Assembly (NCBI GenBank): GCA_903848955.1
Contig: CAINHS010000089.1
Span: forward strand, 1 to 64,000
Length of the DNA stretch: 64,000 nucleotides
Origin: an uncultured beta proteobacterium
Lineage (GTDB): Bacteria > Pseudomonadota > Gammaproteobacteria > Burkholderiales > Rhodocyclaceae
Direction: 5' to 3'
Within the stretch, counting starts at the first letter, position 1. The number at the start of each line of letters is the position of its first letter. Below the pieces are notes generated by a model. It saw only the letters and a program-made list of their open reading frames with translations, was not told the DNA's origin and did no database searches. The position numbers and the translations under genes are program-made. This document shows, piece after piece, positions 1 to 64,000 of the stretch.

Positions 1-897
1 GAACTGCAGTCCTCCAACGAAGAACTGGAAACCTCCAAGGAAGAGCTGCAGTCGCTGAATGAAGAGACCATCACGGTCAACTCCGAGCTGAATGCCAAGA
101 TCGAGCAGCTGACCCGCATCCAGAACGACATGAAGAACCTGCTCGACAGCATCGGCACGGCGACGCTGTTCCTCGACCACCAGCTGGTGATCCGGCGCTA
201 CACGCCGGCGGCGGTGAAGGTCTACCGCCTGATCGCCGGCGACGTCGGCCGCCCCTTGAGCGACATCAAGTCAAACCTCGAAGGCGCCGATCTCGCCGCC
301 GAGCTGCAGTCCGTGCTCGATACCCTGATCCCGGTCGAGCGCGAAGTGCGCGGCGCCGACGGCGCCTGGTACCTGGCGCGCATCCAGCCCTACCGTACGC
401 TGGACAACGTGATCGAGGGCGTGGTGCTGACCTTCACCGACGTGACCGAGTTCAGGCGGGTCAGCGAGGCCGCCCGGCAGGCCACGGAACAACTGGCGAT
501 CAGCTTGCAGGCGAGCACGCAACTGGCGCGGGAACTGGCCGAGGGCATCGTCAATACCGTGGTCGAGCCGCTGATCGTGCTCGACGGCGGCTTGCAGGTG
601 ATCTCCGCCAGCCGCTCGTTCTACCGGCACTTTCAGGTCAGCGTCGAGCAAACCGTGGGGCGCAAGATTTTCGCCCTGGGCAACGGCCAGTGGGACATCC
701 CCGCCTTGCGCGAACTGCTGGAAAACATCCTGCCGCGGAACCAGGTGATGGACGGCTACGTGGTCGAGCACGACTTCCCCGGCCTGGGACACCGCCGCAT
801 GGTGCTGAATGCCAGGCGCATCGTCACCGCCGCCGGCAATACCGAGCTGATCCTGCTGGCGATGGCGGCGATCGAGGCGCCGGAAAAAACGTCTTGA
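1..897 (+). CDS. CheB/CheR-PAS fusion sensor protein, C-terminal part (5' partial)
   Basis: The frame is open from the first base, so only the last 298 residues are visible. They begin with the Glu/Leu-rich coiled coil typical of CheB-CheR-PAS fusions (SNEELETSKEELQSLNEE), followed by a PAS domain (about residues 45-160) and a second PAS-like segment (about 180-285). In the family, these proteins carry methylesterase and methyltransferase domains upstream and feed redox or ligand signals into two-component phosphorelays. The gene ends in TGA that overlaps a possible TTG start of the hybrid kinase downstream, so the two are probably co-translated. The catalytic domains lie outside the window, so the full architecture is inferred. 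Confidence 0.8.
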   Translation, partial: ELQSSNEELETSKEELQSLNEETITVNSELNAKIEQLTRIQNDMKNLLDSIGTATLFLDHQLVIRRYTPAAVKVYRLIAGDVGRPLSDIKSNLEGADLAAELQSVLDTLIPVEREVRGADGAWYLARIQPYRTLDNVIEGVVLTFTDVTEFRRVSEAARQATEQLAISLQASTQLARELAEGIVNTVVEPLIVLDGGLQVISASRSFYRHFQVSVEQTVGRKIFALGNGQWDIPALRELLENILPRNQVMDGYVVEHDFPGLGHRRMVLNARRIVTAAGNTELILLAMAAIEAPEKTS

Positions 898-911
898 GTC
901 CTGCCGACAAA

Positions 912-3578
<2,667 letters not shown>

Positions 3579-3607
3579 GAACGGCCCGCGCCGGCAGCGG
3601 GCGAGGG

Positions 3608-4795
3608 TCAGGCGGCGGGCGCGGCGCGCGGCGCGCTCGGCTGCAGCAGCATTTTGCCGAACACCGCGAAATAGAGCAGGAACGAGGCCGCCCACAGCCC
3701 GGCGGCGAGCACGATCGCGCCGCTGCCGAAGTCATGCACGGCGGCAGCCAGGCGCAGCAGGGCGGCGCCGAACATCAGCACGAAAGCCGCCAGCATGGCG
3801 CGCGGCAGCCGCAGCGGGCGGCCGGTGTGGCGCAGGCTGACGCGGGTCATCAGTCCCAGCATCATCATCCCCAGGCTGCCGACGGTGAAGGCGTGCAGCC
3901 AGGCCGCCGGCGGCACCAGGCCGCCGAGGTCGGCGGCGGCCTTGAGGGCGAAGGCCAGCACCAGCCAGCCGAAGCCGAGGTGCATGACCAGCAGCAGCGG
4001 CACGTCGGCGACCCGCCAGCCCTGCCAGCGCGCCGTGCGCCAGGCCTGCAGCAGGGCGCAGGCCAGCGCGCCGGCGCCGGTCCAGACCGCGGCGGCGCCG
4101 GCAAGTTCCAGCCCGGCGAGCAGGAGCAGCGCGCCGAGGGCGGCGATTTCCAGTGTCATGTTGTGCGGCGCGATGTCGCCGCGGCCTCTTTCGCGCAGGG
4201 CATTGCCGGTAAACACCGGCGCCAGCACGCCGCCCTTGAGCACGTACAGCACGATGATGGCGAACAGCGCCAGGCGCAGCCCCTGCCAGGTCTGCAGGTA
4301 GTCGGCGGTCGCCATGCCGCGGTGATACAGCAGATTGGCGGCGAACAGCGCGGCCAGGATCGGCAGCAGCAGCAGGTAGAGGCGGTTGCGCACGCGCAGC
4401 AGTTGCGGCGCGACCATCGCCGCGACAGCGGGAAACAGCAGGCAGTCGATCAGCGCCGGCAGCGGCGGCGGCAGCCAGGGCGCGGCCCAGAAGGCGATGC
4501 GCCCGCCCAGCCAGAGCGCGACCAGCAGGAACAGGCGGCCGCCGCGGATTTCTTCGGTGCCGGCCCAGCTCGGCAGCGCGGTGAGGACAATGCCGATGAT
4601 GATCGCCGCGGAAAAGCCGAAGATGAATTCGTGGCCGTGGCGGAACTGCAGCGGCACAGCCAGCAGCGGATCGCCCGCCAGCCCCAGATGCAGCGCCAGC
4701 CAGGCGATCACCAGCAGCGGCGCGTAGAGCGCGCCGAGGAAATAGAACGGCCGGAAGGCGCTGGACCAGAGAGGGGTGCTGAAGAGTGCTTTCAA
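3608..4795 (-). CDS. nnrS: NnrS family heme/copper membrane protein
   Basis: This 395-residue, highly hydrophobic protein has about twelve predicted membrane helices. The opening PLWSSAFRPFYFLGALYAP and the HGHEFIFGFSAAIIIGIVLTA segment are NnrS signatures. NnrS proteins are found mostly in denitrifiers, carry heme and copper, and protect against nitric oxide stress, probably by keeping metals from being trapped as nitrosyl complexes. The start is TTG at 4795, with a weak ribosome site and no in-frame ATG nearby. The gene converges on the hybrid kinase with 29 bases between stops. It supports a nitrate-respiring host. No NNR/FNR-type box was recognised in the divergent region upstream. Confidence 0.88.
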   Translation of the reverse strand: MKALFSTPLWSSAFRPFYFLGALYAPLLVIAWLALHLGLAGDPLLAVPLQFRHGHEFIFGFSAAIIIGIVLTALPSWAGTEEIRGGRLFLLVALWLGGRIAFWAAPWLPPPLPALIDCLLFPAVAAMVAPQLLRVRNRLYLLLLPILAALFAANLLYHRGMATADYLQTWQGLRLALFAIIVLYVLKGGVLAPVFTGNALRERGRGDIAPHNMTLEIAALGALLLLAGLELAGAAAVWTGAGALACALLQAWRTARWQGWRVADVPLLLVMHLGFGWLVLAFALKAAADLGGLVPPAAWLHAFTVGSLGMMMLGLMTRVSLRHTGRPLRLPRAMLAAFVLMFGAALLRLAAAVHDFGSGAIVLAAGLWAASFLLYFAVFGKMLLQPSAPRAAPAA

Positions 4796-4971
4796 TTCGG
4801 TGTTTCGCGTTCTGCCCGTGGCAATGCCGCGATGCTAGCACCCGGGCGGAATTCGCGGCCGCTGCCGGGCCTTGCTTGCCGACAAGGAAGCGGCCGTGGC
4901 GGTCATCCCATACGAGTAGCGACAGGACGTGATACCATGAATAACAAGGAAATTTGTGAAGGAGAACGCAG

Positions 4972-5433
4972 GTGCAGACGTACGAAAAGGACATCGTTGC
5001 CTGGGCAAACGAGCAAGCACGTTTGTTGCGCTCCGGTCGCTTCGACCAATTGGACATCGAACACATTGCCGATGAGATTGAAGACGTGGGCAAGAGCGAA
5101 CAACGCGAATTGGCTAATCGCATGGCGCTGTTGCTGGCGCATTTGCTCAAATGGCAATATCAACCGGAGCGGCAGACGGCAAGCTGGCAGCGGACCATCA
5201 ATGAGCAGCGCAAGGGTGTCGAGAAAAAACTTTCGAAGAGTCCCGGCCTTCAACCTGTTCTGACTGATGATGGTTGGCAGTCCGAGATCTGGGCTGATGC
5301 CGTGGCGCAAGCTGCCAGTGAAACAGGTTTGGCGGACTTTCCGGACGGCTGTCCATGGTCTATTCAGACCGAGGTTCTCCAGGATGGCTGGCTACCTGAA
5401 GCAGCGCAGGAGCATCGGCCAGCGGCAAAATAG
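4972..5433 (+). CDS. DUF29 family protein (intact copy)
   Basis: This 153-residue protein belongs to the DUF29 family (function unknown, common in cyanobacteria and proteobacteria, often in multicopy). It shows the typical EKDIVAWANEQARLLRSGRF start and the acidic HIADEIEDVGKSEQREL helix, then a long Gln/Trp-containing C-terminal half. The start is GTG at 4972 preceded by GGAG at a good distance. Its 3' end overlaps the 3' end of the convergent histidine phosphatase gene by about 74 bases, which is unusual. A truncated inverted copy lies 0.7 kb away (6099-6356). Base composition here is lower in GC than the neighbours, which hints at transfer. Confidence 0.8.
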   Translation: MQTYEKDIVAWANEQARLLRSGRFDQLDIEHIADEIEDVGKSEQRELANRMALLLAHLLKWQYQPERQTASWQRTINEQRKGVEKKLSKSPGLQPVLTDDGWQSEIWADAVAQAASETGLADFPDGCPWSIQTEVLQDGWLPEAAQEHRPAAK

Positions 5434-6106
5434 TCGCCGCCGCTACCGCCGCCTGGCCGCACAGGATTCGTTGCTGCTTTTCGGCACAGAGGCAGGTGCC
5501 GAATCCGGGAAGACTGGCATCCGCCGGGTGCAGGCGGATGGAATCCTCGGTGGCGGCCAAGGACAGGCATTCGCCGTTCTTCCGCTTCATGTTGAGAATC
5601 GCGCTGGGCGGCAGGTTCAATATGTGGCGGGTGATGACGTCCATCACCCAGCCATGGGTGATCACCAGCACGCGCTCGCCGGCATGGTCGCGGGCAATGG
5701 CGGCGATGGCCGCGAGCACCCTGTCCGCAAACCCTTCCATGGTCTCGCCCTGGTCGAAGAAGCAGGCCGGATTGCGCTTCACGATCTGCTCCAGAAAGGC
5801 CGGATTCAACTCGGCTTTCGGTACGCCCTGGATGACGCCGAAATTCCTTTCCTTCAAGCCTTCGTGGCACAGCGGCGGCGGCAGCCGCAACAGGCGCGAG
5901 ATGATCTCCGCCGTTTCCAGCGAGCGGCGCAAGGGGCTCGAGTAGACGCGGGAAAGGCGGCAACAGGCTACCGCCGCCGCGAGTTCATGGGCCTGGCGGC
6001 GGCCGAGGTCGTTGAGCAGGGTATCGGTCCAGCCCTGCAGGATGCCGGCAATGTTCCAATCCGTTTCGCCATGGCGGGAAACGCAGATGTGCGCGGAATC
6101 ATTCAT
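5360..6106 (-). CDS. Histidine phosphatase family protein (phosphoglycerate mutase-like)
   Basis: This 248-residue protein has the RHGETDWN catalytic motif at residues 11-18, the SSPLRRSLETAEI segment (Arg of the phosphate pocket), a catalytic Glu region (LKERNFG) and the second His in ITHGW (about 151). The C-terminal 40 residues extend beyond the usual GpmB/CobC-like domain and overlap the intact DUF29 gene on the other strand. The start ATG overlaps the stop of the truncated DUF29 copy by eight bases, so the two could be translationally coupled. Members dephosphorylate small phosphoesters; the substrate cannot be told from sequence. Neighbours give no pathway context. Confidence 0.8.
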   Translation of the reverse strand: MNDSAHICVSRHGETDWNIAGILQGWTDTLLNDLGRRQAHELAAAVACCRLSRVYSSPLRRSLETAEIISRLLRLPPPLCHEGLKERNFGVIQGVPKAELNPAFLEQIVKRNPACFFDQGETMEGFADRVLAAIAAIARDHAGERVLVITHGWVMDVITRHILNLPPSAILNMKRKNGECLSLAATEDSIRLHPADASLPGFGTCLCAEKQQRILCGQAAVAAATILPLADAPALLQVASHPGEPRSE

Positions 6107-6356
6107 GCAAGATTACTGCCGACGGTATGCTTGGCTTATCCCGACTTGCACCCTGCCGTTCAGGCTGATATTGCCGTTTGAGCAAGTACGCAGGCAGCAC
6201 GGCCATGCGGCTGGCCAATTCACCTTGTTCGCTCTTGCCCAGGTCGTCGATCTCATCGGCAATATGTTCAATGTCCAGTTGGCCGAAATGCCCTGAGCGC
6301 AATAGCTGTGCTTGCTCATTGGCCCGGGCAACAATGTCTTTTTCGCAGGTCTGCAC
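6099..6356 (-). pseudogene. Truncated DUF29 copy
   Basis: The 85-codon reading frame is closely similar to the first ~65 residues of the DUF29 protein at 4972 (shared EKDIVA, ANEQA, LLRSG, LDIEHIADEI, LGKSEQ, QYQPERQ). After QPERQ the similarity stops and about 15 unrelated residues lead to a stop. Both copies start with GTG and a GGAG-type ribosome site. The copies lie in opposite orientation, flanking the histidine phosphatase gene. The frame is intact, so a short protein may be made, but it lacks over half of the family domain. Remnant of a duplication is the simplest reading. Confidence 0.65.
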
Positions 6357-6482
6357 GACTAAGCTCCTATCGCTAACCATTGCCTGCGATGGTAGCACTG
6401 AGCTACTCATCAAGCAGCCGGGATGCCGCAATTCGGCCCACGGGTCAAACCAGCCGGACGTCTCCGCCTGCGCAGTGCCGGC

Positions 6483-7046
6483 TCACAGCAAACGACCGCG
6501 GTCCAGCGCGGCCAGGTTGGTGCTGCGGCGGGCGGTGGCGCTCAAGGCGGCGGTAGCCTCGCGCACTTCCTCGAAGCTGAAGGGGAAGTCCTCGCGGCTG
6601 GCGCCGAAACCCAGCAGCACGAGATTGGCGGCCAGGGCGTTGTTCATCTGCAAGGCTGCGGCGTCGGCGTTGCAGGTATGCACGACGACGCCCATTTCCG
6701 TCAGCAGGCCGGCGACGCGGCGGTCGGGAAACGACTGGCTGTCGGCCACGTTGGCGACGCACAGGGCGCCGCGGCCGTTGCCCCGGGCGCGCAGATAGTG
6801 CAGGCTGCGGTGGGCTTCGACGCCATCGAGGGCGAGCAGCAGGTCGGCATCGCCTTCGCATACCAGCGGGCTGCAAAACTCGCCGAGCTTGAGATGCGTC
6901 ATGACCGAGCCGCCGCGCTGGGCCATGCCGAATGTCTGCGAGCCGAGCACCGGGACTTTCCTGTGGCGCGCCACCTCGGTAAATACCTTGGCGGCGAACA
7001 GCACGCCCTGTCCGCCGACTCCGGCGATGATGGCCTGGCAGTTCAT
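6483..7046 (-). CDS. iorB: Indolepyruvate:ferredoxin oxidoreductase beta subunit (IorB-like)
   Basis: This 187-residue protein is the gamma/beta-type domain (POR gamma fold) of 2-oxoacid:ferredoxin oxidoreductases: AIIAGVGGQGVLFAAKVF at the N-terminus is the diagnostic GxGGQG region, followed by MAQRGGSVMTHLKLG. With the large subunit upstream it would oxidatively decarboxylate arylpyruvates (indolepyruvate, phenylpyruvate) to aryl-acetyl-CoA, passing electrons to Fe-S centres. The ATG at 7046 overlaps the stop of the large-subunit gene by four bases (ATGA), so the subunits are translationally coupled. It is the last gene of the long minus-strand cluster. Substrate specificity is inferred from family and context. 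Confidence 0.82.
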   Translation of the reverse strand: MNCQAIIAGVGGQGVLFAAKVFTEVARHRKVPVLGSQTFGMAQRGGSVMTHLKLGEFCSPLVCEGDADLLLALDGVEAHRSLHYLRARGNGRGALCVANVADSQSFPDRRVAGLLTEMGVVVHTCNADAAALQMNNALAANLVLLGFGASREDFPFSFEEVREATAALSATARRSTNLAALDRGRLL

Positions 7047-10000
7047 GTGAAAGCCTCCGTGGTCGGGGTTGGCCGGGGCCGTATGGCTCCCTGCGCGCAT
7101 ACCTGGATGCACATGCCGCAATCGATGCAGGTGCGGCGGTCGATGTGCACCAGGCCGTCCGCCCCGGAGGTCAGCGAGGGGCACTGGAACCAGGTGGTGC
7201 AATAGCCGCAGGCGATGCAGACGCCGGCCGCCGGCATGCTGATGGCGCCGCGCGGGCATTCCGTCTGGCATACCCGGCAGGCGGTGCATTTGCTCTGGTC
7301 AATGCGGTAGGCGCCGTCGATCTGGGCGATGGCGCCGCTGGGGCAGACCTTGACGCAGATGTCGCAGCGGGTGCAGACGCCGCAATGGAAGCAGCGCCCG
7401 CCGGCTTCGGCACTGGCCTCGGTGGATGCCAGCCCGGAATTGACTTCGTCGAAGTTCCAGATCGAATCGTCCGGCGCGCGATGGCGCGATTCGGCGCGCG
7501 GCGTCTTGCTGAAGAACTGCAGCTTGATCGCCTGCGGCCCCGGCACCGCCGCGCCCTGGCCGGCGCGCGGCGAGGCGTCCGGGTCAGCGTTGGCGCTGGC
7601 GATGCCGGGACCGCCGGCGAGCTGCAGCGCCGCGGCGTCGAGCGCCTTGCCGCCGAGGCGCTCGTGGATCGCCAGGGCGGCGCGCTTGCCGCCGTTGATG
7701 GCGCCGACCACGGTGCCGGCGCCGGTGCTGGAGGCGTCGCCGCCGGCGAACAGCCGCGGCTGTCCGGTGCGGCCCCAGGAGTCGATCGCCAGCCGGCCGT
7801 TACGCGCCAGATCCTGACCGTCGAGGTAGGCCAGGTCGGCGTCGCCGCCGATGCAGACGAGGATGCTGTCGGCATCGCCGCCGGCGCCAGCCGCTTGCGG
7901 TGCGGCGAGGTCGCGCAGCAGCAGTTTCAGCCCGCCGGTGGCGCCGGCTTCGAAGGCGACCGGCACGATGCCATGGTGAAAGACGATGCCTTCGTCGCGC
8001 GCCGCAGTCACTTCTTCGGCGATGGCGAGCAGCACGTCGTAATACACATCGACCGTGGCGGCACCCTTGCGGCGCGCGCTGCGGGCGGCGTCGACCGCGG
8101 TGTTGCCGCCGCCGATGACGGCGACGCGGGCGCCGAGGGCCTGCGCCTGGCCGGCGCGCACCCGGTACAGGTAGTCGAGTCCGCCGAACACGCCGGCGTG
8201 GTCTTCGCCGGGAATCCCGAGCCGCCTCTGGCGCCAGGCGCCGGTGGCCAGATACACGGCGTCAAAGCGCTCGAGTTCCGCCCAGGCGAGGTCGCGGCCG
8301 AGGCGGACGCCGGTATGCACGCTGACGCCGAGCGCCTCGAATACTTCGAGTTCCCGTTGCAGCACGTCGAGCGGCAGGCGGTACTCGGTGATCGCCCAGC
8401 GCAGCATGCCGCCGATTTCCGGCAGCGCTTCGTAGATCTCGACGCCGTAGCCGAGGCGCGCCAGGTGGTAGGCGGCGGTCAGGCCGGAGGGGCCGCCGCC
8501 GACCACGGCGACGTTCTTGCCCAGCGGCGGCGGCTTGCTGACGTAAGCGGCGGCGGAGCGGCCGCGGTCGCCGGCGACGCGCTCGAGGGCATTGATCGAC
8601 AGGGCGCCGTCGTAGGCGCCGCGGTTGCACCTGCTTTCGCAGGGGTGGGGACAGACGCGGCCGAGGCTGGAGGGGAAGGGATGCTCGGCGTACAGGCTCT
8701 GCGCCGCTTCGCTCCAGTGGCCGGCGGCGGCCAGGCTCATCAGCCGCTCGATGTCGTTGCCGGCCGGGCAGGCTTCGGCGCAGGGCGACAACTGGTCCTG
8801 GTGGCGCGGCATCCAGGCCGCATCGAGCGCGGCGGGCGTGCCGGCGGTGTGCGGGCGCGGACCGTGGTGCACTTCGACGGGCAGGGCGCTGCGCGTGCCG
8901 AGGCCTTTCAACTGCGTGACGCAGGCATAGCGGGCGAGCACCACGGCCACGCCTCCGCCCGGCGCACGGCTGTGATCCAGGGCGTCGAGCAGGATGCGAT
9001 GAAAGCCGGCGAGGTCGTGCGGATCGGCGTGCTCGAGGTAGCTGATGCCGCAGCCGCGGATCAGGCTCTCCAGCTCCACGATGCCGCCGGCATGACCGTC
9101 GGCGGTCTCGCCGAACTCGGGGGTGGGCTGCATGCCGGTCATGCCGGTGGTGCCGTTGTCGAGCACCAGCAGGACGAAGCGGGCGCCGTTGTAGACGGCG
9201 TTCTCGAGTCCGGCGGCGCCGGAATGATAGAAGGTGCCGTCGCCGATGCTGGCGAAAATCGGCGGCGATTGGCCGTCCTGGGCGTAGGCATGGTAGAAGC
9301 CGGCGGCCATGGAGATGGACGCGCCCATGTCGTGCACGGTATCCACCGCGCCCTGGTTGAGGCCGAGGGTGTAGCAGCCGATGTCGCCGGGGAAGATGGC
9401 GTCGGGAAAGGCGCGCCGCAGCGAATAGAAGATGGAACGGTGGCCGCAGCCGGCGCAGAAGGTGGGACGGCGCACCGCCAGATCGAGCGCGCCGGTCGCC
9501 GCCAGCAGGCGGTTGGCGGGGCGGGCCCGGGCGTCGAGGCCGGCTTCGACGGCGGCCGCCACCAGCAGTTTTTCGATCACGCCGGGGGTCAGTTCGCCAT
9601 GGGCCGGAACATGCCCGGTGAGCCGGCCCCAGACCGGAATGCCGAGCCTGATCTGCAATTCGATGGCGGCGTCGGTTTCCTCGATGACGATGAGACGCTC
9701 GCAGCGCGCCGCAAAGTCCGCCACCAGGGTGCGCGGCAGCGGGTAGGCGGTGGCGATCTTGAGCACCGGCAACTGCCCGGCGAGGCCGAGGGCGGGCAGC
9801 AGGTCGTTGAGGTAGGCGTGGCTGACGCCGGCGGCAACGATGCCCAGCGGCGCGCGCTGCTGCGTCGCGCCGGCGGGAAAGAATGCGTGATTGCCCGGCC
9901 AGGTTTCGAACTCCTTTTCGATCGCCGCGAGTTTCCGGTTGAGCTGCTGGTGCAGCTGCAAGCGGGCGCGCGGCGTGGCGGCCCAGCGCCCGGGGTTCTT

Positions 10001-10585
10001 CCGGAAGTCGGCCAGGCGCGACGGCGCCGGCACCGGCCGGCATTCGACCGACTGTTCGGAGTGGCAGATGCGCACCGTCGGCCTCAGCATCACCGGTACC
10101 TGGTGGCGCTCGGAGAGCTCGAAGGCCTGCGCCACCATGTCCTTGGCTTCCTGCGGACTGGCCGGATCAAGCACGGGAATTTTGGAAAACAGACCGAACA
10201 GGCGGGAGTCCTGTTCGGTCTGCGACGAGTGCAGGCCGGGATCGTCGGCGACGATCAGCACCAGGCCGCCGGCAACGCCGATATAGGCGGCGGACAGCGC
10301 CGGATCGGCGGCCACATTGAGGCCGACCTGCTTCATCGCCACGGCGGTGCGCTTGCCCGAGTAGGCGGCGGCGAGGGCGGTCTCCAGCGCCACTTTCTCG
10401 TTGGTCGACCATTCGGCATAGAGCTTGAGTCCAAGCTCGCGCTTGAGTTCGACCACCGCCGGCAGTATTTCCGAACTGGGCGTGCCGGGATAGGCCGTCA
10501 TGAACTGACAGCCGGCCTCCACCAGTCCGCGCGAGATGGCCTCGTTGCCGAGCAGAATGCGATGCTCCCTGGTTTTCATGTCCAT
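7043..10585 (-). CDS. iorA: IorA-GltD-ferredoxin triple-domain fusion (2-oxoacid oxidoreductase large subunit)
   Basis: This 1180-residue protein is about twice the usual IorA length (about 600-640). Residues 1-570 are IorA-like: pyrimidine-binding start (YPGTPSSEIL) and a TPP domain with FCAGCGHRSIFYSL (about 378) and GDGTFYHSGA (about 445). Residues 600-1030 resemble glutamate synthase small subunit/GltD: a cysteine cluster (GRVCPHPCESRCNRG), a first dinucleotide fold VVGGGPSGLTAAYHLA (about 690), a second VIGGGNTAVDAARSA (about 820) and GGDASSTGAGTVVGAI (about 947). Residues 1060-1170 hold Cys motifs for several [4Fe-4S] clusters. The fusion implies direct electron exchange between arylpyruvate oxidation and NAD(P)(H) in one chain. 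A GGAGGAG ribosome site precedes ATG 10585. It is coupled to iorB downstream. Confidence 0.85.
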   Translation of the reverse strand: MDMKTREHRILLGNEAISRGLVEAGCQFMTAYPGTPSSEILPAVVELKRELGLKLYAEWSTNEKVALETALAAAYSGKRTAVAMKQVGLNVAADPALSAAYIGVAGGLVLIVADDPGLHSSQTEQDSRLFGLFSKIPVLDPASPQEAKDMVAQAFELSERHQVPVMLRPTVRICHSEQSVECRPVPAPSRLADFRKNPGRWAATPRARLQLHQQLNRKLAAIEKEFETWPGNHAFFPAGATQQRAPLGIVAAGVSHAYLNDLLPALGLAGQLPVLKIATAYPLPRTLVADFAARCERLIVIEETDAAIELQIRLGIPVWGRLTGHVPAHGELTPGVIEKLLVAAAVEAGLDARARPANRLLAATGALDLAVRRPTFCAGCGHRSIFYSLRRAFPDAIFPGDIGCYTLGLNQGAVDTVHDMGASISMAAGFYHAYAQDGQSPPIFASIGDGTFYHSGAAGLENAVYNGARFVLLVLDNGTTGMTGMQPTPEFGETADGHAGGIVELESLIRGCGISYLEHADPHDLAGFHRILLDALDHSRAPGGGVAVVLARYACVTQLKGLGTRSALPVEVHHGPRPHTAGTPAALDAAWMPRHQDQLSPCAEACPAGNDIERLMSLAAAGHWSEAAQSLYAEHPFPSSLGRVCPHPCESRCNRGAYDGALSINALERVAGDRGRSAAAYVSKPPPLGKNVAVVGGGPSGLTAAYHLARLGYGVEIYEALPEIGGMLRWAITEYRLPLDVLQRELEVFEALGVSVHTGVRLGRDLAWAELERFDAVYLATGAWRQRRLGIPGEDHAGVFGGLDYLYRVRAGQAQALGARVAVIGGGNTAVDAARSARRKGAATVDVYYDVLLAIAEEVTAARDEGIVFHHGIVPVAFEAGATGGLKLLLRDLAAPQAAGAGGDADSILVCIGGDADLAYLDGQDLARNGRLAIDSWGRTGQPRLFAGGDASSTGAGTVVGAINGGKRAALAIHERLGGKALDAAALQLAGGPGIASANADPDASPRAGQGAAVPGPQAIKLQFFSKTPRAESRHRAPDDSIWNFDEVNSGLASTEASAEAGGRCFHCGVCTRCDICVKVCPSGAIAQIDGAYRIDQSKCTACRVCQTECPRGAISMPAAGVCIACGYCTTWFQCPSLTSGADGLVHIDRRTCIDCGMCIQVCAQGAIRPRPTPTTEAFT

Positions 10586-10675
10586 TTCCTGTCTCCTCCT
10601 GTATCAGGCTGATGCGCCCGAGTTTTTATCGCGGCGTTTGACGCCATCGTTTTACGTGCCTTGCTTCGTCTTGTT

Positions 10676-13600
10676 CTATCTGCCGAACTCCGCCAGCAGT
10701 TGTGCCTGCCTGGCACCGGCCTTGACCATGCTGCGATGCTTGACCGGACCGTAGCCGCGGATGTCCTGCGGCAGGCTGGCGAGTTCGATGGCGGCGGCGA
10801 TCCGGCTGCGGTCCGTCTGCTGCAGCAGCAGTTCGATGCCGGCTTCATAGTCGGCGACCAGTTGCTGCTCCTGGCGCCGCTCGGCGCTGCGGGCGAACGG
10901 GTCGAACAGCGTGCCGCGCAGGAACTTGAGGCCGGCGAGGAGTTTCAGGGCCGGCATCAGCCATGCGCCGAAGCGGGTTTTAGGCGGCTCGTCGCCGGCG
11001 CCGGCGCCGCGGCTCCAGGGCAGGGTCATGTGGAAGTTGAGCCGGTAGTCGCCTTCGAAGCCGGCGGCCAGTGCCTGGCGGAACGCGGGGTCGACGAAGA
11101 GTCGCGCCACTTCGTATTCGTCCTTGGCGGCCAGCAGCTTGAAGTAGTAGCGCGCCACGGCTTGCGTCAGTGGAGTTTCAGGCGCGTTATCGGCCTGCGC
11201 CGCTTCATGCCGTCGCACGCGTTCCACCAGGGCGACATAGCGCCGGGCGTAGGCGGCATCCTGGTAGGCCGTCAGATAGTCACGGCGACGTTCGATGATT
11301 TCGTCGAGCGTGACGGACAGCCGGCGGGTCTCAACACCGGCTTCAGCGGCGGTGAGCAGTGCCTCGACGGCGCCGGGATCGAGGGCGGTGCGCCGCCCCC
11401 AGCCAAAGGCGCGGCGGTTGTCTTCGACGCCGGCGCCGTTGAGCTCGATCGCCCGCAGCAGGGCCTCCGACGAAAGCGGCACCAGGCCGCGCTGGAAGGC
11501 GTAGCCGAGCATGAAGATGTTGGTCGCCATTGCATTCCCCATCAGGCCGGTGGCGAGACGGCCGGCGTCGATGAAGCTCGCCGCCGCGGCGCCGACGGCA
11601 TCGACGATCGACTGCTGCATGGCGTCGAGCGGAAAGCCCAGGTCGGGATTCTGCACGAACGCGCCGGTAATCGCCTGTGCGCTGTTGACGATGGCCTGCG
11701 TCACGCCGGCGGCGGTCCTCGCCAGCGCCTCGTTGCTGACGGCGACGACGATGTCGCAGCCGAGCAGGAGCGTTGCTTCGCCGGTGGATATGCGCGTCGA
11801 ATGCAACTGGCTCTGCTGCGCGGCAATCCGCACGTGCGACATCACGGCGCCGCCTTTCTGCGCCAGGCCGGTCATGTCGAGCACGGTGACACCCTTGCCT
11901 TCGAGGTGCGCGGCCATGCCGAGCAGGGCGCCGATGGTCACCACGCCGGTGCCGCCGGTGCCGGCGACGAGAATGCCGCAGGGCTCCGTCAGCGCGGCGC
12001 GCGGCGGTTCCGGCAGATCGGTGAAGCCGGCGGCCGCCGCCACGGCGCGGCCGCGGCGCACCGTGCCGCCGTGCACGGTGACGATGCTCGGGCAGAAGCC
12101 GGCGACGCAGGAGTAGTCCTTGTTGCAGGCGTGCTGGTCGATGGCGCGCTTGCGGCCGAACTCGGTTTCGAGCGGAATCACGGCGAGGCAGTTGGATTTG
12201 ATGCTGCAGTCGCCGCAGCCTTCACAGACCATTTCGTTGATGAAGACGCGTACCGCCGGATCCGGGAAGCGGCCGCGCTTGCGCCGCCGGCGCTTCTCCG
12301 CGGCACAGGTCTGGTCGTAGATCAGGGCGGTGACGCCGGGGGTCTGGCGCAGTTCGCGCTGCGTCGCTTCGAGTTCGTCGCGGTGGCGGATCATGATGCC
12401 GGGCGCGAAGTCGCTGACGCCGGCGTACTTCTCCGGTTCGTCGGACATCACCACGATGTGCCGGACGTCTTCCGCCGCCAGCTGGCGCGTGAGTTGCGGC
12501 ACCGTCAGGGTGCCGTCCAGCGCCTGGCCGCCGGTCATGGCAACGGCATCGTTGAAGAGCAGCTTGTAGGTGATGTTGATCCCGCCGGCGACGGCGGCGC
12601 GTATGGCGAGCAGGCCGGAATGGAAATAGGTGCCGTCGCCGAGGTTGGCGAAGACGTGCTGCGTGCCGCTGTGTCCGGCAACGCCCAACCAGGCCGCTCC
12701 TTCGCCGCCCATCTGGGAAATGGTCAGCGTGCTGCGCGACATGCCCACCGCCATCAGATGGCAGCCGACGCCGCCCAAGGCGCAACTGCCTGCGGGAACC
12801 TTGGTCGATTGGTTGTGCGGGCAGCCGGGGCAGAAGTAGGGCGTGCGCAGCAGGGTGGTTTTCGGTCGTGCCAGGGCGCCGGCCTGCTGATCAAGGAATG
12901 CCAGGTGGTTGCCGATGCGCGGCGAAGTATGGAATCGCGCAATGCGTCCGGCGATGGCGCGGGCGACGATGGCCGGCGTCAGTTCGGCGATCGGCGGCAG
13001 CAGCCAGCTTCCGGCCGGATGCGGCCATTCGCCGGATTCGTCGTACTTGCCGACGACGCGCGGGCGCACGTCTTCGCGCCAGTTGTAGAGCATTTCCTTC
13101 AACTGGTATTCGATGATCTGGCGCTTCTCCTCGACTACCAGGATTTCTTCCAGACCGGCGGCGAACTGACGCACGGACTCGGCTTCCAGCGGCCAGGGCA
13201 TGCCGACCTTGAACAGGCGCAGGCCGATGTCGGCGGCATAGGCCTGGTCGATGCCGAGGTCGTCGAGCGCCTGACGCACGTCGAGGTAGGCCCGGCCGCA
13301 GGCGATGATGCCGAGGCGCGGCCGCGGACTGTCGAAGATGATCCGGTTCAGCCGGTTGGCGCGGGCATAGGCGATGGCGGCGTAGACCTTGAACTCCTGC
13401 AGGCGGTGTTCCTGCGCCAGCGGCGGATCGGGCCAGCGGATATGCACGCCGTCCGGCGGCAGACGGAAATCGTCGGGGATGATGATTTGCGGGCGGCCGG
13501 CGTCAAGCTCGACGGTGGCCGAACTCTCGGCCGTGTCGGAGGTGATCTTGAGCGCCACCCAGCAGCCGGAATAACGCGACATGGCCCAGCCGTGCAGGCC

Positions 13601-14146
13601 GTAGTCGAGATACTCCTGCAGGTCGGCAGGGGCCAGCACCGGGATGCCGCAGGCCGAGAACATGTGTTCGCTCTGGTGCGCGACGGCCGAAGAGCGCGCC
13701 GACGGATCGTCGCCGGCGATCAGCAGGACGCCGCCATGCTTTGCCGTGCCGGCATGGTTGGCGTGCTTGAAGACGTCGCCGCAGCGGTCGACCCCCGGCC
13801 CCTTGCCGTACCACATCGAGAAGATGCCGTCGAACTTCGGCTGCGGAAACAGATGCAGCTGCTGCGTGCCCCAGATCGCCGTGGCCGCAAGATCCTCATT
13901 GACGCCGGGCTGGAAGCTGATGTCCTGGGCCTTGAGCAATGGTCCGGCGGCGTGCAGCGCGGTGTCCAGTCCGCCCAGCGGCGAGCCGCGATAGCCGGAG
14001 ATGTAGCCGGCGGTATGCAGCCCGGCGGCGCGGTCGCTGGCGTGCTGCAGCATCGGCAGGCGCGCCAGGGCCTGCATGCCGGTGAGAAAGACGCGACCGT
14101 GCGTCAGCCGGTATTTGTCTTCGAGTGAAACGTTTGCCAGATTCAT
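10676..14146 (-). CDS. Indolepyruvate:ferredoxin oxidoreductase, fused long form
   Basis: This 1156-residue single-chain 2-oxoacid:ferredoxin oxidoreductase is of the proteobacterial long type. The N-terminal TPP/pyrimidine domain contains GYRGSPLGGLD; near residue 430-460 lies CPGCPHNQSTKVPAGS with GGVGCHLM; the TPP motif GDGTYFHSGLLAIRA is near 500; Cys residues for [4Fe-4S] binding lie at CEGCGDCSIKSNC and near SCVAGFC (about 635-680); the gamma-type GTGGTGVVTIGALLG is near 735; a C-terminal DUF6537-type extension follows. It converts arylpyruvates to arylacetyl-CoA plus reduced ferredoxin. It sits 90 bases upstream of the IorA-GltD fusion, so two alternative arylpyruvate oxidoreductases lie next to each other. 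An ATG at 14152 is also possible. Confidence 0.88.
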   Translation of the reverse strand: MNLANVSLEDKYRLTHGRVFLTGMQALARLPMLQHASDRAAGLHTAGYISGYRGSPLGGLDTALHAAGPLLKAQDISFQPGVNEDLAATAIWGTQQLHLFPQPKFDGIFSMWYGKGPGVDRCGDVFKHANHAGTAKHGGVLLIAGDDPSARSSAVAHQSEHMFSACGIPVLAPADLQEYLDYGLHGWAMSRYSGCWVALKITSDTAESSATVELDAGRPQIIIPDDFRLPPDGVHIRWPDPPLAQEHRLQEFKVYAAIAYARANRLNRIIFDSPRPRLGIIACGRAYLDVRQALDDLGIDQAYAADIGLRLFKVGMPWPLEAESVRQFAAGLEEILVVEEKRQIIEYQLKEMLYNWREDVRPRVVGKYDESGEWPHPAGSWLLPPIAELTPAIVARAIAGRIARFHTSPRIGNHLAFLDQQAGALARPKTTLLRTPYFCPGCPHNQSTKVPAGSCALGGVGCHLMAVGMSRSTLTISQMGGEGAAWLGVAGHSGTQHVFANLGDGTYFHSGLLAIRAAVAGGINITYKLLFNDAVAMTGGQALDGTLTVPQLTRQLAAEDVRHIVVMSDEPEKYAGVSDFAPGIMIRHRDELEATQRELRQTPGVTALIYDQTCAAEKRRRRKRGRFPDPAVRVFINEMVCEGCGDCSIKSNCLAVIPLETEFGRKRAIDQHACNKDYSCVAGFCPSIVTVHGGTVRRGRAVAAAAGFTDLPEPPRAALTEPCGILVAGTGGTGVVTIGALLGMAAHLEGKGVTVLDMTGLAQKGGAVMSHVRIAAQQSQLHSTRISTGEATLLLGCDIVVAVSNEALARTAAGVTQAIVNSAQAITGAFVQNPDLGFPLDAMQQSIVDAVGAAAASFIDAGRLATGLMGNAMATNIFMLGYAFQRGLVPLSSEALLRAIELNGAGVEDNRRAFGWGRRTALDPGAVEALLTAAEAGVETRRLSVTLDEIIERRRDYLTAYQDAAYARRYVALVERVRRHEAAQADNAPETPLTQAVARYYFKLLAAKDEYEVARLFVDPAFRQALAAGFEGDYRLNFHMTLPWSRGAGAGDEPPKTRFGAWLMPALKLLAGLKFLRGTLFDPFARSAERRQEQQLVADYEAGIELLLQQTDRSRIAAAIELASLPQDIRGYGPVKHRSMVKAGARQAQLLAEFGR

Positions 14147-14152
14147 CCGCAT

Positions 14153-14405
14153 TTCCCTTTGTGCTGGCAGGCGCCGCGGGCGCCTTCCGTCACAGGTGCG
14201 ATCCGTGAAGGATCGCCACGCTCATCATCCTGCGTGGCGGCGGGATGGTCGGGAACTGTGCGTGGTGGTGCACCACCACGTTCTGTAGCGGGTGGAGATG
14301 CGGAAGGAGGGGGTCATGAGCGGGCCGCCATGGCAGTCCGGCAATGGCCGCGCCGGCCGTACCCGATGGCTGAGCATCGGGCGGCGGCCGTTGCGGCCAT
14401 GGCGC
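14153..14405. other. Hairpin-rich intergenic region with perfect 20-bp palindrome
   Basis: No gene was recognised in this 253-base gap between the binding-protein gene and the long indolepyruvate oxidoreductase. It holds four self-complementary elements: 14170-14184 (GGCGCC, 3-base loop), 14198-14216 (GCGATCC arms, 5-base loop), 14261-14280 (perfect palindrome, CGTGGTGGTG plus its reverse complement) and 14362-14381 (CCCGATG arms, 6-base loop). None is followed by a clear T-run, so a simple intrinsic terminator is not evident. They may attenuate or protect the transcript between transport and oxidoreductase genes, or the palindrome may be a protein-binding site. Confidence 0.5.
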
Positions 14406-15560
14406 TCAGTCGTGCACCATGGAGAATTTGCCGTCCTTGACGGTCATCAGCACGCGGCCGCGATGGTCGAAGCCGGAGTGGTCGGCGGCCGTCATGGTGA
14501 TGACGCCTTGCGAGGCCAGCATCTCCCGGGTGCCTTCGAGCGCGTCGCGCAGGGCGGTGCGGAACTCCTGCGTGCCCGGCTTGGCCTTCTTCGCGGCCTC
14601 GGGGATGGCGCGCAGCAGCAGCAGGCCGGCGTCATAGGTTCCGGCAGCGAAGATCGGCGGCCGCGAAGCGAACTGCTTGTCGTAGGCGTTGACCATCTCG
14701 AGGGTGATCTTCTTGGTGGCAAAGCTGTCCGGGATCTCGTCCGGCACGGCCAGCAGGGGGCCGACGATGAGTGCGCCCTCGACCTTCTTGCCGCCGATCT
14801 TGATGAAGGCACTGGACGCCGCGCCATGGGTCTGGAATATCGGCCCCTTGTAGCCCGAATCGGTCAGTTGCGCGTGCGGCAGGGCGGCGTCAGCCGCAAC
14901 CCCGGCGACCAGAATCGCGTCCGGCCTGGCGGCGATCAGCTTCAGCGCCTGAGCCACCACGCTGGTGTCCTGCTGGTTGTAGCGCTCGTTGGCGACGATC
15001 TGGATGCCGGCCTTCTGTGCCATCGGGGCGAAGGTCTTGTACCAGTTCTCGCCGTAGGGATCGTTGCGGCCGATGAAGCCGACGCTCTTGACGCCGCGCT
15101 TGGTCATCGCCGCGACCAGGCCGCCGCTGATGACGTCATCATTGGGATGGGTCTTGAACACCCAGCGCTTCTTGTCGTCCATCGGCAGCACCACGGCCGA
15201 GGTGCCGACCGGCGCCAGCATCGGCGTCTGCGCTTCGGCCATGAATGCCAGCACGCCCATGGCGTTGCCCGAGCCGGAGGGGCCGATCAGGGCGTCGATC
15301 TTGTGCTCGCCGAGAAGTTTCTTGGCGACTTGCACGCTTTGCGTCGGATCGCTGGCGTCATCGAACACCAGGTACTCGATGTTGTAGTCGCCGATCTTCT
15401 TCGGCAGCAGCGCGACCGCGTTCTTCTGCGGCATGCCGACGAAGGCGATGGGGCCGGTGGATGAGGCCATCACGCCGATCTTGACCTGCGCCAGCGCGGG
15501 CAGCGACGCCGACAACACCAGCCCTGCGGCCGTGGCTTGCAACAGCTTGCTGATTTTCAT
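14406..15560 (-). CDS. Branched-chain-amino-acid-type ABC transporter substrate-binding protein
   Basis: This 384-residue periplasmic binding protein of the Leu/Ile/Val (Peripla_BP_6) family has a signal peptide (MKISKLLQATAAGLVLSASL, cleavage near ALA-QV). The mature start VKIGVMASSTGPIAFVG and the later FIGRNDPYGENWY are typical. In aromatic-degrading betaproteobacteria such proteins often bind aromatic acids rather than amino acids. The ATG at 15560 is preferred because GGAGGAG lies six bases upstream; the ATG two codons earlier abuts it. It follows livF by 70 bases and is the second binding protein linked to this transporter, the other being at 18974. The ligand is inferred to be indoleacetate or a related aromatic acid. 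Confidence 0.82.
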   Translation of the reverse strand: MKISKLLQATAAGLVLSASLPALAQVKIGVMASSTGPIAFVGMPQKNAVALLPKKIGDYNIEYLVFDDASDPTQSVQVAKKLLGEHKIDALIGPSGSGNAMGVLAFMAEAQTPMLAPVGTSAVVLPMDDKKRWVFKTHPNDDVISGGLVAAMTKRGVKSVGFIGRNDPYGENWYKTFAPMAQKAGIQIVANERYNQQDTSVVAQALKLIAARPDAILVAGVAADAALPHAQLTDSGYKGPIFQTHGAASSAFIKIGGKKVEGALIVGPLLAVPDEIPDSFATKKITLEMVNAYDKQFASRPPIFAAGTYDAGLLLLRAIPEAAKKAKPGTQEFRTALRDALEGTREMLASQGVITMTAADHSGFDHRGRVLMTVKDGKFSMVHD

Positions 15561-15630
15561 TGCCATCTCCTCCGGAAAATAAGTTCAACAAAAATTGTCC
15601 AGGCCATCGCCTGCTTGGCAGATGATGACT

Positions 15631-16337
15631 TTATACACCCAGATATCTGTGCCAGAGCGCCTGATCTGCGCCCAACTCGGCGGAACTGCCCTGCCAATCG
15701 ACGCGTCCGCGTTCGATGATGTAGTGTCGATGCGCGATCCTGACCAGGGTCCGGACATACTTGTCTATCACCAGGATCGCCAGACCGGCGGCGTTGAGGG
15801 TGGTGAGGCAGCGCCAGATTTCGCTGCGCACCAGCGGCGCCAGTCCTTCGGTGGCCTCGTCGAGGATCAGCAGGTGCGGGTTGGTCATCAGGACGCGGCC
15901 GATCGCCAGCATCTGCTGCTCGCCACCCGAGAGCTGGTTGCCCATGTGCTGCTGGCGCTCGGCCAGGCGCGGAAAGAATTCGAATACCCGCGGCAGGGTC
16001 CATGGTTCGGCCGCCATGCTGCGATTGGACGCCCAGGCCACCAGATTCTCGCGCACCGTCAGGTTGGGGAATATCTGCCGCCCTTCGGGTACCAGTCCGA
16101 TGCCGGCGCGGCCGATGCGGTCGGCATTGAGACCGTCGATGCGCTCGCCGCGAAAACGTACGGTGCCGGCCGCGGCGGGCAGCAGGCCGACGATGCTTTT
16201 GACCGTGGTGGTCTTGCCCATGCCGTTGCGTCCGAGCAGCGTCACCATTTCGCCGGCGCCTATGTTCAGGTTGATGCCGAACAGGGCCTGGCTGGCGCCG
16301 TAGCGGGCCTCCAGACCTTCGACTTCGAGCAGCGCGC

Positions 16338-16341
<4 letters not shown>
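15631..16341 (-). CDS. livF: ABC transporter ATP-binding protein LivF
   Basis: This 236-residue ATPase has Walker A GRNGMGKTTTVKS (about 37), the signature LSGGEQQMLAIGR (about 138), Walker B LLILDEAT (about 160) and H-loop region. It is the shorter ATPase of HAAT-family importers and acts at the inner membrane with LivG, LivM and LivH. The ATG overlaps the livG stop (ATGA). It is part of the livH-livM-livG-livF chain embedded in the indoleacetate-type cluster, so aromatic acid import is likely. Confidence 0.9.
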
Positions 16342-17080
<739 letters not shown>

Positions 17081-17084
<4 letters not shown>

Positions 17085-18061
17085 CGCCGCTGCGCCCAGA
17101 GTCCGGCGATGCCGCGCGGGGCAAAGAAGACCACGGCGAGGAGGATCGCGCCGACGCCGATGGCCCAGTGCCGGGTGAATGCCGCCAGGACTTCCTCCAG
17201 CACGAGGAAGACGGCGGCGCCCGCCATGCCGCCCCAGAGGTTGCCGAGGCCGCCGAGTATCACCATGACCAGCGCGATGCCCGACTGTTCCCAGTGCATC
17301 ATGTTGGGGCTGAAGAAGCTGTTCTGGTTGGCCATCAGCGCCCCCGCCAGTCCGGCGAAGGCGCCGCTGATGACGAAGGCCGTGAGCTTGTAGCGATAGA
17401 CCGGATAACCCAGGGATTCCATGCGCGCCTCGTTGTCCTTGATGCCCAGCAGGACGCGGCCGAAGCGCGCCGCGGCAAGGCGGCCGGACAGCAGCAGGCT
17501 GCCTGCGGCGAGGGTGAGCACCACGTAGTAGAAGCTGACATCGGAGGCGAGGTCGATGCCGGGCAGCGTCGAACGGCGCGCCAGCGACATGCCGTCGTCG
17601 CCGCCGTAGGCCTTGAGCGTGAGGGCGACGTAGAACAGCATCTGGGCGAAGGCCAGCGTGATCATGATGAAATAGACGCCGCGCGTGCGCAGGCTGATGG
17701 CGCCGATCAGCAGGGCCAGCGCCGCGCTGGCGGCCATCGCCGCCGGCCAGGCCAGCAGCGCCAGTTCGCCCTTGCCCGGCCATTCCGTGGCAAGTATGCC
17801 GACGACGTAGGCGCCGCAACCGAAGAAGGCGGCATGGCCGAGGCTGACCATGCCGCCGGTGCCGACCAGCAGGTTGAGGCTGGTGGCGAACAGGCCCATG
17901 ATCAGCACGCGGCTGGCGAAGCCGATATAGAACTCCTGGCCGCAGGCATTCGCCAGCGGCGGCAGCGCCACAAGCAGGGCGAGCGCTGCCAGCGGTGCGG
18001 CGCGCTGCCACCAGGCGTCGCGTTCTAGCCGCGCGCCGGGAAGAGTCCCTGAGGTTTCCAA
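17081..18061 (-). CDS. livM: ABC transporter permease LivM
   Basis: This 326-residue inner membrane permease has about nine to ten hydrophobic helices and the family segment SLGHAAFFGCGAYVVGIL (about 75-92). The cytoplasmic EAA-like region (ARFGRVLLGIKDNEARMESLG, written here in part) contacts the ATPases. The apparent start is TTG at 18061, which overlaps the end of livH by 37 bases; no ATG occurs near the N-terminus. It works with LivH as a heterodimeric channel. Substrate inferred from the surrounding aromatic catabolic genes. Confidence 0.85.
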
Positions 18062-18945
18062 AACAGCACCATGACCATCAGCAGGTAGATCGAGATCGCC
18101 GCCAGCGACGGTCCCGCGGCGTCCGCCAGCGCAGGCGGAGCAAAGGCCCGCAGCGTGGCGGGGATGAAGGCGCGGCCGAAGGTGTCGACGATGCCCACCA
18201 GCAGGGCGCCGACGAAGGCGCCGCGCACCGAACCGATGCCGCCGATGACCACCACCACGAAGGCCAGGATCAGGATGTTTTCTCCCATCCCCACCTGCAC
18301 CGCCAGCAGCGGCCCGAGCATGGCGCCGGCAAGCGCGCAGAGTGCGGCACCGATGCCGAACACCAGGGTGAACAAGCGCCGGATGTCGGTTCCCATGGCA
18401 GTCGCCATGTCGCGGTTGGAGGCACCGGCGCGCACCAGCATGCCCATGCGCGTGCGCGTCACCAGCACGTAGAGGGCCAGCGCGACCAGCGTGCCGACGC
18501 CGATGATGAGCAGGCGGTAGGCCGGATAGCCGACGCCGGGCAGCACCTCGACCGAGCCGGAGAGTACGTCCGGCACGTTCAGCGGCAGCGACTGCACGCC
18601 CCAGATCGCCCGCGTCGCCTCGTTGGCGATCATGATCAGGGCGAAGGTCGCCAGCACCTGGCTGAGATGGTCGCGGCGGTAGAGGTGGCGCAGCAGGCCG
18701 GCTTCAAGTGCCATGCCGATCACTGCCGTGGCGACAACCGCCAGCGGCAGGCCGAGCAGGAAGGAGCCGGTGGCTGCGGTCAGCGTCGCCGTCAGGTAGG
18801 CCCCGATCATGTACAGCGAGCCGTGGGCGAGATTGATCAGGTCCATGACGCCGAATACCAGCGTCAGGCCGGCCGCCAACAGGAAAAGCATCAGCCCGAA
18901 CTGGATGCCGTTCAGGCATTGCTCGACGAAAAGGACGACGGTCAC
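18025..18945 (-). CDS. livH: ABC transporter permease LivH
   Basis: This 306-residue membrane protein has about eight to nine helices and the LivH signatures NGIQFGLMLFLLAAGLTLVFG near the N-terminus, INLAHGSLYMIGAY (about 37-50), and RDMATAMGTDIRRLFTLVFG (about 175). The start is GTG at 18945. It lies 28 bases downstream of the binding protein at 18974 and overlaps livM. With LivM it forms the membrane path of the importer. Confidence 0.88.
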   Translation of the reverse strand: MTVVLFVEQCLNGIQFGLMLFLLAAGLTLVFGVMDLINLAHGSLYMIGAYLTATLTAATGSFLLGLPLAVVATAVIGMALEAGLLRHLYRRDHLSQVLATFALIMIANEATRAIWGVQSLPLNVPDVLSGSVEVLPGVGYPAYRLLIIGVGTLVALALYVLVTRTRMGMLVRAGASNRDMATAMGTDIRRLFTLVFGIGAALCALAGAMLGPLLAVQVGMGENILILAFVVVVIGGIGSVRGAFVGALLVGIVDTFGRAFIPATLRAFAPPALADAAGPSLAAISIYLLMVMVLFWKPQGLFPARG

Positions 18946-18973
18946 GCGCCCTCCGCGGTGACCGTCGTCGCCA

Positions 18974-20137
18974 TTACATCTTGCATTCGGCGACGTAGGC
19001 GTCGGGATGATCCTTGAAGATCGTCGCCACGGTCTTGTTCACCAGCCGGCCCTTGTCGTCCTTCACCACCTGACGCAGGTAGTAGTTCTGGATCGGGAAG
19101 TGGTTGCGGTTGAACTTGAAGGCGCCGCGCACCGACTTGAAATTGGCCGCCTCGAGTGCCTTGCGCAGCGCCGCCTTGTCCTCGACGTTGCCCTTTACAT
19201 CGCGCACCGCGGCGTCGATCAGCATGGCCGCGTCATAGCCCTGCGAGGCAAACTCGTTGGGCAGGCGGTTGTACTTTTTCTCGAAGTCGGCGACGAACTT
19301 CTTGTTGGCGGCGTTGTCGAGGTCGATGTTCCAGTGCGCGGTATTGAGCGCGCCCAGGGTCGGCTCGCCGACGGCGGCCAGGGTGTCCTGGTCGAAAGAC
19401 CAGCCGGTGCCGACGAGCGGGAATTCCTTGCCGAGTCCGGCCTGGTTGTACTGCTTGATGAAATTCACGCCCATGCCCCCGGGCAGGAAGAAGAACACGG
19501 CGTCGGGCTTGGCCGCGCGCAGCTGCGACAACTCGACGGCATAGTCGAGCTGGCCGAGCTTGGTGTAGACCTCGCCGGCAAAGCCGCCCTTGTAGTAGCG
19601 CTTGAAGCCGTTCACCACGTCCTTGCCGCCCGGATAGTTCGGCGCGATGACGAAGACGTTCTTGTAGCCCTTGTCGCTCATGTGGCGGCCGGAGGCTTCG
19701 GAATAGCTGTCGCTGACCCAGGACACGGCGTAGAACAGCGGATTGCATTTTTCGCCGGCGAGGTCGGATGGGCCGGTGTTGGCGCTGATCAGCGGGATCT
19801 GGGCCTGGAATACCGGCTGCTCGACGGCCTGCATGATGTTCTGGAAGACGACGCCGGTGACGAAATCGACCTTGTCGCGCTTGGTCAGCTTGTCGGCCAG
19901 CTGCTTTGCGACGTCGGGCTTCTGCTGGTCGTCTTCGATGATGACGTCCACCGGCAGGCCGCCGATTTTGCCGCCGCTGTGCTCAAGCGCCAGGTTGAAG
20001 CCGTCGCGAATCGCCGCGCCGAGGACGCCGCCGGGTCCGGAGAGGGTGCTGATAAAGCCGATCTTGATCTTGTCGGCCGCCTGCGCGGGAAGTGATACGG
20101 CAGCGAACAGGGCCAGCCACAGCAGTTTCTTCTTCAT
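18974..20137 (-). CDS. ABC transporter substrate-binding protein (Peripla_BP_6)
   Basis: This 387-residue periplasmic protein has a clear signal peptide (MKKKLLWLALFAAVSLPAQA). The mature protein starts DKIKIGFISTLSGPGGVLG and contains the NYPGGKDVVNGFKRYYKG segment seen in aromatic-acid-binding members of the Leu/Ile/Val family. The ATG at 20137 overlaps the stop of the UbiD-like gene by four bases, so it is translationally coupled to a cytoplasmic decarboxylase, which ties the imported ligand to the pathway. It is directly upstream of livH and is probably the main receptor for this transporter. Confidence 0.87.
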   Translation of the reverse strand: MKKKLLWLALFAAVSLPAQAADKIKIGFISTLSGPGGVLGAAIRDGFNLALEHSGGKIGGLPVDVIIEDDQQKPDVAKQLADKLTKRDKVDFVTGVVFQNIMQAVEQPVFQAQIPLISANTGPSDLAGEKCNPLFYAVSWVSDSYSEASGRHMSDKGYKNVFVIAPNYPGGKDVVNGFKRYYKGGFAGEVYTKLGQLDYAVELSQLRAAKPDAVFFFLPGGMGVNFIKQYNQAGLGKEFPLVGTGWSFDQDTLAAVGEPTLGALNTAHWNIDLDNAANKKFVADFEKKYNRLPNEFASQGYDAAMLIDAAVRDVKGNVEDKAALRKALEAANFKSVRGAFKFNRNHFPIQNYYLRQVVKDDKGRLVNKTVATIFKDHPDAYVAECKM

Positions 20138-21639
20138 GTTTCTTCCTTGGATTGTTGACGACGTTTGCGGTTCGGGGTCGCCGCCGGTTTGCGGGCAGCG
20201 GCCGGTTTCAGCCTGTTTTCGACTATCTCGTAGTTTGCCAGATCGATGGCGCGAAACTTGACTCGTTCGAAACGCTGCGGCGGGGCACCGAAGGGCACCA
20301 GGGCATCCATGCCCATTTTGGTCACCGTACCGCCCTTGCCATCGGCGTCCGGCTTGACCATGGGGTTGAGGATGTGGCCGCTCTGGCCGGGCAGCAGCAC
20401 CAGATCGTGATCGGGATCGAAGCGGGTGGTGACGGCCCAATCGACATCGACCGCATCGCGCAGGTCGACGTCGGTGTCGACCACGATGACACGCTGCAGG
20501 GGAGGGAAGGCGCGCAAGGTCGCGCGGATCACGTCCTTGCCGATGTCGCGGCGGGTGTTGCGCACCTGCACCACGGCCTCGTAGAAGCCGCAGCCGCCGT
20601 GCGGCAGATAGACGGCGACGAGTTCGGGTATCGCGCGCTTGACGGCATGCGAGATGGCGGCTTCGGCGGTGAAGCCGACCGCGTTCCAGACTTCCATGCC
20701 GGAGAGCACGGTATGGAACACCGGTTCGGCGCGACGGGTGATGGCCTTGACCTTCATCACCCAGCGCTTTTCGCGTCCGGCGTAGTAGCCGGTGACCTCG
20801 GCGAAGGGGCCTTCCGCTTCGCGCACGCCGGGAAGGATTTCGGCTTCGATGACGAATTGCGCCGCGGCATAGGCGGGGACATCGACGGTCTGGCCGCGGA
20901 CGAAGTCGATGCCGCGGCCGACCAGGTGGTGGGCGACGGCATTCTTGTTGTCGCCGAGGCGCGGCAGGCTCGAGACGATCCAGGGCGCGAGGCCGACGCC
21001 GTTGTTGATGGTGACCGGCAGCGCTTCGCCGCGCCGCTCCATGATGTCGACATACTCGCCGAGATGGCGGCCGGGATCGATGAGGAAGCTCAGCCTGTCC
21101 TTGCGCGTCACCATCATGCGGTGAATCGAGATGTTGGGCGCGCCGGTGAGCGGATTGCGGGCGACCACCAGCGACGAATCGAGGAAGGCGCCGCCATCCT
21201 TCAGCGCATGCAGCGGGATCGGCAGCCGCGACAAGTCGCATTTGTCCTCGATCACTTCATTGCACGGGCCGCGCTGCAGCAGGCGACCGGGCAGTGCGGC
21301 GGGGTCCTTCTGCCAGGCGGCGACCGCGGCAGCGATGGCGAAGGGCACCTGCTCCCTGGGCATGCCGAACAGTTCGCCGACGATGCCGCGGTTCCACAGC
21401 AGGCCGGCGAGGACGGGCCAGGCACTGCCCTTGACGCGTTCGAAGAGGACGCACTTGCCGCCCTCCAGGCGCTTGGCCACGGCGGCGAGCTCAAAGCGGG
21501 GATCGACTTCGGTCTTGACCCGCAGCAGGTTTCCGGTCTTGTCGAGGAAGTCGATGCAGGCGCCGAGGTCTACCAGACGCCTGGCCTGGGCCGCTGTCGG
21601 CGTGGCCGCACCCGGCGTGGTTTTCCCGATCCGACCCAT
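20134..21639 (-). CDS. UbiD family (de)carboxylase
   Basis: This 501-residue UbiD-fold protein needs prenylated FMN. It shows the conserved Glu-containing block EAEGPFAEVTGYYAG (about 275-289), ISIHRMM (about 170), and VVDTDVDLRDAVDVDWAVTTRFDPD near 400 (key residues Asp and Arg). Length matches the family (about 480-520). UbiD enzymes reversibly decarboxylate aromatic, heteroaromatic or alpha,beta-unsaturated acids. ATG 21639 is preceded by GGGGAGGAAA. The gene lies between the CoA-transferase and the transporter receptor and overlaps the latter. The known indoleacetate pathway as I recall it needs no UbiD enzyme, so its substrate is unclear. UbiX for its cofactor is at 50086. Confidence 0.85.
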   Translation of the reverse strand: MGRIGKTTPGAATPTAAQARRLVDLGACIDFLDKTGNLLRVKTEVDPRFELAAVAKRLEGGKCVLFERVKGSAWPVLAGLLWNRGIVGELFGMPREQVPFAIAAAVAAWQKDPAALPGRLLQRGPCNEVIEDKCDLSRLPIPLHALKDGGAFLDSSLVVARNPLTGAPNISIHRMMVTRKDRLSFLIDPGRHLGEYVDIMERRGEALPVTINNGVGLAPWIVSSLPRLGDNKNAVAHHLVGRGIDFVRGQTVDVPAYAAAQFVIEAEILPGVREAEGPFAEVTGYYAGREKRWVMKVKAITRRAEPVFHTVLSGMEVWNAVGFTAEAAISHAVKRAIPELVAVYLPHGGCGFYEAVVQVRNTRRDIGKDVIRATLRAFPPLQRVIVVDTDVDLRDAVDVDWAVTTRFDPDHDLVLLPGQSGHILNPMVKPDADGKGGTVTKMGMDALVPFGAPPQRFERVKFRAIDLANYEIVENRLKPAAARKPAATPNRKRRQQSKEET

Positions 21640-21677
21640 GCTTGCGTTTCCTCCCCCGGATATGTTCTGTGCCGGAC

Positions 21678-22871
21678 TCAGCCGGCGACGATGCCGTCGC
21701 GGCGCAGGGCCTCGAACTGCTCCCGCGTGTAACCGCATTCTCCCAGAACCGCCGCCGAATTTTCGCCGTATTTGGCAGGAAAAGTCAGTTCCGTGGCCTG
21801 ATCCGGGACGTCCACGGCCATCGGCTGCATGCGCACCGCTTTGCCGGCGGGCGTTCGGGTGGTGGTGAGGCGGCTGGCGACGGCCGGCAGTTCGCGCACG
21901 GCGGGGATATCGTGGATCGGCGCGTGGGGGATGGTTGCCTTGCGGAAGTCTGCGGCGATCTCGGCGGTGGTGTGCTGGCGGGTCACGGCCGCCATGTCGC
22001 GATGGATGGCCTCGCGCTCGCTGCTGCGGCCTTCATTGCTGGCGCGCAGGGCACTGGCCACCGCGGCAAAGTAGGGGATCTCCGTCAGGCGCCGCCACTG
22101 CACGTCGCTGCCGATGGCCATGTAGATGAAGCCGTCGGCGGTGGGGTAGACGTTGGTGGGAATGAACTTGCGATGCTCGTTGCCGCAGCGGGTGATTTCC
22201 GCCGGATCGCAGTTGAAGTCGAGCAGGGGCAGGGTGGTGATCAGCCAGGAGGCGGCCGCCTGCAGCATGGAGACGTCGATGCGGCTGCCCTTGCCGGTTT
22301 CGGCGCGCTGCAGCAGCGCCATCATCACGTTGGCATAGACCTCGTCGCCGGCCTTGAGGTCGATCAGCGGCACGCCGGACAGCGTCGGCGGGCCGTCGGC
22401 GGGGCCGGTCAGCTCCATGTAGCCGGCCATGGCCTGGATCACCGGGTCGTAGCCCGGCGCGTCCGGGTATTCCGGCCCCATGGCGGAGATGCCGGCCCAG
22501 ATCAGGTCGGGCTTGGCGGCCGAGAGACTTTCGTAATCGATGCCCAGCTGCTTGTAGCGCTTGGGTACGGTGTTGCAGCAGAAGACGTCGACGTCGAGGT
22601 CGACGATCATTTTGCGCAGCAACTCCTGGCCCCTCGGTTCCTTGAGGTTGATGGCGACGGCTTCCTTGCCGACGTTGGGCGCGATGAAGTAGCTGCGGCG
22701 GTCGTCATCGACCACCTTGCCGCCGATATAGCGGTTCGGATCGCCCGGCAGGCCGTCGCCGCTCGGCGTCGATTCGATGCGGATGACGCGCCAGCCGAGC
22801 TGGGCGAAACGCAGCGTCGCATACGGCAGCGACAGCGCCTGTTCCATCGATAGTACGGTGCGTTTTTTCAT
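21678..22871 (-). CDS. iaaL: Class III CoA-transferase (phenylsuccinyl-CoA transferase, IaaL-like)
   Basis: This 397-residue member of the formyl-CoA transferase/CaiB/BaiF family has catalytic Asp171 in [10 protein letters not shown], matching Asp169 of formyl-CoA transferase. The N-terminus ([20 protein letters not shown]) is the CoA-binding region. In the Aromatoleum aromaticum indoleacetate pathway, IaaL moves CoA onto (2-aminophenyl)succinate. The cluster content supports that role here; succinyl-CoA or an aryl-CoA from the ligase step would be the donor. It starts 12 bases after the molybdenum-subunit stop (AAAGG ribosome site). It could instead activate another dicarboxylate, so the symbol is by context. 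Confidence 0.72.
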
Positions 22872-22883
22872 TAAGACCTTTCA

Positions 22884-25294
22884 TCACTCAGCTTTCCATG
22901 GCTTCCAGTACCGCTTCGGCGTCTGGCCGTGGAGGGCGCGGTAGACTTTTTCCGGAGTGAAGGGCAGCTCGAACATTCTTACGCCGGTGGCATTGCGGAT
23001 GGCGTTGGCGGCGGCGGCGGCGATGCAGATCGACGGCGCTTCGCCGACCCCCTTGGCACCCTGCGGCCCTTCGCCGTCCATCGATTCGATGAAGGCGATG
23101 TCCATCTCGGGAATCTCCGGCGCCGTCACCAGCTTGTAGTCGCGGAAGTTGGGGTTCCTCATGACGCCGTCTACGATCATCAGGTCTTCGGTGAGCGCGT
23201 AGCCCTGGCCCATGACCATGCCGCCTTCGATCTGGCCTTCGATGCCGAGCCGGTTCAGCACCCGGCCGACGTCATGCGCGCCGGTGATTTTGGTCATCCT
23301 GACCATGCCGGTGTCGGTGTCGACTTCGACTTCCACCACCTGGCTGGCCCAGGCATAGGCGGCGGAGACATCGCCCTTGAAGTCCTTGCCCTGATGCACG
23401 CTGGGCGGTTCGTAGTAGAAGGTGGTCATCACCAGTTCGGCCTTGTCCTGGAAGTGCAGGTTGCGCAGCAGCTTGGAGAGTTCGACCACGACTTCGCCGC
23501 TGGCGGCCTTGATGACGAAGCCGCCGCGCAGGTCGAGATCGGCTTCGGCGGCGTCGTATTTCTTCGCCGCCACGGCGAGGATCTTGGCCTTGGCCTTTTT
23601 CGCCGCGCCGATCGCCGAGTTGCCGGCGATGAAGGTGGTGCGGCTGGCATGCACGCCGACGTCCCAGGGAGTGATGGCGGTGTCGTTGTTGACCACGGTT
23701 ATCGCCGAAATCGGCAGGCCGAGTTCTTCGCAGACCAGTTGCGACAGCACGGTCTCCGAGCCCTGGCCGATTTCCGAGGCGCCGGTGATCAGCGTGACGT
23801 TGGCGAAGTCGTCCATCTTGAGAATGGTGCCGCAGCCGTCCGAGGGATAAATCTTGGCGCCGCCGCCGACATGCAGCATCGAGGCCATGCCGATGCCATG
23901 CTTGATGTTGCCCGGCTTGCCGCGGTTGGCCTCGTTCTCCTTGAACTTGCGCGAGTAATCGCTGCGCTGCGCCGCGGTATTGATGCAGTCCTTGAAGCCG
24001 CAGCTCTTGAACACCATGCCCTGGCCGGTGGTCTCGCCGGAATCCTGGGCATTCTTGAGGCGGAATTCGAGCGAATCCATGCCGATCGCTTCGGCCATCA
24101 TGTCCATGTGCTGCTCGATGGCGAAGGTGGCCTGCAGGTTGCCGTAGCCGCGGAAGGAGCCGGCGTAGGGGTTGTTGGTGTACACGGCCGCGGTGTGATA
24201 GTCGCAATGCGGCACGCGATAGAGCGAGGAGAAGGTCTGCATCATGACGAAGGGCGTGGTCGCCCCCCACGAGGTGTAGGCGCCGTTGTCGTGCAGCGTA
24301 TGCACCTGACGGAAGGTCAGGGTGCCGTCCTTTTTGCATCCCGAGCGCAAGGTCAGCAGCACCGGCTGTCGCGTCGGCGAGGCGAGGAACTCTTCCTCGC
24401 GGGTGAACAGCATCTTCACCGGCCGCTTGGCGGCGCGGGCGAGGAACAGGCAGATGATCTCGAAGGGGTAGATGTCGAGCTTGGAGCCGAAGCCGCCGCC
24501 GATGGGCGGCTGGATGATGCGGATGCGCGCCGGGTCCATGTTCAGGTATTCGGCGAACTCGCGCTTGTGCAGGAAGGGCACCTGGGTGTTCGAGTACATC
24601 AGCAGATTGCCGGAGGCATCGAACTCGGCGATCATGCCGGAGACGCCCATGCAGCAGTGGGTGACGTAGTGCAGGCGGAAGGTATCCTCGATCACCACGT
24701 CGGATTCGGCTTCGCCCTTGACCACGTCGCCATGGGCATAGTCGAAACGCATGGCGATGTTGTCGGCCTTGCCGCGGTGGGCGATGGAGGTGCCCTGCTT
24801 CAGGTGCAGATGGGTGCCGTCGGCGCCGTGCGGTTCGGGGTGGATCAGCGCCGCGCCGGGCTTGATGGCGTCTTCCGGATCGGAGATCACCGGCAGGTCC
24901 TCATACACCACCTTGATCAGCTTCAGCGCCGCTTCGGCGATTTCCTCGGATTCGGCCGCCACGGCGGCGATCTCGTCACGCTGGCTTCTGACGCGGCCGA
25001 CTTTCAGCGGGAAGTGATCGCGGGCGACGCCGATCGGGCGCTGGTCGGGAATGTCGGCGGCGGTGATGACCACGTGCACGCCGGGCAGGGCCCGGGCGGC
25101 CGAGGTGTCGATCGACTTGATCAGGGCATGAATGCGCCCGGAGCGCAGAATCTTGCCGTAGAGCTGGCCGGAGAGATTGATGTCGTGGATGTAGCGTGTC
25201 CGTCCGCTGGCCTTTTCCGGCGCATCCATCTTGGGGATGCGCTTGCCGATCAGCGAGTCGGGTTCGATGATCCTGGTCTTCTTTTCGCTAACGC

Positions 25295-25298
<4 letters not shown>
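22884..25298 (-). CDS. Molybdenum hydroxylase large subunit (xanthine dehydrogenase family; proposed indoleacetate C2-hydroxylating)
   Basis: This 804-residue aldehyde oxidase/xanthine dehydrogenase-type subunit binds the molybdopterin cytosine dinucleotide cofactor. Motifs include PPIGGGFGSKLDIYPFE (about 265), SFRGYGNLQATFAIEQH (about 375), GASEIGQGSETVLSQL and GVGEAP with the predicted catalytic Glu753. With the two genes upstream it forms an alpha2beta2gamma2 enzyme. In the indoleacetate pathway a molybdenum enzyme adds oxygen from water at indole C2 to give an oxindole. Start ATG 25298 overlaps the [2Fe-2S] gene stop by four bases. It is distinct from the hcrA copy at 40424. Substrate is inferred from context. 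Confidence 0.85.
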
Positions 25299-25760
<462 letters not shown>

Positions 25761-25777
<17 letters not shown>

Positions 25778-26627
25778 GGGTCAGCATCCTTCTGGTGATG
25801 TTATGGATCATTTCCTTGCGATACCAGGCGGTGGCGCGCACGTCGTCGATCGGTTCGACCTCGTCGCGGGCGATGGCGGCGACCCTGTCGATGATGGCGG
25901 CATCGAGCTTCTGCCCCTCGAGCGCCTGTTCCGCCCGCGCCGCCCGCACCGGCGTCGGCGCCACGGCGCCGAAGGCGACGCGGACGTTGGTCAAGACGCC
26001 CTCGCGCAGCGTGCCGCCGATGCCGATGGATATCGTCGAGATGTCCAGCGCCGGCCGCGTGCCGAGCTTGTGGAAATGCGCCACGTGGCCTTCGCCCGGC
26101 AAGGGGATGCGGACGCAGGTCAGCAGTTCGCAGAGGGAGCGGCGGGTCTTTCCCGGTCCGACGAAAAAGGTTGCCAGCGGCATGCTGTGGCGGTAGAGCT
26201 TGGCTTCCGGCATCGACGCCAGTTCGACCCTGGCATCGAGCAGCAGCAGGGGAATCAGGGTGTCGCCGGCGGGCGAGGCGTTGCAGATGTTGCCCCCCAG
26301 CGTGGCGGCATTGCGGATCTGGTCGCTGGCGAAATGGTTGCAGGCCTCGACCAGCACCGGCAGATGCTGGCGTACCAGCGGGTGCTCCATGATCTCGGTA
26401 ATCGTCGCCAGCGTGCCGATGCGTATTTCCCTGCCTTCGAGCGTGATGCCGGACAGTTGCGGGATGTGGCGTATGTTCATCAGCGTGCGCTTGATCCTGA
26501 TCCTGCCGGCCTGGCTTTGCGGCGTCAGATCGGTACCGCCGGCGAGTATGGTGACGTCGCCGTCCTTGAGGCACTCGACCGCCTGGTCGAGGCTGGTCGG
26601 TGCGAAGTAGTGTTTCAGTTCAGTCAT
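25761..26627 (-). CDS. Molybdenum hydroxylase FAD subunit
   Basis: This 288-residue CoxM/XdhB-type FAD-binding subunit has the ILAGGTDLTPQ motif near residue 32 and TLGGNICNASPAGDTLIPLL near 105-124. It lacks the four-Cys loop seen in the second FAD subunit at 39444, so it is an ordinary family member and not a 4-hydroxybenzoyl-CoA reductase beta subunit. ATG 26627 has AAGGAA upstream; an ATG 18 bases earlier is in frame but lacks a site. A palindromic repeat (26641-26734) separates it from the mutase gene. Confidence 0.87.
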
Positions 26628-26640
26628 GTCGGATTCCTTC

Positions 26641-26734
26641 ACCACAGAGACACAGAGGCGCAGAGAGAAGCAGACAGGCGAGAACCGAAGGGGCAGACGC
26701 AGGCCCTTCTCCGTGTCTCCGTGTCTCTGTGGTG
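26641..26734. repeat. Type 1 palindromic repeat, copy 1
   Basis: Arms of about 25 bases rich in CACAGAG on one side and CTCTGTG on the other (ACCACAGAGACACAGAGGCG at the left edge) flank a GC-rich centre. The transcript would fold into a long hairpin. Three further copies lie at 28378, 30131 and 34212, all in gaps of the same cluster. Confidence 0.85.
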
Positions 26735-26771
26735 CAAAAGGTTTTTCGGTTTTTCCATTTGATTTGGCGGT

Positions 26772-28361
26772 TCAGAAGCGAATGGGTTCCTGATATCGTC
26801 CGAATACATTGACCAGCTCCTTCGTCATTTCGCCGACGCTGGCGTAAGCCTTGACCGCTTCGACCAGTGCCGGCATCACGTTGCGGCCTGCCGCCGCGTC
26901 CTGGCGCAGGCGGCTCAGCGCCGCATCGACGCGGGTGTTGTCGCGTTCGGCGCGGGTGCGCTTGAGATTGTCGATCTGCACCTGCGCATCGGCCTCGTTG
27001 TAGGGATGAAACTCGACCGGATGGTCTTCCTCCTGCTCGTTGCGATAGCAGTTGACGCCGACCTTGGGGAACTCGCCGGATTCGATCTTGCGCTGCATCA
27101 GGTAGGCCTGCGAGGAAACCTTGGCCTGGATGGTGCCTTCCGACACCATCTTGACGATGCCGCCCTGGGCGTCGGTCTCGGCCATGATCTCTTCCATCTT
27201 CTTGCGCATTTCGTTGGTCATGGTCTCGACGTAGAAGGAACCGGCGAGCGGATCGACGGTCTCGGCGAGGCCCATTTCCTCGACCAGCAACTGCATGGTG
27301 CGCAGGGAGATGCGCGCCGAGTATTCGGTGGGGATGGTGTAGGCCTCGTCGTAGGAGCACAGCGCCATGGTCTGGGTGCCGGACAAGGCGGATATCAGCG
27401 CGTAGTAGGCGCCGCGCACGATGTTGACTTCCGGCTGCTCGAAGGTGAGGCCGCCGCCGCCGCCGGCGGCGATCATGCGCAGCCACATCGAGCCCGGCTT
27501 TTCGGCACCGTATTCCTCCTTCATGATCTTGGCCCACAGGCTGCGGCCGGCGCGGAACTTGCACACCTGCTCGAAGATGTTGCCGAAGATATTGAAGTTG
27601 TAGGACAGGCGTCCGGCGAACTCGTCGACCGACAGGCCGCGCTTGATGGCGTCGTCGGCATAGGCCTTGGCGATGGAAAACGCATAGGCCATTTCCTGCG
27701 CCGGGGTCGCTCCGGATTCGCGGATGTGGTAGCCGCAGACCGACACCGGGGTGTATTTCGGCGCGTGCGTGGCGCAGTACTCGATGGTGTCGCCGACCAG
27801 GCGGATCGAGGGCTCGACGGGAAAGATCCAGGTGCCGCGGCCGATGAATTCCTTGAGGATGTCGTTCTGCGCCGTGCCGCGCAGTTCCTTGACGTCATAG
27901 CCGCGCTTTTCCGCCATGGCGAGGTACATCGCGATCAGGATGGCGGCGGCGCCGTTGATGGTCAGCGACACGGTGATCTTCTTCAGGTCGATGCCGTCGA
28001 AGGCGATCTCGAAGTCGCGCAGGGTGTCGATCGACATGCCGACGCGGCCGATTTCGCCCTCCGCCAGCGGATCGTCGGAATCCAGCCCGATCTGCGTCGG
28101 CAGGTCGAAGGCGACGTTGAGCCCGGTCTGGCCGTTGGCGATCAGGTACTTGAAGCGCTGGTTGGTGTCGGCCGGATTGCCGAAGCCGGCGTACTGGCGC
28201 ATGGTCCACGGCTGCTTGCGGTACATGTCGCGGTGGATGCCGCGGGTGAAGGGGTACTGACCGGGTTCGCCGACCATCTCCATGCCGCCGCTGGCTTCGA
28301 CGTCGGCCGCCGTGTACAGCGGCTTGACTTCGATACCCGACTCGTTGATGACTTTCTTCAT
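26772..28361 (-). CDS. Coenzyme B12-dependent acyl-CoA mutase, large subunit
   Basis: This 529-residue methylmalonyl-CoA mutase-type TIM barrel lacks the B12 domain, which is encoded by the next gene upstream. YPFTRGIH (about 36-43), WTMRQYAGFG with Tyr57, GRGTWIF with Arg175 and CGYHIRESGAT (His, like His244) are present. Tyr57 and Arg175 align with Tyr89 and Arg207 of methylmalonyl-CoA mutase, while isobutyryl-CoA and 2-hydroxyisobutyryl-CoA mutases carry Phe/Gln and Ile/Gln. A substrate with a free carboxylate is therefore expected, fitting (2-aminophenyl)succinyl-CoA to (2-aminobenzyl)malonyl-CoA. Start MKKVINE at 28361; the open frame runs 13 codons further into a repeat. Confidence 0.87.
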   Translation of the reverse strand: MKKVINESGIEVKPLYTAADVEASGGMEMVGEPGQYPFTRGIHRDMYRKQPWTMRQYAGFGNPADTNQRFKYLIANGQTGLNVAFDLPTQIGLDSDDPLAEGEIGRVGMSIDTLRDFEIAFDGIDLKKITVSLTINGAAAILIAMYLAMAEKRGYDVKELRGTAQNDILKEFIGRGTWIFPVEPSIRLVGDTIEYCATHAPKYTPVSVCGYHIRESGATPAQEMAYAFSIAKAYADDAIKRGLSVDEFAGRLSYNFNIFGNIFEQVCKFRAGRSLWAKIMKEEYGAEKPGSMWLRMIAAGGGGGLTFEQPEVNIVRGAYYALISALSGTQTMALCSYDEAYTIPTEYSARISLRTMQLLVEEMGLAETVDPLAGSFYVETMTNEMRKKMEEIMAETDAQGGIVKMVSEGTIQAKVSSQAYLMQRKIESGEFPKVGVNCYRNEQEEDHPVEFHPYNEADAQVQIDNLKRTRAERDNTRVDAALSRLRQDAAAGRNVMPALVEAVKAYASVGEMTKELVNVFGRYQEPIRF

Positions 28362-28377
28362 GGTAAAAACCTTTTTG

Positions 28378-28453
28378 GCCACAGAGCACACAGAGCACAC
28401 AGAGAAAGAACGTCGCCAAGGTTTTCCTCTGTGATCTCTGTGTCCTCTGTGGC
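28378..28453. repeat. Type 1 palindromic repeat, copy 2
   Basis: GCCACAGAGCACACAGAGCA on the left pairs with CTCTGTGTCCTCTGTGGC on the right around an AT-richer centre. It lies between the small and large mutase subunit genes and extends the apparent reading frame of the large subunit. Confidence 0.85.
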
Positions 28454-28473
28454 TAAGCTTCGGGTTTGAAAGC

Positions 28474-28875
28474 TCATTTGACTTCCTTCCTGATGTAGTC
28501 GCAGATCGCGTCGAGCTTCGATCCCGAGGGGAAGATGCCCTTGAAGCCGAGTTCGCGCAGCGCCGCGTGATCCTGCGCCGGCAGGTTGCCGCCGATCACC
28601 CAGAGCTTGTCGGTGAGGCCGTCGGCTTCCAGCAGCGGCTTCAGCTTGCGGCAGAAGGGCAGGTGCGAACCGGCCATGGAGGACAGGGAGATCACGTCGA
28701 CGTCTTCTTCGAGGGCGATGCGCGCAATCTGTTCGGGGGTCTGGCGCAGGCCGGTGTAGATCACCTCGAAGCCGGCATCCATCATGGCCCGCGCCACCAC
28801 CTTGGCGCCCTGGTCGTGGCCGTCGAGGCCGGGCTTGCCGAGCAGGACCTTTATCCTTCGCTGTGAATCAGTCAT
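28474..28875 (-). CDS. Coenzyme B12-binding mutase small subunit
   Basis: This 133-residue cobalamin-binding domain contains the DxHxxG motif DGHDQG (His20 as lower cobalt ligand), SLSSM (about 72) and IGGNLP (about 95), the three B12-binding landmarks. It pairs with the large subunit to make a heterotetrameric mutase, as in isobutyryl-CoA and 2-hydroxyisobutyryl-CoA mutases. ATG 28875 follows GGAGGCGACGTC; the longer open frame upstream is repeat sequence. MeaB at 37902 is the expected reactivation partner. Confidence 0.9.
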   Translation of the reverse strand: MTDSQRRIKVLLGKPGLDGHDQGAKVVARAMMDAGFEVIYTGLRQTPEQIARIALEEDVDVISLSSMAGSHLPFCRKLKPLLEADGLTDKLWVIGGNLPAQDHAALRELGFKGIFPSGSKLDAICDYIRKEVK

Positions 28876-28879
28876 GACG

Positions 28880-28985
28880 TCGCCTCCGCCGGGCCGTCCC
28901 AAGGAAGCGACATGCGCGCACATGGAGCCGCGCAGCGGCGAACCGGTGTCACCCCCTTGCTCGGGAAGGGGGATGGGGGGAATGT
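28880..28985. repeat. Type 2 intergenic repeat, copy 1 (plus orientation)
   Basis: This GC-rich unit contains ATGGAGCCGCG, AGCGGCGAAC, GTCACCCCCTT and TCGGGAAGGGGG in order. A second copy in reverse orientation lies at 31926-32031. It contains CCCCCTT/AAGGGGG arms that can pair. No gene function is assigned. Confidence 0.75.
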
Positions 28986-28987
28986 GA

Positions 28988-30121
28988 TCATGAGCTAACC
29001 TCTTTCGCAATAATCAATTTCAGCATCTCGCTGGTGCCGCCACCGATCAGGGTGAAACGGACGTCGCGCAGGTAGCGCTGTACCGGGTATTCCATGGCGT
29101 AGCCGTAAGAGGCAAAGACGCGCGCCGCCTTGTCGCAGACCGTGGCCGCGGTTTCGGTGGCGAACAGCTTGGCCATCGCCGCCTCCTTGTGATACGGCTT
29201 GCCGGCGTCGCGCCGCCAGGCGGCGTAATACACCAGGTGCCCGGCGGCCTCGAGTTCGGTGGCCATCTCGGCCAGCTTCATCTGGATCGCCTGATAGCGG
29301 TTGATCGCCTTGCCGAACTGCTTGCGTTCGCCGGCATAGCGCACGGCTTCGGCGAGCGCCGCATGGGCCACGCCGAGGCCCATGGCGCCGGTGATGATGC
29401 GGATCTCGCCGAGGATCTTGCGCAAATGACCCGCGCCGTCGCCTTCCTCCTTCGACAGGCGATGGCTGTCGGGGACGAAGCATTCGTCGAAGGCGACTTC
29501 GGAGGTCGGCAGCGCCCAGACGCCCATCTTGTGGATTTCGCGGCCGACGCTGATGCCCTTGAAATGCTTTTCGACGAGGAAGATGGTCAGCTTCTTTTCC
29601 TCGCCGGCCTTGGCGAAGACGGTGAAGAAGTCGGCCACCGGCGCCGAGGTGATCCAGGTCTTCTGGCCGTTGAGCACGTAGCCGCCCTCGACCTTCTTCG
29701 CCGTGGTGGCGATGGAATCGAGGTCGGAGCCGGCATTCGGTTCGGTCATGCAGATCGCGCCGATCTTCCCGCCGCGCAGGGCCGGCTTGAACAGGCGCTC
29801 GATGATGTCTGCATTGCCCAGCTGGTGCAGGAACTTGGTGCCCATCAGCGATTGCATGGCCACCGCACCGGCCAGGGACATCGAGCCGCGGGCGATTTCC
29901 TGCAGCGCCAGACAGAACTCGGTGAGCTCCGTGCCGCTGCCGCCGACGTCTTCCGGATAGCGCATGCCGAAGAAGCCGAGGTCCGCCAGTTCCTGGAACA
30001 GGGCGCGCGGATAGACCTTGGCCTCGTCGAGCGCGGCCGCCTGCGGCGCGATGCGCTCGTCGCAGAATCGGGCGAAGGTATCGCGGATCGAACGTTGCTC
30101 GTCGGTCAGGTCAAAGTTCAT
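28988..30121 (-). CDS. iaaF: Acyl-CoA dehydrogenase, proposed decarboxylating benzylmalonyl-CoA dehydrogenase
   Basis: This 377-residue FAD acyl-CoA dehydrogenase has an N-terminal helical domain, the TEPNAGSDLDSI loop (about 127) and FGKAINRYQAIQ in the C-terminal domain. The base normally found as Glu in YEGTSE is Gly361 here (IGGGTSEM), and the alternative isovaleryl/long-chain position (Glu before the ERxxxA helix) is Ile240. Loss of both is consistent with a reaction started by decarboxylation. The published IaaF oxidatively decarboxylates (amino)benzylmalonyl-CoA to (amino)cinnamoyl-CoA, which fits the mutase product. It lies between repeats and the hyuB-like gene. Confidence 0.75.
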   Translation of the reverse strand: MNFDLTDEQRSIRDTFARFCDERIAPQAAALDEAKVYPRALFQELADLGFFGMRYPEDVGGSGTELTEFCLALQEIARGSMSLAGAVAMQSLMGTKFLHQLGNADIIERLFKPALRGGKIGAICMTEPNAGSDLDSIATTAKKVEGGYVLNGQKTWITSAPVADFFTVFAKAGEEKKLTIFLVEKHFKGISVGREIHKMGVWALPTSEVAFDECFVPDSHRLSKEEGDGAGHLRKILGEIRIITGAMGLGVAHAALAEAVRYAGERKQFGKAINRYQAIQMKLAEMATELEAAGHLVYYAAWRRDAGKPYHKEAAMAKLFATETAATVCDKAARVFASYGYAMEYPVQRYLRDVRFTLIGGGTSEMLKLIIAKEVSS

Positions 30122-30130
30122 AAAAACCTT

Positions 30131-30223
30131 TCACCACAGAGGCACAGAGACACAGCGGAAAACAAAAAGCAGAGCTGATTCTTCGAATTTGCATTTCTCT
30201 GTGCCTCGGTGTCTCTGTGGTGA
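30131..30223. repeat. Type 1 palindromic repeat, copy 3
   Basis: TCACCACAGAGGCACAGAGA on the left pairs with CTCTGTGCCTCGGTGTCTCT plus GTGGTGA on the right, with an AT-rich loop. It lies between the hydantoinase-B-like gene and the acyl-CoA dehydrogenase gene. Confidence 0.87.
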
Positions 30224-30242
30224 TGTATTTGGGTTGGTTTGT

Positions 30243-31919
30243 TCAACCGGCCTCATAGCCGTAGTCGCGCTTCGCCGCTTCGGGCGTGATCACGCCGTTC
30301 CTGATTTCTTCGGCGAGCAGCTTGCGGTCGCGTTTCTTCGGGTCGCCGTAGCCGCCGCCGCCGCTGGCGACCTGGTGGTAGGTGGTGCCTCTGGGCACGC
30401 CGGTGATCAGGTCCTTGTTCTTCGGCACCACGGTCTGGCCGTCCGGGTAGTGCAGGCGGATGAAGTTGAGGCCGCCCTGGCCGCCGCCGAAAAGGCCGAA
30501 GGCCGGTTCGAAGTCGCCGTCGCCGAAGGTCACCAGTTGCGTGTCGTCGGAGCCGATGGTGAAGATGGTTTCGACGCCGAGACCGCCGCGCCATTCGCCG
30601 GCGCCGGCGGAATCGGTGAGCAGCTCGTGCTTGATCAGCGTGTGCGGCGTCTGCTGCTCGAACATCTCGTAGTCCTGGTCGAGCACGCCGCCCGAGGCGT
30701 CGATCATGCCGATGTGGTCGTAGCCGTCGGTGCCGAGCATGGCGCCGGAGCCGCCCTTCAAACCCATGAAGCCGATGTCGACGTACTTCTCGTTGTTCTT
30801 CGGATCGAGGCCGGTGGTGAGCGAGGCCAGCAGGTTGTTCCAGCCGGCGGTGACGCGATCCGGCATCACTGGAGCCAGGGCGCGCTGGATGGCGTCGGCG
30901 TTGGGCGGGCAGAGGTGGTTGCCGAAGGTGGTGGCCTTCGGGTAGGCGGCATTGAGGATGGTGCCGCTGGGGATGACGATCTCGATCGGCTGCACCATGC
31001 CTTCGTTGTGCGGGATGTCGGGATTGACCATCTGCAGCAGGGTGAGGATGGTGGCGGAGGCGCTGGACGTGAACGTGCCATTGACGAAGCCGTTGGTCTG
31101 GGCGTCGGTCCGCGAATAGTCGAACTTGATGTGCCGGTCCTTGACCTCGATGTCCACGCGGATGGTGTATTTCGAGCCGACGAAGCGGCCGTCGTAATAG
31201 ACGTAGCCTTCGCCCGAATAGTTGCCGTTGGGAATCTTGGCGATCTCGGCTTCCATCATCTTGCGCGTGGCATCGAACAGCGCCAGCTTGTGTGCCTCGT
31301 AGCTGTCGACGCCGTACTTCTTCAGCAGTTCGACCAGGCGACGTTCGCCGACGGTACAGGCGCCCATCTCGGCCTTCATGTCGTGCTGCACGATGTCGAG
31401 CCGGACATTGGCGAAGATCAGTCCCCAGACGTCCTTGCGCAGCTTGCCGCGCTCGACCACCTTCACCGGCGGAATGCGCAGGGCTTCCTGCCAGACCTCG
31501 ACCGCGTTCGGGTTGTAGCCGCCGGCGACATTGCCGCCGATGTCGGCCTGGTGGCCCTTGACCGCCGTCCATGCCACCAGCTTGTCGTCGAAGAACACCG
31601 GCTTGAAGGCGGCGACGTCGTTGTTCTGGTTGCCCAGACTGAACACGTCGTTGTGGAAGATCACATCGCCGGGATAGATCTCGTCACCGAAGAACTCCTT
31701 GATGTACTTGCACACCGGCGCCAGCGAGAAGGCCAGGATGGGCAGGTTCTCGGTCTGCTCCAGCATGTTGCCGTCGGCGTCGTACAGCCCCGTGACATAG
31801 TCCTTGGCCTCGCACAGGATGGGCGAGCGCGTGGTCTGCTCCATCGAAATGCTCATCTCGTCGGTGATCGACTTGAAGGTCCGCGCATAGACGGATAGCA
31901 GGATCGGATCGATCTTCAT
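30243..31919 (-). CDS. Hydantoinase B/oxoprolinase-family subunit (lactam-opening enzyme, proposed)
   Basis: This 558-residue HyuB-family protein (also related to acetone and acetophenone carboxylase alpha subunits) begins MKIDPILLSVYARTFKSITD and has the HNDVFSLGNQNNDVAAF block (about 115), KGHQADIGG (about 150) and the Gly-rich GEWRGGLGVETIF and ASGGGGYGDP near the C-terminus. With the HyuA-like partner it would open the oxindole lactam ring, probably ATP-dependently, giving 2-aminophenylsuccinate. ATG 31919 has AAGGGGAG six bases upstream; ATG 31925 abuts that site. The ~65-codon upstream extension is a repeat. Confidence 0.82.
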   Translation of the reverse strand: MKIDPILLSVYARTFKSITDEMSISMEQTTRSPILCEAKDYVTGLYDADGNMLEQTENLPILAFSLAPVCKYIKEFFGDEIYPGDVIFHNDVFSLGNQNNDVAAFKPVFFDDKLVAWTAVKGHQADIGGNVAGGYNPNAVEVWQEALRIPPVKVVERGKLRKDVWGLIFANVRLDIVQHDMKAEMGACTVGERRLVELLKKYGVDSYEAHKLALFDATRKMMEAEIAKIPNGNYSGEGYVYYDGRFVGSKYTIRVDIEVKDRHIKFDYSRTDAQTNGFVNGTFTSSASATILTLLQMVNPDIPHNEGMVQPIEIVIPSGTILNAAYPKATTFGNHLCPPNADAIQRALAPVMPDRVTAGWNNLLASLTTGLDPKNNEKYVDIGFMGLKGGSGAMLGTDGYDHIGMIDASGGVLDQDYEMFEQQTPHTLIKHELLTDSAGAGEWRGGLGVETIFTIGSDDTQLVTFGDGDFEPAFGLFGGGQGGLNFIRLHYPDGQTVVPKNKDLITGVPRGTTYHQVASGGGGYGDPKKRDRKLLAEEIRNGVITPEAAKRDYGYEAG

Positions 31920-31925
31920 GGCCAT

Positions 31926-32031
31926 CTCCCCTTGCCCCCTTCCCGATGAAGGGGGTGACGGTTGTTCGCCGCTACGCGGCTCCATTTGCTTGACTGCGCC
32001 GCCCTTGGGGCGGCCCTGCGGGCGTCGCGGC
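31926..32031. repeat. Type 2 intergenic repeat, copy 2 (minus orientation)
   Basis: Reverse-strand reading gives the same order of blocks as copy 1 (ATGGAGCCGCG, AGCGGCGAAC, GTCACCCCCTT, TCGGGAAGGGGG), preceded by GGGCCGCCCCAAGG, which matches GGGCCGTCCCAAGG in copy 1. It lies between the HyuA-like and HyuB-like genes. Confidence 0.75.
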
Positions 32032-34158
32032 TCATGCCAGCGCCTCCTTGTTGTCCTTGAAGCATGATTCGGCAAGATCCTCGCGGCCCTTGCGGTAGAT
32101 GACGAAGGAGCCCAGCGCATCCACCGCGCAGTCGTAGGAGTCGCTGACGAAGATTGCCGTGGTGACCTGTTCGATCATGGCAGGTCCCGTGATACGGTTA
32201 CCGAAATGCATCTTGTGGCCGTCATAGACCGGCGTTTCCCTGAAGCTCTTGGTCTCCGGGATGTACATGCTGCGCTTGCCCTTGAGTGCCTTGGCCGCAT
32301 CGGTTCCTGCCCAGGCTTCCTTGCGGTAGGTCGGCTTGTCGGTGATGCCGATGGCCTGAACGCGGACGTTGATGATTTCCACCGGCGTCTTTTCGGCTTC
32401 CAGCGAATAGCCGTAGAGCCGGTTGTGTTCGGCATTGAAGGCAGCGGCGATGGCCACGGTGTCGCGGCTGTCGATCAGCTGGCGCGGCACGCTGAACGAC
32501 ACCTCGTGGTACTGCTTGATGTAGCGGCAGTCGAACTTGACGTCGTAGCGGCGGCGTTCTTCGGCGATGCGCTCCTCGACCAGCTGGCGGGTGCCGTCAG
32601 CCGACATCTCGTCGATCATGGCGGTCAGCCGCGGCCAGTCGATGGCCTCGAGGCGGGCAACGAAGGTGCGCACGAAGTCGTGCTTGAGTTCGCTCATCAG
32701 CATGCCGAAGGCGCACAGCACGGAGGATTCGCGTGGCACGATCTGCAGCGGGATTTCGAGTTCGCTGCAGATCAGGCAGGAGTGGATCGGGCCGGCGCCG
32801 CCGGCCGGGATGAAGGGGAATTCGCGCGGATCGAAGCCGCGCTTGATGGTGACCTCGCGCACGCCCTGGGCCATGTTGTTGCAGGCGACGCGGTACATGC
32901 CGGCGGCAGCTTCCTCGACCGTCAGGCCCATGGGCCGGGCGATGTGTTCTTCGATCGCGGTGCGCGCCGCGGCGGCGTCGAGCTTCATCTTGCCGCCGGC
33001 GAAGAAGCCGGGGTCGAGGTAGCCCAGCACGACGTTGGCATCGGTGGTGGCCGGCAGCCTGCCGCCCTTGCCGTAGCAGGCCGGTCCGGGGTCGGCACCG
33101 GCGCTTTGCGGACCCATGCGCAGCATGCCGCCTTCATCGAGCCAGCCGATCGAGCCGCCGCCGGCGCCGATGGTGTGGATGTCGAGCATGGGCAGGGCGA
33201 TCTTGTGGCGGGCGATCTCGCCGTCGTTCTTGATCATCGGGTTGTCCACCGCCACCGAGGCTTCGAAGCTGGTGCCGCCCATGTCGGTGGTGATGCACTT
33301 GTTCTGGCCGTGCAGGCGGACGTAAAACAGGCCGGCGCCCGGTCCTCCGGCGGGGCCGGAGAGCAGCGTCAGGGCAGCCTTCTGGCGCGCCAGCTGCGGC
33401 GAGATGACGCCGCCGTTGGATTGCATGATGAGCAGCAGGTTCCTGAAGCCGATGTCCTTGAGGCGGCCGACGAGCTGGTCGAGGTAGTGGTTGAGCTTCG
33501 GTCCGACATAGGAATTGAGCGCCGTGGTGCTGACGCGCTCGTAGAAGCGGATCGACGGCAGCAGGTCGGTCGATACCGAGAGGTAGGCGCCGGGCATTTC
33601 CTTGCTAACCAGTTCGGCGGCGGCCTGTTCGTGGGCCGGGTTGGCGAAGGAGTTCATGAAGCAGATCGACACCGCCTGCACGCCCTCCTGCTTGAACAGC
33701 TCGATGGCCTGCCGGATCTGCGCCAGGTCGAGCGGCGCGGTCTCGGCACCATTGCGGTCGAGGCGGCCGCCGATGCCGGCACGCAGGTAGCGCGGCACCA
33801 GGGGTTTGACGTTGGTGTAGCGGTTGTTGTACTGCTCCTCGCGGATGCCGCGGCGCATTTCCAGGGCGTCGCGCACGCCGGCGGTGGTCAGCAGCCCGCA
33901 CTTGGCGCCGGTGCCGGTCAAGGTGGCGTTGGTGGTGACCGTGGTGCCATGCACGATGGTGTCGATGGTCGGCGCGAAGGCTTGCAGCGTCAGGGCCGGG
34001 CTCATGCTGGCGGCAATGTCGGCGAGGCCGTTGACTACCGCGATGGACGGATCCGCCGGCGTCGACAGGGTTTTGAAAATCGCCGGTTCGGCGTCATCGC
34101 GGGTGACGACGAAATCGGTAAAGGTGCCGCCGACGTCGATGCCGATTTTTAGCGCCAT
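32032..34158 (-). CDS. Hydantoinase A/oxoprolinase-family subunit (lactam-opening enzyme, proposed)
   Basis: This 708-residue HyuA-family protein has the ASKHA-type ATP-binding start IGIDVGGTFTDFVVTRDD, VHGTTVTTNATL (about 68), MQSNGGVIS and LLSGPAGGPGAG (about 270-300), and DMGGTSFEASV (about 320). It is the ATP-using partner of the HyuB-like protein. In oxoprolinase-like enzymes ATP phosphorylates the lactam oxygen before hydrolysis; in acetone/acetophenone carboxylases it drives carboxylation. The surrounding genes favour 2-oxindole-3-acetate hydrolysis. Start MALKIG at 34158 follows GGAGAA; 27 upstream codons of the open frame run into repeat sequence. Confidence 0.83.
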   Translation of the reverse strand: MALKIGIDVGGTFTDFVVTRDDAEPAIFKTLSTPADPSIAVVNGLADIAASMSPALTLQAFAPTIDTIVHGTTVTTNATLTGTGAKCGLLTTAGVRDALEMRRGIREEQYNNRYTNVKPLVPRYLRAGIGGRLDRNGAETAPLDLAQIRQAIELFKQEGVQAVSICFMNSFANPAHEQAAAELVSKEMPGAYLSVSTDLLPSIRFYERVSTTALNSYVGPKLNHYLDQLVGRLKDIGFRNLLLIMQSNGGVISPQLARQKAALTLLSGPAGGPGAGLFYVRLHGQNKCITTDMGGTSFEASVAVDNPMIKNDGEIARHKIALPMLDIHTIGAGGGSIGWLDEGGMLRMGPQSAGADPGPACYGKGGRLPATTDANVVLGYLDPGFFAGGKMKLDAAAARTAIEEHIARPMGLTVEEAAAGMYRVACNNMAQGVREVTIKRGFDPREFPFIPAGGAGPIHSCLICSELEIPLQIVPRESSVLCAFGMLMSELKHDFVRTFVARLEAIDWPRLTAMIDEMSADGTRQLVEERIAEERRRYDVKFDCRYIKQYHEVSFSVPRQLIDSRDTVAIAAAFNAEHNRLYGYSLEAEKTPVEIINVRVQAIGITDKPTYRKEAWAGTDAAKALKGKRSMYIPETKSFRETPVYDGHKMHFGNRITGPAMIEQVTTAIFVSDSYDCAVDALGSFVIYRKGREDLAESCFKDNKEALA

Positions 34159-34211
34159 AAGGTGTTCTCCATCATTGCAGGAATGTGATGCATCCTGAAA
34201 AACCAGGTTGA

Positions 34212-34290
34212 ACCACAGAGGCACACAGACACAGAGCAAAACGACAGACCCGGCTTTCGCAGTTCTCTGTGCCTCTGTGTCTTTGTGGTG
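34212..34290. repeat. Type 1 palindromic repeat, copy 4
   Basis: ACCACAGAGGCACACAGACA on the left pairs with CTCTGTGCCTCTGTGTCTTT and GTGGT on the right around a short centre. It separates the acyl-CoA ligase gene from the HyuA-like gene. Confidence 0.87.
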
Positions 34291-34302
34291 AAGAATTGAG
34301 GT

Positions 34303-35829
34303 TCATTGGCTATAGCCGGTGCGCTCGATCATCTGGCGCACCTCTTCCTTGCGAATCTTGCCCAGGGCGGTTTTCGGCAACTGGCTGACCAGTACCACCT
34401 CCTTGGGAAACTTGTAGCGGGCGATGCGGCCCTCCAGCAGTTGCAGCACCTGCGCACCGGTAATCGCGCCGTCGGTGCGTGGCACCACAACGGCGACGAC
34501 GATTTCGCCCCAGCGCTCGTCGGCGCGCCCGATCACCGACGCTTCGGCGATATCGGGACATTCCACCAACAGGTTTTCGATCTCGGCCGGATAGATGTTT
34601 TCGCCGCCGGAGATGATCATGTCCTTGCTGCGGCCGACCACGGTGAGGTAGCCCTCAGGGTCGAGATAGCCCATGTCGCCGCTGTGGTACCAGCCGTCGT
34701 CGAGCACTGCGCCGGTCGCCTGCGGTGCCTTCCAGTAGCCGGCCATGACATTGCGGCCCTTGACCAGGATTTCGCCGGCCTGCCCCGGTGCCAGGTCGGC
34801 GCCGTCGCGGCCGACGATGCGCAACCGGCAATGCGCGGCGGCACGGCCGGTCGAGCCGGCCTTGTGGCGCGATTCGCCGGGCTTGAGGTAGGCGGCGATC
34901 GGGCAGGTTTCGGTGGCGCCATAGACCTGCGGCATCGGCACGCCGCGGGCGTGCACGGCATCGATCAGGTGGATGGGCACGATCGACGAACCGATGCTCA
35001 TCATGCGCAGACTGGAGAGGTCGGTGGCGGCCCAGCGCGGGTGGGCCATCATCATGTCGAGTACCGCCGGCACCACCAGCATCAGCGTGATCCGCTCGCG
35101 CTCGACGGCGTCCAGCGCGGCTTCGGGATCGAAGCGCGGGTGCAGCACCAGCGTGCAGCCGGCGCGCAGTGCCGGCGTGGTCTGGATGTTGAGGCCGCCG
35201 ACATGAAACAGCGGCAGCACCGTCAGCACCCGGTCGTCGGGCGACAGGGAATGCATGTCGGAACTGTTGTCGGCGTTGCAGTCGATGGCGCCCTGGGTCA
35301 GCAGCACGCCCTTGGGTTTGCCGGTCGAGCCGGAGGTGTAGCAGATCAGCAGCGGCGTTTCCTCGCCGACTCCGGCATCGCGCGGCGCCGGACCGTCGCC
35401 CCGGCCGCAAAACGCAGCCCAGGAGATCCAGCCCTCGCCGGCAGTGCCGAAGCTGATCAGGGTCAGCGGCTGCAGCGCGCCGCGCAAGGCCTCGGTCTGG
35501 GCGACATGCTGCGGCTCGACGAAGAGCAGGGCGGGCGGGCAGTCCTGCAGCATTTGCAGGTGTTCGGCGCCGGCCAGGCGCCAGTTGAGCGGCATGAACA
35601 GCGCGCCGAGGCGGGCGCAGGCGAACAGCAGCGCCAGCATTTCCGGGCTGTTGCAGCCGAGGTAAGCGACGCAGTCGCCACGCTTGACGCCGGATGCGGC
35701 GATGGCCGCCGCCAGCCGCTCGATCAGCGCCGCCAGTTCCGCATAGGAAACATCGCGTCCGCAAAAGCGAATGGCGGTCTTGCCGGGGGTGAGCCCGGCG
35801 TGACGCTCAATCCAGTCCGATATGTTCAT
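34303..35829 (-). CDS. AMP-forming acyl/aryl-CoA ligase
   Basis: This 508-residue ANL-superfamily enzyme has the P-loop YTSGSTGKPKG (about 165-175), YGATET (about 303-308), HSGDMGYLDPEGYLTVVGR (about 386) and the C-terminal catalytic Lys in LGKIRKEEV (about 495). It forms an acyl-adenylate and then the CoA thioester. Length and motifs resemble medium/long-chain and aryl-CoA ligases of the FadD/MenE type. In the indoleacetate pathway a CoA ligase (IaaB) activates the acid or primes the CoA-transferase cycle; this is the only ligase in region A. Specificity cannot be read from the sequence. Confidence 0.85.
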   Translation of the reverse strand: MNISDWIERHAGLTPGKTAIRFCGRDVSYAELAALIERLAAAIAASGVKRGDCVAYLGCNSPEMLALLFACARLGALFMPLNWRLAGAEHLQMLQDCPPALLFVEPQHVAQTEALRGALQPLTLISFGTAGEGWISWAAFCGRGDGPAPRDAGVGEETPLLICYTSGSTGKPKGVLLTQGAIDCNADNSSDMHSLSPDDRVLTVLPLFHVGGLNIQTTPALRAGCTLVLHPRFDPEAALDAVERERITLMLVVPAVLDMMMAHPRWAATDLSSLRMMSIGSSIVPIHLIDAVHARGVPMPQVYGATETCPIAAYLKPGESRHKAGSTGRAAAHCRLRIVGRDGADLAPGQAGEILVKGRNVMAGYWKAPQATGAVLDDGWYHSGDMGYLDPEGYLTVVGRSKDMIISGGENIYPAEIENLLVECPDIAEASVIGRADERWGEIVVAVVVPRTDGAITGAQVLQLLEGRIARYKFPKEVVLVSQLPKTALGKIRKEEVRQMIERTGYSQ

Positions 35830-35848
35830 GCCCTGGCGTTGCCGGTTG

Positions 35849-37057
35849 CTAGTTGGCGTCGCACACTTCCAGCACCACCGCCATGGCGGTGTCGCCTGCG
35901 GCGCAGCCGGTGAACAGGCCGAAGCCGCCGCCCTTCAGGGCCAGTTCCTCGATCAGTTCGATGATGGAGCGGGTGCCCATCGGCGCCTGGGGATGCCCCC
36001 ACACCAGCGAACAGCCATAGTTGTTCATCGACTGCAGATCGGCGCCGGTCTGCTTGGCAAAGAACAGATCGTTCACCGCGAAGGGGTTGTGCGTCTTGAT
36101 CGCGGTCATCTGGGCGACGCTGCGGCCGGCCTGATTCAATGCGCGTTGCGCCGCCGGCAGCATGGCCTCGGGCATATGCGCCAGTGCTACGCGGGCGAGG
36201 CCGAAACCGTGCAGGCGCACGGCAATTGCCGGGTTGCTGGAAAGTTCCCGCGCCTTGTCGCGGGTGGTGACCAGGATGGCCGCATTGCCGTCCGCCGGGT
36301 GGGTCTGGCCGCCGAAGGTGACCGTGCCGCCGGGCATCACCGGTTTCAGTTTCGCCAGACCTTCGGCCAGCGATTGCGATACGCCTTCGTCGCCGCTCAT
36401 GGTGCTCGCCGTCTTCTTGAAGTTGGCGGCGGGGACCTCGAAGGGCAGGGTCATGAAACGCCGGAGGAAGGCCGAGTCGTTCTGCAGCGACTGGCGGTAC
36501 TGTTCCTCGCGCCGCAAAACAAGTTCATGCTGCTCGGCCGTGCCGATGCCGTATTTGACCGCAACGTTTTCGGCGGTCTGCACCATGGCGTGGCCGCCGA
36601 GGGGATCGCAGCCGAAGTTTTCCGTCACCCAGTCCTCGGCCGCGCCGGTGCCGCCGGGTCCGCGCGGGTTGGGGTAGTAGATGTGCGGCCCGTTCGAGGT
36701 GCGGTCGCAATTGATCACCAGCGCCGTGGTCGCCATGCCGACCTCGATTTCCTGGGTGGCGGCGAGCAGCGTGCGGACGCCGGTGGCGCAGGCCTGCATC
36801 ATCGTCGGGCCGCCGGCCTGGCTGGCGCCGATCAGGCCGGTGAGCCAGGGCAGGCCGTAGAAGGAATGTTTTTGCGGAACCGAGAAACCGAGGACGCCGT
36901 AATCGAAGCCGGCGGGGTCGATCTTGCGTTTGGCCAATTCCAGACGCGCCACATGCGCGGCAAACTCGATGCTGTGCAGGTTGGCAAAGCTTCCCTGCCA
37001 GCGGGCGAAGGGGGTGCTCCAGTAGGCGCCGTAGGGAATTTCCGCTTTGAAACTCAT
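35849..37057 (-). CDS. Thiolase (acetyl-CoA acyltransferase-like)
   Basis: This 402-residue thiolase has nucleophile Cys90 in MMQACATGV, KTHNPFAVND (about 323), YGCSLVWGHPQAPMGTR with the conserved His (about 348-364), and the second Cys in FTGCAAGD (about 383). It would cleave a 3-oxoacyl-CoA with CoA, giving an aryl-CoA such as 2-aminobenzoyl-CoA and acetyl-CoA as the last step of region A. The variation from GHPxGxSG to GHPQAPMG suggests a non-standard substrate. It lies 19 bases before the ligase gene and 41 bases after the GntR gene. Confidence 0.88.
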   Translation of the reverse strand: MSFKAEIPYGAYWSTPFARWQGSFANLHSIEFAAHVARLELAKRKIDPAGFDYGVLGFSVPQKHSFYGLPWLTGLIGASQAGGPTMMQACATGVRTLLAATQEIEVGMATTALVINCDRTSNGPHIYYPNPRGPGGTGAAEDWVTENFGCDPLGGHAMVQTAENVAVKYGIGTAEQHELVLRREEQYRQSLQNDSAFLRRFMTLPFEVPAANFKKTASTMSGDEGVSQSLAEGLAKLKPVMPGGTVTFGGQTHPADGNAAILVTTRDKARELSSNPAIAVRLHGFGLARVALAHMPEAMLPAAQRALNQAGRSVAQMTAIKTHNPFAVNDLFFAKQTGADLQSMNNYGCSLVWGHPQAPMGTRSIIELIEELALKGGGFGLFTGCAAGDTAMAVVLEVCDAN

Positions 37058-37098
37058 ATCCGTTCTCCGTTATGCGTGATGCGCAAAAAATGCTTTGC

Positions 37099-37806
37099 CT
37101 ATTGGGCGGAGGCGAGTCTTTCCGCCTCTTTTTCCTTGTCGATTTCGGCAATGGCCTCGATCAGGAAGTGCTTGGCGGCCTCAAGATGCAGGTGCATCGC
37201 GGTCGCTGCGGCTTGCGCGTCGCGCTTCTTGAAAGCGCCGTGAATGTTCTTCATGCCGGTCAGGGCGGCCTTCCGGGCGGCCGGGTCGCCCAGGGTCAGG
37301 ACCCGCAGAAAGCGGACATGGCCGACGTAAAGGTCGAGCAGCTTCGACAGCCGCCGGTTGGGGATCAGCGCGCGCCAGGCATTGTGGAAGCGGGTGTTGG
37401 CTTCGAGGAAGGCGCGGAAGTCGCCGCCTTTCTCGGCGGCGACGGCATCATCGATCGCCGCCACCATGCTGGCGAGGTCGGCGGCACTGCCGACCTGGGC
37501 CACCGCGCTGCTGGCCGCGGCCGGCTCGAGCAGAAAGCGCAGCTGGTAAATTTCATCGATGTCGCTGTCGGTCAGTTCGGGGACGACGAAGCCGCGTCCC
37601 TCGACGGCGATCATGCCTTCGCTTTCGAGCCGTGCCAGCGCTTCGCGCACAGGGGTGCGCGAGACGCCGAGTTGCGCTGCCAGACTGACCTCCTGCAGAC
37701 GCTCGCCGGGGCGGATCTGGTGGCTGCCGATGTTGTCGCGCAACTGGTGATATACCCGGTCGGCGAGGCCGGCCGGCCTGTCAAGTGGCTTGATTGAGGT
37801 GTTCAT
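37099..37806 (-). CDS. GntR family regulator, FCD (FadR-like) subfamily
   Basis: This 235-residue protein has an N-terminal winged helix (ADRVYHQLRDNI, LQEVSLAAQLGVSRTPVREAL about 42-62, then MIAVEGRGFVV) and a C-terminal all-helical FCD ligand domain with Asp, His-type metal ligands (RFHNAWRAL near 145 and HLHLEAAKHF near 210). It is the first gene of the minus-strand cluster and probably represses it, with release by an aromatic acid or CoA thioester. Its start faces the divergent meaB-like gene across 95 bases that contain a GTATAC-centred site. Confidence 0.87.
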   Translation of the reverse strand: MNTSIKPLDRPAGLADRVYHQLRDNIGSHQIRPGERLQEVSLAAQLGVSRTPVREALARLESEGMIAVEGRGFVVPELTDSDIDEIYQLRFLLEPAAASSAVAQVGSAADLASMVAAIDDAVAAEKGGDFRAFLEANTRFHNAWRALIPNRRLSKLLDLYVGHVRFLRVLTLGDPAARKAALTGMKNIHGAFKKRDAQAAATAMHLHLEAAKHFLIEAIAEIDKEKEAERLASAQ

Positions 37807-37841
37807 GGCAGAGTCCGATGTACCATTGCACTCGCATCGTG

Positions 37842-37866
37842 GAATACTGGATACTGTATACGTAGC
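37842..37866. promoter_or_regulatory. Candidate GntR/FCD operator in divergent promoter region
   Basis: TACTGTATACGTA (37852-37864) is an imperfect palindrome around GTATAC, a common core for GntR/FCD operators. It is preceded by a partial repeat, ATACTGGATACTG. It sits midway between the GntR gene and the meaB-like gene, so one regulator could control both directions. Promoter hexamers were not defined. Confidence 0.35.
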
Positions 37867-37901
37867 GAGTCGTGGGTGTCAATAGGAACGGGTGAGGGCA
37901 G

Positions 37902-38972
37902 ATGAGTCTTTGGCTTGATGAGTTGGCTGTGAGAGTCGGCGCCGGAGAGCGCCCGGCACTGGCGCGGGCGCTGTCGCTGGCCGAGCGGGATTCCGCCGCT
38001 GCCGCCGGCCTCCTCGCGCGCCTGGCGGACAAGCTGGGCCGGGCGCATGTTATTGGCATTACCGGGCCGCCGGGTGCGGGCAAGTCCACCCTGGCCGGCG
38101 TCATGCTGCGGCATTTCCTGCAGTTGGGGCGGCGCGTGGCGGTGCTGGCGGTGGATCCGTCGAGTCCGGTGAGCGGCGGCGCCCTGCTGGGCGACCGCTT
38201 CCGCATCGGCGAGGCGGCCGCCGACGCGCGTTGTTTCATCCGCTCGACGGCCAGCCGCGGCAGCCTCGGCGGCCTGACCGGCGCCAGCCGTCAAATGGTG
38301 GCGCTGATGGACGCCGCCGGGTTCGATCTGGTGTTGGTCGAAACGGTGGGTACCGGCCAGGCCGAGATCGATGTCGCCGCGCTGGCCGACTCGACGCTGG
38401 TGGTCTTTCCGCCGGGCCTCGGCGACGAGTTGCAGGCGATCAAGGCCGGCATCCTCGAACTGGCGGACTTGCTGGTGGTGACCAAGAGCGATACGGCCGC
38501 TGCCATGCAGGCCTGCCAGGCGCTGCACGCGGTGGCGCCGCTGTGGCGCAATGCACCGCCGGTTCATGCGGTCAGCGCGCTGACCGGCGAGGGCATTGCG
38601 GCGCTGGTCGAGGCAGTTCTCGCCCGTGCCGAGGGTTCGCCGCAAGCGCGGCGGCGCGGCGGCCGGTTCGCGCCGGCGGCGCCTTGTTCGCTGGCCGAGG
38701 GCTTTGAGGAGTTGCAGCGCAAACTGGAGCGGCGCCTGCCCGCCGCCCTGTGGGCGGGTGTGTCGCTGCAGCCGGAGAACGCGAACCGGGATGCCGGCTC
38801 AGCCGGCTTCCAGCTTCGGCTCGGGGTGCCGCCCGGCGGCGATTCGTTTCAACTCGGCGCTGTCGCCGGAGCACTCATGATTCTTGCCGCAGACATGGAT
38901 TTGAGTTGCAGCGTCGGCGATCCCGACCCGGCGCGCGGCAGCGTGCACGTGCTGCTTGAACATCTGAAGTAA
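37902..38972 (+). CDS. meaB: MeaB/ArgK-type G-protein chaperone of B12-dependent mutase
   Basis: This 356-residue GTPase has P-loop GPPGAGKST (55-63), LAVDPSSPVSGGALLGDR (about 84), the ETVGTGQAE switch region (about 147) and GLGDELQAIKAGILELADLLVV. MeaB proteins load and protect coenzyme B12 on acyl-CoA mutases. The G4 motif, usually NKxD, reads TKSD (194-197), which could change nucleotide preference. It is transcribed away from the mutase cluster from a shared 95-base intergenic region. The C-terminal third is divergent. It is likely dedicated to the mutase at 26772/28474. Confidence 0.85.
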   Translation: MSLWLDELAVRVGAGERPALARALSLAERDSAAAAGLLARLADKLGRAHVIGITGPPGAGKSTLAGVMLRHFLQLGRRVAVLAVDPSSPVSGGALLGDRFRIGEAAADARCFIRSTASRGSLGGLTGASRQMVALMDAAGFDLVLVETVGTGQAEIDVAALADSTLVVFPPGLGDELQAIKAGILELADLLVVTKSDTAAAMQACQALHAVAPLWRNAPPVHAVSALTGEGIAALVEAVLARAEGSPQARRRGGRFAPAAPCSLAEGFEELQRKLERRLPAALWAGVSLQPENANRDAGSAGFQLRLGVPPGGDSFQLGAVAGALMILAADMDLSCSVGDPDPARGSVHVLLEHLK

Positions 38973-39041
38973 ATCGAGGGAAGATCGGTCGCCGCGCACC
39001 GCCCGCGGCACGCTCCCGGCAAGCCTGGCGCAGCACCAAAA

Positions 39042-39068
39042 AAAACGGGGACCTGGCGTCCCCGTTTT
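39042..39068. terminator. Bidirectional intrinsic terminator
   Basis: Perfect 11-base stem (AAAACGGGGAC, 5-base loop, reverse complement) with A-run on the left and T-run on the right. It lies between the convergent meaB-like and dodecin genes and can serve both. Confidence 0.85.
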
Positions 39069-39096
39069 GCACCGTTCGCAGTGCTTGTGCGAATGG

Positions 39097-39324
39097 CTAG
39101 TCTTCGTATTTGAATGACATGGAAACGCGTGCCCGATAAGCCACCACCTTGCCGCCGTCAATCTTCATGTCCAGCTTGGTGATTTCAGCGACACGCAGAT
39201 TGCGCAATGTCTTGGCGGCAGATTCGACAGCGGCGCGGGCGGCGTCTTCCCAGGAAGCGGGGCTGGAACCTACAACTTCGACGATCTTATAGACAGGATT
39301 CGCATCCTTCGATTTCTTTGCCAT
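39097..39324 (-). CDS. Dodecin family flavin-binding protein
   Basis: This 75-residue small protein has the dodecin pattern VYKIVEVVGSSPASWEDAA, AKTLRNLRVAEI and MKIDGGKVVAYRARVSMSFKYED (start shown in part). Dodecins form hollow dodecamers that store riboflavin or FMN. The ATG at 39324 has GGAGGTGA at optimal spacing; GTG two codons earlier is less likely. It is monocistronic, ending at the bidirectional terminator. A flavin store is plausible next to flavin-rich aromatic catabolism, but the link is only positional. Confidence 0.9.
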   Translation of the reverse strand: MAKKSKDANPVYKIVEVVGSSPASWEDAARAAVESAAKTLRNLRVAEITKLDMKIDGGKVVAYRARVSMSFKYED

Positions 39325-39443
39325 GCTCACCTCCGATGAAATATTGGTTTGGGCTGATCACGGCGACCAGCCGTTACATCATAGCCCATTCTCATAATGC
39401 ATTCGACGGCAACCGCGCTGCAACGGCGCCTTGCCGGCAGGCA

Positions 39444-40427
39444 TCAGGCGGACGCGGCCCACAGCCGTTTTGCCAGACGCTTGGCCAGCACCGGCGTTGC
39501 GCGGCGACGGTAGGCGACGCTGATCACGGTGGTTTCCATCGGCTGCGTGCCGCGCCTGATCTGGCGGTCGATGCCGGACAGCGCGGCATCGTCGAGCGTC
39601 TTTCCCGCCAGAGCGTCGAGACCGCCGATCAGTTCCGGGCGCGAGGACACGCCGGTGCAGGCAATGCGCAACTCGCCGATCAGATCGCCGGTGCGGCGCA
39701 GGGCCACGGCGACGCCGGTCAGCGGAAAATCGATGGCGCCGCGTATCTGCAGCTTTTCGTAGGCGCTGAGCCAGCCGTCGGCGAGCGGTACGCGCACCGA
39801 CAGCAGCAGTTCGCCCGGGGCGAGCGACAGCCACGCCATGCCGTCGTCGCGATAGAACTCGCTCAACGGCAGGTTGCGCATACCCTGCGGACCGAGGATC
39901 TGCACCTCTGCGCCGAGCACCAGCAGGGCCGGCGCCACGTCGCCGCTGAAGGCGGCCCAGCAGCGCGGCGACTTGGTCGCCACGCGGCAGGTGTCGCCGG
40001 CGATTTTCATGCAGTTGTCGATCGCGTCGCGCCAGGGTTCGCTCTGGTTGTAATACATGCAGCGCGTATCGAGACAGAGGTTGCCGCCCAGCGTGGCGGC
40101 GGCGCGGTGGGTCGGCCCGGCTACGGCCGCTGCCGCCTGCGCCAGGGCCGGCAGGCGGGCCCTGGCCACCGGATCGGCGGCGAGCGTGGCCAGCGTGACG
40201 CCGGCGCCGATGTGCAGCCGGTCGTCGACCACGCGCAGTTCGGACAGTTCGGCGATGCGGCCGAGGTCGATGACGGCATCGGCCGTCACCAGTCCGCGGC
40301 GCATGTTGGGCAGCAGATCGGTACCGCCGGCGATGAAGCGGCTGGCCGGATACTCGCCGCGCAGACGCACGGCCTCGGCGGCGCTGGCCGGGCGCAGCAG
40401 ACGGAAATCGGACAGGGCGGCCATCAT
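39444..40427 (-). CDS. hcrB: 4-hydroxybenzoyl-CoA reductase beta (FAD, [4Fe-4S]) subunit
   Basis: This 327-residue FAD subunit of the xanthine dehydrogenase family has [14 protein letters not shown] (about 32) and [20 protein letters not shown]. Compared with ordinary members it holds an insertion with Cys118, 123, 139, 147 and 156. Counted from the second Met, four fall at 122, 138, 146 and 155, which as I recall are the [4Fe-4S] ligands of the Thauera aromatica enzyme. This extra cluster is unique to 4-hydroxybenzoyl-CoA reductases and reverses electron flow toward substrate reduction. The ATG overlaps the hcrA stop. Reaction: 4-hydroxybenzoyl-CoA to benzoyl-CoA using reduced ferredoxin. 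Confidence 0.93.
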
Positions 40428-42784
40428 GCGGCTCCTTCGGCGGACGCCGCCGGTCTGGCAGCGGGGGTTTTCTGATTGAGCGCGTCAAAGACGCGGACGG
40501 CGGTGATCGGCAGCGCACGGAAACGCTGCCCGGTGGCGTCCTCGACCGCCGCGGCGAGCGCCGACATGAAGCCGGAGAGGGGACCTTCGCTGGCTTCCTT
40601 GGCGCCGAAGGGGCCGTTGGGGTCGATGCTCTCGACGATATGCACCTCGATGTCGGGTGATTCGACGATGGTCGGCACCCGGTAATCGAGCATGTTGGCG
40701 GCCATGTGGTGGCCGTTCTCGTAAACGGTTTCCTCGCTGATGGCCTGGCCCATGCCCATCCAGACGGCGCCCTGCACCTGGCCCTCGACCGACATCGGAT
40801 TGATGGCGAAGCCGCAGTCGATGGCGGCCCAGACCTTCTCCACCGTGACCTTGCCGAGATCGAGGTCGACGCTGACTTCGACCGCCTGTGCCGCATACGA
40901 GAAGCCCATGGTGGAACCGACGGCGCCGCCGCGCTGCTTGCCGCCCTGGAATTCCGCCGGGCAGGTGAAGCTGCCCTTGATCGTGAGCGTGCCGGTGGCC
41001 ACCAGCGCTTCCTCGGTCACCTCGGCGAAGGGGATTTGCCGCTGCGGGTCGGCGACGCTGCACGCCGCCTCGCCCAGCCAGACCACCTCCGCCTCATCGA
41101 CCTCGAGGCGTTTCGCCGCCGCGGCGACGAGGATGCGCTTGAGATTTTCCGCCGCGTTCGCCGCGGCGTTGCCGACCATGAAGGTGACGCGCGAGGAATA
41201 GGAGCCGTTGTCCTTGGGTGTGATGGCCGAATCGTTGGCGATGATGCGGATGCGGCTGTAGTCGATGCCGAGCACTTCGGCGACGACCTGGGTGATGATG
41301 GTCGATGATCCCTGACCGATGTCGGAGGCGCCGGTGAGGATGGTGACGCTGGCGTCGAAGTCGAGCTTGAGGATGATCACCGCATGCGGCTCGCCGGACC
41401 AGTGCACCGGCTTGGCCGAGCCGCTGACGAAATGCGAGCAGGCCATGCCGAGGCCGCGACCCTTGCCCAGCTTGCCCTTGCGCGCCTGCCAGGCGCTGGC
41501 CGCTTCGACCCAGTCGAGGCATTCGGGCAGGCCGTAGGACATCACCTTGAGGCCGTTGATGGTGTCCGTCGGCGCCTTGAGCAGGTTGCGCCGCCGCACC
41601 TCGATCGGGTCGAGTCCGAGTTCGGCCGCCATGACATCGAGCTGCGACTCGAAGGCGAAGCGGATATTCACCGTGCCGTGGCCGCGCATGGCGCCGCACG
41701 CCGGTGTGTTGGCATAGACGCGGTAGCCGTCGTACTTGACCGCCGGGATGTCATACAGCCCGTTGAGCAGCGCACCCGAGTAGAGGATGGTGACCAGGCC
41801 GTAGCCGCCGTAGGCGCCGCCGCGCTGCACCACTTCCGCCTCGCAGGCCGTCAGGCGGCCGTCGGCGGTCATGCCCAGCTTCATGCGGATATGGCTTTCG
41901 GGCCGTCCGCGATGGCTGAGGAAGGTCTCTTCGCGCGTCTGCAGCAGGCGCACGGTGCCGCGCGCGGCACGCGCCAGCATGGCGCAGATGACTTCGAAAT
42001 TCAGCGACTCGGTGCGATGGCCGAAACCGCCGCCGATGAAGGGCTTGATGACGCGGATGTGCGCCGCTTCCATCTTGAGGCAGCGCGCCAGCGTCAGATG
42101 CACGTAGTAGGGCACCTGGGTCACCGACCAGAGGGTCAGGTGGCCGCGCTCGGCGTCGTAGGTAGCCAGCGCCGCGTTGGGCTCCATCATGGCGTGATGG
42201 ACTTCGGCGCATTCGTAGTTGTCCTCGCGCACCAGGTCGGCGGCGGCGAAGCCGGCGGCGGTGTCGCCGAATTCGTTGTGCACGGCGCGCTCGATGTTGC
42301 CCGGCTTGTTGTCGTGCAGCAGCACGGCGTCCGGCTGGCGCGCCGCGGCGGCGCTGAAGTAGGCCGGCAGCTCGCGCACGCGCAGGCGGATCAGGGCCAG
42401 CGCCGCATCCGCCGTCGCTTCGTCGATGGCGGCGACGGCAGCGACCGGATCGCCGATGTAGCGCACCCGGCCGCGCGCCAGCGGAAACTCGTTCTGCGCG
42501 ATCGGGATCACGCCATAGGGCATGTCGCATTCGTCGCCGGTGATCACGGCGCGCACCCCGGGCAGCGCCAGGGCGGCGCTGACATCGACTTCGAGCAGGT
42601 CGGCATGGGCGTAGGGGCTGCGCAGGATCTTGCCGAACAGTGCGCCGCCGGCCGGCAGGTCGGCCGTGTAGCGCGCTGTGCCGGTGACCTTTTCGATGCC
42701 ATCGACGAAGGGCAGGCGTGCGCCGACGCCGTGCGGCAGGCCGGCCGGTGCCAGCGTCACCACCTTGCGTTCCGGCGCGTTCAT
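40424..42784 (-). CDS. hcrA: 4-hydroxybenzoyl-CoA reductase alpha (molybdenum) subunit
   Basis: This 786-residue molybdopterin subunit has [19 protein letters not shown] (about 250), [15 protein letters not shown] (about 360), [16 protein letters not shown] (about 485) and AKEASEG with the predicted active-site Glu730. Length and organisation match HcrA (about 770). It dehydroxylates 4-hydroxybenzoyl-CoA to benzoyl-CoA at the Mo site. ATG 42784 overlaps the hcrC stop by four bases and its stop overlaps hcrB, so the three subunits are translationally coupled in the known order hcrC-hcrA-hcrB. It differs from the large subunit at 22884 throughout. Confidence 0.92.
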
Positions 42785-43257
42785 GCTGAAAGCTCCGTGG
42801 TGGCCGAGGCGGCGGCCACCGACTCGATGATCTTGACATAGCCGGTGCAGCGGCACAGGTTGCCGGCCAGCGCGGCCTTGATCTGCGCCCGCTGCGGATG
42901 CGGGTTGCTGCGCAGCAGGGCTTCGGCGGCCATGATCATGCCCGGCGTGCAGAAGCCGCACTGCGTCCCCAGGTGTTCGTGGAAGGCGCGCTGCAGCCGC
43001 GACAGATTGCCGGCATGGCTCAAGCCTTCGATGGTTTCGATCTCGCTTCCGGCGACGCTGTGGGCCAGCGTGCTGCAGGCCAGGCGCGGGCGGCTGTCGA
43101 CCAGCACGGTGCAGGCGCCGCATTCGCCGCCGTCGCAACCCTGCTTGGTGCCGGTGAGTCCGAGCGCGTCGCGCAGATAGTCGATCAACAGGGTGTTGTC
43201 GGCCACGGCATCTTCACGAGGCTTGCCGTTGACCGAGAGTCTAAGAATGGATTTCAC
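42781..43257 (-). CDS. hcrC: 4-hydroxybenzoyl-CoA reductase gamma ([2Fe-2S]) subunit
   Basis: This 158-residue subunit has two [2Fe-2S] motifs: [17 protein letters not shown] (about 39-55) with a distal Cys in RLACST, and CGFCTPGM (about 100) with GNLCRCTGY (about 133). The preferred start is GTG at 43257 preceded by AAGGAAA, because the upstream open frame looks non-coding and the length then matches HcrC (about 160). It is the first gene of hcrCAB, 155 bases after the MarR gene, with a candidate MarR site between. Confidence 0.92.
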
Positions 43258-43342
43258 GTGAATTTCCTTTCGGCAGATTGGCCCCGGCCATGACCGGCGA
43301 CGCCCATGACAATGATCCGGCAACGGTGATTAGTCTACTATA

Positions 43343-43353
43343 CCAATTGTTGG
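43343..43353. promoter_or_regulatory. Candidate MarR operator upstream of hcrC
   Basis: CCAATTGTTGG is an inverted repeat (CCAA, 3 bases, TTGG) in the 155-base AT-richer gap between the MarR-type gene and hcrC. MarR-family sites are usually short palindromes in promoters of adjacent genes. Core promoter elements were not identified with confidence. Confidence 0.35.
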
Positions 43354-43412
43354 AGTTCCATCCATATTGACAAAAATCGCCTGCCCGTTGCGTCGCACGG
43401 AGCGACGGCCGC

Positions 43413-43883
43413 TCAGCGGTGTTCGGGAAACACTTTCTGCAGCAGCGTGAAGAACAGCTTGCGCTCGGCATCGCTGAAATTCTGCAGCAGCCGCTTTTCG
43501 TGCTGGCTGACCTGGCGCTTCAGCTTGCGCAGCAGGTCGCCGCCGGCGGCGGTCAGCCGGATGGCGTTGGAACGGCGGTCGTGCAGGGCCGCGCGCCTTT
43601 CCACCAGGCCGCGCCGCTCGAGATTGTCGATGACGGTGACGACCGTCGAGCGGTCAAGCCGGGCGGCGCGGGCAAGGTCGCTTTGTTTGAGGTCGGGGTT
43701 GGCTTCGATGATGACCAGTACGCCGAACAGGCCGGGCGTGACGTCCTCTTCTCCCGGGCCCATGGCGAAATCCCTGAAGAGGGCGATCTGCGCCATGCGC
43801 AACTGATAACCGACCAGTCCGGGCAAGATTCCGTAGTCGAGTCGGGCGTGCCTGGCATTTTCAGGTTTCTTGGCGGGAGTCAT
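43413..43883 (-). CDS. MarR family transcriptional regulator
   Basis: This 156-residue protein has the winged-helix core LKQSDLARAARLDRSTVVTVIDNLERRGLVER (about 65-95; shown as key segments), the wing DRRSNAIRLTAAG (about 100-112) and helical dimerisation ends. MarR proteins in this setting commonly bind aryl-CoA thioesters and repress the adjacent operon. It is placed between dctP and hcrC on the same strand. Regulation of hcrCAB and possibly the TRAP genes is inferred. Confidence 0.88.
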   Translation of the reverse strand: MTPAKKPENARHARLDYGILPGLVGYQLRMAQIALFRDFAMGPGEEDVTPGLFGVLVIIEANPDLKQSDLARAARLDRSTVVTVIDNLERRGLVERRAALHDRRSNAIRLTAAGGDLLRKLKRQVSQHEKRLLQNFSDAERKLFFTLLQKVFPEHR

Positions 43884-43930
43884 TTTCCAGAGGTCGGTGT
43901 GCCGCCGGGTTTCCCCGGCGGCCGTGCAAC

Positions 43931-44968
43931 TTACTTGTCGTACTGGTTGATCAGGGCTCTGGCCGCATCGAGCAGTTTCTGGCCGTCGCCGCCCTTGACT
44001 GCAACATCCTTGATCCAGTCCTGGGCGACGTTTTCAGTGGCCTTCTCCCAGCGCTGATACTCGGCCGCTGAAAGCACCGTGACGCTATTGCCGCGATCTG
44101 TCGCTGCCTTGCGTCCCGGCACGATGGTGCCGTCCCAGACCTTGCCGGCCCAGGCGGAAGCCTCGGCGCCGCTGTTGGCATCGATCACTTTCTTCAGGTC
44201 GGCCGGCAGGCTGTTGTATTTGGCCTCGTTCATGGCTACGACGAAGATGGTGTTGGACATCTTGCGCTGGCCGGCACCGGTCTCGGTGTGAAACTTGGTG
44301 ACCTCATGCACCTTGAGCCCCGGCACGACCTCCCACGGCAGCGAGGCGCCGTCGACCACGCCCTTGGAGATCGCTTCCTGGACCTGCGGTGCCGGCATCT
44401 GGATCGGCGTTGCGCCCAGAGCGGACAGCATGCGCGTGCCGATGCGGGTCGGTGCGCGCACCTTGAGCCCCTTCAGGTCCTCGAGCGTTTTCACCTGCTT
44501 GCCGGCAAAGTGCAGTTCGGCACCGTCATGCACGTGCGCCATGAGAATCCGGGTGCCCTTGAATTCGTCGAGCGAGTTTTTCTGTATGTATTCCCAGAAT
44601 GCGCGGCTGCTGCCTTCGGCGGTCTTGGTCATGAACGGGATTTCGAAGACTTCCGACTTGATGAAGCGTCCCGCCTGATACGTCGGAACGGTCCAGATGA
44701 TGTCGGCGACACCGTCCTTGGCCTGGTCGAAGAGTTGCGGCGGCGTGCCGCCCAACTGCATGGCCGGATAGATCTGGCACTTGAGCCGGTTGTTGGATTC
44801 CTTGGCGATTTTCTCGCACCACGGCCCGAGGAAAAGCTTTTGCGAAGTCGCATTGGGCGACAGGAAATGATGCACCTTGAGGGTGACTTCCTGCGCCGAC
44901 AGGGGGCCGGCGGCAAAGCCAAGGACCAGCGCGGTCACGAGCGGGGCAAGCTTCTTGTGCAACTGCAT
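43931..44968 (-). CDS. dctP: TRAP transporter substrate-binding protein (DctP family)
   Basis: This 345-residue periplasmic protein has a signal peptide (MQLHKKLAPLVTALVLGFAA, cleavage near LSA-QE). The mature start VTLKVHHFLSPNATSQK, the RAPTRIGTRMLSALGATP block with the conserved Arg that binds a carboxylate (about 160), and GVVDGASLPWEV are typical of DctP receptors. It supplies the ligand to DctQM. Embedded among aromatic genes, it probably binds an aromatic acid such as 4-hydroxybenzoate. It lies 45 bases after dctM. Confidence 0.9.
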   Translation of the reverse strand: MQLHKKLAPLVTALVLGFAAGPLSAQEVTLKVHHFLSPNATSQKLFLGPWCEKIAKESNNRLKCQIYPAMQLGGTPPQLFDQAKDGVADIIWTVPTYQAGRFIKSEVFEIPFMTKTAEGSSRAFWEYIQKNSLDEFKGTRILMAHVHDGAELHFAGKQVKTLEDLKGLKVRAPTRIGTRMLSALGATPIQMPAPQVQEAISKGVVDGASLPWEVVPGLKVHEVTKFHTETGAGQRKMSNTIFVVAMNEAKYNSLPADLKKVIDANSGAEASAWAGKVWDGTIVPGRKAATDRGNSVTVLSAAEYQRWEKATENVAQDWIKDVAVKGGDGQKLLDAARALINQYDK

Positions 44969-45013
44969 GTGTAATCTCCTCGTTATTGGATGTGGGACAA
45001 GGGGGATGCCTGA

Positions 45014-46345
45014 TCAACCGCCGAAGGTTCGCACCAGATAGAGCGAGACGATCGGGAAAAACACCAGCAGCGTGATGCGTATGAAGTCCGAAATCAGGAA
45101 GGGAATGACGCCCTTGAAGGTTTCCATCAGCGGCACATCGACCGCCAGCCGGTTGATGACATACACGTTCATGCCCACCGGCGGGTGCACCAGGCCGATT
45201 TCGACCACCATGAGGGCGAGGATACCAAACCAGATCGACTTGTCGACCTGCGGCAGGCCGAAGAAATCCAGTCCCATGATCATGGGATAGAAGATCGGGA
45301 TGGTCAGCAGGATCATCGCCAGCGCGTCCATGACGCAGCCGAGCAGGACGTAGATGAGCAGGATCATGCCCATCACCAGCAAGGGCGACATGCCGCTGCC
45401 CTTGACCCACTCGGCGAGTTCGACCGGCATCTGCGACACCGCCAGCGCGGTGTTCATCATGTCGGCGCCGAGCAGCACCAGGTAGATCATGGCCGTCGCC
45501 ATGGCGGTGCCGAGCAGGGTCTTTTCCACCTGCTCGCGGCCCATGTTGCCGGAGAGGAAGGCGAGGATGCCGCAGCAGGCGGCGCCGATCGACGCCGCCT
45601 CGGTCGGGTTGGCCCAGCCGCCGTAGATGCCGACGATGACCACGACGAACACCAGCAGTACCGGCAGCACCTGCAGCAGGCAGCGGATGCGCTCCGGCCA
45701 CGGAATGCGCGGCCCGGCGGGCCCGGCCGCCGGGTTGAGGCTGACCACTATCTGTACCACCAGCATGTAGCCGAGCATGGCGATGATGCCGGGCAGGATG
45801 GCGGCCATGAACAGCTTGCCGATCGATTCCTGGGTCAGGATGGCGTAGATCACCAGCGGCACCGACGGCGGAATCATGATGCCGAGCGTGCCGCCTGCCG
45901 CCAGCGCACCGGTGGCCAGCGAGCCGGAATAGCCGTAGCGCTTCAACTCGGGCAGCGCCACCTGGCCCATGGTCGCGGCCGTCGCCAGGGATGAGCCGCA
46001 GATCGCGCCGAAGCCGGCGCAGGCGCCGATGGCGGCCATGGCGATGCCGCCCTTGCGATGGCCGATGAAGGCGCTGACGAAGCGGAACAGGGAGCGGCTG
46101 AGGCCGCCGTGGGTGGCGAACTGCCCCATCAGCAGGAATAGCGGAATCACCACCAGATCGTAATTGGACAGCCGGGCGTAGGCGAGGTTCTTCAGCGAGT
46201 TGAGCAGCGGTCCGGTTTCGCCGCCGGTAAGGTAGAGGTAGCCGCCGCCGCCGGCAATGAACATGGCGACGCCGATCGGCACGCGCAGCACCAGCAGCGT
46301 CAGCAGGAAGCCGAAAATGACGAAGCCGACCTGCGTCCCGCTCAT
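45014..46345 (-). CDS. dctM: TRAP transporter large permease (DctM family)
   Basis: This 443-residue membrane protein has about twelve helices; the DctM landmarks GSSLATAATMGQVALPEL (about 120), GTLGIMIPPSVPLVIYAI (about 150) and the C-terminal HPPVGMNVYVIN (about 390) are present. It is the channel subunit that couples Na+ or H+ to substrate uptake. ATG 46345 overlaps the dctQ stop by four bases. The order dctQ-dctM-dctP is consistent with one operon. Confidence 0.92.
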   Translation of the reverse strand: MSGTQVGFVIFGFLLTLLVLRVPIGVAMFIAGGGGYLYLTGGETGPLLNSLKNLAYARLSNYDLVVIPLFLLMGQFATHGGLSRSLFRFVSAFIGHRKGGIAMAAIGACAGFGAICGSSLATAATMGQVALPELKRYGYSGSLATGALAAGGTLGIMIPPSVPLVIYAILTQESIGKLFMAAILPGIIAMLGYMLVVQIVVSLNPAAGPAGPRIPWPERIRCLLQVLPVLLVFVVVIVGIYGGWANPTEAASIGAACCGILAFLSGNMGREQVEKTLLGTAMATAMIYLVLLGADMMNTALAVSQMPVELAEWVKGSGMSPLLVMGMILLIYVLLGCVMDALAMILLTIPIFYPMIMGLDFFGLPQVDKSIWFGILALMVVEIGLVHPPVGMNVYVINRLAVDVPLMETFKGVIPFLISDFIRITLLVFFPIVSLYLVRTFGG

Positions 46346-46884
46346 GATTTCACTCCGCGCCGTGCCCAGGTTTGCACGCACATGTAGAAACCCGCCAGCG
46401 CCAGCAGGATGAAGCCGGGTACCATCAATGCCTGTGCAATCCACACCGGGATCTCGAGGATCGCCGACGACTCGCCGCCTTCCCTGAGGCTGATGGCGCC
46501 GGCCCAGGTGCGCCAGGCCAGAAGCGTGCCGGCCAGGCCCACCAGCAGCGAGCCCGCGGCATCCAGAAAGCAGCGCTTGCGGCCGGCCAGGCTGGCGGTG
46601 AAAAAGTCGACCTTGACGTCGCCGTGCATCAAGTGGCAATAGGCGAAGAAGGTCGCCGAAGCGAAGGCGGCAAACATTTGCAGGACTTCGACATCGCCCG
46701 GCACCGGCGCGCTGAACAGCTTGCGGCCGACGATCGAGACGATGGACATGACAACCAGGCCGCTGAAGACCAGGCCGCCGCTGAAGGCAAACCATTTGGC
46801 GGTCGCCAGCAGCAGGCGTCCGAAGGGTCCGCTTTCGGCAATGCCCTGATGATGGAGCGGGGCGGAAGCCTGTTGCTCTGCCAC
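46342..46884 (-). CDS. dctQ: TRAP transporter small permease (DctQ family)
   Basis: This 180-residue membrane protein has four predicted helices and the DctQ-type segments FSGGLVFSGLVVMSIVSIVGR and GDVEVLQMFAAFASATFFAY (about 62-81), followed by VDFFTASL. The start is GTG at 46884 preceded by GAGGAG. It partners DctM. The N-terminal 25 residues are polar and cytoplasmic. Its promoter may lie in the 111-base gap after the phosphatase gene. Confidence 0.88.
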   Translation of the reverse strand: MAEQQASAPLHHQGIAESGPFGRLLLATAKWFAFSGGLVFSGLVVMSIVSIVGRKLFSAPVPGDVEVLQMFAAFASATFFAYCHLMHGDVKVDFFTASLAGRKRCFLDAAGSLLVGLAGTLLAWRTWAGAISLREGGESSAILEIPVWIAQALMVPGFILLALAGFYMCVQTWARRGVKS

Positions 46885-46995
46885 TCTGTTTTCTCCTCGA
46901 TTCGCTGTTTCAGTTGCCGCCGGCGATCTTCGTCGTCATCCGGCGTTGCCGGAGCGGAATTATAGATGGAAGCAAAACAATCCGATGCACAGCGC

Positions 46996-47721
46996 TCAAG
47001 TCTGCAGGAAACTGCGGCTTTCCCCTTCAAGCACCAGGCAGGTCAGCACACCGCTGTGGTAGGCGCCGGTATCGATGCCGATGCGGTTGCGGCGCACCAC
47101 CGGCTGAGCGCTGATGCTGTGTCCATGGACGACGACGGCGCCGTGATCGTCTTCCGAGTCGAGGAAGGCATCGCGGATCCACATGCAGTCGTGGTCGCTT
47201 TGTTGCGTCAGCGGCACGCCGGGGCGCACGCCGCCATGGACGAAAAAGTAGTCGCCGGCCCGATAGCTGACCGGCAAGGACTTGAAAAAATCCAGATGCG
47301 ATGGCGGCAAGGCCGAGGCAAGGCGATCACGCAGGCGTGCGACGCCGGCATCATCGCGCGCCAACCGGTCGACCCCGGTGACGCCGTAGTGTGCCAGGGT
47401 GTCGAGACCGTCGTAGTCGAACCAGTGGCGCCCGGCATCGAGGTCGCCGGCGAGAAAGCGCAGCAGCAGGTCCTCGTGGTTGCCCTTCAGCGTTACCCGT
47501 TCGAAGCCCTGCGGCAGCCATTGCAGCACGCGGTCAACCACCTGGCGCGAATCCAGGCCGCGGCTGATGTAGTCGCCAAGATATAGCGCGAGCCGGCGCC
47601 GCGCCGGCCGCCGCTCCGCATCTGCCGCAATTTGATCGCTAATCGCCGCAAGCAGGTCGCCGCGGCCGTGAATGTCGCCGATAGCGTAGATGACGGTATC
47701 AGGCGGCGTCCGGCTGCTCAT
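46996..47721 (-). CDS. Metallophosphatase (PPP/calcineurin-like, ApaH-type)
   Basis: This 241-residue protein has the metallophosphoesterase motifs GDIHGRGDLL (about 15), GDYISRGLDS (about 49), GNHEDLLLRF (about 80), FVHGGVRPG (about 159) and VHGHS (about 199). Members include protein Ser/Thr phosphatases and diadenosine tetraphosphatases. The start overlaps the stop of the PaaK-like ligase by four bases, so it is tied to the phenol/4-hydroxybenzoate operon. A role in dephosphorylation during carboxylation is possible but is only a positional inference, since ppc gamma (a HAD phosphatase) is missing here. Confidence 0.82.
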   Translation of the reverse strand: MSSRTPPDTVIYAIGDIHGRGDLLAAISDQIAADAERRPARRRLALYLGDYISRGLDSRQVVDRVLQWLPQGFERVTLKGNHEDLLLRFLAGDLDAGRHWFDYDGLDTLAHYGVTGVDRLARDDAGVARLRDRLASALPPSHLDFFKSLPVSYRAGDYFFVHGGVRPGVPLTQQSDHDCMWIRDAFLDSEDDHGAVVVHGHSISAQPVVRRNRIGIDTGAYHSGVLTCLVLEGESRSFLQT

Positions 47722-49016
47722 TCATCGAGTTTGACATGGAAGCGCTTGGCCTTCATCTCGAAGCGCGGCAGTGCATTGCGCGCAACCTGGCGCACGCGCG
47801 GGCGAAACGCCAGCATGGAATCCAGCTTGACGGCGATCTCGTGCACCACGTCGGGGTCGGCGCCCTCGCAGAGTTCCACCTCGATGTCCATTTCATCCAT
47901 CTGCTTGACCTTGGTCACGGTGATGCGGAACTCGTCCACCTCGGCAAACTTGCGGATGATGTTTTCCACGCCGGCGGGGAAGACGTTGACCCCGCGCACC
48001 GTCACCATGTCGTCGGCACGGCCGAGGATGCCGCCCTCGAAGCGCAAGAAGGTGCGACCGCAGTCGCAACGGTCGAGATTCACCCGCACCAGATCGCCGG
48101 TGCGATAGCGGATCACCGGGAAGCCCCAGCGGCCGAGGTTGGTGATGACCAGTTCGCCGCGCTCGCCGGGCGCGACCGCTGCGCCCGTCAGCGGATTGAT
48201 CACCTCGGCGATGTATTCGCTCTCGATCAGATGCGTGCCGCCGGGTTGTACCAGACATTCGAAGGAATGGGCGCCGACCTCCGAGGCGCCGGCGTGATCG
48301 AAGCACTTGGCGGTCCATGTCGTCTCGATGCGTTGTTTGGTCGCGGGTACGTTGGCACCCGGTTCGCCGGCGTGCACCGTGGCTTTCATCGGAATGGCAC
48401 TGATGTCGAAGCCGATTTCGCGCGCGACCTCGGCCAGTCGCAGGGCATAGGTCGGCGTACAGCAGAGTACCGTGGCGCCGGCTTCGCGCATCAGTTCCAG
48501 GCGCTGCTGCGAGTCGCGCCCGCCGCCGGGGATCATCACCGCGCCGATCTTGCGCGCGCCCTCGACGGCGGCCCAGAAACCTATGAAGGGGCCGAAGGCA
48601 AAGGCCATGAACAGGCGGTCGGAGGCGGTGACTCCGGCGCCGGCCAGAACGTGCCCCCAGCAGCGGCCCCACCAGTCCCAGGATGCCTCGGTATCCATCA
48701 CTTTCAGCGGCACGCCGGTGGTACCGGAGGTCTGGTGCATGCGCACGTAGGCATCGAGGGGATAGGTCAGGTTGTTGCCGAAAGGCGCGTGGGCGGCCTG
48801 GTCATCCATCAGTTCCGCCTTCCTGGTCAGGGGCAGACGGGAGAGGTCGGCGAGCGACGTGATGTCGGCCGGCTGCACGCCGGCGGCCTGCCACTTGGCG
48901 GTGTAGAAGCGGTTTCTGCCCCACAGTTCGGTCAGCATCAGCTGCAGCTTTTTCAACTGCAGGGCAGCCAGTTGCTGACGCGGCAGCGTTTCGGTCACTT
49001 CGTCGAAATAGGTCAT
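47718..49016 (-). CDS. PaaK-type aryl-CoA ligase
   Basis: This 432-residue phenylacetate-CoA ligase family protein has the P-loop QTSGTTGVP (about 92), CFDHAGASEVG (about 235), YRTGDLVRVNLDRCDCGR (about 302) and GRADDMVTVRGVNVFPAGVE (about 328). Length matches PaaK (about 435). Between the phenol carboxylation genes and hcrCAB it is the natural candidate for activating 4-hydroxybenzoate to its CoA ester, though classical 4-hydroxybenzoate-CoA ligases are longer benzoate-CoA-ligase-type proteins. An alternative is activation of phenylacetate- or indoleacetate-type acids for region A. Confidence 0.82.
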   Translation of the reverse strand: MTYFDEVTETLPRQQLAALQLKKLQLMLTELWGRNRFYTAKWQAAGVQPADITSLADLSRLPLTRKAELMDDQAAHAPFGNNLTYPLDAYVRMHQTSGTTGVPLKVMDTEASWDWWGRCWGHVLAGAGVTASDRLFMAFAFGPFIGFWAAVEGARKIGAVMIPGGGRDSQQRLELMREAGATVLCCTPTYALRLAEVAREIGFDISAIPMKATVHAGEPGANVPATKQRIETTWTAKCFDHAGASEVGAHSFECLVQPGGTHLIESEYIAEVINPLTGAAVAPGERGELVITNLGRWGFPVIRYRTGDLVRVNLDRCDCGRTFLRFEGGILGRADDMVTVRGVNVFPAGVENIIRKFAEVDEFRITVTKVKQMDEMDIEVELCEGADPDVVHEIAVKLDSMLAFRPRVRQVARNALPRFEMKAKRFHVKLDE

Positions 49017-49058
49017 GGTCTGGATGCCGTGTTTGGGTAGGAGAGATTTCGGACCGGT

Positions 49059-49520
49059 TCAGGCAGCGAGGTCGCGCATTTCCGCATAAACCGCCTGCTC
49101 CATCTTGTGCATGGCCTCGCGCTGTGCGGCCGGCCATTGGTACTGCAGCGCCGTGGTTGTGACGCCTGCCCAGGACTGGTCCTTGACCGCCATGACGTCC
49201 AATTCCCAGAGCATGACCGCGGCGGGCGCCGCCGCTTCGATCTGCTGCCTGATCTGGCGCGCCTTGCCCTTGATGAGGAAGCTGATGTCGCCCGGACCGA
49301 TGATCTGCAACGAGGCCTGGCCGCTGCGACGCAGGTTTTCCAGTGCCGAACTGCCGCAATCGACGGCGAAGCGCAGGCACCCGGCATCCATCACCACGAC
49401 CCAGGTATAGGCTGAAGCGGGATAGCCGTCGGCGCCGCTGGTGAGCATCAGGCCGGGGGCGCCGGGACGCAGATAGCCGACCAGTCGTTCGGTCAGGGCG
49501 GGGCTGCTGTCAGCGTTCAA
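49059..49520 (-). CDS. Pyridoxamine 5'-phosphate oxidase-like (FMN split-barrel) protein
   Basis: This 153-residue protein resembles the flavin split-barrel fold: PGLMLTSGADGYPASAYTWVVVMDAG, then LRFAVDCGSSALENLRRSGQASLQIIG (key segments), where a small-molecule or flavin pocket is usual. No catalytic residue set was recognised. The preferred start is TTG at 49520, which overlaps the Nudix stop (TTGA) and has GGAGG seven bases upstream; a GTG 24 bases earlier is possible. It is co-directional with the phenol operon. Function unknown. Confidence 0.6.
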   Translation of the reverse strand: MNADSSPALTERLVGYLRPGAPGLMLTSGADGYPASAYTWVVVMDAGCLRFAVDCGSSALENLRRSGQASLQIIGPGDISFLIKGKARQIRQQIEAAAPAAVMLWELDVMAVKDQSWAGVTTTALQYQWPAAQREAMHKMEQAVYAEMRDLAA

Positions 49521-50044
49521 GTCACGGCCTCCGCCTGCCGCCACGGTGCCGTCAGGTCGAGTATCACCTGCTGCAGCCAGGCGTCGGTGGCCGTGCCTGC
49601 GGCGACAGGCGGCTGTTGCGGCAACTGCCCGCAGGCAAACAGCGCGGCTTCGCTGGCGTCGTCGCCGGCGACAAGGGAGCCGCCGACCGCATGGGCGCGA
49701 TAGGCGACGATCAGCACCTCGACATCGGCTTGCGAGTAAACCCCCGCCAGTTCATCCAGCACAATCTCCAGCCCGCTTTCCTCGCGTGCCTCGCGTATCG
49801 CCGCCCCGGCTACCGATTCGCCGATTTCGACATATCCCGCCGGTGGCGCCCAATATCCGGCCAGAGGTGCGTCGCGGCGGCGGATCAGTACCAGTTTTCC
49901 CTCATGCTCGATGACCGCCATGGCAACCGGCGCCGGGTTGCGATAGCTGATGAAGCCGCAGGCCGGGCATTGTTCGCGCTGCCGTTCGGCGATGATCGCC
50001 GGCACCATGCGCGAGCCGCACCGGCTGCAGTGTTGCGCCGTCAT
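49517..50044 (-). CDS. Nudix hydrolase with zinc ribbon
   Basis: This 175-residue protein starts with a CSRCG/CPACG zinc ribbon (about 6-27) and carries a complete Nudix box, GYVEIGESVAGAAIREAREE plus SGLEI (about 70-94), with the REExxEE Glu residues for Mg2+. It hydrolyses nucleoside diphosphates linked to other moieties. A Nudix gene also lies in the phenol cluster of Thauera aromatica as I recall, so the association may be functional. Its stop overlaps the start of the next gene. Confidence 0.87.
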   Translation of the reverse strand: MTAQHCSRCGSRMVPAIIAERQREQCPACGFISYRNPAPVAMAVIEHEGKLVLIRRRDAPLAGYWAPPAGYVEIGESVAGAAIREAREESGLEIVLDELAGVYSQADVEVLIVAYRAHAVGGSLVAGDDASEAALFACGQLPQQPPVAAGTATDAWLQQVILDLTAPWRQAEAVT

Positions 50045-50085
50045 TCAGGCGCTGTCCGGCGCTGCCTGTGACCGCCGTCGCGACA

Positions 50086-50676
50086 TCATGCCGACTTGGC
50101 GCGTTCGCGCTCTTCGTTTCCCGTCCAGCGCTTGAACAGGTTCAGCTCGATGCCCAGGTTGAACTGATCGAGAGCCTTGTTAACCGACTGATTGATGATG
50201 TCGTCGAGCGTTTTCGGCTGATGGTAAAAGGCCGGCAGCGGTGGCACCAGCACCGCACCGGTTTCGGTTACCTGCGTCATCAGTCGCAGGTGTCCGAGGT
50301 GGAGGGGGGTCTCGCGAATCATCAGCACCAGCCGGCGCCGCTCCTTCAGCGTCACGTCGGCGGAGCGGATCAGCAGGTTGGTGTTGAACGAGTTGGCCAA
50401 GGCCGAAAGCGTCTTGATGGAGCAGGGCGCAATCACCATGCCGTCGTGCCTGAACGATCCGGACGAGATGCAGGCGCCGACGTCGTTGACGTCATGCACG
50501 TGGGTGGCGAGTTTCTTGACGGCATCAATCGTGTAGTCGGTCTCGTACACGATCGTGCGCTTGGCCGAATCGGACATCACCAGATGTGTTTCCACCCCTA
50601 CCTGCCGCAGCACTTCCAGAATCCTCAGCCCGTAGATGGCTCCGCTCGCTCCCGAGATCCCGACTACCAGTTTCAT
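50086..50676 (-). CDS. ubiX: Flavin prenyltransferase UbiX family
   Basis: This 196-residue flavoprotein has the UbiX start MKLVVGISGASGAIYGLRIL, SDSAKRT (about 36), SSGSFRHDGMVIAPCS (about 73-88), and LKERRRLVLMIRETPLHLGH (about 109-128). It makes prenylated FMN from FMN and dimethylallyl phosphate, the cofactor of UbiD enzymes. It could serve both UbiD proteins of this window (52883 and 20134). ATG 50676 with AAGGA six bases upstream is chosen over three earlier in-frame starts, giving the usual family length. Confidence 0.92.
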   Translation of the reverse strand: MKLVVGISGASGAIYGLRILEVLRQVGVETHLVMSDSAKRTIVYETDYTIDAVKKLATHVHDVNDVGACISSGSFRHDGMVIAPCSIKTLSALANSFNTNLLIRSADVTLKERRRLVLMIRETPLHLGHLRLMTQVTETGAVLVPPLPAFYHQPKTLDDIINQSVNKALDQFNLGIELNLFKRWTGNEERERAKSA

Positions 50677-50700
50677 GTCCATTCCTTGTGTCATTAGTTT

Positions 50701-50729
50701 GGCCGGCAAGCCTTGTGCCGCTGCCGGCC
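50701..50729. other. Hairpin upstream of ubiX
   Basis: GGCCGGCA and TGCCGGCC form an 8-base stem around 13 bases in the 184-base gap between ppsC and ubiX. No T-run follows on either strand, so it is more likely an mRNA-processing or partial-attenuation element than a full terminator. Confidence 0.4.
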
Positions 50730-50860
50730 TTCACATTGATGTTTCATTCCCGGCGGCGTTGCCTTGCTCGCGCCATGTTGCCCCGGTATCCCGCATTGCC
50801 GATGGCAGGCCCATTGTTTCACTGCTGCCGCCGTCTGTCATCGGCTGCGGCAGCGCCGGG

Positions 50861-51547
50861 CTATGAGCTAAGCGGCGTCGCGCATTGTGTCCCTGTCGTT
50901 TCGATGACCGCAAAGCCGGCTGTCTCCAGCGCGGTGACGACCTCGCTCCCGACCTCGGCATGAAAGCGGAGAATGACCTTCTTCTCCGGGTAGCCCCATT
51001 CCGGCTGCTCATCCGCATGTCCGACCGGATACACCGCCTGCAGCACGGCTCCGGTCGCTTCCACCACGTCGACAATCCGCCCGAGTACGCCGGGGCCAAG
51101 CCTGACGGGTGCCAGCGTAACACCGCTGCGCCGTTCGCAGGCACCCAGGCAGTGGGCGGCGAGTTGGAATATCTCGTTGGCGGAAATGACGCCCACCACT
51201 TCGTCCTCGTCGAGCACCGGGAGTTGTGCCACGCCGAGCTCCCGACCCTTCAGCAGGCAATGCTCCATGGTGTCGTCCGCCCGGATCGTTGCCGGGTTGC
51301 GCACCATCACGTCACGCACCTTGAGGCGGGTGACGAAGAAGTTGAACTCGTCTGCATTCTGCGTGCGCAGAACGAAGCTGCCCATGCGCAGCAGATTGGC
51401 CCGGGTTACCAGTCCGCGCAGCCTGCCGTCGTCTACTACCGGCAGCGCGTGCAGATTGTTTTCGCTGAGGATCCGTTTCGCCTCGGAGACGAGCATGTCG
51501 CTCGGAATGACCGTCGGGTTTGCCTGCATCCAGTTGCGTACCATCAT
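50861..51547 (-). CDS. ppsC: Phenylphosphate synthase PpsC-like CBS-domain protein
   Basis: This 228-residue protein (about 24 kDa) has two CBS domains (MQANPTVIPSDMLVSEAKRI at 7-26 and RDVMVRNPATIRADDTMEHC at about 78) and an ACT-like C-terminal region. Size and domain set match PpsC of Thauera aromatica, the adenine-nucleotide-sensing subunit that stimulates phenylphosphate formation by PpsA/PpsB. ATG 51547 overlaps the stop of the Tm-1-like gene (ATGA). It is separated from ppsB by two genes, unlike the contiguous ppsABC of Thauera. Confidence 0.8.
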   Translation of the reverse strand: MMVRNWMQANPTVIPSDMLVSEAKRILSENNLHALPVVDDGRLRGLVTRANLLRMGSFVLRTQNADEFNFFVTRLKVRDVMVRNPATIRADDTMEHCLLKGRELGVAQLPVLDEDEVVGVISANEIFQLAAHCLGACERRSGVTLAPVRLGPGVLGRIVDVVEATGAVLQAVYPVGHADEQPEWGYPEKKVILRFHAEVGSEVVTALETAGFAVIETTGTQCATPLSS

Positions 51548-52830
51548 GGCCGTTTCTCCTTGTTGCCTTGTTTCCTGTCCGCTGCGGCGGGCATCGTGCC
51601 TGCCTTGTGCAGGCGGACGAACTCGTCGACTGCGGCACGGGCGAACTCCGGCGTGTACAGGTGCAGGGGAAGTTCCCTGACCCGGGCCGGATCGTCGAGT
51701 TTCTCCTTGAGGCGGGCGACAAAGGCGGCATCCGCCACCGGGTCGTAGATGGGTCGCCCCTCCTTGTCGAGCGATGACCAGCCCAGCAGCGGAATCAGGA
51801 ATGTCCAGGGCCCTCTGGCGCGATTCAGCCTTTCTGCGATGACGTCGGCGGCCTGACGCAACTCCTCGGCAGTGGTGCGAACCTGGACGCGCAGGGCATC
51901 CTGCACGTACTGCACGCGATCCCTGGTCAGTTCCAGCATGTCGGCACGGCCGCCATAGGACAGGATGTCGAGGCCGCAGGGCGCCAGCACCATGGGAATG
52001 CCGGTTTCCACCGCGGCCATCAGCCGGTCCGGTCCGGGATCGCGGTTGCCCTTGAACAGGTGTTCCATGATGCCGCCGGTGCAGATGTCGAGCACCCCGT
52101 GAAAGGCGCCGTCGCGGATCATCTCCTCCATCGCCCGGTCGCCCTTGCCCTGGGCATGGCAGACGATGGGGGTGAAGCCGGCATCCTCCAGCATGGCCAG
52201 CGCGCTTTGCACCGCCATTTCGCCGAAGCCGAATGAGGAGATGGCGACGCAGGGCTTGTCGAAGGTGATATTGGTACCCTGAGTCATCTCGACCATGCCG
52301 CAGATGGCGCCGACCGCGTTGATGATCTGCGCCTTGAGCAGCGGATTCATCTTGACGATGTCGAGCACCGTGTGGTGCATGGTGATGTCGCGCGTGCCGA
52401 CGTACTTGTCGATGTAGGCAGGGTGCGCCGCCATCGGCGAGGCCATCAGCTTCGGCATGCCGAAAGGCAACTGCTTCATGATCGAGGTGGCAACCAGGGT
52501 GGCGGTGCCGCCGCCGATGCCGATGATGCCGTGCACGCGTCCCTGCCTGACCAGATCGTCGACAATCGCCGCCGCACCGCGGATCTGGTTGTTGGTGGCG
52601 GTGTCGCGATCGGAGCGGTACTTCTCGCGCACCACTTCGATGGGCAGGCCGCCGCGCGCCGCGACGTCCTCGGTGCGGATGTCGCCGGCGAAGGGCGGCG
52701 CTTCCTCCATGCTGAAATCAAGCAGGATCGGCTCGTGGCCGCGATCTGCAATCAGTTGTTTGACGAAGACGATGTCCTCGCCGCGCGTGTCCAGGTTGCA
52801 GACGATGACGATGCCTTTTTTGGAGTTCAT
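51544..52830 (-). CDS. Tm-1-like ATP-binding domain protein (UPF0261)
   Basis: This 428-residue protein belongs to the UPF0261/Tm-1-like family: KGIVIVCNLDTRGEDIVFVK at the N-terminus, GIIGIGGGTATLVATSIM (about 100), FGFGEMAVQSAL (about 200) and VLAPCGLDILSYGG near 290. The family is named after the tomato Tm-1 N-terminal domain, which binds ATP; bacterial members have no agreed reaction. It sits between the UbiD gene and ppsC and overlaps the latter by four bases. Its placement inside a phenylphosphate operon suggests a role in phenol activation or carboxylation, possibly nucleotide-dependent; this is inference. Confidence 0.82.
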   Translation of the reverse strand: MNSKKGIVIVCNLDTRGEDIVFVKQLIADRGHEPILLDFSMEEAPPFAGDIRTEDVAARGGLPIEVVREKYRSDRDTATNNQIRGAAAIVDDLVRQGRVHGIIGIGGGTATLVATSIMKQLPFGMPKLMASPMAAHPAYIDKYVGTRDITMHHTVLDIVKMNPLLKAQIINAVGAICGMVEMTQGTNITFDKPCVAISSFGFGEMAVQSALAMLEDAGFTPIVCHAQGKGDRAMEEMIRDGAFHGVLDICTGGIMEHLFKGNRDPGPDRLMAAVETGIPMVLAPCGLDILSYGGRADMLELTRDRVQYVQDALRVQVRTTAEELRQAADVIAERLNRARGPWTFLIPLLGWSSLDKEGRPIYDPVADAAFVARLKEKLDDPARVRELPLHLYTPEFARAAVDEFVRLHKAGTMPAAADRKQGNKEKRP

Positions 52831-52882
52831 TTTCGCTGTCTGGTTGCAACGCCGGCAGGCAGGTCCGCCTGCCGGCGCCGGG

Positions 52883-54451
52883 TCACTTGCCGCTCTTGGG
52901 TTTCTTCACTTCCGGCCGCGTCAGCCTGTTGATCATGCCGGCCACCGGGCTGGTGCCGGCAAAGCCGTATTCGTTCCAGCGGTCGGAAACCTTCTGCAGC
53001 ACGGTGCGATCCATGAAGATTTCGTTGGGCTTGTTGCTCCACTCATAAGGCGTGCAGGCATCGAGAATGATGCGGCTGGTGATGTCGCGCGCCTCGATCG
53101 GCAGGCCGGGATCGAGCGGCGTGGAGCGGCCGCGGTCGATGATCTGGGCCGAGCGTTTCGGATCGAAACGGGTGGCCAGCGCCCACCAGACCCGGTCCCA
53201 GTCGTCGGCTTCGATGTCATGGTCGACGACGATCACGCCTTTCACGCCATAGTGGCCGGTGGTGGTGGCGATGACGGCATTGCCGACGTGATTGGAGTGA
53301 CCCGGATACATCTGCTTGACCGAGACCACGACCCAGAAGCGGCCGCAGGCTTCGGGCGGGATATACACGCTCTGGATGCCCGGCACCTTCATGGTCTCGA
53401 GGTCATGCCACAGCGTTGCGGTGCGGTTCAGGGACTGGATCATGTGGATGTCGTTGATCGGTTTGCCCACGGTGGTCGCCCACATCACCGGCTTGTTGCG
53501 ATGCAGGATGCGTGCGATGCGCAGCACCGGCTTCGGATAGTCCTTGCCCTTGTTGCCCGAGTAGTAGCCGGTGTATTCGCCGAAGGGGCCCTCGTCCATC
53601 AGTTCGTTGGGATCGATCCAGCCCTCGGCGATGATCTCGGCATTGGCCGGCAGGGTCAGTCCGGTCAGTTCCGACTTGAATACCTCGACCGGCTTGCCGC
53701 GCAGCGAACCGGCTACCTCGTACTCATCCACCTGCGCGCTGACCAGCGTCGAGCCGGCCAGGAACAGTACCGGGTCGGTTCCCACCACATACGCGGCGGG
53801 CATCAGTTCGCCGCGTTCCTGGTACTTCTTCATGTGCATGTCGCCGTGCTTGCCCTTGATGATCTGCGAGCCGAGGATGTTCTTGCCCAGCACCTGGGCG
53901 CGGTAGGTGCCCAGATTGGTCCAGCCGGTGTCGGGATCCTGGGTTACCAGGAAGCCGGAGGTGACGAAAAAGCGCCCGCCGTCGTCAGGGTAAAACCAGG
54001 GCGAGGGGAACATCTCGATATCGACGGCATCGCCCGTGATGATGTTTTCCTTCACTTGCGGATTTTTGACGAACTTCGGCTTGACCATGGTCTTGGTGGT
54101 CAGTTCCATCCACTTCTTGGCGAGCTGGCTCATCGACAGCGACGGGTCCTGTTCCAGTGCAATCGCCAGGCGCTTTGTGGTGGTGAAGGCGCTGGTGAAA
54201 ACCGGAATGTCGTAGCCCTTGACGTTTTCGTAGAGCAGCGCCGGTCCCTTCTGTTCCTCATTGACCTTCGAGACGTGACACAACTCGAATTTCCAGTCAA
54301 CCTCGGTCTTGACGCGATGCAACTCGCCATTGAGATCGAGGGCGGCGATGTAGCTGCGGATATCGTCGATGGGTTTTGCTTTGGCCGGGGCTTTCGCGGG
54401 TGCTTTGGCTGAGGCTTTGGCTTTGGCTGGTGCTTTGGCTGGTGCTTTCAT
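52883..54451 (-). CDS. Phenylphosphate carboxylase UbiD-type subunit (PpcA/PpcB-like)
   Basis: This 522-residue UbiD-family protein has a low-complexity Ala/Lys/Pro N-terminal tail (residues 2-26) and a catalytic-domain block DEGPFGEYTGYYSG (about 287-300), with SVKQMYPGHSNHVGNAVI near 385 and VVDHDIEADDWDRVWWALATRFD near 415 (key Asp and Arg). It strongly resembles the alpha/beta UbiD subunits of phenylphosphate carboxylase, which carboxylate phenylphosphate to 4-hydroxybenzoate using CO2 and release phosphate. Thauera has two such subunits plus gamma and delta; here only one is found. prFMN would come from UbiX. Confidence 0.85.
   Translation of the reverse strand: MKAPAKAPAKAKASAKAPAKAPAKAKPIDDIRSYIAALDLNGELHRVKTEVDWKFELCHVSKVNEEQKGPALLYENVKGYDIPVFTSAFTTTKRLAIALEQDPSLSMSQLAKKWMELTTKTMVKPKFVKNPQVKENIITGDAVDIEMFPSPWFYPDDGGRFFVTSGFLVTQDPDTGWTNLGTYRAQVLGKNILGSQIIKGKHGDMHMKKYQERGELMPAAYVVGTDPVLFLAGSTLVSAQVDEYEVAGSLRGKPVEVFKSELTGLTLPANAEIIAEGWIDPNELMDEGPFGEYTGYYSGNKGKDYPKPVLRIARILHRNKPVMWATTVGKPINDIHMIQSLNRTATLWHDLETMKVPGIQSVYIPPEACGRFWVVVSVKQMYPGHSNHVGNAVIATTTGHYGVKGVIVVDHDIEADDWDRVWWALATRFDPKRSAQIIDRGRSTPLDPGLPIEARDITSRIILDACTPYEWSNKPNEIFMDRTVLQKVSDRWNEYGFAGTSPVAGMINRLTRPEVKKPKSGK
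54374..54448 (-). repeat. Ala/Lys/Pro-coding tandem repeat at the UbiD N-terminus
   Basis: Residues 2-26 of the UbiD protein consist almost only of K, A, P and S in repeats such as APAKAPAKAK, encoded by near-identical short units (GCTTTGGCTGGT on the plus strand). It resembles histone-H1-like or disordered linker tails and is not part of the UbiD fold. Such repeats can vary in length by slippage. Confidence 0.75.
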
Positions 54452-54503
54452 TGTCGCTCCGTAGTCGTTCAGGTGATGGGATTGAAATTGAATCTCGGGC
54501 TGG

Positions 54504-55631
54504 CTAGCTGAGTTTCTTTCCGGTCAGCAGACTGGAAAGAATGTAATCCATTGCTGAAGCACTGCCTGCAGATACGGCAGTCTGCCGCTTGTTGCTCCAT
54601 ATCGTTTCCGGCCGCGCCTGCAGGATGAAGACGTTGCCGCCGGCGGGGAGGTCCTTGTCGATCGCCCATTCGATATCCATCGGGCGGCCGTAGTGCTTTT
54701 CGATCTGCTTGCCCATCCAGGCCAGTTCGGTGACTTCATCGTCGATGATCGACTGCACGTTCTGGCGCTCGAAGGGGATCTCGGTGGCGACGGATTTCTG
54801 CGTCTTCAGGTCGACGGTGTAGCAGAGCTCCTTCTTGGAAATGGTGCGCTCCATGATGTCGAGTGCCACCTTGTTGACCACGAAGTGGTCGGGCGTCACC
54901 TCGCCCGAAACCACCGATTCGCCAAATCCGTAGTTCGAGTCGATGACGATCACCGAGCGGTCGCCATTGATCGGATGGATGGTGAACATCACGCCTGCGG
55001 AAAACGAATTCGCCATCTTCTGGATGCCGACGCTGATCGCGACCTGCTCGTGGGGGAAGCCCATTTTCATGCGATAGGCGATGGCGCGACCCGTATATAG
55101 GCTCGAGATGCAGCGGCGCACATGGTGCATCACGTCGTCGATGCCGCGAATCCACAGGTAGGTATCCTGCTGGCCCGCAAAACTTGCGCCGGGCAGGTCC
55201 TCGGCCGTGGCACTGGAACGTACCGCGACCGGGACCGCCGGAACACCGCAGCGTATCGACAATTTGCGGTAGGACTCGGCAATCAGATCCTCCAGTTCGA
55301 TGGAGATGGGCCGCGATTCGATCATCTCGCGGATGGCGCCGGAGGCTGCTTCGAGCTTGTCCATGTCGGCATGGTCAAGATCCTTCAGCAAGCCGGTCAC
55401 TTCGGGCTGGATCCCGGCTTCGCGCATGAACTGCGCATAGCCGTTAGTCGTCAGGGCGAAGCCCGGCGGCACCCGCACCCCGGCATTGATGAGTTCGCCG
55501 AGGGAGGAGCACTTGCCTCCTACCAGCGCGACGGAGTCCTTGTTGCACTCCTCGAACCAGCACACTTTCGGCATTGCGCTATCCATCCCGGCCTCCCTGA
55601 GAATCCTGCCAATTGCCAAAGCGCTGCCCAT
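54504..55631 (-). CDS. ppsB: Phenylphosphate synthase PpsB (ATP-binding PEP synthase-like subunit)
   Basis: This 375-residue protein corresponds to the N-terminal ATP-binding part of phosphoenolpyruvate synthase: ALVGGKCSSLGELINAGVRVPPGF (key part, about 35-58), VAVRSSATAEDLPGASFAGQQDTYL (key part, about 138-160), FTIHPINGDRSVIVIDSNYGFGESVV (about 220) and IEWAIDKD with ILQARPET near the C-terminus. It phosphorylates the PpsA histidine using ATP, giving AMP and phosphate. ATG 55631 follows AGGAGGA. It is 21 bases downstream of ppsA. Size (about 41 kDa) matches PpsB. Confidence 0.92.
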   Translation of the reverse strand: MGSALAIGRILREAGMDSAMPKVCWFEECNKDSVALVGGKCSSLGELINAGVRVPPGFALTTNGYAQFMREAGIQPEVTGLLKDLDHADMDKLEAASGAIREMIESRPISIELEDLIAESYRKLSIRCGVPAVPVAVRSSATAEDLPGASFAGQQDTYLWIRGIDDVMHHVRRCISSLYTGRAIAYRMKMGFPHEQVAISVGIQKMANSFSAGVMFTIHPINGDRSVIVIDSNYGFGESVVSGEVTPDHFVVNKVALDIMERTISKKELCYTVDLKTQKSVATEIPFERQNVQSIIDDEVTELAWMGKQIEKHYGRPMDIEWAIDKDLPAGGNVFILQARPETIWSNKRQTAVSAGSASAMDYILSSLLTGKKLS

Positions 55632-55652
55632 TGTCGATGTCCTCCTGCGGCA

Positions 55653-57488
55653 CTAGCGGGTGATCGAAATCACACCCGAAGAACCATCGACCCGGATCGT
55701 CATTCCGGTCTTGATGATCTTGGTGCCATGCCCGGTGCCTACTACTGCCGGCAAGCCGTACTCGCGACAGACGATGGCGGCGTGGCTCATGACGCCGCCG
55801 ACATCGGTGATGGCCGCCTTGATCTTGGCGAAGGCCGGCGCCCAGGATGGAGAGGTCGTTGGGGCTACCAGGATTTCGCCGTCCTGCAGATCGCGGATGT
55901 CCTCGGCACTGCGGCAGACGCGGGCCTTGCCCTCGACGATGCCGGGACTGCCGGCAAAGCCCTTGAGCTCGGTGATGCTGTCGGGATCGCCGACCTCCTG
56001 CACCGCCGACCAGTCGGCCAGAGACTTGTTGGTGACGCCCCAGAGCACGATGGTGAAGGGCTCCTGGATGACTTCAGGCGCCACGCCGATGGCCGGGGGC
56101 GCGCTCCACTGCCGGAACTTGTCCATGACCCCCTTGCGCCACTCGATTTCCGGCGGCCAGGTCGCGGTGCCGCGCGGCGTGACGCCGGTAGCCCAGGCGG
56201 TGACCACGTCCCACAGCGCCTGCTTGACCTCGTCGCGGCGCAGGTACCAGATGTCCTCGATGTCCTTGATCAGGCCGTGGTCCTTCATGATTGCCGCCAC
56301 CTCGCGCATCTTGTTCCAGAACACCGAGTGGAACCAGTGCTCGACGTAGAACAGGTGGTTTTCGACGTAGGGGAAGACCGTCTTGGCGCAGCCCAGCAAC
56401 TCGTCGAATTGCTTCAGGTCGGCTTCGTTGCTGATCAGGGCGCGGTATTCCGCGGTGATGCGGTCGCGCTCGGCGCGCACCTGTTCGGTCGGGCGATCGA
56501 TGCTGGCGCCGGTCCGCAACTTGGCGACGTAGGTCTGGATGCCGGACAAGGGGATGTCGAGGGTATCGTTCCAGCTGCGGTCAGTGTGGAACCAGCCGGT
56601 GCCGGTGGAGATGTTGAACCACGGGTAGCGCGCCTTCTCGAAGGCGGCCAGCCATTCCGCACCCTTCGGCAGCTTCTCGACGGCGGCCTTGACCGCCACC
56701 CAGTCGCGCGCGCCGGTTACCGCCTGGTCGACCCCGAGCGCTATCGCCTGCTTCGCCAGTTCCTTCAACTCGTCATCCGGCTTGTACATGATGACGTCAA
56801 TGCCCGAGATCATCTGCGTAATACGCTGCAGCGGAATGCTGGGGAACAGCTTCTGCGTGAAGTCCATGAAGAAGACATAGGCCGCATAGCCGAGGTTGAG
56901 GAACTCGAAGTGATACTGCCAGCATTTGATGCCGAGATTGATCAGGTCGTCATAGTTCTTGATCAGGTGGTAGCCCTTTGATTCGCCTAGGGCGTCGGTG
57001 ACCACCGAGATGTCCTCGAGATCCGGCAGCGGCGCAATCTGCAGGTCCTCGAGTTCCTTGATGGTGGCTTCCATCTTGATCTTCCACTTCGCCTCCAGCG
57101 CATCCCAGTTCTTGTAATAGAAGCCGGCCCGCTCCATGAAATTCGGCACGCGGCTGCCGATTTCGGCGCCGTCCTTGACCGGCACCGGCGAGATATAGAC
57201 GTAGCCGTTGATGATGCGGTGGTCTACGCCGCGCACCGGCGGCACCTGGAAGATGCGGTTGTTGAATTGCGAAAGGGCAAGGTACCAGGCTTCGTCCCAG
57301 ATGGTGTCGAAGGGGTAGAGCGGCTCCGGATAGTGGAGTCCGTCATAGAACCAGAACGTCTCCTTTTCGTACTGGTTGCGTACCGGGTCGTCGGTGACGA
57401 ACTGGTACTGGTACGGGTACATCCTTTCCCAGCCCTCGGTGCCGGGAATCGTCGCGGCCTTTACATCGTGCGGAATCGGAAACTTCAT
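55653..57488 (-). CDS. ppsA: Phenylphosphate synthase PpsA (phosphohistidine subunit)
   Basis: This 611-residue protein corresponds to the central PEP-utilising mobile domain of PEP synthase preceded by a long phenol-binding region. The phosphoryl-carrying His is His569 in VGGVMSHAAIVCREYGLP, the same residue number reported for Thauera aromatica PpsA. The enzyme transfers the beta-phosphoryl group of ATP to phenol, yielding phenylphosphate, AMP and Pi; this makes phenol uptake irreversible. ATG 57488 (AGGAGA upstream) is chosen over a 31-codon extension that crosses the sigma-54 promoter. First gene of the phenol operon. Confidence 0.94.
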   Translation of the reverse strand: MKFPIPHDVKAATIPGTEGWERMYPYQYQFVTDDPVRNQYEKETFWFYDGLHYPEPLYPFDTIWDEAWYLALSQFNNRIFQVPPVRGVDHRIINGYVYISPVPVKDGAEIGSRVPNFMERAGFYYKNWDALEAKWKIKMEATIKELEDLQIAPLPDLEDISVVTDALGESKGYHLIKNYDDLINLGIKCWQYHFEFLNLGYAAYVFFMDFTQKLFPSIPLQRITQMISGIDVIMYKPDDELKELAKQAIALGVDQAVTGARDWVAVKAAVEKLPKGAEWLAAFEKARYPWFNISTGTGWFHTDRSWNDTLDIPLSGIQTYVAKLRTGASIDRPTEQVRAERDRITAEYRALISNEADLKQFDELLGCAKTVFPYVENHLFYVEHWFHSVFWNKMREVAAIMKDHGLIKDIEDIWYLRRDEVKQALWDVVTAWATGVTPRGTATWPPEIEWRKGVMDKFRQWSAPPAIGVAPEVIQEPFTIVLWGVTNKSLADWSAVQEVGDPDSITELKGFAGSPGIVEGKARVCRSAEDIRDLQDGEILVAPTTSPSWAPAFAKIKAAITDVGGVMSHAAIVCREYGLPAVVGTGHGTKIIKTGMTIRVDGSSGVISITR

Positions 57489-57564
57489 CGAATGTCTCCT
57501 GCTAGCATTATTTTTGGATATCGGAAATCCGGGCATGTTCAGGCGCCGGGAGCGGGAGATGTAC

Positions 57565-57580
57565 AGCAAGGCCTGTACCA
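57565..57580 (-). promoter_or_regulatory. Sigma-54 (-24/-12) promoter of ppsA
   Basis: On the minus strand TGGTACAGGCCTTGCT matches the consensus TGGCACG-N4-TTGCW, with invariant GG and GC at the right spacing. It lies 76 bases upstream of the ppsA ATG and is read toward it. The divergent gene encodes a sigma-54-dependent activator, so the pairing is functionally coherent. Confidence 0.8.
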
Positions 57581-57908
57581 TGCGCTATTTCGCAGTGCAG
57601 CATATATTGCAGATACAAGCCGCCGGTTGTCGATTGCGAGAGCGGCAGCAGTCGGTCCGGCGCTGGACGCATATGCAGCAAAATGACAAGAGCAAGTCAC
57701 CGGTGAGCGTGACATGGACGCGACACCGCCATCGGGGGTTGTCCATTTGGTAAATATTTTGTCTGCAATTCCGGTCATTTGATCTTTCAGGCACTTGCGG
57801 AAATGGCGGTGTCAGCGGCTGAAAGTCGCTGGCTTGACTGCAATCAAGGTATTCTTGTCACACGGGGCCTAAAAGGGTCCGATGAGGAAAGATAAGGAGA
57901 GTGAGGCA
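57581..57908. other. Divergent regulatory region between ppsA and its activator
   Basis: This gap of about 330 bases holds no gene. It is AT-richer than its surroundings. Imperfect inverted repeats such as TGCAGCATATATTGCA (57596-57611) and AT-rich stretches near 57750 are candidates for activator or IHF binding, but none matches the DmpR-type TTGATCAATTGATCAA site well. The activator's own promoter was not resolved. Confidence 0.5.
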
Positions 57909-59654
57909 ATGACCAAACTCCGTAGCGTCGGCCGTTCCGACAGTGAGGATCTGCGCGCCCGCGTGCACTTTTGCGCCGAAACCGGGCAGATCTGGCTGCA
58001 CGAGCACCGCATGCTTCTGGTACACGCCGAGGCGCAGGCGACACTGCGCAAGGAACTGATCGACACTCTGGGCATGGACCGCGCCCGCGGCCTGCTGACG
58101 CGCATGGGTTACGCCTCGGGCGTGCGCGACGCCGAACTGGCGCGTACCCGTGCCGAGGATTCAAGCGACCTCGAAGCCTTCATGACCGGCCCGCAACTGC
58201 ATACCCTGGAGGGTATCGTGCGGGTGACGCCGGTCAAACTGGAATTGAACCGTCATAGCGGAACGTTCTACGCCGAGCTTCTCTGGGAGCACTCCTGGGA
58301 GGGGCAATGGCATCGGCACCATTACGGCATTCACACCGAGCCGGTGTGCTGGACCCAGATCGGTTATGCCTGCGGCTACACTTCGGCTTTCATGGGGCGC
58401 ACCATCCTGTACAAGGAAGTCGAATGTACCGCCATGGGGCACAACAACTGCCTCATCATCGGCAAACCCGCCGAGGAATGGGAAGACGCCGCCGAGCAGA
58501 TGCGGTTCTTCAACAGCGAGCCGATCGCCGATCAGCTCATCGAACTGCAAACCCAGGTGGTGCAACTGAGGTCTTCGATCGGTGACCGCGATCAGTTGCC
58601 GCAAGACGTTACCGGAATTTCCCCCGGCTTTCGTGCCGCCTACGAACTGCTCAAGCAGGCTGCCGCAAGCCACATCAGCGTCCTGCTGCAGGGCGAAACC
58701 GGCGTCGGCAAGGAGGTCTTCGCGCGCAGCCTTCACGAAATGGGGTCGCGCAGCAGCAAGCCGTTCGTTGCCGTCAACTGTGCGGCGATACCGCAGGAAC
58801 TGGTTGAATCCGAACTTTTCGGGGTGGAGAAGGGCGCCTATACCGGCGCTCTGGTATCCCGTCCGGGACGCTTCGAACGCGCCGACGGCGGCACCTTGTT
58901 CCTTGACGAGATCGGCGACCTGCCGGCGTCGGCCCAGGCCAAGCTGTTGCGTGTGCTGCAGGAAGGCGAAATCGAGCGTCTCGGCGACCAGAAGACGCGC
59001 AAGGTCAATGTGCGGCTGGTGGCAGCCAGCAACGCCGACCTGAAAACCATGGTAAAGGAAGGGCGTTTCCGCTCCGACCTTTACTACCGGCTCAATGCCT
59101 ACCAGATCGTCATCCCGCCATTGCGCGAGCGCAAGCAGGACATACCCCTGCTGGCCAAACACTTTCTGGCCAAGCAGTCGGCGATCCATGGCAAGAAACT
59201 GCGCGGTTTCACCGACAAGGCCAAGCGCGCATTGCTGGCCTACCCCTGGCCGGGAAACATTCGCGAACTGCAAAACGCGGTTGAAAGAGGCGTGATTCTC
59301 GCTCCCAGCGGCACCCGCATCGAGGTTAGCCACCTGTTTGTGTCAAACCCTGACGAACAGCCGCCGGAATTCGGGCTCGACCGCAGCGGCGGCCTCGACC
59401 TGAACTTCTGGGAGACCGGGAAGGACCTGCGCGATGCCGTTTTCAATGGCACGCTGACGCTCGGTCAGGTTGAAGCCATGCTGCTCGAAACCGCCGTCGA
59501 CAAGGCTCGCGGCAACCTGTCTTCGGCGGCGCGGATGCTCGGTCTGACCCGGCCGCAGATCGCCTATCGCCTGAAGCGCCTGCAAGAGTGTCAGGACGGC
59601 GAGAACGATGCCGCTGCGGCGCTGTCCGGCCAGTCGCGGGCGGATTCCGCTTGA
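57909..59654 (+). CDS. XylR/DmpR-type sigma-54-dependent activator of phenol degradation
   Basis: This 581-residue regulator has an XylR_N/V4R sensor domain (about 10-200) very like XylR: GQIWLHEHRMLLVHAEA, MGYASGVRDAELAR, GPQLHTLEGIVRV, EPVCWTQIGYACGYTSAFMG and GKPAEEWED, including the Cys173/Cys181 pair of the zinc/aromatic site. The AAA+ domain has Walker A GETGVGKE (about 261), GAYTGA (sigma-54 contact, about 309, Tyr for the usual Phe) and LFLDEIG (about 331). A Fis-type helix-turn-helix (NLSSAARMLGLTRPQIAYRL) ends the protein. Phenol binding would derepress the ATPase. ATG 57909 (AAGGAG) is preferred; ATG 57882 is possible. Confidence 0.92.
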   Translation: MTKLRSVGRSDSEDLRARVHFCAETGQIWLHEHRMLLVHAEAQATLRKELIDTLGMDRARGLLTRMGYASGVRDAELARTRAEDSSDLEAFMTGPQLHTLEGIVRVTPVKLELNRHSGTFYAELLWEHSWEGQWHRHHYGIHTEPVCWTQIGYACGYTSAFMGRTILYKEVECTAMGHNNCLIIGKPAEEWEDAAEQMRFFNSEPIADQLIELQTQVVQLRSSIGDRDQLPQDVTGISPGFRAAYELLKQAAASHISVLLQGETGVGKEVFARSLHEMGSRSSKPFVAVNCAAIPQELVESELFGVEKGAYTGALVSRPGRFERADGGTLFLDEIGDLPASAQAKLLRVLQEGEIERLGDQKTRKVNVRLVAASNADLKTMVKEGRFRSDLYYRLNAYQIVIPPLRERKQDIPLLAKHFLAKQSAIHGKKLRGFTDKAKRALLAYPWPGNIRELQNAVERGVILAPSGTRIEVSHLFVSNPDEQPPEFGLDRSGGLDLNFWETGKDLRDAVFNGTLTLGQVEAMLLETAVDKARGNLSSAARMLGLTRPQIAYRLKRLQECQDGENDAAAALSGQSRADSA

Positions 59655-60121
59655 TGCAGATGGCATTACCGCGGCCGGTGGCGGACTATCTCGCCGCCCA
59701 CCATGTCATGACGCTGGCTACTCAGGGCGCGGAAGGGCCGTGGGCGGCGGCGGTGTTCTACGCCAGCGACGGTTGCTCGCTGGTTTTTCTGTCTGCACCG
59801 GGCAGTCGCCACTGCCGCAATCTGGCGCAGGATGCGCGCTGCGCGGCGACGATTCAGGAAGACTATTGCGACTGGGCGCAGATCAAGGGCATCCAGTTGC
59901 AAGGCCGGGTCAGGGAGCTCGAGGGGGAAGAGGAGATCCGCGCGCAGCAGCTCTACGCCGAGAAGTTCCCGGTGGTCGGGCCGCTGGCGAACGTACCTCA
60001 GGCGCTGGTCAAGGCACTGGCCCGGGTGCGCTGGTTCAGGCTGGTTCCCGAGCGCGTCTATTTCATCGACAACAGCAGGGGGTTCGGTCACCGCGACGAA
60101 ATCGCTCTGGCGCAGGAATGA
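59654..60121 (+). CDS. Pyridoxamine 5'-phosphate oxidase-like flavin protein
   Basis: This 155-residue protein has the split-barrel pattern YLAAHHVMTLATQGAEGPWA near the N-terminus, VFLSAPGSRHCRNLAQD (about 45-61), and IQLQGRVRELEGEEE (about 85). Members bind FMN, F420 or heme; the UPF0306 (YhbP-like) group is the closest match I can judge by eye. The ATG shares one base with the regulator stop (TGATG), so it is co-translated with the phenol activator. Its role in the pathway is unknown. Confidence 0.7.
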   Translation: MQMALPRPVADYLAAHHVMTLATQGAEGPWAAAVFYASDGCSLVFLSAPGSRHCRNLAQDARCAATIQEDYCDWAQIKGIQLQGRVRELEGEEEIRAQQLYAEKFPVVGPLANVPQALVKALARVRWFRLVPERVYFIDNSRGFGHRDEIALAQE

Positions 60122-60230
60122 CTCGAGGCCGGCAGGACGATGCGAAGCGGGTGAGGCCGCTGCTACCGGGTCCCGTGTTGCGTCACCGGTGAGAGCGCAT
60201 GAAAAGGCTCACCGAAATGACGCCTTTCCA

Positions 60231-60263
60231 AAAAAATAGCCGGCAATTTCTTGCCGGCTATTT
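60231..60263 (-). terminator. Intrinsic terminator downstream of ssrA
   Basis: AAATAGCCGGCAA, a 4-base loop and the reverse complement form a strong stem; on the minus strand it is followed by a T-run. It lies about 35 bases past the tmRNA 3' end and may also stop the plus-strand transcript of the regulator operon. Confidence 0.88.
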
Positions 60264-60295
60264 CAATCTAACTAATTGATTTAATTAGATTTTAT

Positions 60296-60657
60296 TGGTG
60301 GAGGCGGCGGGAATTGAACCCGCGTCCACAAGTGCGCCACAGACAGTTCTACATACTTAGCCGCGTCATTTGATTTAACCCGCAACACGCCGACGGACAG
60401 GCTGGTTGAAGGCGATTCGCTGAATTTTCGAACTGTGCACCGCGACTTTGCACAGCCTTATCTCCTGTATATGATTCCGATGTGGCTTGCGCCACCTGGT
60501 CCAGAAGCAAACCAGTTCGGAAGCCAGCCGCTGTTAAGCGGCTAGAGCGAAACGCTCGTCGTTGGCAGTTAGTGCTTTCCAGATGGATTTACGAGGTACC
60601 CGGATCCTCGGTATGCCCTGCATGCTTTGTCACCCATGTCGAAGCCATGTCGCCCCC
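60296..60657 (-). ncRNA. ssrA: Transfer-messenger RNA (tmRNA)
   Basis: The minus strand starts GGGGGCGACATGGCTTCGAC and ends with GGTTCAATTCCCGCC and an encoded CCA; the 5' GGGGGCG pairs with CGCCTCC of the 3' end to make the acceptor stem. The tag reading frame (60537-60566, stop TAA at 60534) encodes ANDERFALAA. Total length is about 362 bases. It rescues stalled ribosomes with SmpB, whose gene is not in the window. Confidence 0.97.
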
Positions 60658-60708
60658 TGGCATGGTGCAAACCAGATGACACCTGATCTGCGAACTACAA
60701 GCCGGATT

Positions 60709-61368
60709 CTACCGGTTTGCCGCTGCCAGGCCGAGAATATCTTGCGGCGAGGCGGCAATCGCATCGGCCCCCCAGCCGGCAGGAGGCTTGCCGTCCCCCA
60801 GATAACCCCAGGCCGCAACGATGGTCGTCATGCCGACGGCGCGGCCGGAGATCACATCACGCTCATCGTCGCCGACATAGATGCAGCCGGCGGCGGCGAT
60901 GCCGATTACGGCGCTGGCAAGGTGCATGGGATGGGGATCGGGTTTGGCGCGCCGGGCGCTGTCGCCGCAGACGATGCAGGCGCTGCGTCGGCGCAGTCCC
61001 AACTGCTCGGTGAGAGGAATCGCAAAGCGCTGTGACTTGTTGGTAACTATGCCCCAGGGAATTCCCCGGGCGTCAAGTTCATCGAGGTGTTCGGCTATGC
61101 CGGAAAAAAGGCGGGTGTCGACACACAGCGCCCCCTGATAGATGACCAGGAATCTCTGCTGCAGGTCAAGATACCCGGGGTTATCCGGCGTCACGCCGAG
61201 TCCGGCGGCAATCATGCCGCGGGCGCCGGAGGAGACATGCGGCCTCAGTTTGTCCATGGGCAGGGGGCGGCGCCCTTGTTCCTCAAGCAGTTTGTTCAGA
61301 GCGCCGCCCAGATCCGGCGCTGTGTCCGCCAGTGTGCCGTCGAGATCGAAAAGCACTGCCTCAGGCAT
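60709..61368 (-). CDS. HAD phosphatase of the Gph/MupP family
   Basis: This 219-residue HAD hydrolase has [15 protein letters not shown] (nucleophile Asp8), the VTNK motif (about 112), [10 protein letters not shown] (about 143) and VGDDERDV (about 164). Generic annotation is phosphoglycolate phosphatase. [23 protein letters not shown] and [11 protein letters not shown], and its position directly after ubiG, resemble Pseudomonas MupP (N-acetylmuramate 6-phosphate phosphatase of cell-wall recycling). ATG 61368 overlaps ubiG by eight bases. Both options remain open. Confidence 0.85.
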
Positions 61369-62068
61369 TGCGCCGGGCTCGCACCAGATAGTTAACGTCG
61401 GTATCGGCACCTATCGATGCATCGCGCTTGAGCGGGTTGTAGCGCAGCCCGGTGATCTCGAGAACCTCGAGGCCGGCATTGCGACACAATCGAGCCAGTT
61501 CGGCCGGCTTGAGAAAGCGCGTGTAGTCGTGCGTGCCGCGCGGCAGCAGATTGAAAACATACTCCGCGCCGACCACCGCCAGAAGATAGGCTTTCAGATT
61601 CCGGTTGATGGTGGATAGAAACACCTGGCCGCCCGGTTTCACGAGTCGCGCGCAGGCTGCGACGGTGCTTGCCGGATCAGGGACGTGTTCCAGCATTTCG
61701 AGGCAGGTGACGAGGTCGAAAGAGGATGGCGCGTCTGCCGCCATGGCTTCTGCCGAGATCAGGCGATAGTCGATGGCATGTCCGCTCTCATAGATGTGCA
61801 GACGGGCTATGCCGAGTGCTTTTTCGGAGAGGTCGATGCCGGTGACCTGGGCGCCCATCGCCGCCATCCCCTCACTGAGCAGGCCGCCGCCGCAGCCGAC
61901 GTCGATCACCTGCTTGCCCTTGAGTCCGGCGTTGCGGTCGATCCAGCCGAGGCGCGCCGGATTTATGTCGTGCAGGGGGCGGAATTCAGAGTTCGGATCC
62001 CACCAGCGATGGGCGGCATCGCCGAATTTGTCCAGTTCGCGCTGATCAGCGTTGCTGCTTTCAGTCAT
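61361..62068 (-). CDS. ubiG: Ubiquinone biosynthesis O-methyltransferase UbiG
   Basis: This 235-residue SAM-dependent methyltransferase has [43 protein letters not shown] (SAM motif I, key part) and [14 protein letters not shown] near the C-terminus, all UbiG signatures. It methylates the two hydroxyl groups in ubiquinone synthesis at the membrane. ATG 62068 is preferred over one six codons upstream. It lies downstream of the ompA-type gene and its terminator. Confidence 0.94.
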
Positions 62069-62124
62069 GGTGTTATTCCGGGTCATCCATGGATACGGTC
62101 CCCGGGGGCGCCGGAGACATAACG

Positions 62125-62152
62125 AAAAAAGCCCTGCAGGGCAGGGCTTTTT
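62125..62152 (-). terminator. Intrinsic terminator after the OmpA-family gene
   Basis: AAAAAGCCCT, a short loop and AGGGCTTTTT form a hairpin with flanking A and T runs between the ompA-type stop and the ubiG start. It would separate the two transcripts. Confidence 0.85.
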
Positions 62153-62168
62153 CCGGAGTCAGGCAAAA

Positions 62169-62840
62169 TTACTGAGTCTTGGTGCCGATGACTTCGATTT
62201 CGACGCGGCGATCGGGTTGCAGGCAGTCCACGGTCTTCTTGCTCTTCGCGCCCTTGCACTGGTCAGCCTTGGTGACCGGCTGCTTCTTGCCCTTGCCCTC
62301 GGTGTAGATACGGTTCGGCTCGAGTCCCTTGGCCACGAGATAGGCCTTGACGGCTTCGGCGCGCTTTTCCGAAAGCTTCTGGTTGTAGGCATCGCTACCG
62401 AAGCGGTCGGCGTGGCCGACGGCAATGATCACTTCGAGTTTGATGCCCTGAATGTCGGCCGCCAGCTTGTCGAGTTTGGCCTTGCCTTCGTCGCGCAGGT
62501 TGGCCTTGTTGAAGTCGAACAGGGCGTCGGCGGCGAGTGTCACCTTCTGTGCGGCGGGCTTGGGTGCCGCTACGGGTGCCACAGGTTTGGGTACCTCAGG
62601 AGCCGCAACCGGTGCCGGCTTCTTCACCAGATCCGCATCGCACTCTTCGATGGCCATGGCCGGGGTCCAGAAGCTGGTGCGCCAGCACAGGCCGAAACCG
62701 CTTTTGACTACATAGCCGCGCTGGTCAATGGCATAACCGACCGTACCCTTGGTATCGATTCCCGGCGACTGAGCAAGGGCGGAAACTGAAAGTCCGAGCA
62801 GAGTGGCGAGAAGCAGAGAATGTTTGGCGCTTTTGATCAT
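62169..62840 (-). CDS. OmpA family outer membrane protein
   Basis: This 223-residue protein has a signal peptide (MIKSAKHSLLLATLLGLSVS, cleavage after ALA), a short mature region with two Cys residues, a Pro/Ala-rich linker (about 75-95) and a C-terminal OmpA peptidoglycan-binding domain (LFDFNKANLRDEGKAKLDKL, GHADRFGSDAYNQKLSEKRA, PDRRVEIEV). It anchors the outer membrane to the cell wall. The strong AAGGGGGGAA ribosome site suggests high expression. There is no eight-stranded beta-barrel domain; this is the compact betaproteobacterial type. Confidence 0.93.
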   Translation of the reverse strand: MIKSAKHSLLLATLLGLSVSALAQSPGIDTKGTVGYAIDQRGYVVKSGFGLCWRTSFWTPAMAIEECDADLVKKPAPVAAPEVPKPVAPVAAPKPAAQKVTLAADALFDFNKANLRDEGKAKLDKLAADIQGIKLEVIIAVGHADRFGSDAYNQKLSEKRAEAVKAYLVAKGLEPNRIYTEGKGKKQPVTKADQCKGAKSKKTVDCLQPDRRVEIEVIGTKTQ

Positions 62841-62916
62841 ATTTCCCCCTTGTTGGGATTAAGTGTGGCGGAATTCAGCATTGCATCTTTTCCCCGGTCG
62901 CCTACTACACCTAGCG

Positions 62917-64000
62917 TCAGGACATCAGTCGAGTATGCCACAAAGCGGCTATGTCGTGCAATTGAGAAATGTCGATTTGCAGCGGCAGGCCCTTGCTCAT
63001 CACCAGTTTTCCACCAACCCAGGTATGGCTGACCTGCTCGCGTCCGGCGACATAGACAAGGTGCGAGGCGGGGTCAAAACAGGGCTGGATAAACCATTCG
63101 TCAAGCCGGACGGCGCACATATCGGCCGCCTTGCCGGGCAGCAGGGAGCCGATTTGTTCGTCCATGCCGAGGGCGCGTGCGCCGCCCAGAGTGGCGGCCT
63201 CGAGCGTGACATGAGCATCAAGCACCTCGGCGTTCTCGCTGGCTCCTTTTGCCAGCAGTGCGGCATGGCGCATTTCATGAAACAGGTCGAGGCGATTGTT
63301 CGAGGCGGCACCGTCGGTGCCCAGGCCGAAATTCAGGCCGCGTGACTGGGCTTCGGCCATCGGCGGGATGCCGCTCGCGAGTTTCAGGTTGGACGTGGGG
63401 CAGTGGGCCAGATTGCATCCCTCATGAGCCAGCAAGTCCAATTCCGCGGCTTCGAGATGCACACCATGGACAGCGATCAATTGCGGTCCGAGCAGCCCCA
63501 GGCGGTGCAGCCTTGCCAGGGGGCGCATGCCGTGCTGCTTGAGACTCTCCTCGATCTCGTGGCGCGTTTCGTGAAGATGAACATGCACCGGAATTTCAAG
63601 CTGCGCGGCGAGGGTGGCGATACGCTTGAAGGTCTTGTCGGCGACGGTGTAGGGTGCGTGCGGAGCGAGGCAGAAGCTGAGCAGGGGATCCCCGCTCAAG
63701 GTGTCGCGCACGGCCAGTCCCTTGGCCAGATAGTCGTCGGCATCAGCGGCATAGCCGGTGGGAAACTCGATGACAATGAGTCCCAGCACGGCGCGCATGC
63801 CGATCTGCCGCGCTGCCTCTGCGGCGGCGTCCGGAAAGAAGTACATGTCGTTGAAGGTGGTGATGCCGCCGCGCAGCATTTCGGCACAGGCCAGCAAGGT
63901 GCCGGCGCGGACAAAATCGGGACCGGCGTGGCGCGCTTCGGCAGGCCAGATGCGCTCCGTCAGCCAGCGCATCAAGGGCAGATCGTCGGCAAAGCCGCGC
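62917..64000 (-). CDS. Amidohydrolase, MTA/SAH deaminase family (5' partial)
   Basis: The frame is open to the window edge; 360 codons are visible. The sequence GFADDLPLMRWLTERIWPAE and the metal-binding HVHLHETRHEIEES, AVHGVHL and GTDGAASNNRLDLF blocks identify a TRZ/ATZ-type hydrolase of the 5-methylthioadenosine/S-adenosylhomocysteine deaminase group. In bacteria it deaminates these adenosine thioethers. The first ~80 residues, with the HxH metal pair, lie outside. Its neighbour ubiG produces S-adenosylhomocysteine, a fitting context. Confidence 0.88.
   Translation of the reverse strand, partial: RGFADDLPLMRWLTERIWPAEARHAGPDFVRAGTLLACAEMLRGGITTFNDMYFFPDAAAEAARQIGMRAVLGLIVIEFPTGYAADADDYLAKGLAVRDTLSGDPLLSFCLAPHAPYTVADKTFKRIATLAAQLEIPVHVHLHETRHEIEESLKQHGMRPLARLHRLGLLGPQLIAVHGVHLEAAELDLLAHEGCNLAHCPTSNLKLASGIPPMAEAQSRGLNFGLGTDGAASNNRLDLFHEMRHAALLAKGASENAEVLDAHVTLEAATLGGARALGMDEQIGSLLPGKAADMCAVRLDEWFIQPCFDPASHLVYVAGREQVSHTWVGGKLVMSKGLPLQIDISQLHDIAALWHTRLMS

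What the first reader, a model, noticed from the sequence alone, without database searches (positions are those of the whole stretch)
20134..37806. Candidate anaerobic indoleacetate (auxin) degradation cluster
The genes match step by step the published indoleacetate pathway of Aromatoleum/Azoarcus: Mo hydroxylase, HyuA/HyuB-type lactam hydrolase, class III CoA-transferase, B12 mutase split in two subunits, decarboxylating acyl-CoA dehydrogenase, thiolase, ligase, transporter and repressor. The hydratase and hydroxyacyl-CoA dehydrogenase are not in the window, so they must be shared with another pathway or be encoded elsewhere.
Basis: partly seen in the sequence, partly recalled or inferred. 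Interest (0 to 1): 0.75.

Follow-up and report, generated by a model that had tools for sequence, protein, structure and literature searches.

The report
Auxin-degradation gene cluster with added decarboxylase
This bacterium carries the same gene cluster that Aromatoleum uses to break down the plant hormone auxin without oxygen, with one extra enzyme and its own transporter inserted that may let it also use a related indole acid.

Summary
The cluster is real and is an iaa (indoleacetate) locus. Its eleven core genes (thiolase, ligase, HyuA/B lactamase, IaaF-type dehydrogenase, split B12 mutase, three-subunit Mo hydroxylase, class III CoA-transferase) occur in the same order and strand in 43 of 45 fetched loci of 21 kb or more, including Aromatoleum evansii KB740, in which the pathway was described (core identity 62-91%). 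The dehydrogenase has the GGG motif reported for IaaF. The hydratase and hydroxyacyl-CoA dehydrogenase are indeed absent from the window: the best candidate is one fused 670-residue protein on another contig, present in 21 of 22 IaaF-positive and 5 of 177 IaaF-negative sampled family genomes. Its best solved relative is indole-3-carboxylate decarboxylase (40% identical), including the indole-binding Asp169. This unit was seen in the iaa cluster of three genomes and apart from it in three others. "Anaerobic" is not shown for this organism: no NarG or NapA above cut-off and no class I benzoyl-CoA reductase subunit were found. The core is a new member of a known pathway. The UbiD unit is a variant, and its function is inferred.

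The parts
37099..37806 (-). GntR/FCD-family regulator, candidate repressor
   Evidence: Pfam GntR + FCD; 46-48% to the regulator at the same place in six Aromatoleum loci
35849..37057 (-). divergent thiolase
   Evidence: Pfam Thiolase_N/C; below NCBIfam thiolase cut-offs shown; 78-80% to Aromatoleum loci
34303..35829 (-). acyl-CoA ligase, IaaB-like by position
   Evidence: 60-65% to Aromatoleum loci, same position
32032..34239 (-). HyuA-type lactamase subunit (likely start 34158)
   Evidence: Pfam Hydantoinase_A; 84-85% to Aromatoleum loci; likely start
30243..32120 (-). HyuB-type lactamase subunit (ORF as listed; true start probably near 31925)
   Evidence: Pfam Hydantoinase_B; 83-92% to Aromatoleum loci; candidate starts
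28988..30121 (-). IaaF-type decarboxylating acyl-CoA dehydrogenase with GGG motif
   Evidence: 83-85% to Aromatoleum loci
28474..29010 (-). B12-dependent mutase, small (cobalamin-binding) subunit
   Evidence: TIGR00640 above cut-off; 83-87% to Aromatoleum loci
26772..28400 (-). B12-dependent mutase, large subunit (likely start 28361)
   Evidence: TIGR00641 above cut-off; 85-86% to Aromatoleum loci
25761..26645 (-). Mo hydroxylase FAD subunit
   Evidence: Pfam FAD_binding_5 + CO_deh_flav_C; 65-68% to Aromatoleum loci
25295..25777 (-). Mo hydroxylase FeS subunit
   Evidence: ORF, not scanned by profile; 76-82% to the gene at the same place in Aromatoleum loci; placed between FAD and Mo subunits
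22884..25298 (-). Mo hydroxylase Mo-binding subunit (type 1 of two types found)
   Evidence: Pfam MoCoBD_1/2, Ald_Xan_dh_C; 81-84% to Aromatoleum loci; types
21678..22871 (-). class III CoA-transferase, IaaL-like
   Evidence: Pfam CoA_transf_3; 77-80% to Aromatoleum loci
20134..21738 (-). UbiD-family (de)carboxylase, candidate indole-3-carboxylate decarboxylase (likely start 21639)
   Evidence: Pfam UbiD domains; best solved relative AnInD 7p9q; Asp169 conserved
18974..20137 (-). Liv-type substrate-binding protein 1; its ATG overlaps the UbiD stop codon (ATGA)
   Evidence: 79-91% to the gene next to UbiD in five other genomes
18025..18945 (-). LivH-type permease
   Evidence: unit
17081..18061 (-). 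LivM-type permease
   Evidence: unit
16338..17084 (-). LivG-type ATPase
   Evidence: named from its sequence and place, not scanned by profile; unit
15631..16341 (-). LivF-type ATPase
   Evidence: named from its sequence and place, not scanned by profile; unit
14406..15566 (-). substrate-binding protein 2, IaaM-like by position (directly after the CoA-transferase in many relatives)
   Evidence: 59-60% to Aromatoleum loci
37902..38972 (+). MeaB-type mutase chaperone GTPase, divergent
   Evidence: TIGR00750 above cut-off
10676..14152 (-). fused indolepyruvate:ferredoxin oxidoreductase (IorAB), possible feeder from tryptophan
   Evidence: NF009588 above cut-off; adjacent in 12 of 80 loci, many of them cut short

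Best explanation
The interval is an iaa locus (the confidence given is for this part). Indoleacetate is activated to its CoA ester, hydroxylated at ring C2 by the Mo enzyme (this step recalled and inferred), and the lactam ring is opened by HyuA/B. The CoA-transferase moves CoA between the two carboxyl groups, the B12 mutase makes (2-aminobenzyl)malonyl-CoA, and the GGG-type dehydrogenase oxidises and decarboxylates it to 2-aminocinnamoyl-CoA. A fused hydratase/dehydrogenase encoded on another contig and the local thiolase would finish to 2-aminobenzoyl-CoA. Genes, order and orthology are shown here; the reactions come from published work on Aromatoleum or from recall. Inserted between CoA-transferase and IaaM-like protein is a coupled UbiD plus Liv transporter unit, which I infer, at about even odds, imports and decarboxylates indole-3-carboxylate or a close indole acid.
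For: Core order and identity: 43 of 45 loci of 21 kb or more complete and colinear, out of 80 fetched. A. evansii KB740, named in print for this pathway, is among them (L065, L066). GGG motif in the window and in all 20 loci checked, one of which is the window itself. The published iaaF primers of A. aromaticum fall exactly at the ORF ends in the six Aromatoleum loci tested, with 0-5 mismatches. The fused hydratase/dehydrogenase follows IaaF across 199 genomes, 21 of 22 against 5 of 177, and lies within 49 kb of it in 18 of those 21. UbiD: AnInD is the best of 40 solved relatives at E 1.7e-94; Asp169 and the E-R-E triad are conserved in the window protein and six orthologs; the UbiD stop overlaps the transporter start; the UbiD-SBP1-LivHMGF unit recurs intact in five other genomes.
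Against: No enzyme was assayed. This genome shows no NarG or NapA above cut-off and no class I benzoyl-CoA reductase match, although 28 of 31 genomes of the genus give one, so anaerobic use of the product is unproven. The fused enzyme is not in the cluster here, and 24 weaker matches to its halves exist in the genome, so its assignment rests on co-occurrence. UbiD is no part of the core pathway: 18 of 22 IaaF-positive family genomes lack a close ortholog. Forty per cent identity and one key residue do not fix a UbiD substrate. AnInD needs oxidative maturation and was only weakly active without oxygen, which sits badly with an anaerobic role. Three of the six other genomes with a UbiD ortholog have no IaaF match, and the neighbours of the separate units give no hint of indole metabolism.
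Confidence: 0.9

Rival explanations
1. The core cluster degrades a different lactam or N-heterocycle (for example a caprolactam-like or pyrrolidone-like compound) and only resembles the iaa locus.
For: HyuA/B hit the caprolactamase models best among NCBIfam entries and the Mo enzyme hits 4-hydroxybenzoyl-CoA reductase and xanthine dehydrogenase models.
Against: All these hits are far below curated cut-offs. The whole ordered set matches A. evansii KB740. Among the subclasses listed in PMC8360864 GGG belongs to IaaF alone.
Confidence: 0.04
2. The UbiD unit is an unrelated passenger that handles another aromatic acid (furan, phenol or benzoate type) and merely sits in the operon.
For: The unit lies apart from iaa genes in three genomes; 18 of 22 IaaF-positive genomes lack it; UbiD substrates are hard to predict; AnInD needs oxidative maturation; the window also holds a phenylphosphate carboxylase-type UbiD.
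Against: Closest solved relative is indole-3-carboxylate decarboxylase with the indole-contacting Asp conserved; ATGA coupling to its transporter and a 38-base gap behind the CoA-transferase gene; in the iaa cluster of two other genomes; enriched with IaaF, 4 of 22 against 3 of 177, p=0.003, relatedness not controlled and three 42-44% homologs left out of the count.
Confidence: 0.4
3. The locus works aerobically or micro-aerobically in this organism, feeding 2-aminobenzoyl-CoA to an oxygen-dependent route.
For: No NarG or NapA above cut-off; no class I benzoyl-CoA reductase match; IaaF of A. aromaticum accepts only oxygen in vitro; AnInD needs oxidative maturation.
Against: 4-Hydroxybenzoyl-CoA reductase and a phenylphosphate carboxylase subunit are encoded in the same window and belong to anaerobic phenol metabolism (recalled); the genome is a draft of 151 contigs; other acceptors, class II reductases and oxygen-dependent routes were not searched.
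Confidence: 0.3

Closest known systems
iaa locus of Aromatoleum evansii KB740 and A. aromaticum EbN1 (KB740 compared here; EbN1 only through its iaaF primers)
   Same: All 11 core genes in the same order and strand; 62-91% identity to KB740 for the core; GGG motif; IaaM-like binding protein after the CoA-transferase
   Different: Regulator only 46% identical to KB740; fused hydratase/dehydrogenase unlinked here but beside the cluster in five of six Aromatoleum loci, cut by the locus edge; UbiD-SBP1-LivHMGF inserted; MeaB and IorAB adjacent
Indole-3-carboxylate decarboxylase AnInD of Arthrobacter nicotianae (PDB 7p9q)
   Same: 39-40% identity; Asp169, Arg155, Glu261, Glu266 conserved
   Different: Coupled to a Liv-type transporter and placed in an iaa operon; substrate untested
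Furan dicarboxylate decarboxylase HmfF (PDB 6h6x, 6h6v)
   Same: Second-best solved relatives, E 6e-77 and 8e-77
   Different: Leu where AnInD has Asp169 (alignment)

Membership tests
iaa indoleacetate pathway | IaaF-type dehydrogenase with GGG in place of YEG | tested here: met
   LIGGGTSEM in the window protein; 20 of 20 loci, the window's own included; criterion from PMC8360864 Discussion
iaa indoleacetate pathway | Split B12 mutase plus class III CoA-transferase plus HyuA/B lactamase plus ligase in one gene cluster | tested here: met
iaa indoleacetate pathway | Orthology and gene order with A. evansii KB740 | tested here: met
   L065, L066: 11 of 11 core genes, colinear, 62-91% identity
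iaa indoleacetate pathway | Hydratase and hydroxyacyl-CoA dehydrogenase available in the genome | tested here: met
   Fused protein at G000:C95:63401-65410, unlinked; activity on this substrate untested
iaa indoleacetate pathway | Two regulators as in A. aromaticum (iaaQ, iaaR) | tested here: inconclusive
   One GntR-type regulator found, 46-48% to Aromatoleum; a second was not sought
iaa indoleacetate pathway | Anaerobic dearomatisation and nitrate respiration available (class I benzoyl-CoA reductase; Nar or Nap) | tested here: not met
   No match to TIGR02259 in the own genome against 28 of 31 in the genus, all below cut-off; NarG and NapA below cut-off. This bears on the word anaerobic for this organism, not on cluster identity
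iaa indoleacetate pathway | Conversion of indoleacetate to 2-aminobenzoyl-CoA | not testable with these tools
   needs cultures or enzymes
AnInD-type indole-3-carboxylate decarboxylase | UbiD E-R-E triad and indole-contacting Asp169 | tested here: met
   Window protein and six orthologs; 0 of 30 other UbiDs fetched (the higher-ranked of 51 matches, many of one clade) have Asp; role of Asp169 from PMC8988006 passages
AnInD-type indole-3-carboxylate decarboxylase | Strict activity on indole-3-carboxylate | not testable with these tools
   needs assay

The most novel reading that the evidence does not exclude
Some Rhodocyclaceae have widened the auxin-degradation operon with a coupled importer and prFMN-dependent decarboxylase for indole-3-carboxylate, a plant defence metabolite. 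One operon would then remove both auxin and its shorter side-chain relative; the indole formed could be taken on by the same Mo hydroxylase and lactamase. The organism may do this without Nar, Nap or a class I benzoyl-CoA reductase.
Probability: 0.3. Interest if true: 0.6.

Novelty: new variant of a known kind. Interest (0 to 1): 0.4.

Why it matters
It places the published auxin pathway, with its unusual decarboxylating dehydrogenase and split mutase, in Sulfuritalea-like Rhodocyclaceae and in Burkholderiales records. It names a strong candidate for the two missing beta-oxidation steps. If the UbiD assignment holds, one operon would handle auxin and indole-3-carboxylate together. I found no paper on this: the searches indoleacetate + UbiD and Sulfuritalea + indoleacetate gave none in the held open-licence library, which lacks most subscription journals.

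Tried and rejected
Rejected: caprolactamase, 4-hydroxybenzoyl-CoA reductase, xanthine dehydrogenase, methylmalonyl-CoA mutase and acryloyl-CoA reductase as identities, because the hits are below curated cut-offs. Two 4-hydroxybenzoyl-CoA reductase subunits proper are at 39444-43138, above cut-off.

Rejected: the ORF 19007-20095 (+) as a gene. It is antisense to SBP1, has no NCBIfam hit and an odd codon-position GC pattern.

Led nowhere: neighbours of the separate UbiD units (diguanylate cyclase, two-component genes, ParA-type ATPase, QRPTase, EamA transporter, redoxin) gave no substrate hint. A search of 399 order-level genomes for UbiD orthologs at E<=1e-130 found only the own genome. Three more distant UbiDs (39-43%) that also carry the Asp lie next to a TRAP transporter (L167), next to a ligase, acyl-CoA dehydrogenase and amidohydrolase (L166), or near a contig end (L168). 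A first attempt at the UbiD background read several loci in the wrong frame; it was redone with blast-chosen frames and only one search is counted for the background. In the IaaF x UbiD count I kept the seven matches of 69% or more and dropped three of 42-44% (G010 and G151 with IaaF, G052 without).

Not run: structure prediction, metagenome or viral scans, searches for class II benzoyl-CoA reductase, Box or 2-aminobenzoyl-CoA monooxygenase genes.
Full report
Observation. On the - strand the window holds, from 37806 down to 21678, a GntR/FCD regulator, a thiolase, an acyl-CoA ligase, HyuA, HyuB, an acyl-CoA dehydrogenase, a B12 mutase small and large subunit, the FAD, FeS and Mo subunits of a xanthine-dehydrogenase-type Mo hydroxylase, and a class III CoA-transferase.

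Identity of the core. A scan of genome contigs with an IaaF alignment confirmed 154 relatives and kept the best 80 as loci with record titles. In 43 of the 45 loci of 21 kb or more all eleven core genes are found at E<=1e-20, and all 43 are on one strand in the window's order. The two others lack one (L070, thiolase) or two (L096, CoA-transferase and ligase) genes. The other 35 loci are shorter and were not counted. The loci include Aromatoleum evansii KB740 (L065, L066), named with A. aromaticum EbN1 as an organism in which the pathway was identified and whose locus is called iaa (PMC9613470, passages). Identity to the KB740 loci runs from 62% (ligase) to 91% (HyuB) for the core; the regulator is 46% and the IaaM-like binding protein 60% identical.

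The diagnostic residue test. PMC8360864 (the first part of the text and the first part of the Discussion; passages) reports that all IaaF-type enzymes have GGG where most acyl-CoA dehydrogenases have YEG or a variant. The window protein has LIGGGTSEM, and the motif is in 20 of 20 loci from the same family, the window's own locus being one. The iaaF primers printed in that paper, minus their tails, fall exactly at the first and last codons in the six Aromatoleum loci tested, with 0-5 mismatches; the window's own gene has four in each. PMC5214803 (passages) states that predicted 2-oxoindoleacetyl-CoA lactamases form their own cluster in the hydantoinase branch, which fits HyuA/B here; that tree was not rebuilt.

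The missing steps. In relatives such as L044, L047 and L059 a fused 3-hydroxyacyl-CoA dehydrogenase/enoyl-CoA hydratase of about 680 residues follows the CoA-transferase gene; 25 of the 80 loci show all or part of it, among them five of six Aromatoleum loci, where it starts at the locus edge, divergent from the regulator. The own genome has one 670-residue copy, at C95:63401-65410, near NiFe-hydrogenase-type genes, and no match on the window's contig; 24 weaker matches to one half or the other exist elsewhere. Over the same 199 family genomes IaaF (E<=1e-100) is in 22 and the fused protein (E<=1e-120) in 26; they co-occur in 21. The one IaaF genome without it is G004 (84% complete), and 5 of 177 IaaF-negative genomes have it (Fisher p about 1e-22, relatedness not controlled). 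From the tables, both are on one contig within 49 kb in 18 of the 21, within 25 kb in 17; they are on different contigs in G000, G017 and G181.

The UbiD unit. Between CoA-transferase and the IaaM-like protein the window has UbiD, a substrate-binding protein and LivHMGF. The likely UbiD start (21639) is 38 bases behind the CoA-transferase stop, and its stop codon overlaps the next start as ATGA. The same unit is in the iaa cluster of G006 and G119, there behind the fused hydratase/dehydrogenase, and lies apart from iaa genes in G017 (which has IaaF on another contig), G071 and G183; G114 has a UbiD ortholog on a 7.8-kb contig without the transporter. Of the 80 loci only L044 and L059 show UbiD, and their contig lengths equal those of the G006 and G119 contigs, so they are probably the same records. 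Those loci reach at most 10 kb past IaaF and many are shorter, so the whole-genome count is the better one: close orthologs (69-76%) are in 7 of 199 family genomes, the own one included, four of the 22 with IaaF and three of the 177 without (p=0.003). In 399 order-level genomes only the own one passed E 1e-130.

What UbiD may do. Its best match among 40 solved sequences is AnInD, indole-3-carboxylate decarboxylase (320 bits, E 1.7e-94), ahead of HmfF (263 bits) and AroY (164 bits). Identity to AnInD is 39-40%. PMC8988006 (passages) reports that Asp169 contacts the indole nitrogen in a docked model, that its mutants are severely affected, and that of the compounds tested the enzyme accepts only indole-3-carboxylate. 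Asp169, Arg155, Glu261 and Glu266 are kept in the window protein and its six orthologs; three 39-43% homologs also have the Asp. Of 30 other UbiDs from related genomes none has it: 29 carry another residue and one has a gap. These 30 were the higher-ranked of 51 matches, about twenty of them canonical UbiD by their shared sequence, so that background is narrow. HmfF has Leu and AroY Ala at this place in the alignments. A UbiX-type flavoprotein, the source of prFMN (recalled), is encoded in the window at 50167-50676. Against it stands that AnInD needs oxidative maturation. I infer an indole-3-carboxylate importer and decarboxylase, at about even odds. Whether the indole formed is then hydroxylated and opened by the same enzymes is speculation.

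Anaerobic or not. The window also encodes two 4-hydroxybenzoyl-CoA reductase subunits and a phenylphosphate carboxylase beta subunit, with two PEP-synthase-like proteins that I take for phenylphosphate synthase (the last from recall). But the genome (99.97% complete, 151 contigs) has no NarG or NapA above cut-off and no match to the class I benzoyl-CoA reductase A model. Of 31 genus genomes 28 have a match, all below the curated cut-off, mostly as a pair of roughly 310- and 280-residue frames, which fits the smaller Azoarcus-type subunits (recalled). The own genome and two others have none; among the 13 good genomes 11 have one. Class II reductase and oxygen-dependent routes were not searched. 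The label anaerobic therefore describes the published pathway, not this organism, and the proposed growth test with nitrate could fail for reasons unrelated to the cluster.

Judgement. Core: a new member of a known pathway, about 0.9. UbiD unit: a variant feature with a testable but unproven function. Sources not seen: the 2012 paper on the pathway (not held) and the 2016 one (not looked up). Names of the individual Iaa enzymes are from PMC8360864; the Mo hydroxylase step is recalled and inferred.

Noticed in passing
L037, L044, L045, L051, L053, L070-L073, L082, L084, L087, L088, L091, L092, L094, L095 against window 22884-26645: The Mo hydroxylase of otherwise similar iaa clusters comes in two discrete types: 48 loci like the window and 17 of another type, of 65 with a hit. 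On the 42 and 13 full-length sequences that could be aligned (plus the window), within-type identity is 73-98% and 86-96%, between 53-58%. L037 is 92-96% identical in four neighbouring genes but 54% here, which suggests in-place replacement.
   Followed up: partly
L065 and L066: Aromatoleum evansii KB740 has two complete iaa core clusters on different contigs.
   Followed up: no
window 7043-10585 and 10676-14152: Two indolepyruvate oxidoreductase-type genes lie next to the cluster: a fused IorAB (above cut-off) and an IOR-alpha-like domain fused to a GltD-like domain (both below cut-off). IorAB is seen in 12 of 80 loci, many cut short. A route from tryptophan via indolepyruvate to indoleacetyl-CoA is possible.
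   Followed up: partly
window 37902-38972: A MeaB-type mutase chaperone is divergent to the cluster; seen in 14 of 80 loci.
   Followed up: no
window 39444-57581: 4-Hydroxybenzoyl-CoA reductase subunits, a PaaK-like ligase (below cut-off), a UbiX-type flavoprotein and a phenylphosphate carboxylase beta subunit in the same window, yet no class I benzoyl-CoA reductase match in the genome.
   Followed up: partly
L166 (G010:C1:202000-218000): An AnInD-like UbiD with the Asp (41% to the window's) follows a CoA ligase, acyl-CoA dehydrogenase and amidohydrolase, with a 72% homologue of the IaaM-like binding protein nearby; possibly another indole-acid cluster.
   Followed up: partly
G000:C16:16886-18244: A Mo-dependent oxidoreductase-like frame with one in-frame TGA in its weak match to NapA; could be a selenoprotein or a broken gene.
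   Followed up: no
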